A stretch of 64,000 bases of DNA from Chrysaora quinquecirrha (taxonomy: Eukaryota > Cnidaria > Scyphozoa > Semaeostomeae > Pelagiidae): the NCBI GenBank assembly GCA_014526335.1, contig JACTAT010000011.1, positions 861,151-925,150 of the forward strand, given 5' to 3'. This document shows, piece after piece, positions 1 to 64,000 of the stretch. The position numbers were made by a program, and so were the translations under genes. The first letter of the stretch is position 1. Every line of letters starts with the position of its first letter. The notes below the pieces were generated by a model. The model had not been told where the DNA came from. It worked only from the letters and a program-made list of their open reading frames with translations, and ran no database searches.

Positions 1-559
1 GAGCGAATTTCCATACTTGGGACGCCCGTTGAAATGACGCTATATTAATTGAAGGGTTCTGCATGAAATTAAAGAAATTCAGTACCTGCTTATGTAGAGT
101 TATGTAGACTTATGTAGAGTTATATCAAAATTACAGAGTTTGACACTTCAACCATGAAGAAAGTTAATTTTGTAGTCATATTACTCACTGCAGTACAGAT
201 TTGGCTTGAAAGGGAAGTTTTGAAACTTGCCATTCTTTGCAAAAAGTAAATTCAATCAAGTTCACTACTTGCCATTAGTCATCAAAGCGCAGTGCTGTTA
301 GGCTCATGTCACAAGAGCATCGTATTTGGCCTATTTATGAATAATTTTCATCACCCATCCTTTCTAAAATCCAAGCCGCGTCTCGCTCTTGTTGGAGCTC
401 ATCAGTGACATGTATGAGAATGGAATGTGTGTGCGGGGGGCTCTTGCACGAGAGGATCAAGTACAAATCATACAACCATCATAGATAAGTTGGTTAGTAA
501 TTTGATCAGCTTTATGCTTTTGTCAGTAGTTTTGAGTTTAAAGTTTTGCATATGATTTG
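1..559. other. No gene seen
   Basis: I see no supported coding region, RNA gene or named repeat here. A short TTATGTAGAGT-type sequence is reiterated three times near 93-122. If the KDZ fragment to the right continues, its downstream exons would lie here, but none could be recognised. Confidence 0.4.
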
Positions 560-2700
560 TAAAGTTTGTATCTGACCTTAGGTACTGAAATGCATGCCGT
601 TGGGCTTGTAGCAAACGACCACAAATTTGTATTCAACATAACAGCAATAGTATCACCAGCCATTCCATTCTCAAATGCCAGACGCGTTTCAGAAAAGTCT
701 GCAATAACATCATATCTCCTTCTATTCCCATGTTATTCAAAGATGGTACTGAAATGCTGAATTAGAACTTGCTAAGGAGTTTGGCATCAAATAGGAAAGT
801 ACACACCCTAGCATTGAGTTTTGATATCTCACTTAAAATCTTCAGGAATCCAGATTTGGAGCATCTAGGCAGAAACGTCTGAAGAAGACTCCAAAACCTC
901 AATAGCTTAACATCATAGATAATTGTAGTATTTATGACTGAGCCTGGCCAATATCCATTTTTAAGAACATCTTCCCAGTCTAAATTGTGAGCTACATTAC
1001 CACAATGAGAACATTCAACTTTTTTAACTAGAACATCAAATCTTCCTAAAATAGAGAACGAAGCCAGTCAACATTAGGAATGACTAAATACATGTTTTCA
1101 TCTGGAAATGACCCATTTGCAAAAATATTTAATCAATGGTTTTAGTCAGGCATCATAGCTTTCAAATTGATGTGGCAATTTGAAAATTACGATGGCTGAA
1201 AATTATAAATCATAAAAACAACAGCAAAGAAAAAGGTTGTGTGACTGAACAAATGGCAACAAGAGTTTCAAAACATTTCCAAAAGATCCGAGATGAGGGA
1301 GCACTAAGAATTTCTTCAGCAATCCTATACCAGTAAATGATTATAACTAAACACACCTTCCATTGTTAAAACAGTTACTTCATAGCCATTATTTAGCTCA
1401 ATATAATCCTCCAAAGACATATTCTTTGTCTTGCAAGAACTGCATTTGAAATGTTGCAATGGGAGAAACTTATCACCTGTCAGAGATTAAAAGGGAAAAA
1501 ATCTAATCAAGGCTTCATCAAATTTCATCATTTATTGTAATGAATAACTGTAAACTGAAAAAGGGTTTGGCATACTTATTTCAACATATTCATTCCCAAG
1601 TATTGTGACGTATGGTCCTATTGGCTGCATATATCCATTTAATGAAGAAACTCTATCATGAAGAGGTTTCTCATGATGTTCTCTTGCATCACAATCTGTA
1701 CAAAACTTGTTGGTTGCAGTACAACAAGTTTCACATCTAATAAGGGCAGGTTTAGACTGGCACATTTGACAAAACCGCAAGTTGACATCATATCTCGACA
1801 AAACACAATCAAATATATACTCCCTTCTCTGGTCCCAGCTTTCATTTGCAGAGGCTTTTCGAGTTGACCAAGACTGCTCAAGTGAGGAAGGCTTTGGCAG
1901 TAAGGACTTGCACTTAAGTAGGATTTCTGCAAGGGCTAAAAGATAAAGGTATTAACTTGGGAACTAATGGGTACAACTGTAATCATGGAATTTTCATGAC
2001 AATTTATGGACATTTCACAAGATGATATATCAAATGAAAATATACAGTTTGGGTGAAAACCATACTTTCAGCAGGTTCATTGCCTTTTCCAACATCTGTC
2101 TCTTGATCAAATAATTGACAGTCTTAAAACAAAAACACAAACAAAGTAAAAAGGACGCTATTAATTGGTGGGGCTAAAAAATCAATTCAAAGTGTTAATA
2201 GATTTGGTTTAAAAAGTAAAGGTAAATCGGGAAAACCCCGAATGTTTCAGGATATCCTTTATTCACCTTTGGCTTCATTCCATGAAAAATCTTCATCAGC
2301 AGAAAAGTCGGATGAGGCCTCAAAATCATTGCAGGCAGAAGTGGCAGTAGCAGCAGCAGCACTAGCAGGCCTAGGCCTGTTATTTTTTTGCTTTCACTTT
2401 GAATAATAGTCTCTTGCTTTTGCATTAGCCGATTGCTTTGTTGCTGAGTGCTTCTGTGTGTAGTTCCAGACTGTAGTCGTTCTTCTCCGTGGCCTTTTTA
2501 GGGATTTCTTTACCTTCTCTAGCAGCTCGTCGGCAAGGGCTCGATTGCGATCCGGGTTTCCATCGTCACGAGCGTTGACAAATCCCTCTGATTGTTCTAA
2601 GATGTCTCGAGAAACTAGACCACTACAAGCCTGATTCTTGAGACATAGTTTATTAAATGATCTATTTCTTTCTTCAAATGCCTCTTGTACAAGGTACAAT
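560..2700 (-). pseudogene. KDZ transposase fragment (KDZ-1)
   Basis: Exons of a Kyakuja/Dileera/Zisupton-type transposase run right to left. The exon at about 1,532-1,930 has the Cys cluster typical of these proteins (CQMC, RCETC, FCTDCD, then PLHDR followed by SLNGY). The next, at about 1,350-1,475, holds a CSSC pair, and the exon at about 810-1,050 holds ECSHCGN followed by NGYWPGS. The same blocks occur in the same order in the larger KDZ gene at 8.2-43 kb (LSGPCHDR..LNGHL; ECSFCGN; SRYWPGS), so the two are paralogous. The N-terminal exon at 2,240-2,690 is basic, then acidic, and is broken by an in-frame TGA near 2,395. Catalytic DDE exons are not visible before the window edge. A possible further exon at about 590-730 is weak. 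I regard it as a truncated, decayed copy. Confidence 0.72.
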
Positions 2701-2829
2701 TCCCTGCTTCTTTCAAAAAACTTCTTCTAAAGAATACCACAATTTTTTTTGGATTGATAGCTGCAGTGAAAGTCTTCTTTAACCCGTTTTGTACATGGTT
2801 CTTCGTTCTGTAAACAGATGTCAAAGTTA

Positions 2830-3795
2830 ACGATCTGTGTTATGCTTTATATTTGAAACTTTAAAAAAGCTCTCGCATGACGTTTCATGTTAATTCTTGT
2901 CAGTATTTAATTTAACTGAACCCCAGACCTTGGTCTACAAGGAACCATCACAAAAATGGTGGCAGAAACCTTGAGAATGAAAGTTTATGACGTTTCACAT
3001 ATTTCACAATTGAGATCAAAGCATCGCTGATGGATAGAGAAAAGATATCCTGAAAATGGCAGCCAAAATTTACATGTCATAGAGCAGAAAAGGAAAATTT
3101 GACAACGATACACGTCCATACCAGTAGTTTCTCAAAGGTATCAAAGCTGGCTGGACAAAGAGGAAGAAATAGAAGAAAGGTCCAGTGAGAAAAAAAACGT
3201 GGCGGAGAAAGTTATGACAACGAAAGACAATTGACTTTAAAACTATTTTATGAGTGTAAAGAAATTTAGATTAGTTTCAATTTGTTGTTAAATTTTTTTC
3301 AGTCTATGCCCTCGTTATGTTATTTTCCCTAATCCAATTATTCCCAATTCTTTGAATACATTTCTTGAAATATTTGGCCTCAAAAGAATTCCTGGTAAAG
3401 GAAAAGATATAGACAACTGCTTGTGGTAGTGTTTCAAAATCGGCAAGTCAATACCGCACGCCTTTGTATGCGCAAACTTGTAAGGCGTGAAAAAGACGCC
3501 CAGGCCTATGCCATATTAAAAAGACTGCTGATGGTGTTGAGAACTCCTCAGGGTCCAGGTTGAGCATCAGTAATGGGAAAGGTCACATCACAGCCAGGGC
3601 CAAGGTTTAAATAGTTCATTTACTTTCTTAAATCCTAGCAACTGGCACTAAGAACAGGATTTCACCTTTGACTGAATCAGAAAACACAAAAAGAATAATC
3701 AGGAAAGGAGACAAGAACGTGAAGGGGAGGGGTTGTGCCCAGCCTCTGTGCCCTGTCCCTCTAAATAAGAGAAAATGTGCTAAAGAAAGAATTTC
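2830..3795. other. No gene seen
   Basis: Non-coding AT-rich sequence. Short plus-strand ORFs starting near 3,668 overlap antisense exon-like sequence to the right and look like chance frames. Confidence 0.4.
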
Positions 3796-3799
3796 ACCT

Positions 3800-4570
3800 G
3801 CAAGATCTTTTCCTTCAATCCATTATTGGTCTCTGCCTCATTTGATAAACTCTGACATGTTACAAATTCATTTTCAGATAAATCACTCGCTACGTCAACA
3901 GCATTATTACTATCATCGGCAATCTCACCTTGCCCAAGCCAGTCAAACAAGTCCTCTGGAATTTCAAGCTAAAAGAGACATGATTTGTAGTTACAAAAGC
4001 CCACTTACACATTTAATTATCCAAACTACTTAAATTAACAATGTCTAAGAAAAGCTATGTACAGTGTGTATGTATGTATGTGCTAAAAAAAATTAAAAAA
4101 ATTCTTCAAATTTTTCTTACAGAAAGTCTTGCATTCAAACTGACAATTTTGTTCACTAGAGCCTCCATCAGAGATTTTCCACATTGGAATTCCCTGAGCA
4201 CTTGTTCCTGAAATCAAAATAAAGTCAAAGAAGAATGTTTGAGTCGTTTGTGGCCTTCACCAGTTTTATCTGCAATTCTTCAAGCTGAACCGTTGCCTAT
4301 GGCCTATATATGGCATCATAATAATTATTATGTTAGGCCTACAAACCCTGATAGATTTAGAAATTCTTGCTATTTTCTTTCTCCGCAGCTGACTATTTAA
4401 ATCTTGAAAATATCTCTGCTCCTTATGAGCTTTTACTAGGTTTTCGATAACACAATGAACAATTTCGCTGGTCTGATCTGCTACTGTACCGAAGCACCAC
4501 ACAAATAGACAGGTTACAGAACTTTCACAGCCAAGCACGTTTTGACGGGAAATTTGTATGTCCTCAGTCC
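3800..4570 (-). CDS. Unrecognised multi-exon gene fragment
   Basis: Three exon-like blocks on the minus strand have good splice borders. One (about 4,570-4,385) encodes a segment beginning near WTEDIQISRQNVLGCESS and ending QDLNSQLRRK. A second (about 4,209-4,122) follows a TTTCAG acceptor, encodes EQVLREFQCGKSLMEALV and ends at GTAAGA. A third (about 3,970-3,800) follows CTCTTTTAG, encodes an acidic stretch starting LEIPEDLFDWLGQGE and ends at GTGAAA. I do not recognise the family. It could be the 5' part of the adjacent KDZ-1 gene or the 3' part of another element gene. No start or stop codon could be assigned. Confidence 0.35.
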
Positions 4571-4599
4571 ACTGTGATACCTATAATGCGTGTTTGGAA

Positions 4600-5240
4600 A
4601 GAATACATATAGAGACTCCAAATCGCTGAAATTTAAGAATATTTCAAGAATAATGCCAGGCTCAAGCTTCATGAAAATTATTTTTTATTTCTCTGCGTTT
4701 TTCACACACAAAATGTGATTGTTCTGCTGTTTACGTTTTACAATTGACAGATTTGAAGTTGGGGGTGGGGGGTTGACTCCCATATGCATGGGTACGGGAT
4801 GTGCCATTTTTTGCGGTATCTTTTTGAGCGTAGAAAATAAATTTTGAAGAATCAAATTTGCTAAAATTACAAACTTGGGGGTATCATTTTTGCTAAGATG
4901 ATTTATTTGATAAAGTCACGGTAACTGCTAAATAAATTTCAGCTGTATAACGAGTATTTCTTTGTATTATATTCATATTTCTTTTTGAAATTTCGGAAAT
5001 ACCTTTTAGAATTGTCATAAATTTCGGGATCAGGTTTTTATTACTGAAATTGCACACCCCCGTCACTCATCCATTGAAGTCACCCCTCCCCCAGTCTGGT
5101 TGAAATAGAACTTCTAATTAGTGAATTAAGAATAATTTTAAAATATTTTACGCTCAAAATAGAAAAATTAATCGAGGCTCCGCAAAAATTAAGGTATTCT
5201 TATAAAAAAGTGTATAACTGAATTTTGTGTAACCCCTTGT
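4600..5240. other. No gene seen
   Basis: AT-rich non-coding sequence with a short G-rich tract near 4,760-4,775 and a C-rich tract near 5,055-5,095. Nothing codes convincingly. Confidence 0.4.
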
Positions 5241-5251
5241 AAACACTGGAC

Positions 5252-5372
5252 AAAATAATAATAATAATAATAATAATCTTAATAATAATGATAATAATAA
5301 TAATGATAATAATAATAGCAATATAAATGATAATAATAATAATAATTATAGTAATAATTGTAGTAATAAAAT
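5252..5372. repeat. (TAA)n microsatellite
   Basis: Roughly 120 bp of AAT/TAA trinucleotides, interrupted by single-base variants. An antisense open frame across it gives only an isoleucine-rich low-complexity peptide and is not a gene. Confidence 0.9.
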
Positions 5373-5419
5373 AATTATAGGTAATGGTCTTAAGTAATGA
5401 ATGTTCTTTATGCGTCATA

Positions 5420-6100
5420 AATGTCTATCTTGGATGCTTAGTAACACGAAAAACTGCTGTTAGCATAAAAAACATATGTTAGGCTGACCTTATACCAATT
5501 TTTCGAAAATGTATATCCGACCTTATACCTATTTTGCATTCTTCAGCATAAAAATCGTGACAATGGAGATCTTTCCTTGACCAAGATGGTGAAAATCTAC
5601 AACGTTCGTTATACCAAAACCCCCAACTCGTAAAAACTGACAACGTTCCCTTTCCCAAAATCGAGAAAATCGATACCGTTCCTGGCCTGCACGCCCTCAG
5701 TACCCAAATTATACATAGTCCCCCAGCAATGTCCCTTATAACATGATCCAATGTATGCTTAAAACAGTGGGTATAGAGGTTCAAATTCTGTAATACAGGT
5801 GGGAATTAAGCACGCTGTCTTGCGTAGTATGCACTTAATGCAGAAAGAGTCCAATACAGTATGCTTACTGGGAACCTCTACCGAGCAAATTTTTATGGAT
5901 ACATTGCAGCCACGCCCATTTTTTCATTATGCTTTAATCAACATGAATTCCATTTAAAGAACAAGACTCTAACTCTTTTCTTTTTCAAGAATCTAACTTT
6001 TTTCTATTCTGCTTGCATGTTGTGGTTGATTTATTCGTTTCATCGATCTTTTCCCAAAGATTTTAGGTGTCATTTGAACAAGCCAACTCATACAGAACTT
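5420..6100. other. No gene seen
   Basis: Non-coding. Around 5,480-5,740 short phrases such as ACCTTATACC and GAAAATC recur at irregular spacing, which may be degenerate repeat sequence. No family recognised. Confidence 0.35.
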
Positions 6101-6135
6101 AACCTTATACAGTACTGTATGTACTGTATAAGGTT
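6101..6135. repeat. Perfect 15-bp hairpin
   Basis: The arms AACCTTATACAGTAC and GTACTGTATAAGGTT are exact reverse complements separated by the 5-base loop TGTAT. It lies in otherwise featureless DNA. It could be a miniature-element end, a transcribed hairpin or chance; nothing nearby decides. Confidence 0.8.
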
Positions 6136-6560
6136 CGAAGATCGATACTAAAACCGACGCAGATATTCAATATTATTTCTTGTTAAAGTGCTTTCATCAT
6201 GCTCCAATTTAATTGAATTTCTATTATTGGAACCGAGCTTCTACACTTGCCTTAAAAAAAAACAACAACCAAAGCCTCTTATCTACTTGCAAAAAAATTA
6301 CCAATCTTTGGTAAATCATTTTTCAAAGTTTGCCCAGGAAAACACCTCCTCTAACCAATAACCAGCGACCCTCAAAACAGAAAAAAAATGACATGTGGAA
6401 CATAGTACTATTTCTGATTTTTGAAGCTACCACAACTCTCCATTAATTTGGACATAATCGTTATTCACCTAGCGTATAGGACCAATAGTTTAGTCCTAAT
6501 TTTTAGGACTCAAAGGCTCATTAAATCCATTAAATGTTCACATTTTACATGATTCTAAGT
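6136..6560. other. No gene seen
   Basis: AT-rich, with poly-A runs near 6,250-6,300. No coding or RNA feature recognised. Confidence 0.4.
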
Positions 6561-6564
6561 CCTC

Positions 6565-7195
6565 AGGCCTGACCAGCTTACAACGGCGTGTTGTCTCCGG
6601 GAATTCACATATTTCTATGATTCTCGGCCCGCAGGCTTGACCAGTACTTTGTGCTTAATAGTATGGGGGTTGAATAAGCAGGGGTAAAGGGATTTTTTAA
6701 ATTTTCATAAAATGTTAAAATGACCTACCCGAATATATCCCTAAAACGGAAGGGGAAGGGGTTGAAAATGAAAAGGAGGGGTGGATATTTGCGCCTCTAC
6801 AGTTAAGCGCAGAATATAGGACAGCGCGCTGTCTGATTAAATATTCGCATCCTGTATGATTCTTAGCCCGCAGGCTTGACCAGTATAGGAGGGCGCGCTG
6901 TCTGATTCAATATTTGCATCCTATATGATTCTTAGCCCGCAGGCTTGACCAGTATAGGACGGCGTGCTGTCTGATTAAATATCCGCATCCTATATGATTC
7001 TTAGCCCGCTGACTTGACGAGTATAGGATGGCACGCTATCTGATTAAATATTCGCATCCTATGTGATTCTTAGCCCGTAGGCTTGACCAGTATAGGATGG
7101 CGCGCTGTCTGATTAAATATTCGCATCCTATATGATTCTTTGCCGGCAGGCTTGACCAGTATAGGACGGCGTGCTGTCTGATTAAAAATATGCAT
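6565..7195. repeat. 69-bp minisatellite
   Basis: A unit containing CGCATCCTATATGATTCTTA, then AGCCCGCAGGCTTGACCAGT, then ATAGGAYGGCGCGCTGTCTG is tandemly repeated. The CGCATCC landmark falls at 6,846, 6,915 (as TGCATCC), 6,984, 7,053 and 7,122, an exact 69-bp period. Degenerate copies precede it near 6,565-6,650 and a partial one ends near 7,195. Because 69 is divisible by 3, the antisense frame at 7,036-7,320 stays open through the repeats (23-residue period). I take that as a by-product rather than a gene. Confidence 0.9.
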
Positions 7196-7199
7196 TCCT

Positions 7200-7755
7200 G
7201 AGACAGTAAAAAAGGAATTCTACCATGAAATTCACAAGTAAGAAAGTGACAAAGTGAGACGAGGTTGAAGAAAAAGTTATTTTCCAGTTCTCGAATTACG
7301 AATATAACATACCTCGACATACGGAAAATACAATAATTGGCTATGTTAGCGAATCGTGACTATAGATTACATACAGTAAAAAGCAAGTTAAATAAAATAA
7401 ACACCAACTATCAGTGTTGTCAATGATTTTAGACCTTACCCTCCGCTTCCTCCCCTTCGACATCAAAAAGACCAAGGCAACGAGTTATAAATAATAGTCC
7501 AAAAAATATATTGCTATCAAGTACTGGACGAATCTATGATGAGCCGGCAATTTGTTAATGGCTTAATTCAATAACTCGCCAATTAGAAATTTGGAGATGA
7601 TGTATAGAATTATACATAGACGACACAACAACAAGGCGGAGAACTAGCAAATGCTCTGCTGAGAGGATTGCGGGTATATTGCCTATGCCGGGGAGGGAAA
7701 TTTGAAAACTTCATGATCTCATGGGCCAGATATGTCCAAGTTTCGAGAGTTGTGG
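7200..7755. other. No gene seen
   Basis: Non-coding stretch between the minisatellite and a protease-like exon. No supported feature. Confidence 0.4.
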
Positions 7756-7759
7756 ATGG

Positions 7760-8140
7760 AAACGCCATCAAATTATGCAAACGATACAACAGTTAGGTTT
7801 GCAAACGACACTAGAAAACTCAAATTGCTAAACACTAGATTTAGAAAATGCTCCAAATCATCAGAAACTGTCCAGTACAATATCGATCCATGATCACAGT
7901 GTCTGTGGGAGTCAAAGAAAATAATTCCACCAGATTCGTCTATAAGAAAGATGCTGCTTTTACTTTCGTAAATCAACACACAAGAAACATAGCAATTTCC
8001 TTTGCGTCCCTCCGCAATATGTTTTTCGATCTCCTTTTTGCCAGATGTTTCTTTCGTCTCAATGTCATAGATATTTTCAATGAATGGAAAAATATCTTCA
8101 TCAAAAAGAATTGAAGCTACTTCTTCGATGTCAGGAAGTT
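7760..8140 (-). pseudogene. Possible cysteine-protease-like exon
   Basis: One minus-strand frame is open from a possible acceptor (GAGTGTAG at about 8,135) down to about 7,776. It encodes an acidic N-terminal part (ELPDIEEVASILFDEDIFPF), then GRKGNCYVSCVLIYESKSS and FLIDESGGIIFFDSHRH followed by HGSIL. The hydrophobic strand followed by F-D-S/P-H resembles the catalytic-His region of herpesvirus-tegument-type and OTU-like deubiquitinases found in many transposon-linked animal proteins. The catalytic Cys block is not visible, so this is at best a fragment. It ends 65 bp from the KDZ gene terminus and could be a separate element's remnant. Confidence 0.35.
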
Positions 8141-8204
8141 CCCTACACTCAATTCTAACTTACTGAAGGTGTTGCCAAAAAGTAAGTCGATAACAACACA
8201 TGCA

Positions 8205-8937
8205 TTACTTCCATTCCTGCCATCCAGTAATAACGAATGGCAACTGCGGTAAAGAGCGACTCAATATTGCCTCTTCCACAGCTAATGTATTTTCATCCAT
8301 GTCTTCCTCATTTTGATAGTCGACTTCTTCATCTTCATCATCTTCGTCGTTGCAAAGAAAACTATTGCTGCTATTTTCCTCCTCCTGTACGATATCATCA
8401 TAATTTATGCCAGGCATGATTCTGCTAAATTTTTCAGATCCTCTTTGAATCTGACAAGAACTATAATGAAGCCCTTGTAGCGCCAATGATAGCAAGCCAC
8501 ACCGTTTTCTGAAGTTTTGGCATACCTTACAATAAAAGAAACTTAACAGTTTTTGCAAGTAGTTAAATGCATAAAAACCAACTGAATTCGAATGAATAAC
8601 GAAATCAAATACAATAGATTTGATAGACTTTCAACATACCATTGATTGTTCTGACTGGGGTTCTTTTTCAATACAATACGCCTGCAAACACCCTACAAGA
8701 TAAATGCACAACAGATATTGTTTTTAATTTATCAGCCAATACAAAATCAGATTGATAACAACATCTATTATCTACAAACCTTCCAAGCTCTTCATACATT
8801 CTTTGAGTAAAGGCAAGACTTCTTGCTGTAATATGCAAGGTAACTTTTAATTTCAACCACAAGCATTATTTTCTCTTCTTCAAGTCTTTCAATTAAAAGA
8901 GACGTCACCAAGTAATTCTGCCTTTCTTCAGGTTTGA
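8205..8937 (-). CDS. Probable 3' exons of KDZ-2
   Basis: A block entering after CTTCTTTAG at 8,937 encodes EERQNYLVTSLLIERLEEEK followed by IMLVVEIKSYLAYYSKKS, resembling the R..EE..mL..Em..yy pattern near the C-terminus of KDZ transposases. A last exon, about 8,545-8,205, encodes GLLSLALQGLHYSSCQ and then a strongly acidic tail ending TGWQEWK before TAA. Splicing from the exon ending at 17,025 is not in phase with the 8,937 acceptor as I read it, so an exon may be missing or the assignment wrong. FB1 separates this block from the rest of the gene. Confidence 0.42.
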
Positions 8938-9124
8938 CTAAAGAAGGGGAATAATATTCACAAGCAAATTTTACAGCCTAATGGTACTTCACAAGAAGGC
9001 TAAACAGATCATATATTACAAAACAATTCTCGAAAAAGCATGCAAGTTTTTTATGGCAAAGAAAGTTTAGAGCCAGATGCAAAATACAGTTATTTCTCAT
9101 TGAAGCATTTTCCTGCTGTTTGTA

Positions 9125-9360
9125 CCTATGAGTAGGTTGCAAAGCAGTGGCCAAACTGCAGTGATGGTGGCCTCAGCCCAGTGACGTCATCAGTGACGTC
9201 ATCAGGTCGTGCTATAGTGTGACAGTTTTTATGAATCTAGTATGTTGATTTCTCCAACCTCGTCCCAGATCCCAGATCCTAGCGCACGCGGCTCATACTA
9301 TCAATAACGTCATCAGGTCGCGCTATAGTGCGACGAGTTTCAATTCTCCAACCTCAAGAG
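9125..9360. promoter_or_regulatory. FB1 left end: TSD, TIR start and CRE pair
   Basis: CCTATG at 9,125-9,130 is the target duplication, repeated at 16,792. The element starts at 9,131 with AGTAGGTTGCAAAG. TGACGTCA (the CREB/ATF site) occurs at 9,182-9,189 and 9,194-9,201, 12 bp apart. A motif ATCAGGTCGYGCTATAGTG then occurs twice, near 9,201 and 9,311. The second copy contains GTCGCGCTATAGTGCGAC, an 18-bp imperfect palindrome. The same layout occurs at both ends of FB2, so it is a conserved terminal module rather than chance. Confidence 0.85.
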
Positions 9361-9420
9361 TTCTTACAATCCTTGTCTGAAACCGCTAGCCTCGTTGCAG
9401 ATTTAACAACCTTTGCAATC

Positions 9421-9665
9421 TAGAAGTTTCCAGAATATTCCAGAACATCCCTAGGAATCCTGCAATCTGATTGGCTAGAACTTTCTAGAAGTTTCTAGAA
9501 GTTTCCAGAAATCCTACAATCTGATTGATTAATTATGATGGCGTAATAATAATTCGAACACGACGTTCGAATTGTTTATGAAATAAAATAACATAATAAT
9601 CCTGCAATCTGGATAACTAGAATTCTCCAGAACTTTCCAGAAAGTTCCACAAGATTCTAGAAACG
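9421..9665. promoter_or_regulatory. Heat-shock-element cluster, FB1 left arm
   Basis: Alternating TTC and GAA triplets at 5-bp spacing form HSF-type elements. At 9,475-9,511 GAACTTTCTAGAAGTTTC is followed by more units. Further clusters lie at 9,421-9,445 (TTTCCAGAATATTCCAGAA) and about 9,621-9,660. Inverted CCAAT boxes (GATTGG) are interspersed near 9,468. A dyad TTCGAA...TTCGAA lies at 9,553-9,571. The cluster sits 80-370 bp upstream of the TATA box of the Bcl-2-like gene, which suggests stress-inducible transcription. That is inference from motif spacing. Confidence 0.7.
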
Positions 9666-9739
9666 AGAAATCCTACAATCTGATTGATTAATAATTCAAA
9701 TGTCACGCCTGATTTAACAGAGAATCTCCATAGTATAGC

Positions 9740-9748
9740 TATATAAAT
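9740..9748 (+). promoter_or_regulatory. TATA box of left Bcl-2-like gene
   Basis: TATATAAAT lies 46-54 bp before the ATG at 9,794, a normal distance for an RNA polymerase II core promoter with a short leader. The mirrored copy is at 16,178-16,186. Confidence 0.7.
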
Positions 9749-9793
9749 CGAGAAGAAGCAACAGTCTGGTCATACCACTCGATAGATGCGAAG

Positions 9794-10285
9794 ATGATTT
9801 CACTAGCTTACCTCATATTCAACGCTGTGAAGAAGGAGCGGGAATTAACTAGAAAGAATCTAGTTGCATATTCTTTGGAGAGGAACTATGAATGTCGCAA
9901 TTTAGGAGTTATATCTTTCGAGAGACAATCAATCCCCATCAACAGTTCATACTATTATTGGATGCGAGATCTTTTAACATATGCAAGAGCTAGCTCTAAT
10001 AACTCAATAAAGTCTCAAGTAGAACAACATCAAGTCTTATCCAAGCTAGAAGCTAAAGGCCTAGTTTGTGGACTTTTTCCAATTATGGATAAAGAAGGAA
10101 ATTGGGGAAGAATGGCTGTGTTAATGATTTTTATTGAAGAACTTGCTGAGGGTTTAATGAAATATCATGATAGGACTGTAGCAACATCATTCATAGAAGA
10201 AATAAAAGAAGAAATCAATGATAAAGCATTAGGAGTTTGGGGTGAAAAACTATTAATTGACTCTGAATGTTTTATGTTATATTGA
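9794..10285 (+). CDS. Bcl-2-like protein, FB1 left copy
   Basis: 163 residues, about the size of the Bcl-2 core without a tail anchor. Residues 103-106 are NWGR, the hallmark of the BH1 motif, embedded in DKEGNWGRMAVLMIF. Residues 15-33 (ERELTRKNLVAYSLERNYE) resemble a BH4 helix with its REL...Y.L...Y spacing. Residues 136-152 (EIKEEINDKALGVWGEK) sit where BH2 is expected. A BH3-like helix may lie around 57-68, but the usual G-D pair is not clear. Bcl-2 proteins of this type block mitochondrial apoptosis; several DNA viruses, including adintoviruses, carry them. No C-terminal membrane segment is seen. The ATG follows a TATA box and heat-shock-like sites. The family call rests on motif reading only. 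Confidence 0.62.
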   Translation: MISLAYLIFNAVKKERELTRKNLVAYSLERNYECRNLGVISFERQSIPINSSYYYWMRDLLTYARASSNNSIKSQVEQHQVLSKLEAKGLVCGLFPIMDKEGNWGRMAVLMIFIEELAEGLMKYHDRTVATSFIEEIKEEINDKALGVWGEKLLIDSECFMLY

Positions 10286-10445
10286 AAAGTTGTCTTAAAT
10301 TACTACATTTAATTATATAAAAATAATGCTAAATTCAATTAATGAAAATGAAGTTGCTGGTTTACAAGATGTTTATATCTATTCAAAAACTATAAGAGAA
10401 TATACCAACAGATTAACAATTAGTATAATAAAAGAAGCCCATCAA

Positions 10446-10576
10446 CTGCGCATGCGCAGTAGCTATATCAATAACGGTAAGAGCTAGGGGCCTGGGAACT
10501 AGTATGTAGAACAAAGAAATAAAAGAGATTTGAATGATGTATGTCATATGAATATTCATCAAAGAGCGCATGCGCA
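10446..10576. promoter_or_regulatory. Two NRF1-type palindromes, FB1 left arm
   Basis: CTGCGCATGCGCAG at 10,446-10,459 and GCGCATGCGC at 10,566-10,575 match the nuclear respiratory factor 1 consensus YGCGCAYGCGCR. They lie in the roughly 500-bp gap between the convergent Bcl-2-like and zinc-finger genes and stand out in AT-rich DNA. Both are preserved on the other arm (15,351 and 15,467). Confidence 0.6.
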
Positions 10577-10809
10577 ATAGCAATATCTCTTATAGCTTAT
10601 GGTTTAATCCATGGTTTATGATAGCCTTATATTGTTTGTATGCAAAAGTATTATCTAAACATTACAATATATTACCTATATACTCGATAGATAATAGCAA
10701 TTTATTTATAGCATCGTTTTCAAAGAATGTTCACACAGAAACAAGGTTATATTTCTAACAGACAACTAATGAAGAATAATTTCTAAACATTTTTTAGGTA
10801 TAGCTATTT

Positions 10810-11313
10810 CTAATTATTTCCAAAGTATGGGAATGATTGAGTATGAACATATTCAACTTCTTTCACACCAGCATCCTCAGAATTACTAGCTTCCTCTTCT
10901 TCATCATTCTTTGCTTGACGTATGATGAGATATTTTCTTTTCTCAATTGCATAATCTAAAGCCTCTTGCATATCCATACCATCTTCCTTCTGTGCTTTTC
11001 GCATGGTTGCTATGACTGCAGTCACAACAGCATCATTTTCAAAACTTCTATTATATAAAAATTTACGCCTGAAGACTTGCAGTATGTTTTCATCTTTATC
11101 CACTTCCTTACGCATTGAAGGCCATACATTCCCTAAAGGAAGATCCTCCTCAGTGTTGACAGTTTCATCATCATCATGATCACTTTCAGCTTCTATCTCA
11201 TCATCTGAGTCAGACTCTTCACTACTCTCCTCATGCATCTCTTCTTCATGTCGCTTAACATTACTTTTAAACTTGGAAGAGAATTCACAATGATCACATT
11301 TATACTGATTCAT
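10810..11313 (-). CDS. Single C2H2 zinc-finger acidic protein, FB1 left copy
   Basis: 167 residues. The N-terminus has one C2H2 finger: C6 and C9 (YKCDHCEF), then H22 and H27 (C-x2-C-x12-H-x4-H). Residues 28-58 form an acidic Ser/Glu/Asp stretch. A conserved helical part (about 75-140, containing VFRRKFLYNRSF and MQEALDYAIEKRKYL) follows, and the end is SFPYFGNN. The family is not recognised beyond the finger. The right-arm copy encodes an identical protein with at least one synonymous difference (Val GTG versus GTT), which suggests constraint or recent arm-to-arm copying. TATA-like sequences (CTATAAATT and TATTTAAG) lie 30-80 bp upstream of the ATG. The gene reads away from the GATC array beside it. 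Confidence 0.8.
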   Translation of the reverse strand: MNQYKCDHCEFSSKFKSNVKRHEEEMHEESSEESDSDDEIEAESDHDDDETVNTEEDLPLGNVWPSMRKEVDKDENILQVFRRKFLYNRSFENDAVVTAVIATMRKAQKEDGMDMQEALDYAIEKRKYLIIRQAKNDEEEEASNSEDAGVKEVEYVHTQSFPYFGNN

Positions 11314-11465
11314 GATTAGCTAGTTGCTTATAATTGTCGACTACCTCTTAAATACCTGAGTCCTAGAGCATAAACTCGCTTGAATTTATAGACTGGTTCC
11401 TCCATTCAATATGATGTGGGAAAGGAATTCCACACTTGCGCAGGAAGGATGTTTCCAATCAGACC

Positions 11466-13248
11466 ATACCTAATCCATTGTTAATCCTTACTGATCCTCA
11501 CTAATCATACCTAATCCATAGTTAATCATTACTGATCCTTAACTAATCATTACTTCATCCTTGCTGATCCTTAGGTAATCCTTACAGATCCTGAGCTGAT
11601 CATTACCTGATCCTAACCTAATCCTTACTGATCCTCACTAATCATTACCTGATCCTCACTAATCCTCACTGATCCTTACTGATCCTCACTAATCCTTAGC
11701 TGATCCTTACTGATCCTTAACAAATCATTACCTGATCCTAACCTAATCCTTACTGATCCTCACTAATCATTACCTGATCCTCACTAATCCTCACTGATCC
11801 TTACTGATCCTCACTAATCCTTAGCTGATCCTTACTGATCCTTAACAAATCATTACTGATCCTTAGCTAATCCTTACTGATGATTACTGATCCTTGCTGA
11901 TCCTTAGCTAATCCTTACTGATCCTGAGCTAATCCTTACTGATCATTACTGATCCTTGCTGATCCTTAGCTAATCTTTACTGATCATTGCTGATCCTTGC
12001 TGATCCTGAGCTGATCCTTAATGATCCTTAGCTAATCCTTACTGATCTTTCACTAATCACTACTGATCCTTACTGATCCTCGGCTGATCCTTACTGATCC
12101 TTAACTAATCCTTACTGATCCTTACTGATCCTTGGCTGATCCTTACTGATCCTTAACTAATCATTACCTGAACCTTACTGATCCTTACTGATCCTTAACT
12201 AATCCTTACTGATCCTTAACTAATCATTACTGATCCTTAACTAATCCTTACTGATCCTTAACTAATCATTACTGATCCTAAGCTAATCATTACTGATCCT
12301 TAACTAATCCTTACCTGATCCTTAGCTAATCCTTGCTGATCCTTAACTAATCCTTACTGATCCTTAACTAATCATTACCTGATCCTAAGCTAATCATAAC
12401 TGATCCTGAGCTAATCCTTACTGATCATTACCTGATCCTAAGCTAATCATTACTGATCCTTAACTAATCCTTACTGATCCTCACTAATCATTACCTGATC
12501 CTCACTAATCCTCACTGATCCTTACTGATCCTCACTAATCCTTAGCTGATCCTTACTGATCCTTAACAAATCATTACTGATCCTTAGCTAATCCTTACTG
12601 ATGATTACTGATCGTTGCTGATCCTTAGCTAATCCTTACTGATCCTGAGCTAATCCTTACTGATCATTACTGATCCTTGCTGATCCTTAGCTAATCTTTA
12701 CTGATCATTGCTGATCCTTGCTGATCCTGAGCTGATCCTTAATGATCCTTAGCTAATCCTTACTGATCTTTCACTAATCACTACTGATCCTTACTGATCC
12801 TCGGCTGGTCCTTACTGATCCTTAACTAATCCTTACTGATCCTTACTGATCCTTACTGATCCTTGGCTGATCCTTACTGATCCTTAACTAATCATTACCT
12901 GAACCTTACTGATCCTTACTGATCCTTAACTAATCCTTACTGATCCTTAACTAATCATTACTGATCCTTAACTAATCCTTACTGATCCTTAACTAATCAT
13001 TACTGATCCTAAGCTAATCATTACTGATCCTTAACTAATCCTTACCTGATCCTTAGCTAATCCTTGCTGATCCTTAACTAATCCTTACTGATCCTTAACT
13101 AATCATTACCTGATCCTAAGCTAATCATAACTGATCCTGAGCTAATCCTTACTGATCATTACCTGATCCTAAGCTAATCATTACTGATCCTTAACTAATC
13201 CTTACTGATCCTCACTAATCATTACCTGATCCTCACTGATCCTCACTA
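11466..13248. repeat. FB1 left GATC array (10/11-bp units)
   Basis: A tandem array of units such as TGATCCTTAC (10), TAATCCTTAAC (11), TGATCCTTAGC (11) and TGATCCTCAC (10). Mixing 10- and 11-bp units gives a mean period close to one DNA helical turn. It has higher-order structure: the block starting CACTAATCATTACCTGATCC at 11,761 recurs at 12,482 and again begins at 13,212, a period of about 721-730 bp. Orientation reverses at about 13,248. No ORF spans it. Confidence 0.95.
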
Positions 13249-14462
13249 TTAAGGATTAGTTAAGGATTAGTAATTATTAGTGAGGATCAGGTAAGGATTA
13301 GGTTAGGATCAGTAAGGATTAGCTAAGGATCAGCGAGGATCAGTAATGATTAGTTAAGGATCGGTAAGGATCAGTAAGGATCAGTAAGGATCAGCTAAGG
13401 ATCAGTAATGATTTGTTAAGGATCAGTAAGGATCAGCTTAGGATCAGGTAATGATCAGTAAGGATTAGTGAGGATCAGGGCGAGGATCAGGAATGATTAG
13501 CTAAGGATCGGTAAGGATCAGTAAGGATCCGTGAAGATCAGTGAGGATCAGGTAATGATTAGTGAGGATCAGTAAGGATTAGTTAAGGATCAGTAATGAT
13601 TAGCTTAGGATCAGGTAATGATCAGTAAGGATTAGCTCAGGATCAGTTATGATTAGCTTAGGATCAGGTAATGATTAGTTAAGGATCAGTAAGGATTAGT
13701 TAAGGATCAGTAAGGATCAGGTAATGATTTAATGATTAGTTAAGGATCAGTAAGGATTAGCAGGTAAGGATCAGTAATGATTAGTAAAGATCAGTAAGGA
13801 TTAGCTAAGGATCTCAGGATCAGAGGATCAGCAATGATCAGTAAAGATTAGCTAAGGATCAGCAAGGATCAGTAATGATCAGTAAGGATTAGCTCAGGAT
13901 CAGTAAGGATTAGCTAAGGATCAGCAAGGATCAGTAATCATCAGTAAGGATTAGTTAAGGATCAGTAATGATTAGCTAAGGATCAGGTAATGATCAGTAA
14001 TGATCAGGTAATGATTAGTTAATGATTAGTAATTATTAGTGAGGATCAGGTAAGGATTAGGTTAGGATCAGTAAGGATTAGCTAAGGATCAGCAAGGATC
14101 AGTAATGATTAGTTAAGGATCGGTAAGGATCAGTAAGGATCAGCTAAGGATCAGTAATGATTTGTTAAGGATCAGTAAGGATCAGCTAAGGATTAGTGAG
14201 GATCAGTAAGGATCAGTGAGGATTAGTGAGGATCAGGTAATGATTAGTGAGGATCAGTAAGGATTAGGTTAGGATCAGGTAATGATTAGTTAAGGATCAG
14301 TAATGATTAGTGAGGATCAGTAATGATCAGCTCAGGATCTGTAAGGATTAGCTAAGGATCAGCAAGGATGAAATAATGATTAGTTAAGGATCAGTAATGA
14401 TTAACTATGGATTAGGTATGATTAGTGAGGATCAGTAAGGATTAACAATGGATTAGGTATGG
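13249..14462. repeat. FB1 right GATC array (inverted)
   Basis: The same 10/11-bp units in reverse complement (GTAAGGATCA, GTTAAGGATTA). It is about 0.57 kb shorter than the left array, so the arms have expanded or contracted independently while the unique parts stayed matched. Confidence 0.95.
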
Positions 14463-14534
14463 TCTGATTGGAAACATCCTTCCTGCGCAAGTGTGGAATT
14501 CCTTTCCCACATCATATTGAATGGAGGAACCAGT

Positions 14535-14612
14535 CTATCAATTCAAGCAAGTTTATGCTCTAGGACTCAGGTATTTAAGAGGTAGTCGACAATTATAAGC
14601 AAACAGCTAATC
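14535..14612 (+). promoter_or_regulatory. Promoter of right zinc-finger gene
   Basis: An inverted CCAAT box (TGATTGG near 14,465), a TATA-like box (CTATCAATTC here; CTATAAATTC in the other three copies) and TATTTAAGAGG about 40 bp before the ATG form a compact promoter directly between the array and the gene. All four copies in the window keep this layout. Confidence 0.5.
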
Positions 14613-15116
14613 ATGAATCAGTATAAATGTGATCATTGTGAATTCTCTTCCAAGTTTAAAAGTAATGTTAAGCGACATGAAGAAGAGATGCATGAGGAGA
14701 GTAGTGAAGAGTCTGACTCAGATGATGAGATAGAAGCTGAAAGTGATCATGATGATGATGAAACTGTCAACACTGAGGAGGATCTTCCTTTAGGGAATGT
14801 ATGGCCTTCAATGCGTAAGGAAGTTGATAAAGATGAAAACATACTGCAAGTCTTCAGGCGTAAATTTTTATATAATAGAAGTTTTGAAAATGATGCTGTT
14901 GTGACTGCAGTCATAGCAACCATGCGAAAAGCACAGAAGGAAGATGGTATGGATATGCAAGAGGCTTTAGATTATGCAATTGAGAAAAGAAAATATCTCA
15001 TCATACGTCAAGCAAAGAATGATGAAGAAGAGGAAGCTAGTAATTCTGAGGATGCTGGTGTGAAAGAAGTTGAATATGTTCATACTCAATCATTCCCATA
15101 CTTTGGAAATAATTAG
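14613..15116 (+). CDS. Single C2H2 zinc-finger acidic protein, FB1 right copy
   Basis: Mirror copy of the 10,810-11,313 gene with an identical 167-residue product: finger residues C6, C9, H22 and H27, an acidic linker, a helical domain and an SFPYFGNN end. Identity at the protein level across an inverted duplication that otherwise shows scattered differences suggests that the coding sequence is maintained. No catalytic motif is visible. It could be a DNA-binding accessory factor of the element, perhaps for the neighbouring repeats, but that is speculation. Confidence 0.8.
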   Translation: MNQYKCDHCEFSSKFKSNVKRHEEEMHEESSEESDSDDEIEAESDHDDDETVNTEEDLPLGNVWPSMRKEVDKDENILQVFRRKFLYNRSFENDAVVTAVIATMRKAQKEDGMDMQEALDYAIEKRKYLIIRQAKNDEEEEASNSEDAGVKEVEYVHTQSFPYFGNN

Positions 15117-15350
15117 AAATAGCTATACCTAAAAAATGTTTAGAAATTATTCTTCATTAGTTGTCTGTTAGAAATATAACCTTGTTTCTGTGTGAACATT
15201 CTTTGAAAACGATGCTATAAATAAATTGCTATTATCTATCGAGTATATAGGTAATATATTGTAATGTTTAGATAATACTTTTGCATACAAACAATATAAG
15301 GCTATCATAAACCATGGATTAAACCATAAGCTATAAGAGATATTGCTATT

Positions 15351-15480
15351 GCGCATGCGCTCTTTGATAAATATTCATATGACATACATCATTCAAATCT
15401 CTTTTATTTCTTTGTTCTACATACTAGTTCCCAGGCCTCTAGCTCTTACCGTTATTGATATAGCTACTGCGCATGCGCAG
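15351..15480. promoter_or_regulatory. Two NRF1-type palindromes, FB1 right arm
   Basis: GCGCATGCGC at 15,351-15,360 and CTGCGCATGCGCAG at 15,467-15,480, mirroring the left arm. The CpGs are intact although other CpGs in this element have decayed to TpG or CpA. Confidence 0.6.
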
Positions 15481-15640
15481 TTGATGGGCTTCTTTTATTA
15501 TACTAATTGTTAATCTGTTGGTATATTCTCTTATAGTTTTTGAATAGATATAAACATCTTGTAAACCAGCAACTTAATTTTCATTAATTGAATTTAGCAT
15601 TATTTCTATATAATTAAATGTAGTAATTTAAGACAACTTT

Positions 15641-16132
15641 TCAATATAACATAAAACATTCAGAGTCAATTAATAGTTTTTCAACCCAAACTCCTAATGC
15701 TTTATCATTGATTTCTTCTTTTATTTCTTCTATGAATGATGTTGCTACAGTCCTATCATGATATTTCATTAAACCCTCAGCAAGTTCTTCAATAAAAATC
15801 ATTAACACAGCCATTCTTCCCCAATTTCCTTCTTTATCCATAATTGGAAAAAGTCCACAAACTAGGCCTTTAGCTTCTAGCTTGGATAAGACTTGATGTT
15901 GTTCTACTTGAGACTTTATTGAGTTATTAGAGCTAGCTCTTGCATATGTTAAAAGATCTCGCATCCAATAATAGTATGAACTGTTGATGGGGATTGATTG
16001 TCTCTCGAAAGATATAACTCCTAAATTGCGACATTCATAGTTCCTCTCCAAAGAATATGCAACTAGATTCTTTCTAGTTAATTCCTGCTCCTTCTTCACA
16101 GCGTTGAATATGAGGTAAGCTAGTGAAATCAT
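15641..16132 (-). CDS. Bcl-2-like protein, FB1 right copy
   Basis: 163 residues, differing from the left copy at only two positions, R16Q and G150V. The second falls in the region aligned with BH2 (GVWGEK becomes GVWVEK). The BH1 NWGR motif is intact. The promoter layout is mirrored: a TATA element at 16,178-16,186 and TTC/GAA arrays at about 16,270-16,320 and 16,415-16,510. The pair may provide two doses of one anti-apoptotic factor. Function is inferred from BH motifs and not shown. Confidence 0.62.
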   Translation of the reverse strand: MISLAYLIFNAVKKEQELTRKNLVAYSLERNYECRNLGVISFERQSIPINSSYYYWMRDLLTYARASSNNSIKSQVEQHQVLSKLEAKGLVCGLFPIMDKEGNWGRMAVLMIFIEELAEGLMKYHDRTVATSFIEEIKEEINDKALGVWVEKLLIDSECFMLY

Positions 16133-16177
16133 CTTCGCATCTATCGAGTGGTATAACCAGACTGTTGCTTCTTCTCG

Positions 16178-16510
16178 ATTTATATAGCTATACTATGGAG
16201 ATTCTCTGTTAAATCAGGCGTGACGTTTGAATTATTAATCACTCAGATTGTAGGATTTCATGTTTCTAGAATCTTGTGGAACATTCTGGAAAGTTCTGGA
16301 GAATTCTAGTTATCCAGATTGCAGGATTATTATGTTATTTTATTTCATAAACGATTCGAACGTCGCGTTCGAATTATTATTACGCCATCATAATTAATCA
16401 ATCAGATTGTAGGATTTCTGGAAACTTCTGGAAACTTCTAGAAAGTTCTAGCCAATCAGATTGCAGGATTCTTAGGGATGTTCTGGAATATTCTGGAAAC
16501 TTGCAAAGGT
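16178..16510. promoter_or_regulatory. TATA box and heat-shock-like cluster, FB1 right arm
   Basis: ATTTATATA at 16,178-16,186 serves the minus-strand Bcl-2-like gene. Upstream of it are TTCTGGAAAGTTCTGGAGAA-type units near 16,285 and TTCTGGAAACTTCTGGAAAC near 16,420, with alternating GAA/TTC triplets at 5-bp spacing. The dyad TTCGAACGTCGCGTTCGAA (16,355-16,373) is perfect on this arm; the left copy has one G-to-A change. Confidence 0.7.
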
Positions 16511-16674
16511 TGTTAAATCGGAAATGAGGCTAGCGGTTTCAGACAAGGATTGTAAGAAATCTTGAGGTTGGAGAATTGAAACTCGTCGCACTATAGCGCG
16601 ACCTGATGATGTTATTGATAATATGAGCCGTGTGCGCTAGGATCTGGGACTCTTGAAAAGGAGGTTGGAGAAAT

Positions 16675-16797
16675 CAACATACTAGATTCATAAAAACCGT
16701 CACACTATAGCACGACCTGATGACGTCACTGATGATGTCACTGGGCTGAGGCCACCATCACTGCAGTTTGGCCACTGCTTTGCAATCTACTCCTATG
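16675..16797. promoter_or_regulatory. FB1 right end: CRE pair, TIR end and TSD
   Basis: TGACGTCA at 16,721-16,728 and a decayed TGATGTCA at 16,733-16,740 mirror the left CRE pair. The element ends GCAATCTACT at 16,791 (one change from the left end), followed by the CCTATG duplication at 16,792-16,797. Confidence 0.85.
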
Positions 16798-17024
16798 CCA
16801 TGAATACATATATACGACTAATTTTCTACACAACCCTATTTCCTTTTACTTTTAAAGGGGAAAAATTCTGAGAATAAAACTCTGACTTATACTCGTTAAG
16901 AATAGCGAGTAAGATTTCTTACTAGCTCTGCACCAAAAACAAACCCAACTTAAGACAACCCATTTTGAATATAAATGAAGGACGAAATCAGTGCACCAAT
17001 ATTGAATTAAAGATATCATGTTAC

Positions 17025-20000
17025 CTGTGCTTCAATCTCAACATCCATCAAAAAAATTCCAAAGATGTGCAAATTTCCATACAAACATTGGAATAGGAGC
17101 CGGTAATAATTTAATTTACAATAACTCAGAAACATACTTTCAGTAATTGAGCTGTCCAGCGATATCCAAGGAAACTTTCCAGAGTGTAATTCAACAGCAT
17201 TGCAAACAGGGAATCCCGATTCTGGTTTAACAGTTGATACATTGCTGTTATATTCTTGTATTATCTGCTTCAAATCATTTTTCTGCCTTGCTACTTTTAA
17301 ACGAAGGATTCTTCTTTTCTTACAAGTATCTAAAAAAGGTGAGAAACCAAAAGAATAGCAGTTATTAAAAGAGTGTCTCTGCTAGCAGACCATATAAACC
17401 TAAAAGGACTATAAAAGATCAAACAGTTGTGTCTTTCATTAATGCTGGCTGGAAGATGTCGTCAAGAACAAATAATTACTTTGCCAACATCCTTCTATGC
17501 ATCAAAAAGATGATAAATTGTACACAAATATTAACCTTAGATGAAATAACAATAAATTGGGTTTTCATAGGCTTACTAAACCATCTTGTCAGGATAAATG
17601 GTTGATGAAGAAAAAAATAATAACTCACATGAAGGAAGACACAAGACTTGAATTATTTTATATTTTTGCAAACATGCTTCCCAAATCTTACTGCTTCAAA
17701 GCATGTTCACTTACCTGTAAGTCTTCCAATATTGTTGGAAATGTGAATATTGGAGTAGAAAAGTGCCTCTGCTTTGCTTTGACTTAAACGTAACAGTTTG
17801 GTGGCAAGTTCGTCAAATTCTTTTTTAAAATCCCTTCCAGTAGTTGAATCAATGAGCTTGTTATTTAGGTCTACAAATCTCTTTTGTAACTTTTGAACTG
17901 CCTTTGACACTTGATGAATTTTGATTTGTAAAATATCGATGTTATTTATACTGTAAGCGTAGCTGTTGATGTCTGGTATCTTTCCGCATTCAGACAAAAA
18001 GATTGCCAACATGATATACTCTTTGTGTGAAGATCATTGAATGTCAACGGTGCTTTCCTGAGATGCTGTAGAAAAAAATTACAAGTTATTAAACTTCTTC
18101 CAGGTCTGTAAGTCTAGGCACCAAAGGCCAATAGGAGGGTATCAACTTTTAAAGCATTAATGAAAAAATCCATCATACCCCAAGCAGGATTTCCCAAGCA
18201 AATCCAAATGAACAGAGGCATTTGATTGCAACACCTCTTAAAAATCTGATATATAAACAACGCTTAACCGTAATTTTACAACAATGTTACCGAGACATTG
18301 GGCAGAAATTTTTTGACATTGGTAGAGATTTTTTTACACTATAAACTCAAAATTACAACAAACAATATTTGTTAGAATTTTCACCAACTTGAGCGCTAAT
18401 CAACCACAGTGTTGAGTAGAATAAATGATTTGACCATGTCTGTTCAACAAGAGGAAAAGACAGGAAAATATGAGGGAAGATAAGAAATAATTCATATCCA
18501 CGACAAACTTTATGCCAGTTTTCAAGTAAATATATATGTCACAATAATAATAATAATAATAAATTTTTGTTAATTTGATGGACTTCTTAATGTTATTTCT
18601 GCTCGTTTATAATTTGATGTCTTTCAAAATGAGATAAAATGTGAAGAAAAACTGAAGGAAAAATGTTACCTTGTGCACAAGAAATTGCCTCTCTTTTCCA
18701 AATATCCAACATTTCACCTGTAATCTGGATGCCTTTTTCAACAATCTTTTCATTCAACTCTGCCTTGCAGTTTTGCAATTTTTTTCCGACCTTTAATAAA
18801 ATGGTTAGTGTTGTGATAACCAAAACCCGGGAAATATATGGCTGCACTGTACTTATTCACATAAAAGACAAATGATTCGAGATTACTGTACATACCCGGC
18901 AAAAACAGTTCAAAAGTGAATTTGGCATGTTGTGGAACTTCCTTTCATTCCAGAACGTTGCAAATTCAGTCAAAGCTTCTTCACGATCTGAAGAAATGAA
19001 AAAAAGTTTTGTTATGTATTAATGGGGATATAGAAGTGACTGCTTTCTTCTGCAGAAAAGCTAAATCAGAAACAAATTGGACTAGACCGAAAATAGATAG
19101 TTAAAAAACCAAAGGGAAACAATGTTAAAAAGTCTAAAAGATGATAGTTTCATTTGTTAGCAGTATCCGAATCACTGGATATTTGTGCATCAATATAAGC
19201 CAAGATTCTGTACATACGCTCTGGGTTCATGTGTTTGATTGTAGTACCAGTCTTGGATAAATAACCGAATATTCGTTCATCTTCCTCGCCGATAGTGTAG
19301 CAACTACCCTTTCTCCATAACCCACCATATATAACCTACGACATATGACAAATATTACGTACCTGTATCTTGGAGGAAATAGGAAATGAAACATTTAGCC
19401 TACTGAAAGCTTATATGATTATTGTATTGTCGGCATTCCAAAGGAAAGAACATCCAATAAATAAAGAAAATTAGACTTTCCAAAATAAGATGATGCTGAT
19501 ACTACCAGGAAGAAAAAGTCACAGGATAGCTATACATTTCAGATAAAGCTTGCGGTTCAATAAACATATTCCCATGCAATGGAACAAAGTTTAGTTCTAC
19601 AAAACTTTTATTTCTTATTTTGGTCAGTTTAGACATTATGTCAGCTTTTCTGAATTTCAGCTGGTAGGCAAAATGAGTGACTTAAGTTTTTTTCTAAAGT
19701 TCAACCTGGTTGTCTTATGGAAGTGACAAATCAGAAGAAATTGTTACTACCATGTTGACGCCAAAAGACTGTTTCATGAGTAGAACAAAGGGAACAATGT
19801 ATTAAAGTTCTAAACAAAACTCAAACTTGAGTTTTGAATTGCATCATTCAGCCTGGTTTCCCTATACCCGATTACTGCCAGTGAAGTGAGGCAATGCATT
19901 TCTAAAAAGAAAATTTCCCGGCAGTAGGAAAATTGCTATATGGTGACCAGTAACCAGGCTTTAAAAGAACTGCTCTTGTTTATTTTTCAGAATTGTCAAT

Positions 20001-21907
20001 CAGATAATAACCGATTGCTTGAAAAATGTTCTTGTTGATTTCATTTTATAAACTAGAAATTAATAATATTATACAAAAAATATATACTACCTTATAAAGA
20101 TGAACAACTATACCTCACAGGATGGTGAATGACCCTTAACATGAAGCATGCCAATTGCTGGAACTTGCTTTTGATACAACTCATTATCTACATTTTCTAG
20201 CCACTTACAGTACTTGCATGCCACATCTCCAAAATAAAACTTATGTTTCTCATGTGATTCCTCTCCAAGAAGTATGCATAGCCAAAGATTTCACCACGAA
20301 ACATATTTACTGCCTTCTGGGCAATACAATGTCTGCAGCTTACTAGCTCTAGCCCAGTTTCATCAAGAGTACCCCTATGGTGGGGTGCATTTCTTGCTGC
20401 ATGCCATAGAGATGATCCACACAGATTGTCAACATTCTGTCAGGATTAATCGAAATTCAAGTAAAAGATATTAGCTTCACTAAACTAGGAATAAAACAAA
20501 CATTAAGTGCTTGCAGAAAGATTGAAAGGAACACAACGACTGACATAAAACCAAAAGGAAATCACAGGTATATTCAATTACAAGAAATATCATTGGTTAC
20601 AACATGTTTGTTATTATTTTATAAAATTCAAATAAAACAAAGTAACCTTTAATTGGCTTGATTGGGGCTTCTTATAAATGTCTTTACCAGCGAGTCCACG
20701 CTTTCATTGGAACAAATATATTTCTCTTCATAATATGATGCTCTGGTTTTCCTGATAAGAAGAAAATGCAGCAAACAAAAAGTAATTATTCATGATTAAA
20801 AGTTTAGAAATAAACGGAAATGAAAACTGTTTCATACGACTGAGGCTGATCAGTGTAACAACATTCCTTTAGGCCAAAAGGGTTAATTACTGTAAGATGA
20901 ATCGGAAACATGTGTGATCTAAAATACATAATCAAATGCAGACAAATATAATGCCTCATGAACACAAGAAAGCATTTTTGAAACAATTTCACACTCTCCA
21001 ACTTAACTTTAAAAACACATTGTATGTTAAAAAATGAAAACACTTGCAAAGCATGGTGAATAATCAACATCTAATCAAAAGTGAAAACTTGCCTCCCAGC
21101 ACTTTTATAACGATATGATTTCATGTTTCCATTAAACATAGCTGCAACTTGCGTATCATCACATGCTGGGCAATCAAACGGCTCAATACCACGTTTCAGA
21201 CTCAGTTCATACTGACAGAATTTATATTCTTTAAACGAACCTGAAAAAGCATAACTCTGAATTCTTCCAGTCTACGAATAACAGAAAGTTCTTGAGGAAT
21301 GCAAATCTTTATTCGATAACAAAATTCAAAATGCAACAATGCAACTCAAAATTAAGCCTGCATTCCAAGGCATACCAAGGGTAAAACCTACAAATTCATA
21401 AATCATATGATTATATAACTATTGCAGACATACTATGATGTGGTTGGCAATCAATATAACATATCATAATGGTGTTAGCAAGAGATTAAACAGCTAAGAA
21501 CATTGTATTTCTGATCTTCAATGAACAACTTCATCAACAAGATGAATTCCCTTCAAAGACTAAATGGTTGGTCTATTGTAAATTTGTGAGTGCATCATCA
21601 TCAACTATGATCAACTTGATCATAAAACAAAAAACAAGTGACTACAAATCTTTTTATTGAACTTACTCTATTATTCTGTAAAGAAATGTCAACTAGACTT
21701 TCAATAAAACAATTTTCAGATGATCCAGGCATATGAAGACGGTAGCTATCCCACAGTGCAAATAAATCTTCATCAAATAGATAAGATATGCTCTCAATGC
21801 TACCAGGCCAGTATCTTGAGTTAATCATTAGCTTGAAATCTTTAAAAACGTCAATCTGATTTCCACAAAATGAACACTCGAGGAGAAACTTGAGAAAATC
21901 AAAGCGA
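17025..21907 (-). pseudogene. KDZ-2 catalytic and C-terminal exons
   Basis: Exons, right to left. 21,907-21,667: ECSFCGN, SRYWPGS. 21,240-21,093: FDCPACDD then MFNGNMKSYRYKSAG; KDZ enzymes usually have DGN here, so the first catalytic Asp is Asn. It ends in a GC donor (AG|GCAAGT). 20,751-20,688. 20,436-20,114: CGSSLWHAAR, LDETGLELVSCRH, NMFRGEIFGYAYF, then a 1-bp frameshift near 20,265 and VACKYCKWL, all diagnostic of KDZ. 19,335 to about 19,155: GEEDERIFGYLSKTG with the expected catalytic Glu. 18,987-18,896: FWNERK. 18,790-18,670. About 18,024-17,715. 17,329-17,025: SGKFPW. All are separated by ordinary introns with no other feature seen in them. A DDE-type nuclear transposase is the clear family; activity is unlikely. 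Confidence 0.82.
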
Positions 21908-21979
21908 CTTGTAAAAAATTATAACACACAAAGTTCTAAAAAAAGAAGACCGATATAATCAAACTTTTCATCAACCTAT

Positions 21980-22034
21980 GATCAACCATAGTCAATAGAA
22001 GGAGGACGGTCTGGAAGCCTTTTGTTTTCGATAA
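21980..22034. repeat. Left TIR and TSD of THAP/P-like transposon
   Basis: GATCAAC (21,980-21,986) precedes an inverted repeat starting CATAGTCAATAGAAGGAGGA at 21,987 and running about 48 bp to CGATAA. Its reverse complement, with one single-base indel, ends at 36,230 and is followed by GATCAAC. Confidence 0.85.
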
Positions 22035-22222
22035 ATTGATGTCATTGTTCTTCAGAATCTGCGGTCACGTGGTATTGAACGTTCACACAGAAAACGCAAG
22101 TGGTGTGTGGTGTGGTGGTGAGTTCAGAAGGATTTTGTGTAGTTCATCATCAGTCCGATTTGCTGTAATGGTTTTACTTGAGAAATTAATAGTATTATTG
22201 TTTTGAATAATTAAAATTTGGA

Positions 22223-25210
22223 ATGCCCGGTGACAACTGTGCCTTCAACCAATGTGGCACAAGCTGCAGAACGAAAGGAATAGGCCTTTTCAAGCTGCCA
22301 ACTCCAAGACATGCAGATGATGCTGAGACAAGTGAATGGCGAGCGAAGTTCTTGGCCGTCCTGAAGAAGTATCGCGAGGATGATGAAAGCTTTAAGCAGC
22401 AGTTAGCTGCAAACACTCTTCATGTCTGTGAAAAACATTTTAATCCTGAAGAAATTTAGATATGTAAGTTAAACTAGATACGTTTTTGCTTTAACAGGAA
22501 AATGCTCGGGAAAGTGCTTGGCCTAGAATCAAATTTTTGATGAAATTTGAGACTGGATATTATTCTCTCAAACCGTTCTTATATCTAACCTATTCCAATC
22601 CTGAGTATAGTTATAAAATTTATTCTTATAAGAAATTGTGTATTGTGTACACTTCCAATTTGATATCATTGTGTTTTTCTTCACAGTTCACTTAAATCGA
22701 TCGAAACTGAAATTGTTTTCTTGTCCACAGATGCAGGTGAGAAAATGACAAAGGAATTCTTAAAGAAAGGAGCACTTCCTTCTTTAAACTTGCCAGTCAA
22801 ATCTTTTGACAGTCAAGAGAAAAAGTTCAAAAGAGAACCTAGATCAGTTTGCTGAGACATTCCAGATGTGAAGGGGAAACATTCTTTTTATAAGTCACTG
22901 TCCGAACTGAAAAGAAGAGTTGAAAAACTTGTTCTTAAAGGATGGCACATTGTGGACTCAGAAAACGAAAACCTATTTATTTTATCACATATGGATAAGC
23001 AGTTCCCTGTTCCAAAATACAGCTTATTTATTGATGAAAGTTTGGGTTTTTTCATTTCTGTATTTGGCTAATTTATACCTGATAACCACTTCCTCTACAA
23101 TGATTTTGCAAGATCTCTCAGAAATGTTACTGTGTCAGATCTACTATTTAACCTTGATGGTCTTCAAATTTGTTCTGGGAGCAATAGTCTGAATGGAGCT
23201 GATACTGTTAGACATGTTGTTCCAATCTTAGTAAACCCATTTGAGGAAAATGTTGCTTTTCCTTTCCCATGCAAAGAATACATCAGATGCAACAACTGTC
23301 GTGTTCTGATAGCAAGCGATTTACCAGCCTGCATATGCAAAGACTGCTCTGACCTTCTTCTCCAACAAGACCGTGCAAAAATAAAATCAAGAGCAAAGTT
23401 ATCTGTTCCTGCTCATCCAAAAGCCCCAATAAAAGGGACATCAGTGAAACGCATTGGACTTGCACTACAAGAAAACAGATTACAAAACAAGCAGTTAATG
23501 AAAGAAATTGAAAAAATGAAAGCAGAGCTTGAAAAAAACAGCAAATATTTGGATGATGAGCTTGACAAAGACTTACTTTTAATCATTGACAAGCATTCTG
23601 ACAACATGACTCCATTCATAAAATTGTTCTGGGATCAGCAAAAACAAATCTCAGGAAAATCTGCTTTTGGCCGCCCTTATCATCCTATGATCATTAAATC
23701 ATGCTTGTCAATAAGCCCCAAATCTGCATCAGCCTATGATGAATTGCGAGAAACATTTAAAGATGGTGGCTTATTGCAGCTTCCAAGCAGAAGGATGTTA
23801 CAAAGCTACTGAAATGCAGTTTCTCTCATGTGTGGATTCAATCCAGAGATTATCAAAGATTTGATTGAGGCATGCAAAGAGTTTGAAGGCCTTCAACGCT
23901 ACATTGTTCCCTTGTTTGACGAAATGAAGGTGCAAGACAACCTTGTTTGCAATAAACATTCCAGAGAACTTGTTGGGTTTGTTGACTTAGGTGATCCTGA
24001 TGTCAACTTTGCAACCCTTCAGGAAACAGATGCATTGGCAACACATATGCTTGCTTTTATGATTAGGGGAATTCAGACATCTCTGGAATTTTTATTAGCA
24101 TTTTTGCAACAACATCAGTGACAGGACAGCAGCTATTTCCAATCTTCTGGAAGGCAGTTGGTTTGCTAGAAGCTACATGCAAGCTTCCTGTCATTGCTGT
24201 TGTCTGTGATGGTGCTTCACCAAACATAAATTTCTTTAAAATGCATAAAGGCTTAGATGGGAAAGGCAATGCAAGTGTTGTTCATCAGACCCTGAATTTG
24301 TTTGCAAAAGACAGACACATATGTTTTTTCAGTGGCCCCCCACATCTAGTAAAAACCAGTAGAAACTGCCTTCACCATTCTGGCTCAGGTCAGAATTCAC
24401 GCCTAATGTGGAACAATGGATTTCATCTTCTGTGGAGCCACATATCCAACATGTATTACCTGGATTTAGAGCATGGTCTACACTGTTTGCCGAAATTGAC
24501 CACAGACCATATTGAGTTAAATTCATTTTCTGTCATGAAAGTCAACGTAGCTGCACAAGTTTTGAGCCAAACTGTAGCAATTATTTTGAGAGATTTTGGG
24601 CCTCCTGAAGCAGCAGCCACTGCCACTTTCTGTGAAAACATTGATGCTTTCTTTGATTGTATGAATGTGAGGTCACTTCATGAGGGTCACAGAAAGATCA
24701 AACCAAACCTCCTCCCATACTGAAGTACCCAAGACAATAGATTTACTTGGCTTAAGGACACCTTCTTAAAGTACTTTGAAAATTGGAGGAGAAGTATTGA
24801 GATGCGTCAAGGGGGATTTTCAGATGCTGAAAAGGCGAAGATGTTTATTTCCAAGCAGACGCATGAAGGATTTATCATCACAGTGCACTCATTGATTGAA
24901 GCTGTGGGGTTTTTGTTAAAGGAAGGGATGGAATACGTTTTGTCCAACGGTTTCTGTCAGGACCCCCTTGAAGAATATTTTGGGAAACAGAGAGGTATTG
25001 GTCGACGGAGTGAAAATCCAACTGTAAAAGAGTTTGGATATAATGCAAATGTCATCAGAGTTCAGAGATCAGTCTTGAACATTAAAGGGAATGTCAGTTC
25101 CTTGAAAGGAAGCTCAGAAAAACGTTGGATGGAAACAACAGATGCACCTCTTATGGCAAAGCAGACCATTAAACGAAGAAACAATGTCCGAAGGACTATA
25201 ATCATCGTCG
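22223..25210 (+). pseudogene. THAP-domain P-element-like transposase
   Basis: The first exon (22,223-22,459) encodes a THAP zinc finger: C6, C11, W39, C69 and H72 (CEKHF), i.e. the C2CH signature. A GTAAGT donor at 22,464 and a CACAG acceptor at 22,729 bracket an intron. Downstream are a leucine-rich coiled stretch (about 23,460-23,560), the RNase-H-like core (VVCDGASPN at about 24,210) and the typical C-terminal motif QDPLEEYFGKQRGIGRR (about 24,958-25,010). In-frame stops occur at about 22,457, 22,853, 23,069, 23,810 and 24,721, with a frameshift at about 24,118, so it is dead. The frame runs on into an ATC microsatellite. The catalytic mechanism would be GTP-dependent cut-and-paste as in P elements and THAP9. 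Confidence 0.85.
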
Positions 25211-25500
25211 TCATCATAAAAATCGCTATTATAATCATAATCGTTATGGTTATTGTGACCACCATCATGATCATCATCATGATCAATATCATCATCATCA
25301 CAATCAATATCATCATCGTCATCATCATCATCATCATCAACGCAAGAATCATCATTATGTCATTTCCATCATTATAATGAATATCATCATCATGATTATC
25401 ATCATCAATAATCATCATCATTGTTGCCATAACCACAAAGCGTGAGCATGATCATCATTATGATCATCATCATCATTATGATCATCATCATCATGTTGTA
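25197..25500. repeat. (ATC)n microsatellite
   Basis: About 300 bp of imperfect ATC/CAT/GAT trinucleotides directly after the THAP transposase end. Both strands stay open, giving Ile-rich or Met-rich peptides that should not be annotated as proteins. Confidence 0.92.
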
Positions 25501-25814
25501 ATTCGTTTTCTTTGACAGTTTGTTTTTATGGTTGTTTCATATTTATATTTTTAAAGTTGGTTGTTTGATAGTTGATCTAGGGATATTATTCATTGTGGGT
25601 TTGTGACATTTTCGGCATACTTCAGTATGTATATTTTCTTATAATTCTAAGCATGCATAAACTGCTTTGTGATCACTGTAATAAGATTCAATCACTCCAG
25701 AATGCACTACTAGGTGAGGTATATTTGTGTAGATGTGATCTATCTGTGTACAATGATCAGTGGTATATTAATTGATCAACTGAGTATACTGTTTATGCTC
25801 TAGCATATATCTAG
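25501..25814. other. Undefined junction sequence
   Basis: AT-rich sequence between the THAP gene and the truncated Helentron endonuclease. The Helentron 3' terminus should be here, but I could not recognise a terminal hairpin or a target dinucleotide. Confidence 0.35.
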
Positions 25815-26730
25815 TTATTTGATTCTGTTCTGGAGAGGAAGCAGTAGATTGATATTGAAATCACCCAAAATGATAACTGAATCATTAGAATCTTTCAAGA
25901 TGTTGTTATGTAAATTTTCCAAAGCTTTAATCAATTGCATTATTGTTGCACACAACTTTGAGCGATAAAGACAGACCACAAAAACATTTTGCCCTTCGTG
26001 ATTTACCCGAGTTACTGATAATTCAACACCATTGCTGTTAAATCGTAAAACATTGCCGTGCATGCCTTCTTTTACGTAAACAGCTAACCCAGAAGGTGTT
26101 CTTTGATTATTTAATGAATCATGATCATTTCTATGCAGCTCGAAATCGACAAATTTGTATGGTTCATTTGCATCACGTTGCATCAAAGCCGTTTCTGCGA
26201 CATTTATGATATGACAAGCTTGTATATTGTAGTCAGCGGCAATGTCTTTTGCATGTAAGTGAAGTGATCTAGCATTCTGAAAAATCACACACAGTAAGTT
26301 TTCATTATTCATGGTATAAATTCTATCCGAGGATAAATCAAGGATAGCTTCTTCTCTGAAGCGTTTCATTTCATTCTTCACTTTATCACTTGCTGAAATT
26401 CTATTTTCGTTTAAGTTGCAAATGTTTAAGCTCTCAAGATTTGTTACCCTGCTCAAGCCAACATAATGCATGTGTTCTCTAATATTTTTTGGGAATTCTA
26501 TTAGTACTTTATCAAGAGTTGCACCTTGTGAGTGATGGATTGTTTTAGCAGCTCCTGGTCTAAGTGGGAATTGCCTTCTTTCAATACGGACTTCTGATCT
26601 TTTAGAAATGCTGAATTGCCTTGATATTTCTAGTATGGGGGTCCACTTTTTGTCTATATTTTCATTGTATAGATATCTGTATTCATAGCGACAATTTTCC
26701 CAATTTCTTCATCAAAGAACGAAACCCATA
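25815..26730 (-). pseudogene. Helentron: helicase end and EEP endonuclease
   Basis: The frame first gives the last helicase motifs, PLRPGAAKTIHHSQGATLDK and MHYVGLSRVTNLESL, characteristic of Pif1-type motifs V and VI. It then passes into an exonuclease-endonuclease-phosphatase fold: VIFQNARSLHLHAKDI, NVAETAL, GLAVYVKEGMHGN, VVCLYRS and IILGDFNIN with the metal-binding GDFN. It stops soon after GDFN at 25,815, so the final His-containing block is missing. A frameshift near 26,735 separates it from the upstream helicase ORF. Confidence 0.82.
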
Positions 26731-28500
26731 TTATACTCGCCTCTCTGATCCAGCTACACGGTAATCGATCAGCTCTATTCGACATTCAACACCGTTAGTT
26801 ATTCCATCAAGTACATCAACATTCGTGCTTATGTCATATCTCAAAGAAATTGCAACTTTTACAATAGATGAAAGTCCCACTGTTTTAGTAGCATCGTCTG
26901 GAATTTTACTTAAAATATGTTGTTTAAGTTGGTCTGAAATGTCACCAATAACTACATCTATTGCTTTAATTTCACATTTGAAGTAGCTGCACCTGATAAA
27001 AACAGCTTGGTTGTGATAATTGACGGCTTTGTTTGTGGCAAACAAGTAAGTTTTATCTGGTGATATCATCATGCTAGAGGCTGGAACAAGCCTTGTTTTT
27101 AAGACATCCAAATCTTTATTGGTATGATTTCCTTCTCGAATTCTATTCAGTATTTCTGCAAAGCTCTTGTCATCTTTTTGCCTCATAATTACGGTTAATT
27201 CATACATAGTGAAGTTATCTACCCAAAGATTTGTTGCCAATTGACCATATGCCTGTGAGCTATTTTCAAATATCAATTTATCAAATACAGGCTGTAATTG
27301 AAATAGATCTCCAATAGCAATGATACTAATGTTACCAAATAACTGGTTTGTTCCAATTATTTGTTGCAATCGAAGATTAATAAAATTAAACATTCCTGAT
27401 CCGACCATAGAAATTTCATCAATAAGTAGCATTTTCAGTGTTCTTAACTGATATCGAATGGCATTTAGTCTATCTGTATCAAGAGCACAGTAAGCAAATC
27501 CTCTGTTAGCTGGTATCGTTAATGCAGAGTGAATTGTATTACCTCGGATATTATAGGCAGCTTTTCCTGTCGGAGCTAGTTTCAACACTTTAATTTCATC
27601 AGGCTTTGAACCAGGTTCATGGTCATAAAATCTGATTAAAGCTTCATAAATAGCATTTGTTACTCTACTTTTTCCTACACCAGCTCCACCGCTAAGAAGT
27701 AATGTCAGTTGTTCATCGCTTGTCTTTACTTTATGCAAAACATAATAGAAAAAATCCTTTTGCTCTCTATTTAAAGATTGCAGAAGTGCTCTGTATGATG
27801 GATCATTGAGTCTATGAACATTATGTGTATCATCATCTTGTGTTCGAGCATATATTCCAAGGTCATTCATTAGATCATACTGTCTATGAAGCCTGTCTAT
27901 TCCAGGATCAAAACATCCATAAAACTCACTCGGTCTGCTTCCAATATTCTCATCTATTTCATCAAGATGTTGAATTGCAGGAGCGACATTAAATGAAAAA
28001 TCATCATCAGCATTTGAGTCAATTGTATCAATAGCTTGATCTAGAATATGAGAATTAGACTCGTATTGTTGCCTGTTGAAATAGATGTTCTGTTTGATTG
28101 AATTATACTTTTCCTCATAAGAATCATAACCTTCTGCTAATTTACTTTCATTTCTCCAAGGAGAGTATAACATAAGTTGTTCTCGATAATAGTTTTCTGG
28201 GTCACTTTTCTCATTATAGCGAACACTGCGTATGATTCTAGCTTTCTGCCTTCTAACTAGTTTCATTCCAGATGGTAAATGAAACTCACTAGCTTCACTT
28301 TCATCATCGGAAGGATCATCATCTCTATTTTCAGCAAAAACATCACGAAATGTTTCATCATTCGAGTCCTTATCTTTGACATAATTATACCATGCTACGT
28401 ATTCAGCTACGCATATATGCTGTAAGGACTTAGGCCTTCTTTGATATCTTTTAACTACATTATCACACTCGATATCACACGATTCGTCCGGCAGTTGCAT
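26731..28500 (-). CDS. Helentron Pif1-like helicase (589-residue ORF)
   Basis: The longest intact ORF in the window. Walker A is SGGAGVGKS and Walker B is MLLIDEISMVG, followed by IAIGDLFQLQPV (motif III) and YELTVIMRQKDD. These identify the SF1 Pif1/Rrm3-type helicase that unwinds DNA during rolling-circle Helitron transposition. The ATG at 28,500 is internal to the ancestral protein: the same frame continues upstream through a TGA at about 28,575 into the Rep part. Motifs V and VI follow after a frameshift at the 26,731 end. The N-terminal third is acidic and unassigned. Confidence 0.88.
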   Translation of the reverse strand: MQLPDESCDIECDNVVKRYQRRPKSLQHICVAEYVAWYNYVKDKDSNDETFRDVFAENRDDDPSDDESEASEFHLPSGMKLVRRQKARIIRSVRYNEKSDPENYYREQLMLYSPWRNESKLAEGYDSYEEKYNSIKQNIYFNRQQYESNSHILDQAIDTIDSNADDDFSFNVAPAIQHLDEIDENIGSRPSEFYGCFDPGIDRLHRQYDLMNDLGIYARTQDDDTHNVHRLNDPSYRALLQSLNREQKDFFYYVLHKVKTSDEQLTLLLSGGAGVGKSRVTNAIYEALIRFYDHEPGSKPDEIKVLKLAPTGKAAYNIRGNTIHSALTIPANRGFAYCALDTDRLNAIRYQLRTLKMLLIDEISMVGSGMFNFINLRLQQIIGTNQLFGNISIIAIGDLFQLQPVFDKLIFENSSQAYGQLATNLWVDNFTMYELTVIMRQKDDKSFAEILNRIREGNHTNKDLDVLKTRLVPASSMMISPDKTYLFATNKAVNYHNQAVFIRCSYFKCEIKAIDVVIGDISDQLKQHILSKIPDDATKTVGLSSIVKVAISLRYDISTNVDVLDGITNGVECRIELIDYRVAGSERRV

Positions 28501-28737
28501 TATTTGACTTTGAATTTTTACTAAGAAAGCTCTATCTTCTATGTTTGAGGTGTTTATAAACTGGAATTCTCAGGACGCTCTTCGTAAAGGCATTTGTAAC
28601 ACTAAGTAAACAGCTTCTTGAGCACTAATTTCCACGGCATTTAAGAATTTATTACCAATGTGTCTAACCTGATTTTTGATATCTTTGTTACCTGATTCTG
28701 CCTCCTTGCAAGCATTTTCAAGAAGTTTACTCATTCC

Positions 28738-29860
28738 TCATTGTCCTTTCATCATATGTGATAATACATACATTGCACAAGCATATGGATCAGTGATAAA
28801 TTGAATGTCCATATTGGCTTGCCATGCCTTTATCAAATGAACATTGTAATTATTAACTCGGATAGAAGAACAATCTCTTTTCAAAAATACAGTAACTCTG
28901 TTTAAGCCTGATCTTAAGGATAAAATATACTCATCGAATGACATGGTTAATTTTCCCAAAAATTGAGCAAATGTAATATCTTCACCATATTTCATTGAAT
29001 CAAGGCAGTCTTTTACCTTTTTACTGTTCTCTTTGATGACATTTAATTCGTCTTCACTAATTTCATCATCTTTAAAAGGCTCTAGTATCCTTGTTTCAGG
29101 CAAAGGAGCAAGTGGAAAATTAAACCTGCAAACTTTTTTGTGTTTTCTTTTACATGTCTTAGAATGGTTATGGATTTGGTAGCTGACAACTCTTTCTAAT
29201 TCAGTTCCCATATTTCTATCACAACTTACATGATTGTTAATGAATTGTTCTATGTCAATATTAACATCATGTCCATACCTTGGTGCGTTTTTAATCCAGA
29301 ACAATGCATGGATATGTGGTGACCCTCTTTGTTGAAATTCAACTCTGTAGAAATAATCAACAACTTCTCCAATAGGGTTTGCCTCACTCTTTAGTACTTT
29401 ATGAATAAATAATTGTACCATATGTTCAAAGTGTCTGGCACATGTAACTGGATCTTTCTGAATTAATTTTGATTTTTTCTGCCATGACATTGTATCTATT
29501 TCCTCTTTTGTATAATTGGTTTCATTAAGTAATCTTCCTAATAATGAAAGCAAGTGATACCATTTTGTATCTGCAGCAGAAAATGAGCAAAACCAAGTTG
29601 GAAATCCCAATTGTCTAATCATAGCAAACAGATCTTTTTTGCATTTTTCAAAGTAGGCTGGAGATCCTCGAAGATTTCTAAACACTCTAAATCCTTCATC
29701 CAAATTTACAATGTTTTTAATAGAATCGTCAGATTTGAAATCTTTTGCTGTGTACGTTTTCCCTTTTTTCTTGCATTTTCTTAATGAGATTGTTGCCTTA
29801 TCTTGTATCTTCTTAACCTGTAATTTTTCAATTTATAAAAGATGTTTGGTATTGACTGAG
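28738..29860 (-). pseudogene. Helentron Rep (HUH nickase) domain
   Basis: Carries FYRVEFQQRGSPHIHALFW, the HUH metal-binding motif of Helitron Rep proteins, and near its end DPYACAMYVLSH, which holds the pair of catalytic tyrosines that attack DNA and stay covalently bound. The upstream part contains GSPAYFEKCKKDLFAMIRQL and FPTWFCSFSAAD, typical of the Helitron-like N-terminal domain. TGA codons at 28,738 and about 28,575 interrupt the frame, both where Arg (CGA) would be expected, consistent with CpG decay. Confidence 0.87.
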
Positions 29861-31007
29861 CAACTCTCCGGTCTTTAGATCTGAGTTCCCATTTACAAAT
29901 ATCACTATAATACACTGGAACCATTCTATCTTTATCATTGCATCGTGTTCTCCCACAGTAAATTGTTGGAAATGATAGATATTCTGATTTTTTATCATGA
30001 AATATGCCTATTGGTTGATTACCTTCACCTGGTGCAAATGTTAATCACTGATCTGCAAAATCATTAGGATCAGATGGCTGAAGAAGTGTATCGGTTGTAC
30101 CAGCCGGTTGTTCTTCAACCTCATTCCATTCATCATCACTATCAACACAATCATTAGAATCAGTCAACTGATCAGGATTTTCTTCATTCTGATCATTGAT
30201 TCCTTCTGTGTCCTTTTCGTTTTCAAAAATTACATGATCGTCATTTTCATCAACATCAGTTTCATATCTTTCTGTATCAAGTTGAGATAAATCGTCAAGC
30301 CATTCATTTGAAAGATTGATACCTTCATGCTTATATAAATTACTTGTTCGTGTGAGATAATGTGCAGCATATAATACTTTATATGGTCTTATGGTTTGAT
30401 ACATGTAATGTCCTTTTTAGTGTTTTCGTCTTTTCAACTTAATAGAAATAGTTTGCGATTCATTAACAGGCCTTGGAATCAAACTTACAGTAGTATTAAC
30501 ATCTGCTGGAACATTCACTACATTTCCATGTATACTCAACTGACGTCCCCTAGGTAATTCTCGTATCTGCATAAATGGGATACGTGGTGCTATAAGCCTT
30601 TCTTCTAATGCATTAAGATTTAAAACATCTGGCTTTTCAGGAAATGACATAACATTTGCTTTAGCAAAAATTGGAATTTTACCTTTCTTCAAGTTATTAT
30701 GACATGTTCTACATATCCATTCTTTGTTATCCACACTTTTTGAATTAGTAATTAATAGATCACCTGGAATTTCTGTAAGATTGTACGAATTTTCCTTACA
30801 TTCAAGGACAGATGATTTATACCATAATTGATCACAACATGTGCAAACATATTCTGGTCCTTCTTGTAGAGAAATTTGATATTCTTCAATAATATGTGAT
30901 ATATCTCGAATTCTAGCAAGAGATGAAGTTTTCTCTGTAGTAGTACTATTTCGTTTTTTCAATTTCGAGTGCTTTCTCTTGAATGATTCTTTCCTCTTCT
31001 GAGTCAT
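29861..31007 (-). pseudogene. Helentron DUF6570-like region and Rep N-terminus
   Basis: From 31,007 the frame encodes Cys pairs (EYVCTCCDQLWY and EWICRTCHNNLKKGKIP), then LNALEERLIAPRIPFMQI and GNVVNVPADV. This order is typical of the DUF6570-like domain of Helitron proteins. A TAA at about 30,417 interrupts before KGHYMYQTIRPYKVLYAAHY and an acidic segment. After a TGA near 30,043 comes FAPGEGNQPIGIFHDKKSEY and WELRSKDRRVAQ, leading into Rep. A frameshift near 29,820 precedes the HUH part. The domain name is from memory and motif pattern. Confidence 0.72.
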
Positions 31008-31019
31008 AATCTTAATCTG

Positions 31020-31738
31020 TCTAGGATTTCTTGCCTTGTACTGACTTTTTTTCAGAATCGCTTTATAATGCTCAGGGTTTTTCGCTTTGTATCAACTTTT
31101 GCTTTTAGTTAAAACCTCTTTACAATATTCAGCGTTTTTGACTTTATACTGATTTCTACTTTTCGTTAAAATTTCTTTGTAATGCTCAGGATTTTTGCTT
31201 TATACCGATTTCTGCTTCTCGTTAAAATTTCTTTGTAATGTCCAGGATTTTTTGCTTTATACTTATTTCTGTTTTTCCTTAAAACCTCTTGGTAATGCTG
31301 AGAATTTTTTGCTTTATACTGATTTCTGCTTTTAGTTAAAATTTCTTTGTAACGTGCAAGATCTTTTGCTTTGTACCGATTTCTGCTTTTAATTAAAATT
31401 TCTTTATAATGTGCAGGATTTTTTGCTTTATATCTGTTACTAGCTTCTTTAATAATTTTGCTAAATCGTACTTGATTCTTTTTTCGATAGCGCTGATTTC
31501 TTTCGCGGGCTAACTGCCTTTTATGCTCTGGAGTAGATTTTTTACGTTGTTTTTCTACTTTACTAATACTGGTCAAAAGCATATCTGACGTCTTTGTTTT
31601 CTCCTTTTGAGCCTTCCTCCTGTAATTTCTCATGTAACAACTTCTCTTTTGCTTCTTAGAATCAGAACAAGTAGTGTTAGCCTCACAGATATTTATTCCT
31701 GGCGTTATAAAAAAAATCAGCATTTTCTTTTTCATCAT
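31020..31738 (-). pseudogene. Helentron lysine-rich region with 57-bp repeats
   Basis: Encodes about eight tandem 19-residue units of the type KNPxHYKEILxKSRNRYKA between about 31,450 and 31,030; the DNA period is 57 bp. The upstream part is also basic (SCYMRNYRRKAQKEK). A frameshift near 31,180 breaks the frame before the last repeats. Such R/K-Y repeats are common ahead of Helitron Rep proteins and may bind nucleic acid; the function is unknown. Confidence 0.75.
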
Positions 31739-32945
31739 AACTGTCCAATGGTGGCAATTCTATAGTTAGTGGTATTGTTGATACATAATGCATCTCATCT
31801 ATATGTCCGATATATATTGCATCATGACAACAAGAATTGTTTACTGGCTCAATAATAGTATATGGTGCAAATCCTTCATTTGATTCAACGATGTTTATTG
31901 TGATATTAAGTGCATCTGCAACAGCCTGAACCATTAATGCGTCAGACCATGTTCCTGATGTTGACATGCTATTGATATAACCTATCCAAGAAGAACGTAA
32001 ATTTGCCTCTATGAATCTTTCTGGATTTTCTACTAAGTATTGTACACCTCGATTTCTTATAAACGCATGATAAGATGGATCACCGTATAACTGATGAGAA
32101 ACAGCTCTAAAGAAACAATCACCTTCTCCTCCAACATCTAGCTGTTCTAAACCAACCTGTGCTAATCGTTGTTGAAAAACAGTATTCGTACTAGATATTT
32201 CAAAAATTTGGAATGATTCAGGACCTGGGTTAGATTCTATGTCACCACATAACATGATAATAAAACGTAAAATTTTTGAGTACAGTTCATTTTGTGGCAA
32301 TATAATCATAAATCTCAACAATGAATCATTAAATGTTTTGTAAAAAATTACCATTTTCCTAAGATAATTTTCCTTTTCAATATTTTCTTTTGTAATATTC
32401 CTCAATAATACTTGGCCAGCTAAACCTTCACATTTTATACCCACAGGGCAGCATGTCTTCTTATAAAAGACCGAAGCCCTGTTAGGGTGGCAATTGTGAG
32501 TGAAGGCTGTGGCGATGCTAGATTCTGTCCATTCAATCTCCTCGTATTTTGCCTTTCGAGTCAAGCCCAAATTAAAGTTAAAAATAAGAGTCAAAACACG
32601 GCAGAAACAATATTTCATAGGCCTACGAGAATAAATAATCATGACATAAAATGAATCAACAATAAAGTCTAACTCACAGTAGTTACACCACAGAGTACTG
32701 AATACTCTGCTCGTTCCCGGCAGATATCTATTATTCATCTCTGAGAGTCTCATAAATTGCATAATTTTCATCAATGTGATTTTATTTTGCTCACTTTTTG
32801 TCAATTTCATTTCAATTTGATGTCTATTTTTCGTCAATCTCATCTCGGGTACCGCCACAAAATGACGAGCCTCCCGAGGAAAGGCTGTGGCGATGCACAA
32901 GTGCATCTCCTCGCATTTTCCCTTGCGAGTCAAACACTGATTCAT
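31683..32945 (-). CDS. Helentron OTU cysteine protease with 2A peptide
   Basis: The OTU fold is recognised from GGEGDCFFRAVSHQLYG (Asp and nucleophilic Cys), a mid-domain WSDALMVQAVADALNITI and the C-terminal MHYVST with the catalytic His. Just upstream, at about 32,217-32,260, is IMLCGDIESNPGP, a perfect 2A-type ribosome-skipping motif (D-I-E-x-N-P-G|P) that would release the OTU part from whatever is translated before it. The ORF upstream of the 2A is low quality and may be partly untranslated. It contains two related stretches (LTRKAKYEEI and LTRKGKCEEM). OTU proteases cleave ubiquitin chains. Confidence 0.82.
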   Translation of the reverse strand: MNQCLTRKGKCEEMHLCIATAFPREARHFVAVPEMRLTKNRHQIEMKLTKSEQNKITLMKIMQFMRLSEMNNRYLPGTSRVFSTLWCNYCELDFIVDSFYVMIIYSRRPMKYCFCRVLTLIFNFNLGLTRKAKYEEIEWTESSIATAFTHNCHPNRASVFYKKTCCPVGIKCEGLAGQVLLRNITKENIEKENYLRKMVIFYKTFNDSLLRFMIILPQNELYSKILRFIIMLCGDIESNPGPESFQIFEISSTNTVFQQRLAQVGLEQLDVGGEGDCFFRAVSHQLYGDPSYHAFIRNRGVQYLVENPERFIEANLRSSWIGYINSMSTSGTWSDALMVQAVADALNITINIVESNEGFAPYTIIEPVNNSCCHDAIYIGHIDEMHYVSTIPLTIELPPLDSYDEKENADFFYNARNKYL

Positions 32946-32999
32946 TTGTTTAGTTCTTCAATTCGTTAAGCGATTCTCTCTGTGAATCGTCAGCTGAGG

Positions 33000-34060
33000 T
33001 TACTTTACAACGAGTGCAGCTGTGTAATGCAATGAAGGTTTATTTCAGTTCAGCAAATAATAAACGATATTCGACATTGACAGTGGTATCACACACAGCA
33101 AGCAAACTTGCGAAAGACTATAACTATACCATCAGAGTACGTTTCAGCACTTCAGTCTTTTGAAGTTCAAGGTCCACAAATTAGTTGTATCTCACAGAAG
33201 TAAACGTTTTACTTGTCTTCGTTTCTGAACAAGTTTCGAGAATTTTCTGAAACGAGGCGAAGAACAGTTGATAACATTCAATAATCTACGATATTTAGGA
33301 AAACAGCGTTGACTTAATTAATATGATTACAGTATATTTGTAATTTGGTTGGGAAAAAAATTCTCCTTTTACGATAGTGAAAGACACTCACCTTTTCACA
33401 AACTTGATTTTTCCAAAAGTGATTCGAAACTTGCAGTTTGGGCACCAATTAACTACTGCGCCACAATAAGATTACGCAATAATAACCTCAAGAAGCTTCT
33501 GAGAACAGCGCAAGCACGTCTCACAAAATTTGGCAAACATTTCCATAAACGCAATTGGTTACTCTCATTTTCCTCGGGATTTTCCCACAAAGTATCTAAT
33601 TACACGTGCTTTTTTACAAGGAACCTTTGGTCAACCGTAGAGCTCTTTAATTTTTCAACAAAATGAGCCTGAGAGTTCCTTATACTGTTCCTTGTCGTGA
33701 GAATGTTTGAGTGCTAATTTTTGCAGAGCAAATTTATATAAACTTCCTTCATTTTCTAACTTTAAATATAAACGGAGTCTTTTTAGAAAAAACTGTGGGA
33801 ATTATATTGTTTTTGTGTTATTTATTGTGTACAAATCGTTTTGTTCTTGAAAATAGTGATTTTCTATTTTTTTCGAGATTTTCAGTCTCGAGTTCCTTAT
33901 AAAGGTGTTTCATACAAAAAAGACGAGTATTCAATAAGAACTTCCAGAATATCCTGCCAACCATTGAGTCAAAATAAATATTTGGCAATAATATCTGCAA
34001 CGCAACAGCCGACTCTACTCTGCATGAAAACATCTAATTATTGAAATGAAAGTTTCAAGA
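33000..34060. other. Probable Helentron 5' region; no gene
   Basis: No convincing coding sequence. ATG-initiated ORFs here are short and compositionally ordinary. The Helentron 5' end probably lies in this interval or just beyond it. Confidence 0.35.
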
Positions 34061-34235
34061 ATCATCATGATGATGATGATGATGATGATGATGGTGATCA
34101 CATTAACAATACTCAAAATCATACGAAATCAGCAAAAATTTGTGCTGCACCACATCTTCCTCCCCTCTTTACACGAAAATCTGCATGCATCAGAATTTCG
34201 AGAATCTTCAACAACAACAACAACAACAACTTAAT
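34061..34235. repeat. (GAT)n and (CAA)n microsatellites
   Basis: A perfect GAT run at about 34,063-34,096 and a CAA run at about 34,207-34,231. Confidence 0.85.
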
Positions 34236-34249
34236 CAAAATATGTAAAT

Positions 34250-34660
34250 ATGATATTGACATCGGAAACAACATGCGCAACAAAGCCTAATAAAAGTATC
34301 TTAATTTGCAATATGCAAATACAGAGCTTTGAGAATTAATTATCAACTAATTGAGCTTCGAGAATCGTCTGCCAAAACTTCAGCCACAATGAATCATCAT
34401 GTTTACAAGTTTCGTTATTGCTTCTACTTGTCAAATAATTGGTATTCATAACATCCACTTACGGCGACTTCAAAAGTTACTTCCTCCTATTTGTGGCTTA
34501 TCTATTGTTACATGTTTGGCAGGAAAAAGCGTCTATACATACATGTATCAATACATCCTTACATGCGTTCCACAAACACCCCCTCATTATGTCCTTCGGA
34601 CATAAAAATGACTCACTGTGATTAAATGTTAGCAATTATTTTGAGAGATTTTGAACTCGT
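34250..34660. other. No gene seen
   Basis: Spacer before the 3' end of the accessory gene of the THAP/P-like element. Nothing supported. Confidence 0.35.
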
Positions 34661-34663
34661 TTA

Positions 34664-36104
34664 TCAGTTATCTGATGTATAGGCCTTTTTTAATCCCCGT
34701 CGTAAAGCTTTTTCTTTCTTATGCTTCAATCTATATTTGTTCACAATGTCCTTCGTACAAGAGAATGCTCTGACGCGAATATATAGGGATAATACCTTCT
34801 CCAAAAGATCTTCTGAAGTTGAGTTATCAATGGTAACTTCTGACAAGGTTACCCAGTTTTGTAAAGGCCCTTCATGGTCATATCTTTCATCAAGGCTTCA
34901 ATTATACTGCTAATAGCAATGTGCTTGCAGTCAATAAGATTTTTGTTACTTCTACGGAACTCCATCTCAGTGGCGATAAATATCTTTTGTACTGTATCAT
35001 TGATTGACCAAAGCCCACCACGGCTTAGGGACTGAATGAGCTTTTGAGATGAATCACCTTCGTCCTTTCCAGCTTGAAGGATCATTATGCACTTTTGGCT
35101 CTCTAATTTTGAATAGATACTTGCACGATGGAATTTTTTATTCAGGTTGGAAAGACCATAGCCTCCTAAATACTGCATAGCAAATTTCTCTTTCTCAGTT
35201 ATCTTAATTTCAGGAATCTTCCTTAAAACATTTTTTTGTTTTCCTTGCACTGCAAGAAAGTTATCAGCAAATTTAATTGCAATAAACACTGCTTGTTGAT
35301 TAGAAACACCTGGGAGGTATGTATCTGCTTTGGTAACCAACTGGGCCCAAAATTCTTTGTAAAACTTTTCAGCATTTTGCTTGATACTGAAAGACTTACA
35401 AAAAGCTTCTGGACCAAATGGAAGCCATTCATTGTATCAAAATTTTTTACTTCAAACATGTATGTCTCAAATGCTTTCCTTTCTGTGGGAGGAAGCACCG
35501 ATCTGCAGATAATGACTTTGCAGCATTGTTTATATTTGTCAAATACCAATCTTGTGTGATATCAAACTGTTGTTGTTTGGAAGGGTCAACATGCTTTGCT
35601 TTCTGGTGCCTTTGAAGTCCCCCTTTTGTCTTGTATGTTTTAGGACATTTGTCACATTTAACCAAATTCTTTTGGACCTATGAGAATCAAATTAAAGAAT
35701 GGTAGACAGCTAAACTTTTCATTATATATGGGAATGTGTGGAGATAGCAAGAACAGTACTACACAGATTTTTATAAAAAATACTTGTTCACTATCGGCAT
35801 AAATCCTATTGCTTTTCAGGAAAATCCTTTAAAATCCTACCGTTACACAAAAATCTTCTACGCTTTTTGGAGGAATGATATATGTGATCTACCCCTCGAT
35901 TGCCGGCAAACAAGCCTAAGTGGATGTTTTGAAGTTACAGCTCTGAAAGTATCCAAATAAAAAGAGAATATTTACCTCCTCAGCTGCTTGTTCAAAATCT
36001 GACTGAATCTCTGCAGCATTTTCAAAAAAGTCCTCCTCAAGAAGTTGTAAGATTAGATCGCAATCCAATCCAGTCAGCTCGTCCATTTCTACTTCGGAAG
36101 CCAT
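34664..36104 (-). pseudogene. C2H2 accessory gene of THAP/P-like transposon
   Basis: Exon 1 (36,104-35,975) encodes MASEVEMDELTGLDCD with an acidic continuation and ends at GTAAAT. Exon 2 starts near 35,678 after CTCATAG and continues in phase into a C2H2 finger, KCDKCPKTYKTKGGLQRHQK (C-x2-C-x12-H-x4-H). Further on are PTERKAFETYMFEV, FADNFLAVQGKQKN, KFAMQYLGGYGL and LSRGGLWSINDTVQKIF, a pattern (YxxGY ... RGGL) seen near the C-terminus of transposon-encoded accessory proteins. The tail LRRGLKKAYTSDN ends at 34,664. Frameshifts near 35,510, 35,390 and 34,850 inactivate it. Its start lies 126 bp inside the right TIR, mirroring the THAP gene. The role is unknown. Confidence 0.68.
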
Positions 36105-36182
36105 TTCCTTGTGTTCACTTGTGCACGTTCAACCTTCTAAAGAGACTGGAAACTAACTGCCTCAACATCCAACGCGCCTTTT

Positions 36183-36237
36183 GTTATCGAAACAAAAGGC
36201 TTCCAGACCGTCCTCCTTCTATTGACTATGGATCAAC
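36183..36237. repeat. Right TIR and TSD of THAP/P-like transposon
   Basis: The inverted repeat ends ATTGACTATG at 36,230 and is followed by GATCAAC (36,231-36,237), matching the left side. Confidence 0.85.
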
Positions 36238-36348
36238 CATATTGAAGGGATGTCATTGCCACACCCTTCGCAGTCACCAAGTTGAATATTCTACTCTGCT
36301 CTTACTGGTTAAAGCCCCATAACACTATAACCATGATATACAAAAAGG

Positions 36349-39070
36349 TTTAACTGTAATGAATAATTATATTGATAAGAATGGAACAACAATGGATTTT
36401 AAATAAAGAGCACCTTCATTCTTACTATGCAGGTTATGACAATACATTCTTGGGTACTCGGTAGCTTTTTCCAAACAGCGTGCTCAGAGCAAAATTCACA
36501 TTTTTTAGGCAAAACTAACACAGGGTATCGAGCTAAAAACTGTGAAAAGACAGCTTAACTAATCTATAACATTTGCAGAATACATATTTAGGGATTTGAT
36601 GATGCATATTTGTTTACATTACAAGTATTCAGTCAGGCTTATAATTCACATATTAGGCTGCTAATGCACTGTTTGACACTCAACTTTTAAAAAGAAATAA
36701 AACCTTGTATGTAATATAGCTAATTCTGCAGTAGTCTTATAATGAAAAAGTACTTTGCTTCAAAAATAGCAATTTCTAAGAAGACGAGGAAGAACAGCAC
36801 CCAGAGGAGTGAAATTCAAAATAGCAGAAAAGTTCAAGAATAGAACTTATGACAGCAGCCATCTCAAAGAATCAAGACAACAATATTAAGTAAATTCCCT
36901 CTGAGTCAGGGTTCCCACTTCTGTTTCAACATGTTTTAGAACATTTTGCTTGACATTAGCTTAGCCAAATTGTTGATAGGCAATTGAATTTATTTATTAT
37001 CCTAGAACCGCAGCAACAACATTTTAGCATTACTTTCATCAACAAAGTCAACAAGTTTAGCCACAGTTTTAAATGTGTATGCAACATTGCCAAAAAAGTA
37101 CAACAAATGTTATGTGACAATGATGTATAGCTTAGCCAGTATTGAAAAAAATAAAGAACAGGTCATTATTCTTGTGAAAAATTGCCCCAGTCCACCTAGG
37201 AGTATACATAAAGGCCAATCATTACATACAGGGTGATGTGGTGATAACAGCTTGAGGTGAGAAATACTTACATTCTTCTTACAGTATATGAAGACATAGG
37301 CTACATACAAACAAATATACAAACAAACATAAAAAAGTTTTAGACTCTTACCAATGTTAATAATAGTTCCACTTTCTGATAGTCCATGGCAAGGGTTTAG
37401 TTTTTGCAAGTGCCCATTTAAATATGCAAGTCTGTCATGACAAGGGCCTGACAAATGAACAACATCATCACTTATAAAACAGAGCAATCTTGTTTTACGA
37501 AACTGCTTGCAAACAAAAGTAGCATTTCTCTCATTGCAAAGGTTACAAGGTGTTTCATCATCAATCTGCTGTGCACATATAACTACATTTTGAATGGTCT
37601 CTCGACAAGATTCCCATTTTGAAAGTGATGCTTGGGTTCTCTCTGACCAAGTCTGACTTTTAACCTTAGTTTTTTCAGGTAATCCAAGGTCTTTGATCAG
37701 TGAGTTGCAGCTTACAAGAAGCTCATTTAGTTCTGAAATAAATACGAAAATAGCAGGTCAAAGTTTCCCAACATATCATTACATCAGCAGTATGTCATCT
37801 CAAGGCACAAAGCATCAGAGGAGAAGCTAAAATATGTATACAAGACGGTGCATGTCAAATGGACCAAGAAAATTTGCTTTGCAAATCTTTGATGTCTTTA
37901 TATTCTCTACAGTATTTTTCACATCAATTTGACAGTCATAACATAAAAAGCCAAATGATTACAATCAAAATTTGATAATTACCATTGCTTGACTCATCTC
38001 TTGAATTACTAGGACCGTCAGTTGTTGTTATATCGAACATGAAGGACTCTGCTTTAAAGAAAATAATTTCATAAATTAGTCATCTATGTATTGTTTAAAT
38101 TCATTACACACATGGTACAAATGAAAGTGTCATTATTTAGTATAAAACTGTTTTAGGTTCTCCTGTAGAGCCTATATTGTGCCAATTATACAACCCAATA
38201 CTAGGAATGAATTTTTCCTTTGCATACAACTAAAGTGTGTTAAAACAGCACTATTATCATAATCCTAGTTGGTAAGACTTTCTGAGCTAGGATATACATA
38301 TAAATTAGGATTGTTTAATATTGGAAAGGAAGCTTCATCTTTACGGGGATAAATTCAGTGAAAATTTGTATAGCAGAATAGAAATATGCTAGCAGGCCTG
38401 GCCTTTTCCAGGTTGTTATGAGATGGGTTTTACTATCAATCTTAAAATTAAGAAAACACTTGAATCTCACATCAGATTTAAGGTTTCAAAAGTTCAAGAA
38501 ATAAGCAGTTTTATTATTATCTTTATTTTTCAGTTGGTCTTTAACATTTAGTCTTTTCCTTCACTTGAATCAGGCATTATTTGGAAAAGGCACAGGAAGA
38601 AAAAAGGAACAATTTGGAAGCTATTCAGTTTTTGGCATGTTTCTTAATAATCCTAGACAAATTCAAGTGCCTTCTGGCCTTGACACGCTAGCTGCCACTT
38701 GCCTATTGAAAATCATTGTCACTCATCTATTAAACATCTTATGGCCAGACCTCTGCAAGATGACTAATGGTTACCTTAAAAAATGCTCTAATTTTTCAGA
38801 AAAGGTCAGTCTTAATCAAGGCAATGTTTCAGGTAGAACAGAGAATAGATAGCAAGAAGGTAATCAAACCTGGCAATGTATTTGTTTCTTCATCAGTGGA
38901 ATCTTCAATACCATCAATGACATTGATGTCTGATTTTTTAGGCTTATACCTACTAGGGAAATGGACTTCTCTCCACCCTGTTGTAGGTGATATGGAGCCA
39001 TACTTTAAAACGTCTTTCGCGTAGGCTTTCTTTGTGTTTGGGGGATTTGTGGTTGATTTTAGCTTTGCAG
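36349..39070. repeat. 2.72-kb tandem duplication, copy A
   Basis: Sequence from TTTAACTGTAATGAAT to ATTTTAGCTTTGCAG, repeated immediately as copy B. The copies differ almost only in homopolymer lengths plus about one substitution (GGAGCCATAC versus GGAGTCATAC). Copy A carries KDZ-2 exons equivalent to those at 40.7, 40.4 and 39.2 kb (here about 38,050-37,983, 37,732-37,352 and 36,539-36,426) and a truncated piece of the second exon. Confidence 0.92.
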
Positions 39071-42000
39071 TTTAACTGTAATGAATAATTATATTGATAA
39101 GAATGGAACAACAATGGATTTTAAATAAAGAGCACCTTCATTCTTACTATGCAGGTTATGACAATACATTCTTGGGTACTCGGTAGCTTTTTCCAAACAG
39201 CGTGCTCAGAGCAAAATTCACATTTTTTAGGCAAAACTAACACAGGGTATCGAGCTAAAAACTGTGAAAAGACAGCTTAACTAATCTATAACATTTGCAG
39301 AATACATATTTAGGGATTTGATGATGCATATTTGTTTACATTACAAGTATTCAGTCAGGCTTATAATTCACATATTAGGCTGCTAATGCACTGTTTGACA
39401 CTCAACTTTTAAAAAGAAATAAAACCTTGTATGTAATATAGCTAATTCTGCAGTAGTCTTATAATGAAAAAGTACTTTGCTTCAAAATAGCAATTTCTAA
39501 GAAGACGAGGAAGAACAGCACCCAGAGGAGTGAAATTCAAAATAGCAGAAAAGTTCAAGAATAGAACTTATGACAGCAGCCATCTCAAAGAATCAAGACA
39601 ACAATATTAAGTAAATTCCCTCTGAGTCAGGGTTCCCACTTCTGTTTCAACATGTTTTAGAACATTTTGCTTGACATTAGCTTAGCCAAATTGTTGATAG
39701 GCAATTGAATTTATTTATTATCCTAGAACCGCAGCAACAACATTTTAGCATTACTTTCATCAACAAAGTCAACAAGTTTAGCCACAGTTTTAAATGTGTA
39801 TGCAACATTGCCAAAAAAGTACAACAAATGTTATGTGACAATGATGTATAGCTTAGCCAGTATTGAAAAAAATAAAGAACAGGTCATTATTCTTGTGAAA
39901 AATTGCCCCAGTCCACCTAGGAGTATACATAAAGGCCAATCATTACATACAGGGTGATGTGGTGATAACAGCTTGAGGTGAGAAATACTTACATTCTTCT
40001 TACAGTATATGAAGACATAGGCTACATACAAACAAATATACAAACAAACATAAAAAAGTTTTAGACTCTTACCAATGTTAATAATAGTTCCACTTTCTGA
40101 TAGTCCATGGCAAGGGTTTAGTTTTTGCAAGTGCCCATTTAAATATGCAAGTCTGTCATGACAAGGGCCTGACAAATGAACAACATCATCACTTATAAAA
40201 CAGAGCAATCTTGTTTTACGAAACTGCTTGCAAACAAAAGTAGCATTTCTCTCATTGCAAAGGTTACAAGGTGTTTCATCATCAATCTGCTGTGCACATA
40301 TAACTACATTTTGAATGGTCTCTCGACAAGATTCCCATTTTGAAAGTGATGCTTGGGTTCTCTCTGACCAAGTCTGACTTTTAACCTTAGTTTTTTCAGG
40401 TAATCCAAGGTCTTTGATCAGTGAGTTGCAGCTTACAAGAAGCTCATTTAGTTCTGAAATAAATACGAAAATAGCAGGTCAAAGTTTCCCAACATATCAT
40501 TACATCAGCAGTATGTCATCTCAAGGCACAAAGCATCAGAGGGAGAAGCTAAAATATGTATACAAGACGGTGCATGTCAAATGGACCAAGAAAATTTGCT
40601 TTGCAAATCTTTGATGTCTTTATATTCTCTACAGTATTTTTCACATCAATTTGACAGTCATAACATAAAAAGCCAAATGATTACAATCAAAATTTGATAA
40701 TTACCATTGCTTGACTCATCTCTTGAATTACTAGGACCGTCAGTTGTTGTTATATCGAACATGAAGGACTCTGCTTTAAAGAAAATAATTTCATAAATTA
40801 GTCATCTATGTATTGTTTAAATTCATTACACACATGGTACAAATGAAAGTGTCATTATTTAGTATAAAACTGTTTTAGGTTCTCCTGTAGAGCCTATATT
40901 GTGCCAATTATACAACCCAATACTAGGAATGAATTTTTCCTTTGCATACAACTAAAGTGTGTTAAAAACAGCACTATTATCATAATCCTAGTTGGTAAGA
41001 CTTTCTGAGCTAGGATATACATATAAATTAGGATTGTTTAATATTGGAAAGGAAGCTTCATCTTTACGGGGATAAATTCAGTGAAAATTTGTATAGCAGA
41101 ATAGAAATATGCTAGCAGGCCTGGCCTTTTCCAGGTTGTTATGAGATGGGTTTTTACTATCAATCTTAAAATTAAGAAAAACACTTGAATCTCACATCAG
41201 ATTTAAGGTTTCAAAAGTTCAAGAAATAAGCAGTTTTATTATTATCTTTATTTTTCAGTTGGTCTTTAACATTTAGTCTTTTCCTTCACTTGAATCAGGC
41301 ATTATTTGGAAAAGGCACAGGAAGAAAAAAGGAACAATTTGGAAGCTATTCAGTTTTTGGCATGTTTCTTAATAATCCTAGACAAATTCAAGTGCCTTCT
41401 GGCCTTGACACGCTAGCTGCCACTTGCCTATTGAAAATCATTGTCACTCATCTATTAAACATCTTATGGCCAGACCTCTGCAAGATGACTAATGGTTACC
41501 TTAAAAAATGCTCTAATTTTTCAGAAAAGGTCAGTCTTAATCAAGGCAATGTTTCAGGTAGAACAGAGAATAGATAGCAAGAAGGTAATCAAACCTGGCA
41601 ATGTATTTGTTTCTTCATCAGTGGAATCTTCAATACCATCAATGACATTGATGTCTGATTTTTTAGGCTTATACCTACTAGGGAAATGGACTTCTCTCCA
41701 CCCTGTTGTAGGTGATATGGAGTCATACTTTAAAACGTCTTTCGCGTAGGCTTTCTTTGTGTTTGGGGGATTTGTGGTTGATTTTAGCTTTGCAGTTAAG
41801 CTCTCAATATCTGTCAAAAGAGGCTCCACAGTTTGAGATGATTGAGCCTTTCCTTTTTGTTCCTGAAAATAACACAATTTAATACACCTTATTTGAACCA
41901 AGAATATTGCAAGATTATGAAATTCGAAAATTGGCTTTTCTTTGTAAAACAATAACCTACCCAGCAAAGTCAAAACAATCACTTCACACAATATGCACTT

Positions 42001-43053
42001 CTACGTCTTAAATTCTAAAATGGTAAATTACCCATGCAGTTCAGTTTATAAGAGTACCCATGGTATTCATTCTAGAATATCAGCTTGGAAACACAAGCTG
42101 CAGGTCCTCATCAACAGAAGACACCACACATTCCAACTAATATAACTGAATATAAATAACCAAAACTCCCATGCCTTTGCGGTGCCTTTCAGTGAAACAG
42201 GCTGCAAATTGTGGGACTTTATGCTGCAAAATCAGGTGTTCTGAGCCTGCCACACTTCTTGTGAGGTGCAGGGTGTGCTAACTAGTGAGACTTGAACAAA
42301 GGTACAAAAATTGTCTGGTGTGCTTTTTAGTGTGCAATTTGCAATTTTTCTATCATATTTAGCTCTTTTTAAAATTTAGTGAAATTTAGAGGATTCTTGT
42401 CGAAAGAAGAAGGAACCTGATTGCATTGATTTAAACACCGCCATTTTAACTAGACTATGTATGTTTTTGCTATATCATATCAAGTGCAAATGCAAAATGT
42501 GTGTATTCAGGCACACAAAAAGTATAATCTTGCTTGGTTCATGACAATCACAAACAATCTCTGGTAGCCACACAGCACTACTCTTGTAGCATCATTACAA
42601 TAGCTTTATAAGTATACTACTAAGTCATTTTGTAAAATTCAAGTTTATTTAGACTAATATACTTTAACAAGACCATGGGTACCTATAAAGTTTATAGTTT
42701 AGGGCCTATTGGGTATTATGAAAATTGAAGGCCATAAATTACCTAGGGTAGCTATCTACCTACCAATTATTGTTGGCTAATGTGCAAGTAAAGGCTACAA
42801 AATGTTAGACTATCTCTATTTCCTGGACAGGATGCCTAATAACCCCTTCGGCATATAATCACATATTCAGGCGCGCTTCCCCACCTGCGTGCTAGGCCAA
42901 AAAAATGCAGATGGCCTCCCTCTAATTCCGAACAAAAGTAAAGTTTAAAGACCAGATAGCTACAGCCTATAGGTGTCTGTCTAAGCAACAAAAAAGCAAC
43001 AGCCTACCTTTTTTCGAGGCAGATGCACCTGCTGAATGCTCGTTTTCTGCCAT
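36426..43053 (-). CDS. KDZ-2 5' exons, including duplicated set
   Basis: Exon 1 (43,053-43,008) starts MAENEHSAGASASKK and ends at GTAGGC. Exon 2 (41,862 to about 41,595) follows TTTTCAG: EQKGKAQSSQTVEP, then KPKKSDINVIDGIEDSTDEE. Exon 3 (about 40,770-40,705) encodes ESFMFDITTTDGPSNSRDE. Exon 4 (40,453-40,073) encodes the zinc cluster CNLCNERNATFVC, then LSGPCHDRLAYLNGHLQKL. Exon 5 (39,261-39,148) encodes VLPKKCEFCSEHAVWKKL. Exons 3-5 occur again in copy A. If the duplication is real, a transcript could contain the zinc cluster twice. The 1.1-kb first intron (41,863-43,007) holds nothing recognisable. Confidence 0.68.
39071..41795. repeat. 2.72-kb tandem duplication, copy B
   Basis: Second copy, three bases longer than copy A through homopolymer indels. 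It continues into unique sequence (GCAGTTAAGCTCTC) that completes the second exon of KDZ-2, so copy B has the original right border and copy A the original left one. The simplest reading is an unequal exchange or an assembly duplication. Confidence 0.92.
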
Positions 43054-43384
43054 GAGCAAGGTCAGGCAATGCAAGTCAAGCCCAGGCAAACCCAGTTCTG
43101 ATCTTGCTTCATCTTCTTTTCTTGTTCTTGCCTTGCCACGCAACCAGCGGCCCCACGTTTCGTCATTGTCTGGTGCCTTGTCGATTCAGTTTCTTTCGTG
43201 GTTCTTTCTTCAGACGGCTATTCAACTGGCCGTTATATACAACAGTTGTTTGTAATTTGAGTTTTGATAGAAATGAATACCCATTTTCACATTCTAATCA
43301 ATTAGGCATATACAGACTTGAGAATTACACCCCATGTAATTTTTATGCAAAAGTCATAAAATACACAGGATGTATTTGCTAGAT

Positions 43385-43876
43385 ACGAGGCCATGTTGGT
43401 TTTGCAATACGTGATGCCTCAAGGGATGGTAATGCAAATGCTTCAGGCCAACGAGAGTAGTAATTGGAGAAGACAATTATGTATCAGTTTCTGCTAAGAG
43501 TGGTTGGGAAAGGACCAAGAATGTCCATCACTAGGCGATCAAAAGCACCGTCGACCGGAATAGGAAGAAGTGGAGCCTTGTGCCGGCTGCGAGGAATTTT
43601 CTTCATTGCGCAACCAACGCAAGAGCGACACCAATGTTTAATGTCCTGTAACATACCAGGCCAATGGTAACTTTCACGGACCTTTTCATACGTCTTGACT
43701 GTACTCAAGTGTCCCGAAGTTGGATCATTGTGACAAGCGACTAACACATCATGTCTTAGAGTAGCAGGAATAACTACTTGCGAATAGAGCGAGTTAACGC
43801 GACGTCCACCCGGTGTCCATAAATGACAAAGTATACCGCGCTCATCAAGATAGAAAGAATCGATCATCAACATCAA
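43385..43876 (-). pseudogene. Gypsy integrase, partial
   Basis: The HHCC zinc domain is visible: LVACHNDPTSGHLSTVKT supplies the two His, and WCRSCVGCAMKK the Cys pair. The core begins MDILGPFP with its catalytic Asp. After a stop, the same frame continues as YIIVFSNYYSRWPEAFAL to about 43,385 and then ends in unrelated sequence. The later catalytic D and E are lost. Confidence 0.88.
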
Positions 43877-43954
43877 ACTGCGAGCCTTTTTATCATTAAT
43901 GGAAAGTTCAGCCGTTTCTAAGTACGAGATGATTGGAGCGAGATCTTTGTCTTG

Positions 43955-44353
43955 TCATTGCAACAAGTTTAGCAACTCTGGAGGAGGACAAGAACGACTG
44001 AGAGTGGCGATCAGCAATGTCAATGAAGATGAAGCAAGAGGCTCTAAAGACTCATTAGAATCGTAGGTGTGACGAGAAAGAGCGTCAGCATTAGCATTAG
44101 ACAAACCTGGTCGGTGAAGAATCAGGAAATCGTATTGTTGCAGCTGAAGAGCCCAACAAGCTAAGCGACCAGTCAGATCTTTGACATTCATGAGCCAGGA
44201 GAGACTACCGTGGTCCATATGAACAAAGAACCTCTGACCCGAAAGATAGGGCTGATACCGTTTTATCCCATCAACTACTGCCAAAGCTTCACGTTCCATG
44301 GTGCTATAGCGTTTCTCCGCAACATTTAGCTCACGCCCACCATAAGCGATCAC
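43955..44353 (-). pseudogene. Gypsy RNase H domain
   Basis: Contains IAYGGRELNVAEKRYSTMER, REALAVVDGIKRYQPYL and FFVHMDHGSLSWLMN (usually TDH, here MDH), ending at NADALSRH, the classic Gypsy RNase H/tether region. A stop separates it from RT. Confidence 0.88.
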
Positions 44354-44399
44354 ATGTTCCTTACCATCGTAAATCTGTCACAAAATGTAGCCTAAGGCA

Positions 44400-45200
44400 T
44401 ACTGGCTAGCGTCCGTATACAAATGAAATGGCCGCCTAAAATCGTCATAGGCCAAAACTGGTGAAGAGCATAAGCGAGTTTTGAGTTCCTCAAAAGCATT
44501 TTGACAAGCAGTGCTCCAAACAAAATCAGCATCCTTGTGAGTAAGCTGATTTAACGGCGACGCAATTTTAGCAAATCCTTCAACAAACGTCGATAGTAGT
44601 TACACAATCCAAGAAAACTGCAAATGTCTTTCACACAAGTTGGCGTGGGAAAAGTTCGAACAGCATTGAGTTTATCAGGATCAGGCGAAATACCGTTAGC
44701 GGAGACCACAAAACGAAGAAAATTAACAGATGAGCATGCAAAGTTACACTTCGATGTCTTCAACTTAAGATGGACATTGTGAAGGCGATCAAAGACAAGG
44801 GTGAGGCGCTCAAGGTGTTCTTCGAAAGCTGACGAAAAGAAGATGATATTGTCGATGTAAATCAAGCAAGTTTTCCATTCAAGTCCATGGAGGACTCTAG
44901 ACATAAGCCTTTGAAAGTCCAATGGAGCATTAGTGAGCCCACAGCACATCACATTGAACTCATACAACCCAGCATGTGTGATAAAAGCGGTTTTATCCTT
45001 AGAACTGGGATCCATAGTAACCTGATGAAGAAATAAGACAAGCCAGACAAAGAGTCGATAGCATCATCGATACGAGGCAAAGGAAAGCTATCCTTACGGG
45101 TGACTGTGTTTAACTTTCAATAGTCTACACAAAATCGAGTGGTACGTCCTTTTTCTTGACAAGCGTTACAGGTGAACTCCAAGGACTAGAAGAGACCGAT
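44400..45200 (-). pseudogene. Gypsy reverse transcriptase
   Basis: The block from VDY.KLNTVTRKDSFPLPRI (with a stop) through TAFITHAGLYEFNVMCCGLT and NAPLDFQRLMSRVL to IYIDNIIFFSS. The active-site box is YIDN instead of YIDD, which removes a metal-binding Asp. FLGLCNYYRRLLKD and the start of the RNase H connection follow. The longest open part is 45,015-44,551. Confidence 0.88.
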
Positions 45201-45327
45201 ATTATATCCTGCTGTAACATTTTTTCAATGTGACTATCTATTTCAGCTGAGCTTGGGAGACTCTATAAGGAGATTGCTTGATGGGCCTAGCATCGCCGTG
45301 TCAATGGCATGTTAAATAACTGATCTT

Positions 45328-46176
45328 CTACCTAGGTCGAGACTTGAATGCGGCAAAAATGTCAGAATAAGAGGTCAACAGATCATTGAGCTGAGAGTTC
45401 TCTTTTTCGGAGAGGGCTGGACTAGGTAGACATTTGAAACTCGACAGTAAAGATGGTTTAGCAGTAGCAGCATCAACATGACCAGAAAAGTCCTTTGTAG
45501 CTGAAACTTCAGGAGCAGAATCAAGCGGTATGATCACGTCGCTCGAACGTTTTTCCGTAAATTGACTGATAGTAGTCCCTTTATGCAGAATGATGGGGTT
45601 ATCAGAAGGATTTAGCAAACGAACAGAGACCTGGCCATTCTCATCAGGCTGAGACAAAGATGCAGCACCAAACAGATGATAACGATCTGAGAGCTTAGGG
45701 ATAGCCTCTATTAGGCCTACGACTGGCTCTGATGAAAACGATGCTAAGTATGCAGGAATGACTGCCTCACTGTGTCCTTCAATCAACTGTGTGTTTTGAA
45801 CTCTCACATCTGAAACTAATGTTTGTTTATCACTATCAGTGAAATGAACAGTGTTCTTCTCTGAAAATGTCACATACTGTCCCCTAACATCGATAACTGC
45901 ACTAGATTTTTGAAGAAAGTCACATCCGAGAACTACATTGTAAGTTAAGCCAGGTACTACTGAGGCTTGGACCACATACTTCAACTGTCCGATGACAACA
46001 GGGAAAGAAACGAAACCAGCAACAGAAATAGCATGACCGTTTGCAGTTTTAACGTTTGCAACCGTATCATTCTCTTTCAATGGAAAATCAATGCTCAAAA
46101 CGTTATCGTAAAAATCTTTGCTTATAACAGTTACCACTGCGCCAGTGTCTACTAAGAACTTGGTGGCTCTTTGCAA
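45328..46176 (-). CDS. Gypsy aspartic protease region
   Basis: 282 residues. FLVDTGAVVTVISKDFYD is the retroviral-type protease active site (DTGA), and VVLGCDFLQKSSAVID is the second conserved strand. The C-terminal 150 residues link to reverse transcriptase. The domain is open and well preserved, unlike its neighbours. Confidence 0.85.
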   Translation of the reverse strand: MQRATKFLVDTGAVVTVISKDFYDNVLSIDFPLKENDTVANVKTANGHAISVAGFVSFPVVIGQLKYVVQASVVPGLTYNVVLGCDFLQKSSAVIDVRGQYVTFSEKNTVHFTDSDKQTLVSDVRVQNTQLIEGHSEAVIPAYLASFSSEPVVGLIEAIPKLSDRYHLFGAASLSQPDENGQVSVRLLNPSDNPIILHKGTTISQFTEKRSSDVIIPLDSAPEVSATKDFSGHVDAATAKPSLLSSFKCLPSPALSEKENSQLNDLLTSYSDIFAAFKSRPR

Positions 46177-46385
46177 AACGCTTCCCCAAATTTTTGGCGA
46201 AAATGCGCTTGACTAATACCAATACAAGGAATTACATTGTCCCATGCTTCCAGTTCTTGATCAGGTTCATGAAAATTCGGGGTTGAATTATTCCTTGTAG
46301 GTTGGGCCTTCAGTTCCCCCACATTGAAGACCTTGCCCCATTTAAATCTTGTTGGTTGCTTTGCATAAAATTTGACGTTTAATCA

Positions 46386-47428
46386 AATCGAGGTTGGTAT
46401 CCTTTAGTGTCAGGCTGATATCCCTGAAAACGAGGCTGAGGTTGGAAGGCTGTTTGATTTCCATTTCCCTGAAATCTGGCTTGATCATAAGCATTGCTGG
46501 GCTGATTTACTCTGAATTGACGTTGGCGAAACGGAGGTTGTTGACATGACTCCTGCTGCTCAATTTTGAACGGACAATATCTTGAAACATGTCCTACTCG
46601 GAAACAAACGTGACAGATTGGTTGGCCGTCTGTTCATCGCAAATTTCTGCCTCTGGGCTGTTGAAATCTAAGCTGATTTTTATTTGGGTTTCGGCAATGG
46701 ATTTACTTATTTGTTGAAACCCAGCTTGCATGGTGGCAACGATTCTTTCCTCTGAACTTTTTGAATCAAGATGATTTTGCAACATTCTGTCAGAAAAAGA
46801 AGCATTCGTGGCCAATGCGTTGATGGGCAGATTCAAAACATTATTTTTATTGGCCATCGAAATAAGAAGGTTGACTTGCCCCTCAGGCTCTTTAATTCTC
46901 AAATCCTGATTTGTAGACGTGGCTTTTTGTGGCGCAAAATCAGAGGAACTTGAAACCGCCTCTCTCAAACTGGCAAGATTTTCTGCTTCGGCAAATATTT
47001 TAGGCCGATTCAAAATTACATGATTTTTAATTTCATCTTTTGAGCCATTAATGAAAATATTCATTTTTTCTTTGTCAGACAATGTCAAGCGTTTGCATTT
47101 GCTCAAATTATCCGAGGTGAGGTGTACTTGGCCAAAGTTTCAGTCGGAGCTTGTTTGCGAGCATTAAGCTCTTGACGAAAAATGAAATCAACATTGGCAG
47201 TTCCAAACCTAGTTTGTAGGCCTTCAGTTACTTCGTCATTTCTGGATCCACGTTTTCATACCACACTGATGCTGCCCCTCCCAAATTATAAACCAGTGCG
47301 TTCAGTTTTCTCGCGTCGTTCCAGTTATAAAAAGCAGCGAATCTATTAAATTTCACAAGCCACTGATTGATATCCTCGCTTGGCATTCCCAAAAATGTAG
47401 GTTTTTTGAATAGCCCTGAAGATTCCAT
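46386..47428 (-). pseudogene. Gypsy gag
   Basis: Starts MESSGLFKKPTFLGMPSEDI, with the capsid-like phrase NQWLVKFNRFAAFYNW and ALVYNLGGAASVWYENV. The frame is broken at about 47,228 and resumes as KCKRLTLSDKEKMNIFINGS. After a frameshift near 46,600 there is a CCHC knuckle, CHVCFRVGHVSRYC. These identify nucleocapsid and capsid parts. Confidence 0.8.
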
Positions 47429-47474
47429 GGTTCAAAATAAAAATTCTGTTCTTTAAGCGTTGAAATACGAATAA

Positions 47475-48156
47475 AACCACTGGGCACCAAATGTTAGATC
47501 ACCAACGTGTGATGCTAACTAAAGTTGTGTGAGTTCTTACTAAATTGAATACGGTATAATAAATGACAACAGCCAAAAATCAAAACTTACAGACTCTTGA
47601 AACTTCGGAATCTCTTCAGAAATATTTGGATTGCGAGCTGCAGCAGCAGATCAGGCAAGACTGGTTGAACTCAAAATCTTCTTCAACAAACAATAACCAA
47701 TTATCAATACTCAATACTTCTTCTAATAAAATCTATACGTTTCAAACTTCCAGTAAAACTTTTGATAACAAATGAATCTTCAATCCATTCAAAGAAGCTC
47801 TTTTTTCTTAAAACCCATGAAAACCTACGTTTTATACCTTTACTGCAACGCCCCAATAGAATGCGTTACAACTATTGTCCAATCATTGAGTTCATCGTGT
47901 TAATTCATTAAACAATGAAAATCAAGACATATAACTTTACTAAATATTTACTAGTTATAATTGCACGTGCTAATTCACTAGTTAAAATATTCACATGATG
48001 TCCCTCGTGAAAACTTCTTGATCTTCTCGACTTTGGTCGTCGGAGAGGAACGCAGGAACACAAGAACGCAGGAACATAGGAAAGCAGGAACACAGGAATA
48101 ACAGCAAAAACAGCAATAATAGCAATAACAGCAATAATATACATCGTTTCACAACA
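47475..48156 (-). repeat. Gypsy 5' LTR and primer-binding site (approximate)
   Basis: On the minus strand, TTGGTGCCCAGTGG follows ...TAACA, as expected for an LTR end next to a tRNA primer-binding site. The LTR would start (plus strand) with TGTTAGATCACC at 47,493 and end at about 48,156 (CACAACA). It contains CAGGAACA and CAATAACAG mini-repeats around 48,045-48,135. The second border is an estimate: no second LTR is present to align. Confidence 0.5.
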
Positions 48157-48169
48157 ATATGTCGTCAAT

Positions 48170-48420
48170 GTCTTGTTCAGGGTCTGTCTTACCATATTCA
48201 GTTGTTTCCTGCTCTACGTAATCTTGTAGTTGGCCTGTTCTACTGTTGAAATCGCTACCTAAGATAATGTTACCTAACTTGCTGAAGATATTTACTTCTT
48301 CCTTTAATGTTTCAAAACTCTGTTAAACGTTGAGGAGATGTTGAATTTTCTGGTATTATATAAACTAAACAAACGTAGATATCCTTATCTAATGAAAAAT
48401 ATTCTTTCAGTGATGTTTGC
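48170..48420 (-). pseudogene. LINE endonuclease fragment
   Basis: Frames give KEYFSLDKDIYVCLVYIIPE, then after a frameshift EEVNIFSKLGNIILGSDFNS followed by RTGQLQDYVEQE. DFNSRTG is the EEP endonuclease motif of non-LTR retrotransposons. Only about 80 residues remain, abutting the Gypsy LTR. Confidence 0.7.
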
Positions 48421-48627
48421 GAAGATTTTTCTCAGCCAACGGATCTTTTGTTGTAAACAAACATAATTATACCATCACAGACATGTTCTGCAATCTGAAC
48501 AACATGCAGTATTTGCAAAAATGTTTGCAGATTTGGATGGTCCAAACAATCCCAAGCGACACCGCAAAGGTGAAAATATCTGGAAAAGGGGGAACACGCA
48601 ACAGGGATCTTCACCAAATTTAAGTTA

Positions 48628-48975
48628 ATTTCCTTCAGATGCTGAATTCATAATTGCATGGCAGTCAGAATTGGAAGAATGCCAAGAAGATCTTCACAAA
48701 ATAGGCATCAACCCTGAAAATGACGTTAAAAGTAGCCCTGGAAATGCTTGGTTTCACCACATACCATAACTGCAACAACCGAAAAAAAAATTTGAACAAA
48801 TGTGGGCAGACAATGATAAAACATGTCAAGAAGCAGATGATGAAACAGGAAAATCGATAGAATGCGATGAAGAAAGTGCTGAAAGTGCCCATGATTACGT
48901 GGAGCAATATTTGGAATTAGCTCTCCACCTTCAGCAAGTCACCAATGATGTTGATAATGACAATTTGTTGCCTTC
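48628..48975 (+). pseudogene. Exon interrupted by FB2, left part
   Basis: A plus-strand frame (DAEFIIAWQSELEECQEDLH ... a TAA near 48,768 ... MWADNDKTCQEADDETGK ... NLLPS) is cut by FB2 at the GCCTTC target. Removing FB2 and one target copy joins it in frame to 58,333 onward (MQEKDGNLKVKLTVSV) up to a stop near 58,425. The protein is acidic and unrecognised. Confidence 0.5.
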
Positions 48976-49060
48976 AGTAGGTTGCAAACTGGGCTCATGA
49001 CTACCAGGGGCGTCTCACTAACAATGACGTCATCAGTGACGTCATCAGATCGCGCTATAG
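48970..49060. promoter_or_regulatory. FB2 left end: TSD, TIR start and CRE pair
   Basis: GCCTTC at 48,970-48,975, the element start AGTAGGTTGCAAACTGGG at 48,976, TGACGTCA at 49,025-49,032 and 49,037-49,044 (12 bp apart as in FB1), then ATCAGATCGCGCTATAGTA. Confidence 0.86.
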
Positions 49061-49215
49061 TAGGACGGGTTTTACAGAAACTGCTAGCCTCGTTTCCGAT
49101 TTAACAGTCTTTGCAATCGGTTTGACAAAACAACGCAGTATAAACAGCTGGTAGTAAGTGGTGGTTTTGAAAAAAACCGTTTTGTTTAAGTTGTTGTCGC
49201 AAGAAGCCTAGGCTC

Positions 49216-49416
49216 TCAAGGAGAAATATTCATTTTAATCTTGAATGAGCCATCTCTGAAGACCAACATCATGATTTTAATCCATTGCTCATCCTCCGGA
49301 TTATGAGCCACCTCGTCATCTTCTTTGGGGCAGCTATGATAGCACCCCTGATAAGGCAACAAGGCCCAACAACTCTGGCATTCAAAAATCTGGACTTGGT
49401 CTTCTTTGATGTCCAT
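49216..49416 (-). CDS. 66-residue Cys-rich protein, FB2 left copy
   Basis: MDIKEDQVQIFECQSCWALL followed by a second Cys pair gives C13-x2-C16-x8-C25-x3-C29 with H27, a compact zinc-binding candidate. The C-terminal half (EDEQWIKIMMLVFRDGSFKI) looks like beta strand. Family not recognised. The ATG follows a TTTTTATAG acceptor; a GTAAGT donor about 410 bp upstream suggests a non-coding first exon. The right-arm copy is identical over 66 residues, suggesting constraint or recent copying. The heat-shock-like array lies upstream of the first exon. Confidence 0.6.
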   Translation of the reverse strand: MDIKEDQVQIFECQSCWALLPYQGCYHSCPKEDDEVAHNPEDEQWIKIMMLVFRDGSFKIKMNISP

Positions 49417-50004
49417 ATTCTATAAAAAGAAAATATATAAAAACCTACAAGTCTGAACTATTCAAAACACCTCGTGGATTGTAAAAAATCAAAACGAAAT
49501 GAGCCGATAAGCTACATAAACCATCGACATAAACTTTTCATCTTTAAAATCCTCTTGGGAATGAAAAGAAAAGGGTCAAGTTTTAATAAAAAATTAAATT
49601 GAGAATTTAGTTGAAAGAATTGAAACGAAGAATTGAAGTGAGAGATTCTAGGCCCGACCAGGTCTCGAAACTTCGTAAGTTTCACGGCTTTTAGAATAAG
49701 TTATAGCCAAAACAAATAAAACTGAAACATCCTTAAATAAGCAAAAAATAGTTATTTTCAGTTAAAATTACAAGAAAACTACATTTCTAACATTTTTTTG
49801 AGAAAAAGTAGGGAAAAGTGAAAGGTACTTACCACAATTCCAAGAAATTTTCCAAGAGTGTTTACATTTGCTGACGTGACGCCAATTTTAATTTTTCCCG
49901 CGATAAAATCCTCGTCACGTGACACGTCGTTATCGAATAACTTTCTGAAGAAGACTAGATCTGATTATGTTTCCAACTTACAGCGATTTGATTGGTTAAA
50001 ACTC

Positions 50005-50155
50005 TTGTTTTCAGAAGTTTCCAGAACTTTCTAGAAGTTTCCAGAAGTTTCCAGAACTTTCTAGAAGTTTTCGAAGTTTCCAGAAATTTCTAGAAGTTTC
50101 CAGAAGTTTCTAGAACTTTCCAGAAGTTTCCAGAACTTTCTAGAAGTTTCATTGC
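50005..50155. promoter_or_regulatory. Dense heat-shock-element array, FB2 left arm
   Basis: About 150 bp of near-continuous TTTCTAGAAGTTTCCAGAA units: TTC and GAA triplets alternate every 5 bp, the HSF-binding arrangement. It begins near TTTTCAGAAG and stops at TTTCATTGCC, exactly where sequence shared with FB1 resumes. It lies upstream of the 66-residue gene and downstream of the zinc-finger gene. Confidence 0.8.
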
Positions 50156-50341
50156 CTATATACTCTATAGATAATAGCAATTTATTTATAGCATCGTTTT
50201 CAAAGAATGTTCACACAGAAACAGCGTTATATTTCTAACAGACAACTAATGAAGAATAATTTCTAAAAATTTTTAGGTATAGCTATTTCTAATTATTTCC
50301 AAAGTATGGGAATGATTGAGTGCGAACATATTCAACTTCTT

Positions 50342-50791
50342 TCACACCAGATCCTTAGAATTACTAGCTTCCTCTTCTTCATCATTCTTTGCTCGATGTC
50401 TGATGAGATATTTTCTTTTCTCAATAGCATAATCTAAGGCCTCTTGCATATCCATACCATCTTCCGTCTGTGCTTTTCGCATGGTTGCTATTTCTGCAGT
50501 CACAACAGCATTATTTTCAAAACTTCTATTATATAAAAATTTACGCCTGAAGACTTGCAGTATGTTTTCATCTTTATCCACTTCCTTACGCATTGAAGGC
50601 CATACATTCCCTAAAGGAAGATCCTCCTCAGTGTTGACAGTTTCAGCATTATCATGGTCACTTTCCACTTCTATCTCATCATCTGAGTCAGACTCTTCAC
50701 TACTCTCCTCGTGCATCTCTTGTTCATGTCGCTTAACATTACTTTTAAACTTGGAAGAGAATTCACAATGATCACATTTATACTGATTCAT
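50342..50791 (-). pseudogene. Zinc-finger protein gene, FB2 left copy, frameshifted
   Basis: Homologue of the FB1 zinc-finger gene with the finger intact (C6, C9, H22, H27). A 1-bp deletion relative to FB1 (GATGCTGG becomes GATCTGG) truncates it at 149 residues, ending NSKDLV; the lost tail including FPYFGNN is still encoded in the next frame. The right arm carries the same deletion. It also differs from the right copy at several residues (e.g. N/D, E/V and T/K in the helical part). Confidence 0.78.
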
Positions 50792-50942
50792 TATTATCTG
50801 CTTACTTATAATTGTCGACTACCACTTAAACACCTGAGTCCTAGAGCATAAACTCGCTTGAATTTATAGACTGGTTCCTCCTTTCAATATGATGTGGGAA
50901 AGGAATTCCACACTTGCGCAGGAAGGATGTTTCCAATCAAAC

Positions 50943-53900
50943 CATACCTTATCACTAACTAATCATAATCCTAAGTTATCATTACTTAATCCTCAACAAT
51001 CATGAGCTAATTCTTACTGATCCTTAGCTAATCCTTGCTTATCCTTAACTAATCCTTACAGATCCTGAGCTGATCCTTATTGATCCTCACTAATCCTTAC
51101 TGATCCTTACTGATCCCTAACTAATCCTTACTGATCCTAAACTAATCATTACTAATCCTTAGCTGATCCTTACTGATCCTTAGCTAATCGTTACTGATCA
51201 TTACTGATCCTTGCTGATCCTTACTGATCCCTAGCTAATCCTTACTGATCCTAACCTAATCCTTACTGATCCTTAACTAATCATTACCTGATCCTCACTA
51301 ATCATTACTGATCCTTAACTAATGATTTCCTGATCATTAACTAATCATTACTGATCCTTAACTAATCATTACCTGATCCTCACTAATCATTACTGATCCT
51401 TAACTAATCATTACCTGATCCTCACTAATCCTTAGCTGATCCTTACTGATCCTTAACTAATCATTACTGATCCTTAGCTAATCCTTACAGATCCTGAGCT
51501 GATCCTTACTGATCCTCACTCATCCTTACTGATCCTAAACTAATTATTGCTTAATTATTACTAATCCTTAGCTGATCCTAGGCTGATCCTTACTGATCCT
51601 TAACTAATCCTTACTGATCCTTAAAAAATCATAACCTGATCCTCACTAATCATTACTGATTCTTTACTAATCATTAATTGATCCTCACTAATCATTACTG
51701 ATCCTTAACTAATGATTACCTGATCCTCACTAATCATTACTGATCCTTAACTAATCATTACTGATCCTTAGCTAATCCTTACAGATCCTGAGCTGATCAT
51801 AACTGATCCTCACTCATCCTTACTGATCCTAAACTAATCATTGCTTAATTATTACTAATCCTTAGCTGATCCTTACTGATCCGTAGCTAATCGCTACTGA
51901 TCAGTACTGATCCTTAGCTGATCCTCACTAATCATTACTGATCCTTAACTAATGATTACCTGATCCTCACTAATCATTACTGATCCTCACTAATCATTAC
52001 TGATCCTTAACTAATCACTACCTGATCCTAACCTAATCCTTACTGATCCTCACTAATCATTACCTGATCCTCACTAATCCTTAGCTGATCCTTAACTAAT
52101 CATTACTGATCCTTAGCTGATCCTTACTGATCCTTACTGATCCTTACTGATCCTTAGCTAATCCTTACTGATCCTTAACTAATCATTACCTGATCCTCAC
52201 TAATCATTACTGATCCTTAACTAATGATTACCTGATCCTCACTAATCATTACTGATCCTTAACTAATCATTACCTGATCCTCACTAATCATTACTGATCC
52301 TTAACTAATGATTACCTGACACTCACTAATCATTACTGATCCTCACTAATCATTACTGATCCTTAACTAATCATTACCTGATCCTAACCTTATCCTTACT
52401 GATCCTCACTAATCATTACCTGATCCTCACTAATCCTTAGCTGATCCTTACTGCTCCTTAACTAATCATTACTGATCCTTAGCTAATCCTTACAGATCCT
52501 GAGCTGATCCTTACTGATCCTCACTAATCATTACCTGATCCTCACTAATCCTTAGCTGATCCTTACTGCTCCTTAACTAATCATTAGTGATCCTTAGCTA
52601 ATCCTTACAGATCCTGAGCTGATCCTTACTGATCCTCACTCATCCTTACTGATCCTTAACTAACCATTGCTTAATTATTACTAATCCTTAGCTTATCTTA
52701 GGCTGATCCTTACTGATCCTTAACTAATCCTTACTGATCCTTAACTAATCATTACCTGATCCTCACTAATCATTACTGATCCTTAACTAATCATTACCTG
52801 ATCCTCACTAATCCTTAGCTGATCCTTACTGATCCTTAACTAATCATTACTGATCCTTAGCTAATCCTTACAGATCCTGAGCTGATCCTTACTGATCCTC
52901 ACTCATCCTTACTGATCCTAAACTAATCATTGCTTAATTATTACTAATCCTTAGCTGATCCTAGGCTGATCCTTACTGATCCTTAACTAATCCTTACTGA
53001 TCCTTAAAAAATCATAACCTGATCCTCACTAATCATTACTGATTCTTTACTAATCATTAATTGATCCTCACTAATCATTACTGATCCTTAACTAATGATT
53101 ACCTGATCCTCACTAATCATTACTGATCCTTAACTAATCATTACTGATCCTTAGTTAATCCTTACAGATCCTGAGCTGATCATTACTGATCCTCACTCAT
53201 CTTTACTGATCCTAAACTAATCATTGCTTAATTATTACTAATCCTTAGCTGATCCTTACTGATCCGTAGCTAATCGCTACTGATCAGTAATGATCCTTAG
53301 CTGATCCTCACTAATCATTACTGATCCTTAACTAATGATTACCTGATCCTCACTAATCATTACTGATCCTCACTAATCATTAATGATCCTTAACTAATCA
53401 CTACCTGATCCTAACCTAATCCTTACTGATCCTCACTAATCATTACCTGATCCTCACTAATCCTTAGCTGATCCTTAACAAATCATTACTGATCCTTAGC
53501 TGATCCTTACTGATCCTTACTGATCCTTGCTGATCCTTAGCTAATCCTTACTGATCCTTAACTAATCATTACCTGATCCTCACTAATCATTACTGATCCT
53601 TAACTAATGATTACCTGATCCTCACTAATCATTACTGATCCTTAACTAATCATTACTGATCCTTAGCTAATCCTTACAGATCCTTAGCTGATCCTTACTG
53701 ATCCTTACTGATCCTTGCTGATCCTTAGCTAATCCTTACTGATCCTTAACTAATCATTACCTGATCCTCACTAATCATTACTGATCCTTAACTAATGATT
53801 ACCTGATCCTCACTAATCATTACTGATCCTTAACTAATGATTACCTGATCCTCACTAATCATTACTGATCCTTAACTAATGATTACCTGACACTCACAAA

Positions 53901-55022
53901 TCATTACTGATCCTCACTAATCATTACTGATCCTTAACTAATCATTACCTGATCCTAACCTTATCCTTACTGATCCTCACTAATCATTACCTGATCCTCA
54001 CTAATCCTTAGCTGATTCTTACTGCTCCTTAACAAATCATTACTGATCCTTAGCTGATCCTTACTGATCCTTACTTATCCTTGCTGATCCTTAGCTAATC
54101 ATTACTGATCCTAACCTAATCCTTACCTGATCCTCACTAATCATTACTGATCCTTAACTAATCATTACCTGATCATTACTGATCATTACCTGATCCTTAG
54201 CTAATCATTACTGATCCTGAGCTAATCCTTACTGATCATTACTGATCCTTGCTGATCCTTAGCTAATCCTTACTGATCCTGAGCTAATCCTTACTGATCA
54301 TTACTGATCTTTGCTGATCCTTAGCTAATCTTTACTGATCATTGCTGATCCTTGCTCATCCTGAGCTGATCCTTAATGATCCTTAGCTAATCCTTACTGA
54401 TCTTTCACTAATCACTACTGATCCTAACCTAATCATTGCTTAATCATTACTGATCCTGAGCTAATCCTTACTGATCATTACTGATCCTTGCTGATCCACA
54501 CTATTCCTTAGCTGATCCTTAATGATCCTTAACTAATCATTCCTGATCCTTAGCTGATCCTTACTGATCCTTACTGATACTTACTGATCCTTAGCTAATC
54601 CTTAGCTGATCCTTACTGATCCTTAACTATTCATTACTGATCCTTAGCTGATCGTTACTGATCCTCACTGATCCTTAACTAATCATTACCTGATCCTTAG
54701 CTAATCCTTACTGATCCTTAATTAATCCTTACTGATCCTGGGCTGATCCTTACTGATCCTTAACTAATCATTACCTGATCATTACTGATCATTACCTGAT
54801 CCTAAGCTTATCATTACTGATCCTGAGCTAATCCTTACTGATCCTTAACTAATCCTTACTGATCCTTACTGATCCTGGGCTGATCCTTACTGATCCTAAC
54901 CTAGTCCTTACTGATCATTACTGATCCTCGCTGATCCTTAGCTAATCCTTACTGATCCTTAACTAATCCTTACTGATCCTTACTGATCCTTAGCTAATCA
55001 TTACTGATCCTTAACTAATCCT
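50943..55022. repeat. FB2 left GATC array
   Basis: About 4.1 kb of TGATCCTTAC/TAATCCTTAAC-type 10/11-bp units. A higher-order period of exactly 1,383 bp is visible: TTAATTATTACTAATCC at 51,551 and 52,934, CCGTAGCTAATCGCTACTG at 51,881 and 53,264, and CTTACAGATCCTGAGCTG at 51,484 and 52,867. Confidence 0.95.
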
Positions 55023-55047
55023 CCTAATACTTTACTAGCTATTTCAT

Positions 55048-55099
55048 CCAATGAGCAATGTCTTGAATCAGAGATTCTAGAACATTGCAACTTCATTGG
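55048..55099. repeat. FB2 apex: nested hairpin at the dyad centre
   Basis: The short non-repetitive spacer between the two arrays is itself palindromic: CCAATGA, GCAATGT, then GAATC-AGA-GATTC, then ACATTGC and TCATTGG, with small bulges (ctt/taga and aact). The centre is 55,071. Confidence 0.85.
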
Positions 55100-55100
55100 C

Positions 55101-56347
55101 TCAGCTAAGGATCAGTAATGATTAGTTAAGGATCAGTAAGGATTAGCTAAGGATCAGCAAGGATCAGTAAGGATCAGCTAAGGATCAGTAATGATTTGTT
55201 AAGGATCAGCTAAGGATTAGTGAGGATCAGGTAATGATTAGTGAGGATCAGTAAGGATTAGGTTAGGATCAGGTAGTGATTAGTTAAGGATCAGTAATGA
55301 TTAGTGAGGATCAGTAATGATTAGTGAGAATCAGGTAATCATTAGTTAAGGATCAGTAATGATTAGTGAGGATCAGCTAACGATCAGTAATGATCAGTAA
55401 CGATTAGCTACGGATCAGTTAGGATCAGCTAAGGATTAGTAATAATTAAGCAATGATTAGTTTAGGATCAGTAAGGATGAGTGAGGATCAGTAAGGATCA
55501 GCTCAGGATCTGTAAGGATTAGCTAAGGATCAGTAATGATTAGTTAAGGATCAGTAATGATTAGTGAGGATCAGGTAATCACTAGTTAAGGATCAGTAAT
55601 GATTAGTGAGGATCAATTAATGATTAGTAAAGAATCGGTAATGATTAGTGAGGATCAGGTTATGATTTTTTAAGGATCAGTAAGGATTAGTTAAGGATCA
55701 GTAAGGATCAGCCTAGGATCAGCTAAGGATTAGTAATAATTAAGCAATGATTAGTTTAGGATCAGTAAGGATGAGTGAGGATCAGTAAGGATCAGCTCAA
55801 GATCTGTAAGGATTAGCTAAGGATCAGTAATGATTAGTTAAGGATCAGTAAGGATCAGCTAAGGATTAGTGAGGATCAGGTAATGATTAGTTAATGATCA
55901 GTAATGATTAGTGAGGATCAGGTAATGATTAGTTAAGGATCAGTAATGATTAGTTAAGGATCAGGTAATCATTAGTTAAGGATCAGTAATGATTAGTGAG
56001 GATCAGGTAATGATTAGTTAAGGATCAGTAAGGATTAGGTTAGGATCAGTAAGGATTAGCTAGGGATCAGTAAGGATCAGCAAGGATCAGTAATGATCAG
56101 TAACGATTAGCTAAGGATCAGTAAGGATCAGCTAAGGATTAGTAATGATTAGTTTAGGATCAGTAAGGATTAGTTAGGGATCAGTAAGGATCAGTAAGGA
56201 TGAGTGAGGATCAGTAAGGATCAGCTCAGGATCTGTAAGGATTAGTTAAGGATAAGCAAGGATTAGCTAAGGATCAGTAAGAATTAGCTCATGATTGTTG
56301 GGGATTAAGTAATGATAACTTAGGATTATGATTAGTTAGTGATAAGG
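55101..56347. repeat. FB2 right GATC array (inverted)
   Basis: About 1.25 kb of GTAAGGATCA/GTTAAGGATTA units, the reverse complement of the left array but far shorter. Confidence 0.95.
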
Positions 56348-56502
56348 TATGGTTTGATTGGAAACATCCTTCCTGTGCAAGTGCAGAATTCCTTTCCCAC
56401 ATCGTATTGAATGGAGGAACCAGTCTATAAATTCAAGCGAGTTTATGCTCTAGGACTCAGGTGTTTAAGTGGTAGTCAACAATTATAAGTAAGCAGATAA
56501 TC

Positions 56503-56952
56503 ATGAATCAGTATAAATGTGATCATTGTGAATTCTCTTCCAAGTTTAAATGTAATGTTAAGCGACATGAACAAGAGATGCACGAGGAGAGTAGTGAAGA
56601 GTCTGACTCAGATGATGAGATAGAAGTGGAAAGTGACCATGATAATGCTGAAACTGTCAACACTGAGGAGGATCTTCCTTTAGGGAATGTATGGCCTTCA
56701 ATGCGTAAGGAAGTGGATAAAGATGAAAACATACTGCAAGTCTTCAGGCGTAAATTTTTATATAATAGAAGTTTTGAAAATGATGCTGTTGTGACTGCAG
56801 TCATAGCAACCATGCGAAAAGCACAGAAGGAAGATGGTATGGATATGCAAGAGGCCTTAGATTATGCTATTGAGAAAAGAAAATATCTCATCAGACATCG
56901 AGCAAAGAATGATGAAGAAGAGGAAGCTAGTAATTCTAAGGATCTGGTGTGA
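56503..56952 (+). pseudogene. Zinc-finger protein gene, FB2 right copy, frameshifted
   Basis: 149 residues, the same truncating 1-bp deletion as the left copy. The finger residues are intact; S17 is Cys here (KFKCNVKRH). TATA-like CTATAAATTC and the promoter context match FB1. Confidence 0.78.
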
Positions 56953-57139
56953 AAGAAGTTGAATATGTTCGTACTCAATCATTCCCATACTTTGGAAATA
57001 ATTAGAAATAGCTATACCTAAAAAATTTTAAGAAATTATTCTTCATTAGTTGTCTGTTAGAAATATAACGCTGTTTCTGTGTGAACATTCTTTGAAAACG
57101 ATGCTATAAATAAATTGCTATTATCTATAGAGTATATAG

Positions 57140-57302
57140 GCAATGAAACTTCTAGAAAGTTCTGGAAACTTCTGGAAACTTCTAGAAAGTTCTGGAAACT
57201 TCTGAAAACTTCTAGAAATTTCTGGAAACTTCGAAAACTTCTAGAAAGTTCTGGAAACTTCTGGAAACTTCTAGAAAGTTCTGGAAACTTCTGAAAACAA
57301 GA
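57140..57302. promoter_or_regulatory. Dense heat-shock-element array, FB2 right arm
   Basis: Mirror of 50,005-50,155: AACTTCTAGAAAGTTCTGGA-type units with 5-bp alternating GAA/TTC. The array ends about 170 bp before a GTAAGT donor (57,472) that marks the first exon of the 66-residue gene. Confidence 0.8.
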
Positions 57303-57469
57303 GTTTTAACCAATCAAATCGCTGTAAGTGGAAACATAATCAGATCTAGTCTTCTTCAGAAAGTTATTCGATAACGACGTGTTACGTGACGAGGATTTTA
57401 TTGCGGGAAAAATTAAAATTGGCGTCACGTCAGCAAATGTAAACACTCTTGGAAAATTTCTTGGAATTG

Positions 57470-57885
57470 TGGTAAGTACCTTTCACTTTTCCCTACTTTT
57501 TCTCAGAAAAGTGTTAGAAATGTAGTTTTCTTGTAATTTTAACTTAAAATAACTTTTTTGCTTATTTAAGGATGTTTCATTTTTATTTGTTTTGGCTATA
57601 ACTTATTCTAAAAGCCGTGAAACTTACGAAGTTTCGAGACCCGGTCGGGCCTAGAATCTCTCACTTCAATTCTTCGTTTCAATTCTTTCAACTAAATTCT
57701 CAATTTAATTTTTTATTAAAACTTGACCCTTTTCTGTTCATTCCCAAGAGGATTTTAAAGATGAAAAGTTTATGTCGATGGTTTATGTAGCTTATCGGCT
57801 CATTTCGTTTTGATTTTTTACAATCCATGAGGTGTTTTGAATAGTTCAGACTTGTAGGTTTTTATATATTTTCTTTTTATAGAAT
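57470..57885 (+). other. Probable 5' intron of the 66-residue gene
   Basis: GGAATTGTG|GTAAGTACC at 57,472 and TTTTCTTTTTATAG|AATATG at about 57,882 fit a 410-bp GT-AG intron placing a non-coding exon before the ATG at 57,886. The left arm keeps the same sites. Confidence 0.6.
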
Positions 57886-58086
57886 ATGGACATCAAAGAA
57901 GACCAAGTCCAGATTTTTGAATGCCAGAGTTGTTGGGCCTTGTTGCCTTATCAGGGGTGCTATCATAGCTGCCCCAAAGAAGATGACGAGGTGGCTCATA
58001 ATCCGGAGGATGAGCAATGGATTAAAATCATGATGTTGGTCTTCAGAGATGGCTCATTCAAGATTAAAATGAATATTTCTCCTTGA
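57886..58086 (+). CDS. 66-residue Cys-rich protein, FB2 right copy
   Basis: Identical in sequence to the left-arm product, with C13, C16, C25, C29 and H27. It is the first ORF inside the right end, taking the place the Bcl-2-like gene has in FB1. No homologue recognised. Confidence 0.6.
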   Translation: MDIKEDQVQIFECQSCWALLPYQGCYHSCPKEDDEVAHNPEDEQWIKIMMLVFRDGSFKIKMNISP

Positions 58087-58224
58087 GAGCCTAGGCTTCT
58101 TGCCACAACAACTTAAACAAAACGGTTTTTTTCAAAACCACCACTTACTACCAGCTGTTTATACTGCGTTGTTTTGTCAAACCGATTGCAAAGACTGTTA
58201 AATCGGAAACGAGGCTAGCAGTTT

Positions 58225-58332
58225 CAGTAAAACCCGTCGTACTATAGCGCGATCTGATGACGTCACTGATGACGTCATTGGTAGTGAGACGCCCCTGGTA
58301 GTCATGAGCCCAGTTTGCAACCTACTGCCTTC
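58225..58332. promoter_or_regulatory. FB2 right end: CRE pair, TIR end and TSD
   Basis: ACTATAGCGCGATCTGATGA leads into TGACGTCA at 58,258-58,265 and 58,270-58,277. The element ends GCAACCTACT at 58,326, followed by GCCTTC at 58,327-58,332. Confidence 0.86.
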
Positions 58333-58639
58333 AATGCAAGAAAAAGATGGCAATTTAAAGGTTAAACTGACAGTTTCTGTTCCTAATGTTGGAGAAATAC
58401 ACAAATCAACTTTTTTGTCATGTTGAACTCATCGCCTGGTAGTTTACCTTCCGACAGATAAAAACGCGTTAAGTCAAAGCACACAACATTAAACACAACT
58501 TGCGTTTCTATGGAGTTAGGTGTGGGACAAAATTGTTGAACTGCAAGTTGTGTCATCGAATGCCTCTTTGTGTCGTCGGTACACTGTTTGTGCCGTCAAA
58601 ATACGTTTTGTGTCCTTGAGTGTTTTATCATCGTGTCAT

Positions 58640-58812
58640 TATTTAGTGAAACGTTTTTTGTTGTGTCGTTATTTAATTGACACTTGTTTTCGTTGTGTCG
58701 TTTTTTTGATTGACATGACTTCTCCTCGTGTCGTAGTTTGATTGACGTGAGTTCTCTTCGTGTCGTAGTTTGGTTGACATGAGTTCTCCCCGTGTCGTAG
58801 TTTGATTGACGA
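58640..58812. repeat. 32-bp minisatellite
   Basis: Units of the type GTGTCGTAGTTTGATTGACA then TGAGTTCTCCCC, repeated about five times with declining similarity to the left. The antisense frame (58,596-59,057) runs through it and gives a Thr/Arg/Lys-rich peptide; not convincing as a gene. Confidence 0.88.
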
Positions 58813-58896
58813 TGATAACCAGTCTGCGGCTGAAGCACAGCTACTTTGGTACTACTACATTGCATTTTACATTTACATTGAAGAGAAAGATGAAAA

Positions 58897-60348
58897 ATGG
58901 CTTCACCACTTAGTTTTCCACAAGAAAACTTGAGGTCGTTTATTCTTGTGGAGTTCAGGCTAATTTGTCGACAGTTGGAGAATTTTTCGAGTTTTCCAGA
59001 TAGAAATGCTGCAGACCATACCCTATATCGTTTAGAGCAAGTAACTGTTCTTTGCATTCAATGTGAAAATGCGTGGCCTTATTTTATCCCCGAAGATATA
59101 TTTCAAATCCTGTTTCGAGTATAGCAGATGTTGCAGGATTCATTGCAAGAACACACCAAAATGATATTTTCAGAAACGGGGCTGGATGACCAAGTCTTAA
59201 CATCCCGAAAGAAACATTAAAGTTATATCTCTCGTATGGATTCACGAAGACAAAAATTGCCCATTTATTTAATGTCAGCAGAAAAACTATTTTTCAAAGG
59301 ACCCAAGCTTTTGAATTAACAGATGATGTTCTTAAATATTCAGATATACCAGATGAAGTTTTTGATTTCAAGGTTTGCAAGGTCATTGAAAATTTTCCAA
59401 ATTGCAGAATACGGAGGATGAAAGGATTCTTGATGGCTAGAAACTTCAAACTTCAATGGGAAAGGGTAAGAAGTTCAATGTGGAGGGTAGACCCGGTGGT
59501 CTACTCATGAGGACAATGCAGCTAAACACAGTGAGGCGAAGAAAATACTCAGTTCCAGGTACACTTTCCTTGTGGCACCTGGAGTGTAACCACAAGCTTA
59601 TCAGATGGAGGTTTGTGGTGCATGGGTGTATTGATGGGTTTTCACGCAGGGTTATGTTTCTAAGATGTTCGACAAACAACAAGGCAGCAACGGTATTAGA
59701 TCTATTTACTGATGCAGTAAATACGTATGGCCTGCCTTCAGGTGTAAGAGGGGCTCAGGGAGTGGAAAACGTGGTTGTTGCCTGGTTCATGTTTAGCAAC
59801 CCATTACAAGGTCCATCCAGTGGCAGTTACATATCTGGTAAAAGCTGTCACAACCAACGAGTAGAGCGATTCTGGAGAGATTTATTCCATGGTTGTCTGT
59901 TTCTGTATCACTACATATTCAGCTTCTTGGAAGAGCATGGTGATTTGAATTTAAATGATGAGGTAGATCTATTTAGTCTACAATATGCTTATTTGCCAAG
60001 AATTAACTATCATATGTCTGTATTTCTGGAAGAACTGAGTCAAACCTCACACCCTTACAGCTATGGGTGTATGGGCTTCATGGATACAACATCAGTGATG
60101 CTCAGCAAGCTAATCATGATCTCAATGGATTCGGAATTGACTGGGATGGGCCCTTGCCCTCAGAGAGTATTACCAGACCGTGCAACGAAAGCCTCCAAAT
60201 TCCAGATCTCGGCCTTGATTTACGGGATGATGCATTTGAACAGCTAACAGATGAAATAGACCCAATGAGCCTGTCACACAGGATGTACAAGATTGATCTG
60301 TTTTGTTGTGTGAAGGAGTACCTTAAGGCAGCTGTACATATGGATTAG
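58897..60348 (+). pseudogene. Integrase-like (rve-type) transposon gene
   Basis: The first block, 58,897 to about 59,125, starts MASPLSFPQENLRSFILVEF. Then comes a helix-turn-helix-like part (SYGFTKTKIAHLFNVSRKTI, about 59,230-59,300) and, after a frameshift near 59,480, a retroviral-integrase fold: LWHLECNHKLIRWRFVVHG, GCIDGFSRRVMFL, NTYGLPSGVRGAQGVENV and CHNQRVERFWRDLFHGC. Related animal proteins have Asp in LWHxD and in the RxDxGxEN loop; here these are Glu and Ala, so the active site looks lost although the last Glu (NQRVERFW) is kept. A second frameshift near 60,060 precedes the C-terminus (VKEYLKAAVHMD). Unclassified element. Confidence 0.75.
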
Positions 60349-60728
60349 TTATAAACAACCTTCCACATAAGAAATCTGGATTCATGTGGACAGAACTTAA
60401 AACTACTCATCACAGTTTTTTTGCTTAATCAAGAATGTAAAGCCCGCCGCACACACTTAGGAAAGTGCTGAGCAAAATGCCATTGAGCAAAATGCCACAA
60501 CAAAATTTTAATGGATAAAAGTTAAAAGGAAAAGCCATGAAACATAGCAAACGAAATCTTCTAGTTTTAAAACAGGAGTATCATTGTCATTGCCAAGCTG
60601 CAGTTTGTAAAAATTAAAGAAATTTTAACTCTTGGTATTGCTTTACGTAATAAGAACAAAATATTAGTAAGAACAAAACAGTAACATTTTCAATATTTGC
60701 ATGAAAAACAAGATTACACATCTCATTG
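60349..60728. other. Spacer between convergent genes
   Basis: No feature beyond a likely shared 3' region for the integrase-like and HECT-like genes. Confidence 0.4.
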
Positions 60729-62760
60729 TTAAGAGTTTACAAACCCATGTCTTTCATGTTTGAGGGCAACATTCATGGCAGCAAAAAATTGTTTTTTTGT
60801 TGTGTGGACAGTTGGCAGTCTTAAGATTCGTAGACATGCAGAAGCAGTGGGCAATCTGAACAAGTCATCATCAATGAGAAATTGGATCTTAATTTTGCTG
60901 CCCAGGCCAGTGGACAGGGCAGTTTTCCAACCTGTTGCAAACTGCAGCAATGCCTGAATTATAGTCACATCACTTTCTTCAGCTAGAGCCTTGTCTACTT
61001 CGAAGAGATACTCCTGGAACCATTCACAAGTTGGCTTTTCTGAAAAATTTAAACTTAACAAAAAATTTAAACAATTCTTTGAACTTCTCAGGATGCAATC
61101 TCATAAAATCATAAAAGCCAAGAGTATTCAATCCTTCTTTAATTTCCTGTATGACATCATTTCTTGAGCGTACAATCTCATTGTAAATGAGTTCCTATAT
61201 AAGATGACCTTTATTTTCTACTGTTGTCTTTCCTGTAATGGGCCAATGTGATGCATTTATTATCTGCCAATATGAATTGCTGTTCTCACTGTTCTCTAAG
61301 ATATTTTCCATTTCCGTACTTGTAGTGGCATCATCCAGTTTCTCTATTAACTCGTGAGCACATTCAGTTGCCATATTTAATGGAATATCATGTATGCTAA
61401 GAAGGGAGCATATGTCATCAATTCTCTCTCCCAGCATTGAAGAAACAACACAGGGAGCTAACTTTGGAAAGCTTGCAACTGTGCCATGCTGCAATACAAC
61501 GTGCACCATCAGCATTTAAAGGCCTATAATTCTTTTGCTATTGACGTATACATGTAAATAACACAACAAGTATCACATTATAACAGTCGCAAAAGCAAAC
61601 AGTCTCAGTCAGTCTTTGCAGTTTCTTCTTCTGTCTTCCTCCCTCTCTTCCAACAACAACAACCACCAAGTGGCAGACACAAAAATAGCTTCAGCTAAAA
61701 CAAGTTCAAAGAACTGTATCTTCATTGCACCACCATCTGGCAATCTTCCAATTTAAAGCTTACTTCCAGGCTCATTCCAAAGGAGGCCAGATTGCCAATT
61801 TTCCTTTTGTAAAATTTCAATGTGTCAGATCAATAAGAATCACAATCGACGGTAATTTCTTCAATTCCCAAGGTGGCATTTTTCTGTGTAAATTGATGAA
61901 GAAGGCTTGCAATATCCATGCCTGTCATTGTCATATATTGATGTGACTGTTCAAACCTGTTTGATGTTTTATCTTCTGGGAGGGTACTTTGCATATCAAG
62001 GAGATTATTGACGGCCTCCTCAAATGAAGCAGCTCCTGAAAGAGCTGAATGAATTTGTGAATTTAGAGATAATGGAAAAAGATTCTGTAATTCCATACCC
62101 CAATCAGATTCGTTTTCATCATCTATACTTGATTTGAGAAAGGCTCTTCAAACCCTCACTGGTTTCATCATTCACTGGAACAGTACATTTCCCAAATGCA
62201 CATGTCTCTTCCTTCTTACAAGAATGAAGGTTTTCCTTCCTTGCTGCTAGTGGTATAAGGACCTTACAGTTTCTACATTCAGAAGTAGTGGAGTTGTCAA
62301 TTTCTGCAGCAACTTTTGACAATGATAAATTATTTTGCATTGGCCTAATGTATATGAGAGTGCTTGCATTAACAACTTCTCTTATATGAGGAATGGTATA
62401 ACCCTAAGATGACATTTCAATCATATGTAATTGGCAGAAACTCCCACCTTTTTCTGCATGCAGAAGTTTGAATGCTCCATGTTGTGTTTTCAGTTTAGGA
62501 AATGCCTCTTCCAATTTTTCCTTCAATTTGGCATGTGTTGATGATTTTCCTTTCTCCCAAGGCAAGCATCCTTCAATTTTCTGAGCATAGCATGCGATGG
62601 GGCCTTTTTGTCATCCACATTTGATAGCAAGCAGAAATCATGTGTTCAAGTTTCCCTGGGGAGGAAGAAAGATGTGCTCTTTTTTGTCTCTTCTTTGGGG
62701 GCATTAAGGCTGGTCTTGATCCCCCTGCACTCAAGCTTGGAAAAGATTTTCTGGAGGAAG
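60729..62760 (-). pseudogene. HECT-like protein linked to the integrase-like gene
   Basis: In reading order: VEGCLPWEKGKSSTHAKLKE and a GFELL-like stretch (about 62,600-62,450); a Cys cluster SECRNCKVLIPLAARK with CKKEETC (about 62,290-62,190); a CUE-like helix pair, LFPLSLNSQIHSALSGA then FEEAVNNLLD (about 62,090-61,990); a middle domain (61,515-61,195); then the HECT C-lobe, DLFRLPTASACLRILRLPTV ending HERHGF (61,061-60,729). The HECT catalytic Cys pattern (TASAC) is present. Frameshifts near 62,110, 61,190 and 61,060 break the frame. HECT lobes transfer ubiquitin. Such genes are widespread in animal repeat families; what they do for an element is unknown. Confidence 0.65.
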
Positions 62761-62799
62761 ATAAGATATTACAAAGTCAATAACTTGTAAAGAAATAAA

Positions 62800-64000
62800 A
62801 AATTCTAATGATGTGATGATGTCAACTGCTTTATAACTCTACCAAAACTGACTGACAAAACTGATTTGAGTTCTTGGGGAAATTATACAAGATTCTCTGG
62901 TTGATTTTGTTTCTGATAATCAATTCAATTAGTGAACAGATCTGATAACAAGGAGAGAGGGCAGAAGCCATTTTATGGCTTTGTGCAACTGGGCAACTCA
63001 GCCCATAATGAAAAATGATTGGCATTTTAATGCCTTTATGCAACAGTAGTTTGGGACAGGAGGGCTAAAAATGCATTATGTATTTTTTAATTGACTCTAT
63101 TTTACTTTGAAAACTTGAAAAAAATTTAAATATGATTGGTCCCCTTTTCCAATTAAATGAAAAACATTCACCTCCACAAATTTTCCTGAAGCATACACCC
63201 CTCCCCCCAGAAATGTTCCTGAAAGCTGCATTAACACCCATCTATCAGAGCCCATTTTTTTATACATACTGTCTTTGGTGTTGTATAAATGTATTACTAA
63301 ATGTATTCACGCATAGACAGTGACTAGGGTGTAAATATCAACATATTTAATACCAGTTAGACAAGAAAGTTTAAGTGGGGTTAATACTTCAGGAGGGAAC
63401 ATGTTTTTATTTGGGGACCCAAACTTTGATGGGGTCCACCTCGGATTCCCTACTGTCAGTTAGCTGTCATAGTGTTTTACGTGTCGCAGTCCTTCCGTAT
63501 TATGATAATCATATTGGATGGGCTACGAAGTGCCCTCAGTCATGCCATTCCTGCTCTTGGACACATGAGGCATTGTCAAGCTCAATCCTTTCCTGGACAC
63601 TTCAGCAATTTTCAGTATGAAGTCTTTACATTGATCAACAAAGATTCATCATTGTTTTGGTGAATGTCTTCCTCCAATTTTGCTAGATGTTTTGGCCTGG
63701 TGTATTTGGTGAGTTCGTTCCATGCTAGGATTGTGTATTTTTACAAAGACTTACAGAATTTTCATAAAGCTTCGACAGCTTTGCCAAGTTTTTCCCGTCC
63801 TTGTTTTCTGCTCTGTTTTTCTAGAGGGATTGTTTTAATAATTTCCTCCATTTAGCATTTTCAGCTAGTGAGCATTGCCTTGCGCAGCACAGCAACACTG
63901 CAGGACAGGGCAAAACGGGGTAGAACTCAGCGAGGATTTCTTGATATCGTAAGCTGTGAGTTAGCTAAATTCCCTATTGGAATGTTACAGGATAAACTCG
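62800..64000. other. No gene seen
   Basis: Small ORFs only, without recognisable motifs or splice context. Confidence 0.4.

Follow-up and report, generated by a model that had tools for sequence, protein, structure and literature searches.

Two giant palindromes lie in the 64,000-nucleotide stretch of Chrysaora quinquecirrha DNA analysed here (the window), and they raise the question of what kind of element they represent and how their two arms come to be so alike. FB1 (7,661 bp) and FB2 (9,351 bp) are both insertions: their mirrored arms are nearly identical, they have AGTAG at the ends, and an exact 6-bp duplication bounds each of them. The coordinates assigned to them in a preliminary description of this DNA (9131-16791 and 48976-58326) proved exact. 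Outside the central repeats, the mirrored arms are 98.5% identical (arm versus arm with the arrays excluded, 2312/2346 for FB1 and 2004/2034 for FB2). The arms of FB1 and those of FB2 are about 90% identical over aligned columns, with more than 900 gap columns. The centre of each element is a tandem array of ~10-bp units with a strand flip, and both elements have 5'-AG...CT-3' termini rich in heat-shock and CRE motifs. The first bases said to be shared, AGTAGGTTGCAAA, are present at the left end of FB1 and at both ends of FB2, while the right end of FB1 has one change (AGTAGATTGCAAA). The flanking hexamers are exact for both elements, CCTATG/CCTATG for FB1 and GCCTTC/GCCTTC for FB2, and the exact terminal 13-mer occurs within the window at the FB1 and FB2 ends only. 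Among ORFs of at least 100 aa, neither a PolB ORF nor a retrovirus-like integrase ORF was found in FB1 or FB2.

Table 1. Features of FB1 and FB2, with positions in the window.
Feature	Position	Strand
Target-site duplication CCTATG, FB1 left copy	9125..9130	.
FB1 left terminal repeat with AGTAG end, two CRE (TGACGTCA) sites and matches to the heat-shock element; shares homology with the Polinton ends of L012, L020, L022	9131..9640	+
Bcl-2-like ORF (NWGR BH1-like motif), FB1 left arm; TATA-like box directly upstream (by eye)	9794..10285	+
Fic-type gene remnant, FB1 left arm; 94% identical over 84 bp to Fic gene of L020 Polinton	10350..10460	+
C2H2 zinc-finger ORF (family marker), FB1 left arm	10810..11313	-
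Decamer array (ATCCTTACTG)n, FB1 left half	11484..13247	+
Decamer array, FB1 mirrored half	13250..14442	-
C2H2 ORF, FB1 right arm	14613..15116	+
Fic remnant, FB1 right arm	15466..15575	-
Bcl-2-like ORF, FB1 right arm	15641..16132	-
FB1 right terminal repeat	16286..16791	-
Target-site duplication CCTATG, FB1 right copy	16792..16797	.
Target-site duplication GCCTTC, FB2 left copy	48970..48975	.
FB2 left terminus (other end type than FB1), two CRE sites	48976..49080	+
FB2 cargo segment, left arm, without ORF of at least 100 aa; common to element L025	49081..50000	+
Heat-shock-element array, FB2 left arm	50007..50150	+
C2H2 ORF, FB2 left arm	50342..50791	-
Decamer array, FB2 left half (longer)	51013..55022	+
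Decamer array, FB2 mirrored half	55101..56281	-
C2H2 ORF, FB2 right arm	56503..56952	+
Heat-shock-element array, FB2 right arm	57145..57298	-
FB2 cargo segment, right arm	57305..58221	-
FB2 right terminus	58222..58326	-
Target-site duplication GCCTTC, FB2 right copy	58327..58332	.

FB1 and FB2 are members of a large, diversified family in the same 328-Mb genome. The search for other copies of the terminus, suggested in the preliminary description, returned at least 42 hits for the FB1 end when 40 of the 619 candidates were scored, and further family copies were revealed by at least 151 genome matches to the marker C2H2 ORF. The 13-mer joined to nearby TGACGTCATCA gave 140 raw genome matches, in which some ends are counted twice. 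A reversed control of this pattern gave 0 matches, and chance ends were therefore rejected. The 100 raw matches used correspond to 79 distinct ends, to which 19 ends from examined loci were added. AGTAGG was present in 30 and AGTAGA in 2 of 32 ends, a descriptive count because the ends were preselected for AGTAG and a nearby CRE. A set of 22 ends was hand-picked for nearby Polinton genes, and a figure of 20/22 in this set is not a rate.

The examined copies have a common layout, consisting of a Polinton-type end, optional cargo, the C2H2 ORF, the decamer array and then the mirror image. Element size is mostly 3-12 kb, and the cargo is the Bcl-2-like ORF, another segment, or none. Some copies are truncated, L014 and L018 show one full arm, which was counted against the reading proposed below, and L015 adjoins a run of N. 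The length of the duplication is constant, being an exact 6 bp in 8 of the 9 palindromic copies with both termini and matching at 5/6 bases in the ninth, L028. Genomic places were compared for 150 of the 151 C2H2 matches, 102 of the 150 integrase matches and all 25 PolB matches. Listed C2H2 neighbours less than 10 kb apart were in mirror order (-+) in 32/37 instances and in the order +- in 0/37. Several counts were held against the reading proposed below: mirrored C2H2 pairs within 10 kb account for at most 64 of the 150 listed C2H2 places; 60 unpaired ends had a C2H2 ORF nearby in 18 cases, Polinton genes in 18 and neither in 24; and one end pair with C2H2 spans 16.8 kb and includes just one listed C2H2 place.

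Polintons with the same ends were found in this genome, three of them two-ended (C285, C109 and C295) and one, C457, with one end, an integrase and PolB. Elements of 17.5-23.6 kb with these ends jointly carry PolB, integrase, an A32-type ATPase and a protease-like gene, as annotated by Pfam scans. L020 contains Fic, Pox_A32 ATPase and rve integrase, and PolB lies farther on in C457; PolB is also present in L022, together with a weak match to adenovirus protease. The two-ended C109 and C295 are 17.5 and 18.0 kb long and contain an integrase. Over its terminal 360-577 bases, FB1 shares 83-86% identity with the ends of PolB/integrase elements, and the termini of the palindromic family are common to Polintons of the same genome (L012, L020, L022, C109 and C295, together with the trees). 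Forcing three Polinton ends, a group named after the tree had been seen, into one clade was rejected (p-AU 0.0001), and Polinton and palindromic-element ends are therefore intermixed. None of the 102 integrase places (of 150 matches) had a listed C2H2 place within 12 kb, and 1 of the 25 PolB places did, at 10.1 kb. The Polinton link drawn in the preliminary description thus holds on the grounds named there, which were same-ended Polintons in the genome and a constant 6-bp duplication. Sequence comparison supports the view that the palindromic elements are non-autonomous derivatives sharing Polinton termini.

Selection and homology were assessed for the ORFs carried by the family. The dN/dS sample comprised ORFs bearing the start motif (19/27 C2H2, 6/7 Bcl-2-like and 6/7 'myhf'). 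The median for C2H2 was 0.27 (167 pairs from 19 intact ORFs, the pairs not being independent), a value that suggests purifying selection on this ORF. The FB1 cargo ORF probably belongs to the Bcl-2 family. A profile search of solved structures with this ORF returned no Bcl-2 chain at E <= 1, and VIA-align did not tell Bcl-2 and designed helical proteins apart. The Bcl-2-like ORF had no match in L012, L020, L022 or the 25 PolB loci, and among viral contigs no relative was confirmed of either this ORF or the L022 PolB. For a second cargo ORF, 'myhf' (211 aa), neither a Pfam match (E <= 0.1) nor a homologue (E <= 0.001) was found.

End type and cargo differ between elements and agree within each. 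The same cargo is present on both arms in 12/12 elements, and in the end tree the two ends of an element are sisters in 9/9, L024 with weak support. End-plus-cargo labels, hand-assigned by eye for 9 elements, all matched in 22 of 200,000 permutations. Arms differ from each other by 0.1-2.8% in 12 elements, and the best match of an arm is the opposite arm in 9 of 12. In the other three, an arm elsewhere matches equally well or better (L017, a near tie, and L024 and L026, both rearranged), which was counted against the proposed reading. The same applies to the core tree, where own arms are resolved sisters in 5 of 10 elements, four are without resolution and L017 contradicts. The arms of L028 are 99.9% identical, with the nearest other arm at 95.5%. 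Because ends and cargo vary between elements yet match within each, the palindromes have been re-made or homogenised repeatedly, and judging from these comparisons the arms look to have been renewed many times.

Sister arms in trees would likewise result if the palindromes had formed once long ago, been integrated as such and been kept alike by chromosomal gene conversion, as in the large inverted repeats of sex chromosomes. Conversion could homogenise arms, and the range of divergence in the 12 elements means that homogenisation need not be instantaneous. However, whole cargo swaps (12/12) and end swaps (9/9) would then need mirroring in each element, and the L028 arms look as though they were newly made when the element inserted. 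We regard this explanation as rather unlikely. The preliminary description had suggested that the elements are possibly fixed snap-back products. In this reading they would be independent one-off defective Polinton genomes fixed by chance and without a lineage of their own. The Fic remnant and the ends are common to a Polinton, and snap-back defective genomes are described for AAV in an excerpt of PMC8235507. As far as anatomy goes, the head-to-head arms and the retained end, which is presumed to bear the origin, agree with that proposal, whereas its one-off nature does not stand against a diversified family with a conserved C2H2 ORF. This ORF is family-wide, yet neither the Polinton pieces L012, L020 and L022 nor the 25 PolB loci contain a match to it, and the decamer array, also common to the family, is not reported in L020 or L022; one-off products are very unlikely.

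A cut-and-paste transposon of foldback type, with an unrelated transposase of its own and ends that resemble those of Polintons by coincidence, would be in keeping with the lack of PolB and integrase in FB1 and FB2 and with an unrelated rva_4 integrase-type ORF 0.9 kb beyond FB2. That ORF was rejected as the mobiliser because it lies outside the element and its duplication, and AGTAGGTTG is found within the window at FB ends only. The terminal identity of FB1 to PolB/integrase elements and the constancy of the duplication at 6 bp also make a coincidence highly improbable. Palindromes are a classic assembly artefact, here by chimeric fold-back reads, and L015 does adjoin a run of N; this source was rejected on the arm differences and exact flanking duplications. 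Independent copies with the same layout also speak against it, and we give it almost no credence.

The explanation that we consider fairly probable is that the FB1/FB2 family consists of palindromic Polinton satellites whose replication and integration take place in trans and whose palindromes are renewed by snap-back copying. What the sequences show directly is the anatomy, the sharing of ends, the duplications, the mirrored reassortment and the kinship of the arms. From the ends and duplications we infer mobilisation in trans by Polinton enzymes; the snap-back step and the ORF functions are likewise deduced. The satellites keep a Polinton-type terminus, the presumed replication origin and integrase site, and further inward each arm holds optional cargo, the conserved C2H2 ORF and half of the decamer array. 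Because FB1 and FB2 encode neither PolB nor integrase, both enzymes would act in trans. Polinton PolB would copy the linear satellite DNA from protein-primed ends, and Polinton integrase would insert it with a 6-bp duplication. The displaced strand may fold back, or the copy may arrest in the central array and snap back, so that one arm would template the other. Such copying would renew the palindrome and mirror any end or cargo that one arm had newly acquired. A wider proposal is offered tentatively, as possible and somewhat short of probable: that there is a class of propagating polintovirus satellites which exist in a eukaryotic genome as self-renewing palindromes, take termini from different Polintons, gain host-manipulating genes (such as a Bcl-2 homologue), mirror each of these gains on both arms by snap-back synthesis and are stress-switched via terminal HSF and CREB/ATF sites.

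Foldback (FB/Galileo) transposons also have very long inverted repeats with tandem units inside, but a different transposase and duplication length. The long inverted repeats are alike, whereas the 6-bp duplication and Polinton-type ends set the present family apart. Incomplete adenovirus particles with long inverted terminal repetitions illustrate that protein-primed linear DNA can give symmetric end duplications; unlike the present elements, they are not known to form an integrated family that propagates and has a conserved gene of its own. The subgenomic snap-back particles of AAV share the symmetric duplicated end, but AAV is a parvovirus and the particles are replication by-products in cells (PMC8235507, in part), whereas here the family is heritable, diversified, chromosomal and tied to protein-primed Polintons. 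Polintons have 6-bp duplications, end motifs (AG)3 and (AGT)2 and a mean of ~17 kb in vertebrates (excerpt of PMC8097293). AG-type ends, terminal inverted repeats, 6-bp duplications and termini homologous to this genome's Polintons are common ground with Polinton/Maverick elements; the size of mostly 3-12 kb, the wholly palindromic structure, the lack of PolB and integrase, and the family's own C2H2 ORF and decamer array are not. Adintoviruses are Polinton relatives defined by a PolB with an OTU-like N-terminus and an integrase with a chromodomain, and most of those associated with mammals appear to encode anti-apoptotic homologues, candidate oncogenes or both (excerpt of PMC11071296). Unlike there, the Bcl-2-like ORF is carried by a small palindromic element, and none of L012, L020 and L022 contains a match to it. 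No palindromic Polinton derivative was found among the listed titles and abstract openings of the openly licensed (CC0, CC BY, CC BY-SA) literature searched.

Polintons are thought to stand close to the origin of many DNA viruses of eukaryotes. The heat-shock and CRE motifs at the termini suggest a stress-response promoter, a hypothesis that is directly testable. Palindromic satellites with mirrored reassortment would record germ-line template switching in the protein-primed replication of Polintons and, if this is true, Polintons would gain satellite parasites, as known for other viruses.

FB1 and FB2 share their first bases and are each bounded by an exact 6-bp duplication, and both statements of the preliminary description were confirmed in the sequence; all four termini read AGTAG(G/A)TTGCAAA. 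Leaving the central repeats aside, each element has arms (mirrored halves) that are 98.5% identical to each other (2312/2346 in FB1, 2004/2034 in FB2). FB1 arms aligned with FB2 arms agree in ~90% of aligned columns, with more than 900 gap columns. The central array is built of a ~10-bp unit, ATCCTTACTG, whose orientation flips mid-array. Every arm carries the C2H2 ORF, the zinc-finger marker of the family, and in FB1 each arm additionally has a Bcl-2-like ORF together with a short remnant of a Fic gene. PolB and integrase ORFs were looked for in FB1 and FB2 and are absent, and the two were therefore rejected as Polintons themselves; they look like non-autonomous Polinton derivatives. Among CC-licensed papers, no description of a palindromic Polinton derivative was found.

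Features of the window and of other examined loci (coordinates are those of the window unless a locus or contig is named)
Feature	Coordinates	Description	Cargo
FB1	9131-16791	flanked by exact 6-bp duplications	Bcl-2-like ORF and Fic remnant
FB2	48976-58326	flanked by exact 6-bp duplications	FB2-type segment
L014, L015, L018, L019, L021, L024			Bcl-2-like ORF and Fic remnant
L009-L011	C257:1785000-1812000	four copies	myhf (211-aa ORF)
L013, L016, L017, L027			myhf
L025			FB2-type segment
L023, L026, L028			none
ORF group	23072-25377	transposon-like, presumably THAP/P-type
ORF group	26731-31091	transposon-like, presumably with Helitron-type helicase
Duplication	36348-41797	2.73-kb unit, head-to-tail, 99.8% identity
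ORF group	43484-47139	transposon-like, presumably with Gypsy-type pol
HTH and integrase ORFs	59190-60247	just beyond FB2
ORF fragments, PolB-like by eye	L020 679-1360	near left end of that Polinton
HTH ORF	L022 1007-1720

Other copies of the terminal sequence, which the preliminary description had proposed to seek, are present in the 328-Mb genome (740 contigs) that contains the window: at the DNA level, at least 42 matches to the FB1 end were obtained (40 of 619 candidates scored). The C2H2 ORF gave at least 151 (150 of 500 candidates scored), a count in which each palindrome figures twice. For the pattern of an end plus TGACGTCATCA there were 140 raw matches, a figure that includes some double-counted ends; the reversed control pattern had none. 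Among the matches listed, neighbouring C2H2 places less than 10 kb apart stood in mirror order (-,+) in 32 of 37 cases (++ in four, -- in one, +- in none). The 6-bp duplication is exact in eight of the nine examined elements with both termini, and the ninth matches at 5/6 bases; the differing length that had been named as evidence against a Polinton link was not found among them.

Polintons with the same ends, as the preliminary description had envisaged, do encode PolB or integrase. Three examined pieces combine the end of these satellites (FB1, FB2 and their family) with Polinton genes. L020 carries a Fic gene and a Pox_A32-type ATPase, which both pass their Pfam cut-offs; its integrase core, of retrovirus type, scores 31.8 bits against a cut-off of 32.6. 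L022 carries PolB (73.9 bits, cut-off 25.8) and matches endonuclease VII as well as, weakly, the adenovirus protease (16.2 bits, cut-off 21.3), and L012 holds a PolB start under the cut-off and endonuclease VII above it. Genome-wide, there are 25 PolB places and at least 150 integrase matches. Pattern-search ends and the ends of examined loci form 19 convergent pairs: 15 have a listed C2H2 place between them and none of the listed integrases (14 of 3.1-11.8 kb, one of 16.8 kb), two (17.5 and 18.0 kb) enclose integrase, one (23.6 kb, contig C285) is the L022 element, and one (C324, locus L028) is a palindrome whose C2H2 ORF is broken. None of the 19 joins C2H2 and integrase among the places listed. 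Inward of 22 hand-picked ends, integrase lies at 6.6-7.4 kb for seven and 9.2-10.9 kb for seven others; six show other distances and two (C285) have none listed.

By eye, the L020 ORF fragments resemble the PolB N-terminus of L022; the PolB of L020 itself lies on the opposite side, and Pfam yielded no match for the first of the fragments. The arrangement is possibly a partly duplicated end inside the Polinton. The HTH ORF of L022 looks similar, by eye, to that beyond FB2, where a weak HTH match accompanies an integrase core of the rva_4 type (Pfam E 3e-59) in what we take to be an IS3EU-like transposon. The 2.73-kb duplication in the window is either a recent tandem duplication or an assembly effect.

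The two arms carry the same type of cargo in each of the 12 elements for which both are available. At least two end types, sorted by eye, combine variously with the cargo types; FB2 and L025 have cargo in common and very different ends. In the end tree, the two ends of one element are sisters in 9/9 elements, those of L024 on a long branch with weak support (90/75). The tree of C2H2 cores resolves the two arms of an element as sisters in five of ten cases (L016, L019, L021, L025, FB2) and leaves four unresolved (FB1, L015, L026, L028), whereas L017 contradicts the pairing. Raw distances between the cores place an element's own arm nearest in nine of ten (exception L026), and in whole-arm comparison the opposite arm is the top match in 9/12, the exceptions being L017 (near tie), L024 (interrupted) and L026 (deleted). 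When the nine end-and-cargo labels, assigned by hand, were permuted, 22 of 200,000 trials produced a full match. If palindromes were simply inherited, a left arm should resemble the left arms of other elements more than its own right arm, contrary to this pattern. The three Polinton ends do not cluster in the end tree, L012 pairing with a satellite end (88/81), and a single clade of the three was rejected (p-AU 0.0001; a group named after the tree was seen, with many forks open). Polinton and satellite ends are thus intermixed. On C257, the four myhf copies all point the same way and fit within ~25 kb, with a spacing of 5.1 kb between two of them.

FB1 and FB2 have four terminal segments between them (3.6 kb combined), and these contain all seven TGACGTCA (CRE) sites of the window and 63 of its 68 three-unit heat-shock elements. 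Outside the two elements there are four heat-shock matches in 47 kb, and their interiors have none. In 500 order-1 shuffles per segment, means were at most 0.06 and the maximum was one CRE or two heat-shock matches. Near their termini, the Polinton ends of L012, L020 and L022 are likewise dense in both motifs, and TATA-like boxes were seen by eye upstream of the Bcl-2-like and C2H2 ORFs in FB1. These motifs suggest the hypothesis that HSF and CREB/ATF control the ends.

The FB1 cargo ORF is likely, though not proven, to be Bcl-2-like. Its Pfam matches have E 0.0057 and 0.0015, and those of its relatives P0005 and P0006 2.2e-4 and 3.1e-7, all scoring under the curated cut-off. The structure model is poor (pLDDT 54); the best 40 Foldseek rows are all Bcl-2-family entries, none significant, and VIA-align mixed Bcl-2 proteins with designed helical proteins. 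A profile search of solved structures did not find a Bcl-2 chain.

Polintons use a protein-primed PolB and a DDE integrase (PMC8097293, PMC6431247). The satellites would be copied and integrated in trans, and a displaced single strand would fold back so that one arm templates the other; AAV snap-back particles are a known fold-back product of this kind (PMC8235507). What the sequences show directly is the common ends, the 6-bp duplications, the lack of a PolB or integrase ORF and the likeness of arms within an element. Counting only pairs whose dS exceeds 0.02, the C2H2 ORF has a median dN/dS of 0.27 (167 pairs from 19 ORFs; 0.33-0.47 in the most diverged pairs), the Bcl-2-like ORF one of 0.47 (13 pairs) and myhf one of 0.84 (11 pairs), the last inflated by two copies whose C-terminus is shifted. 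The medians therefore suggest that selection maintains at least the C2H2 protein.
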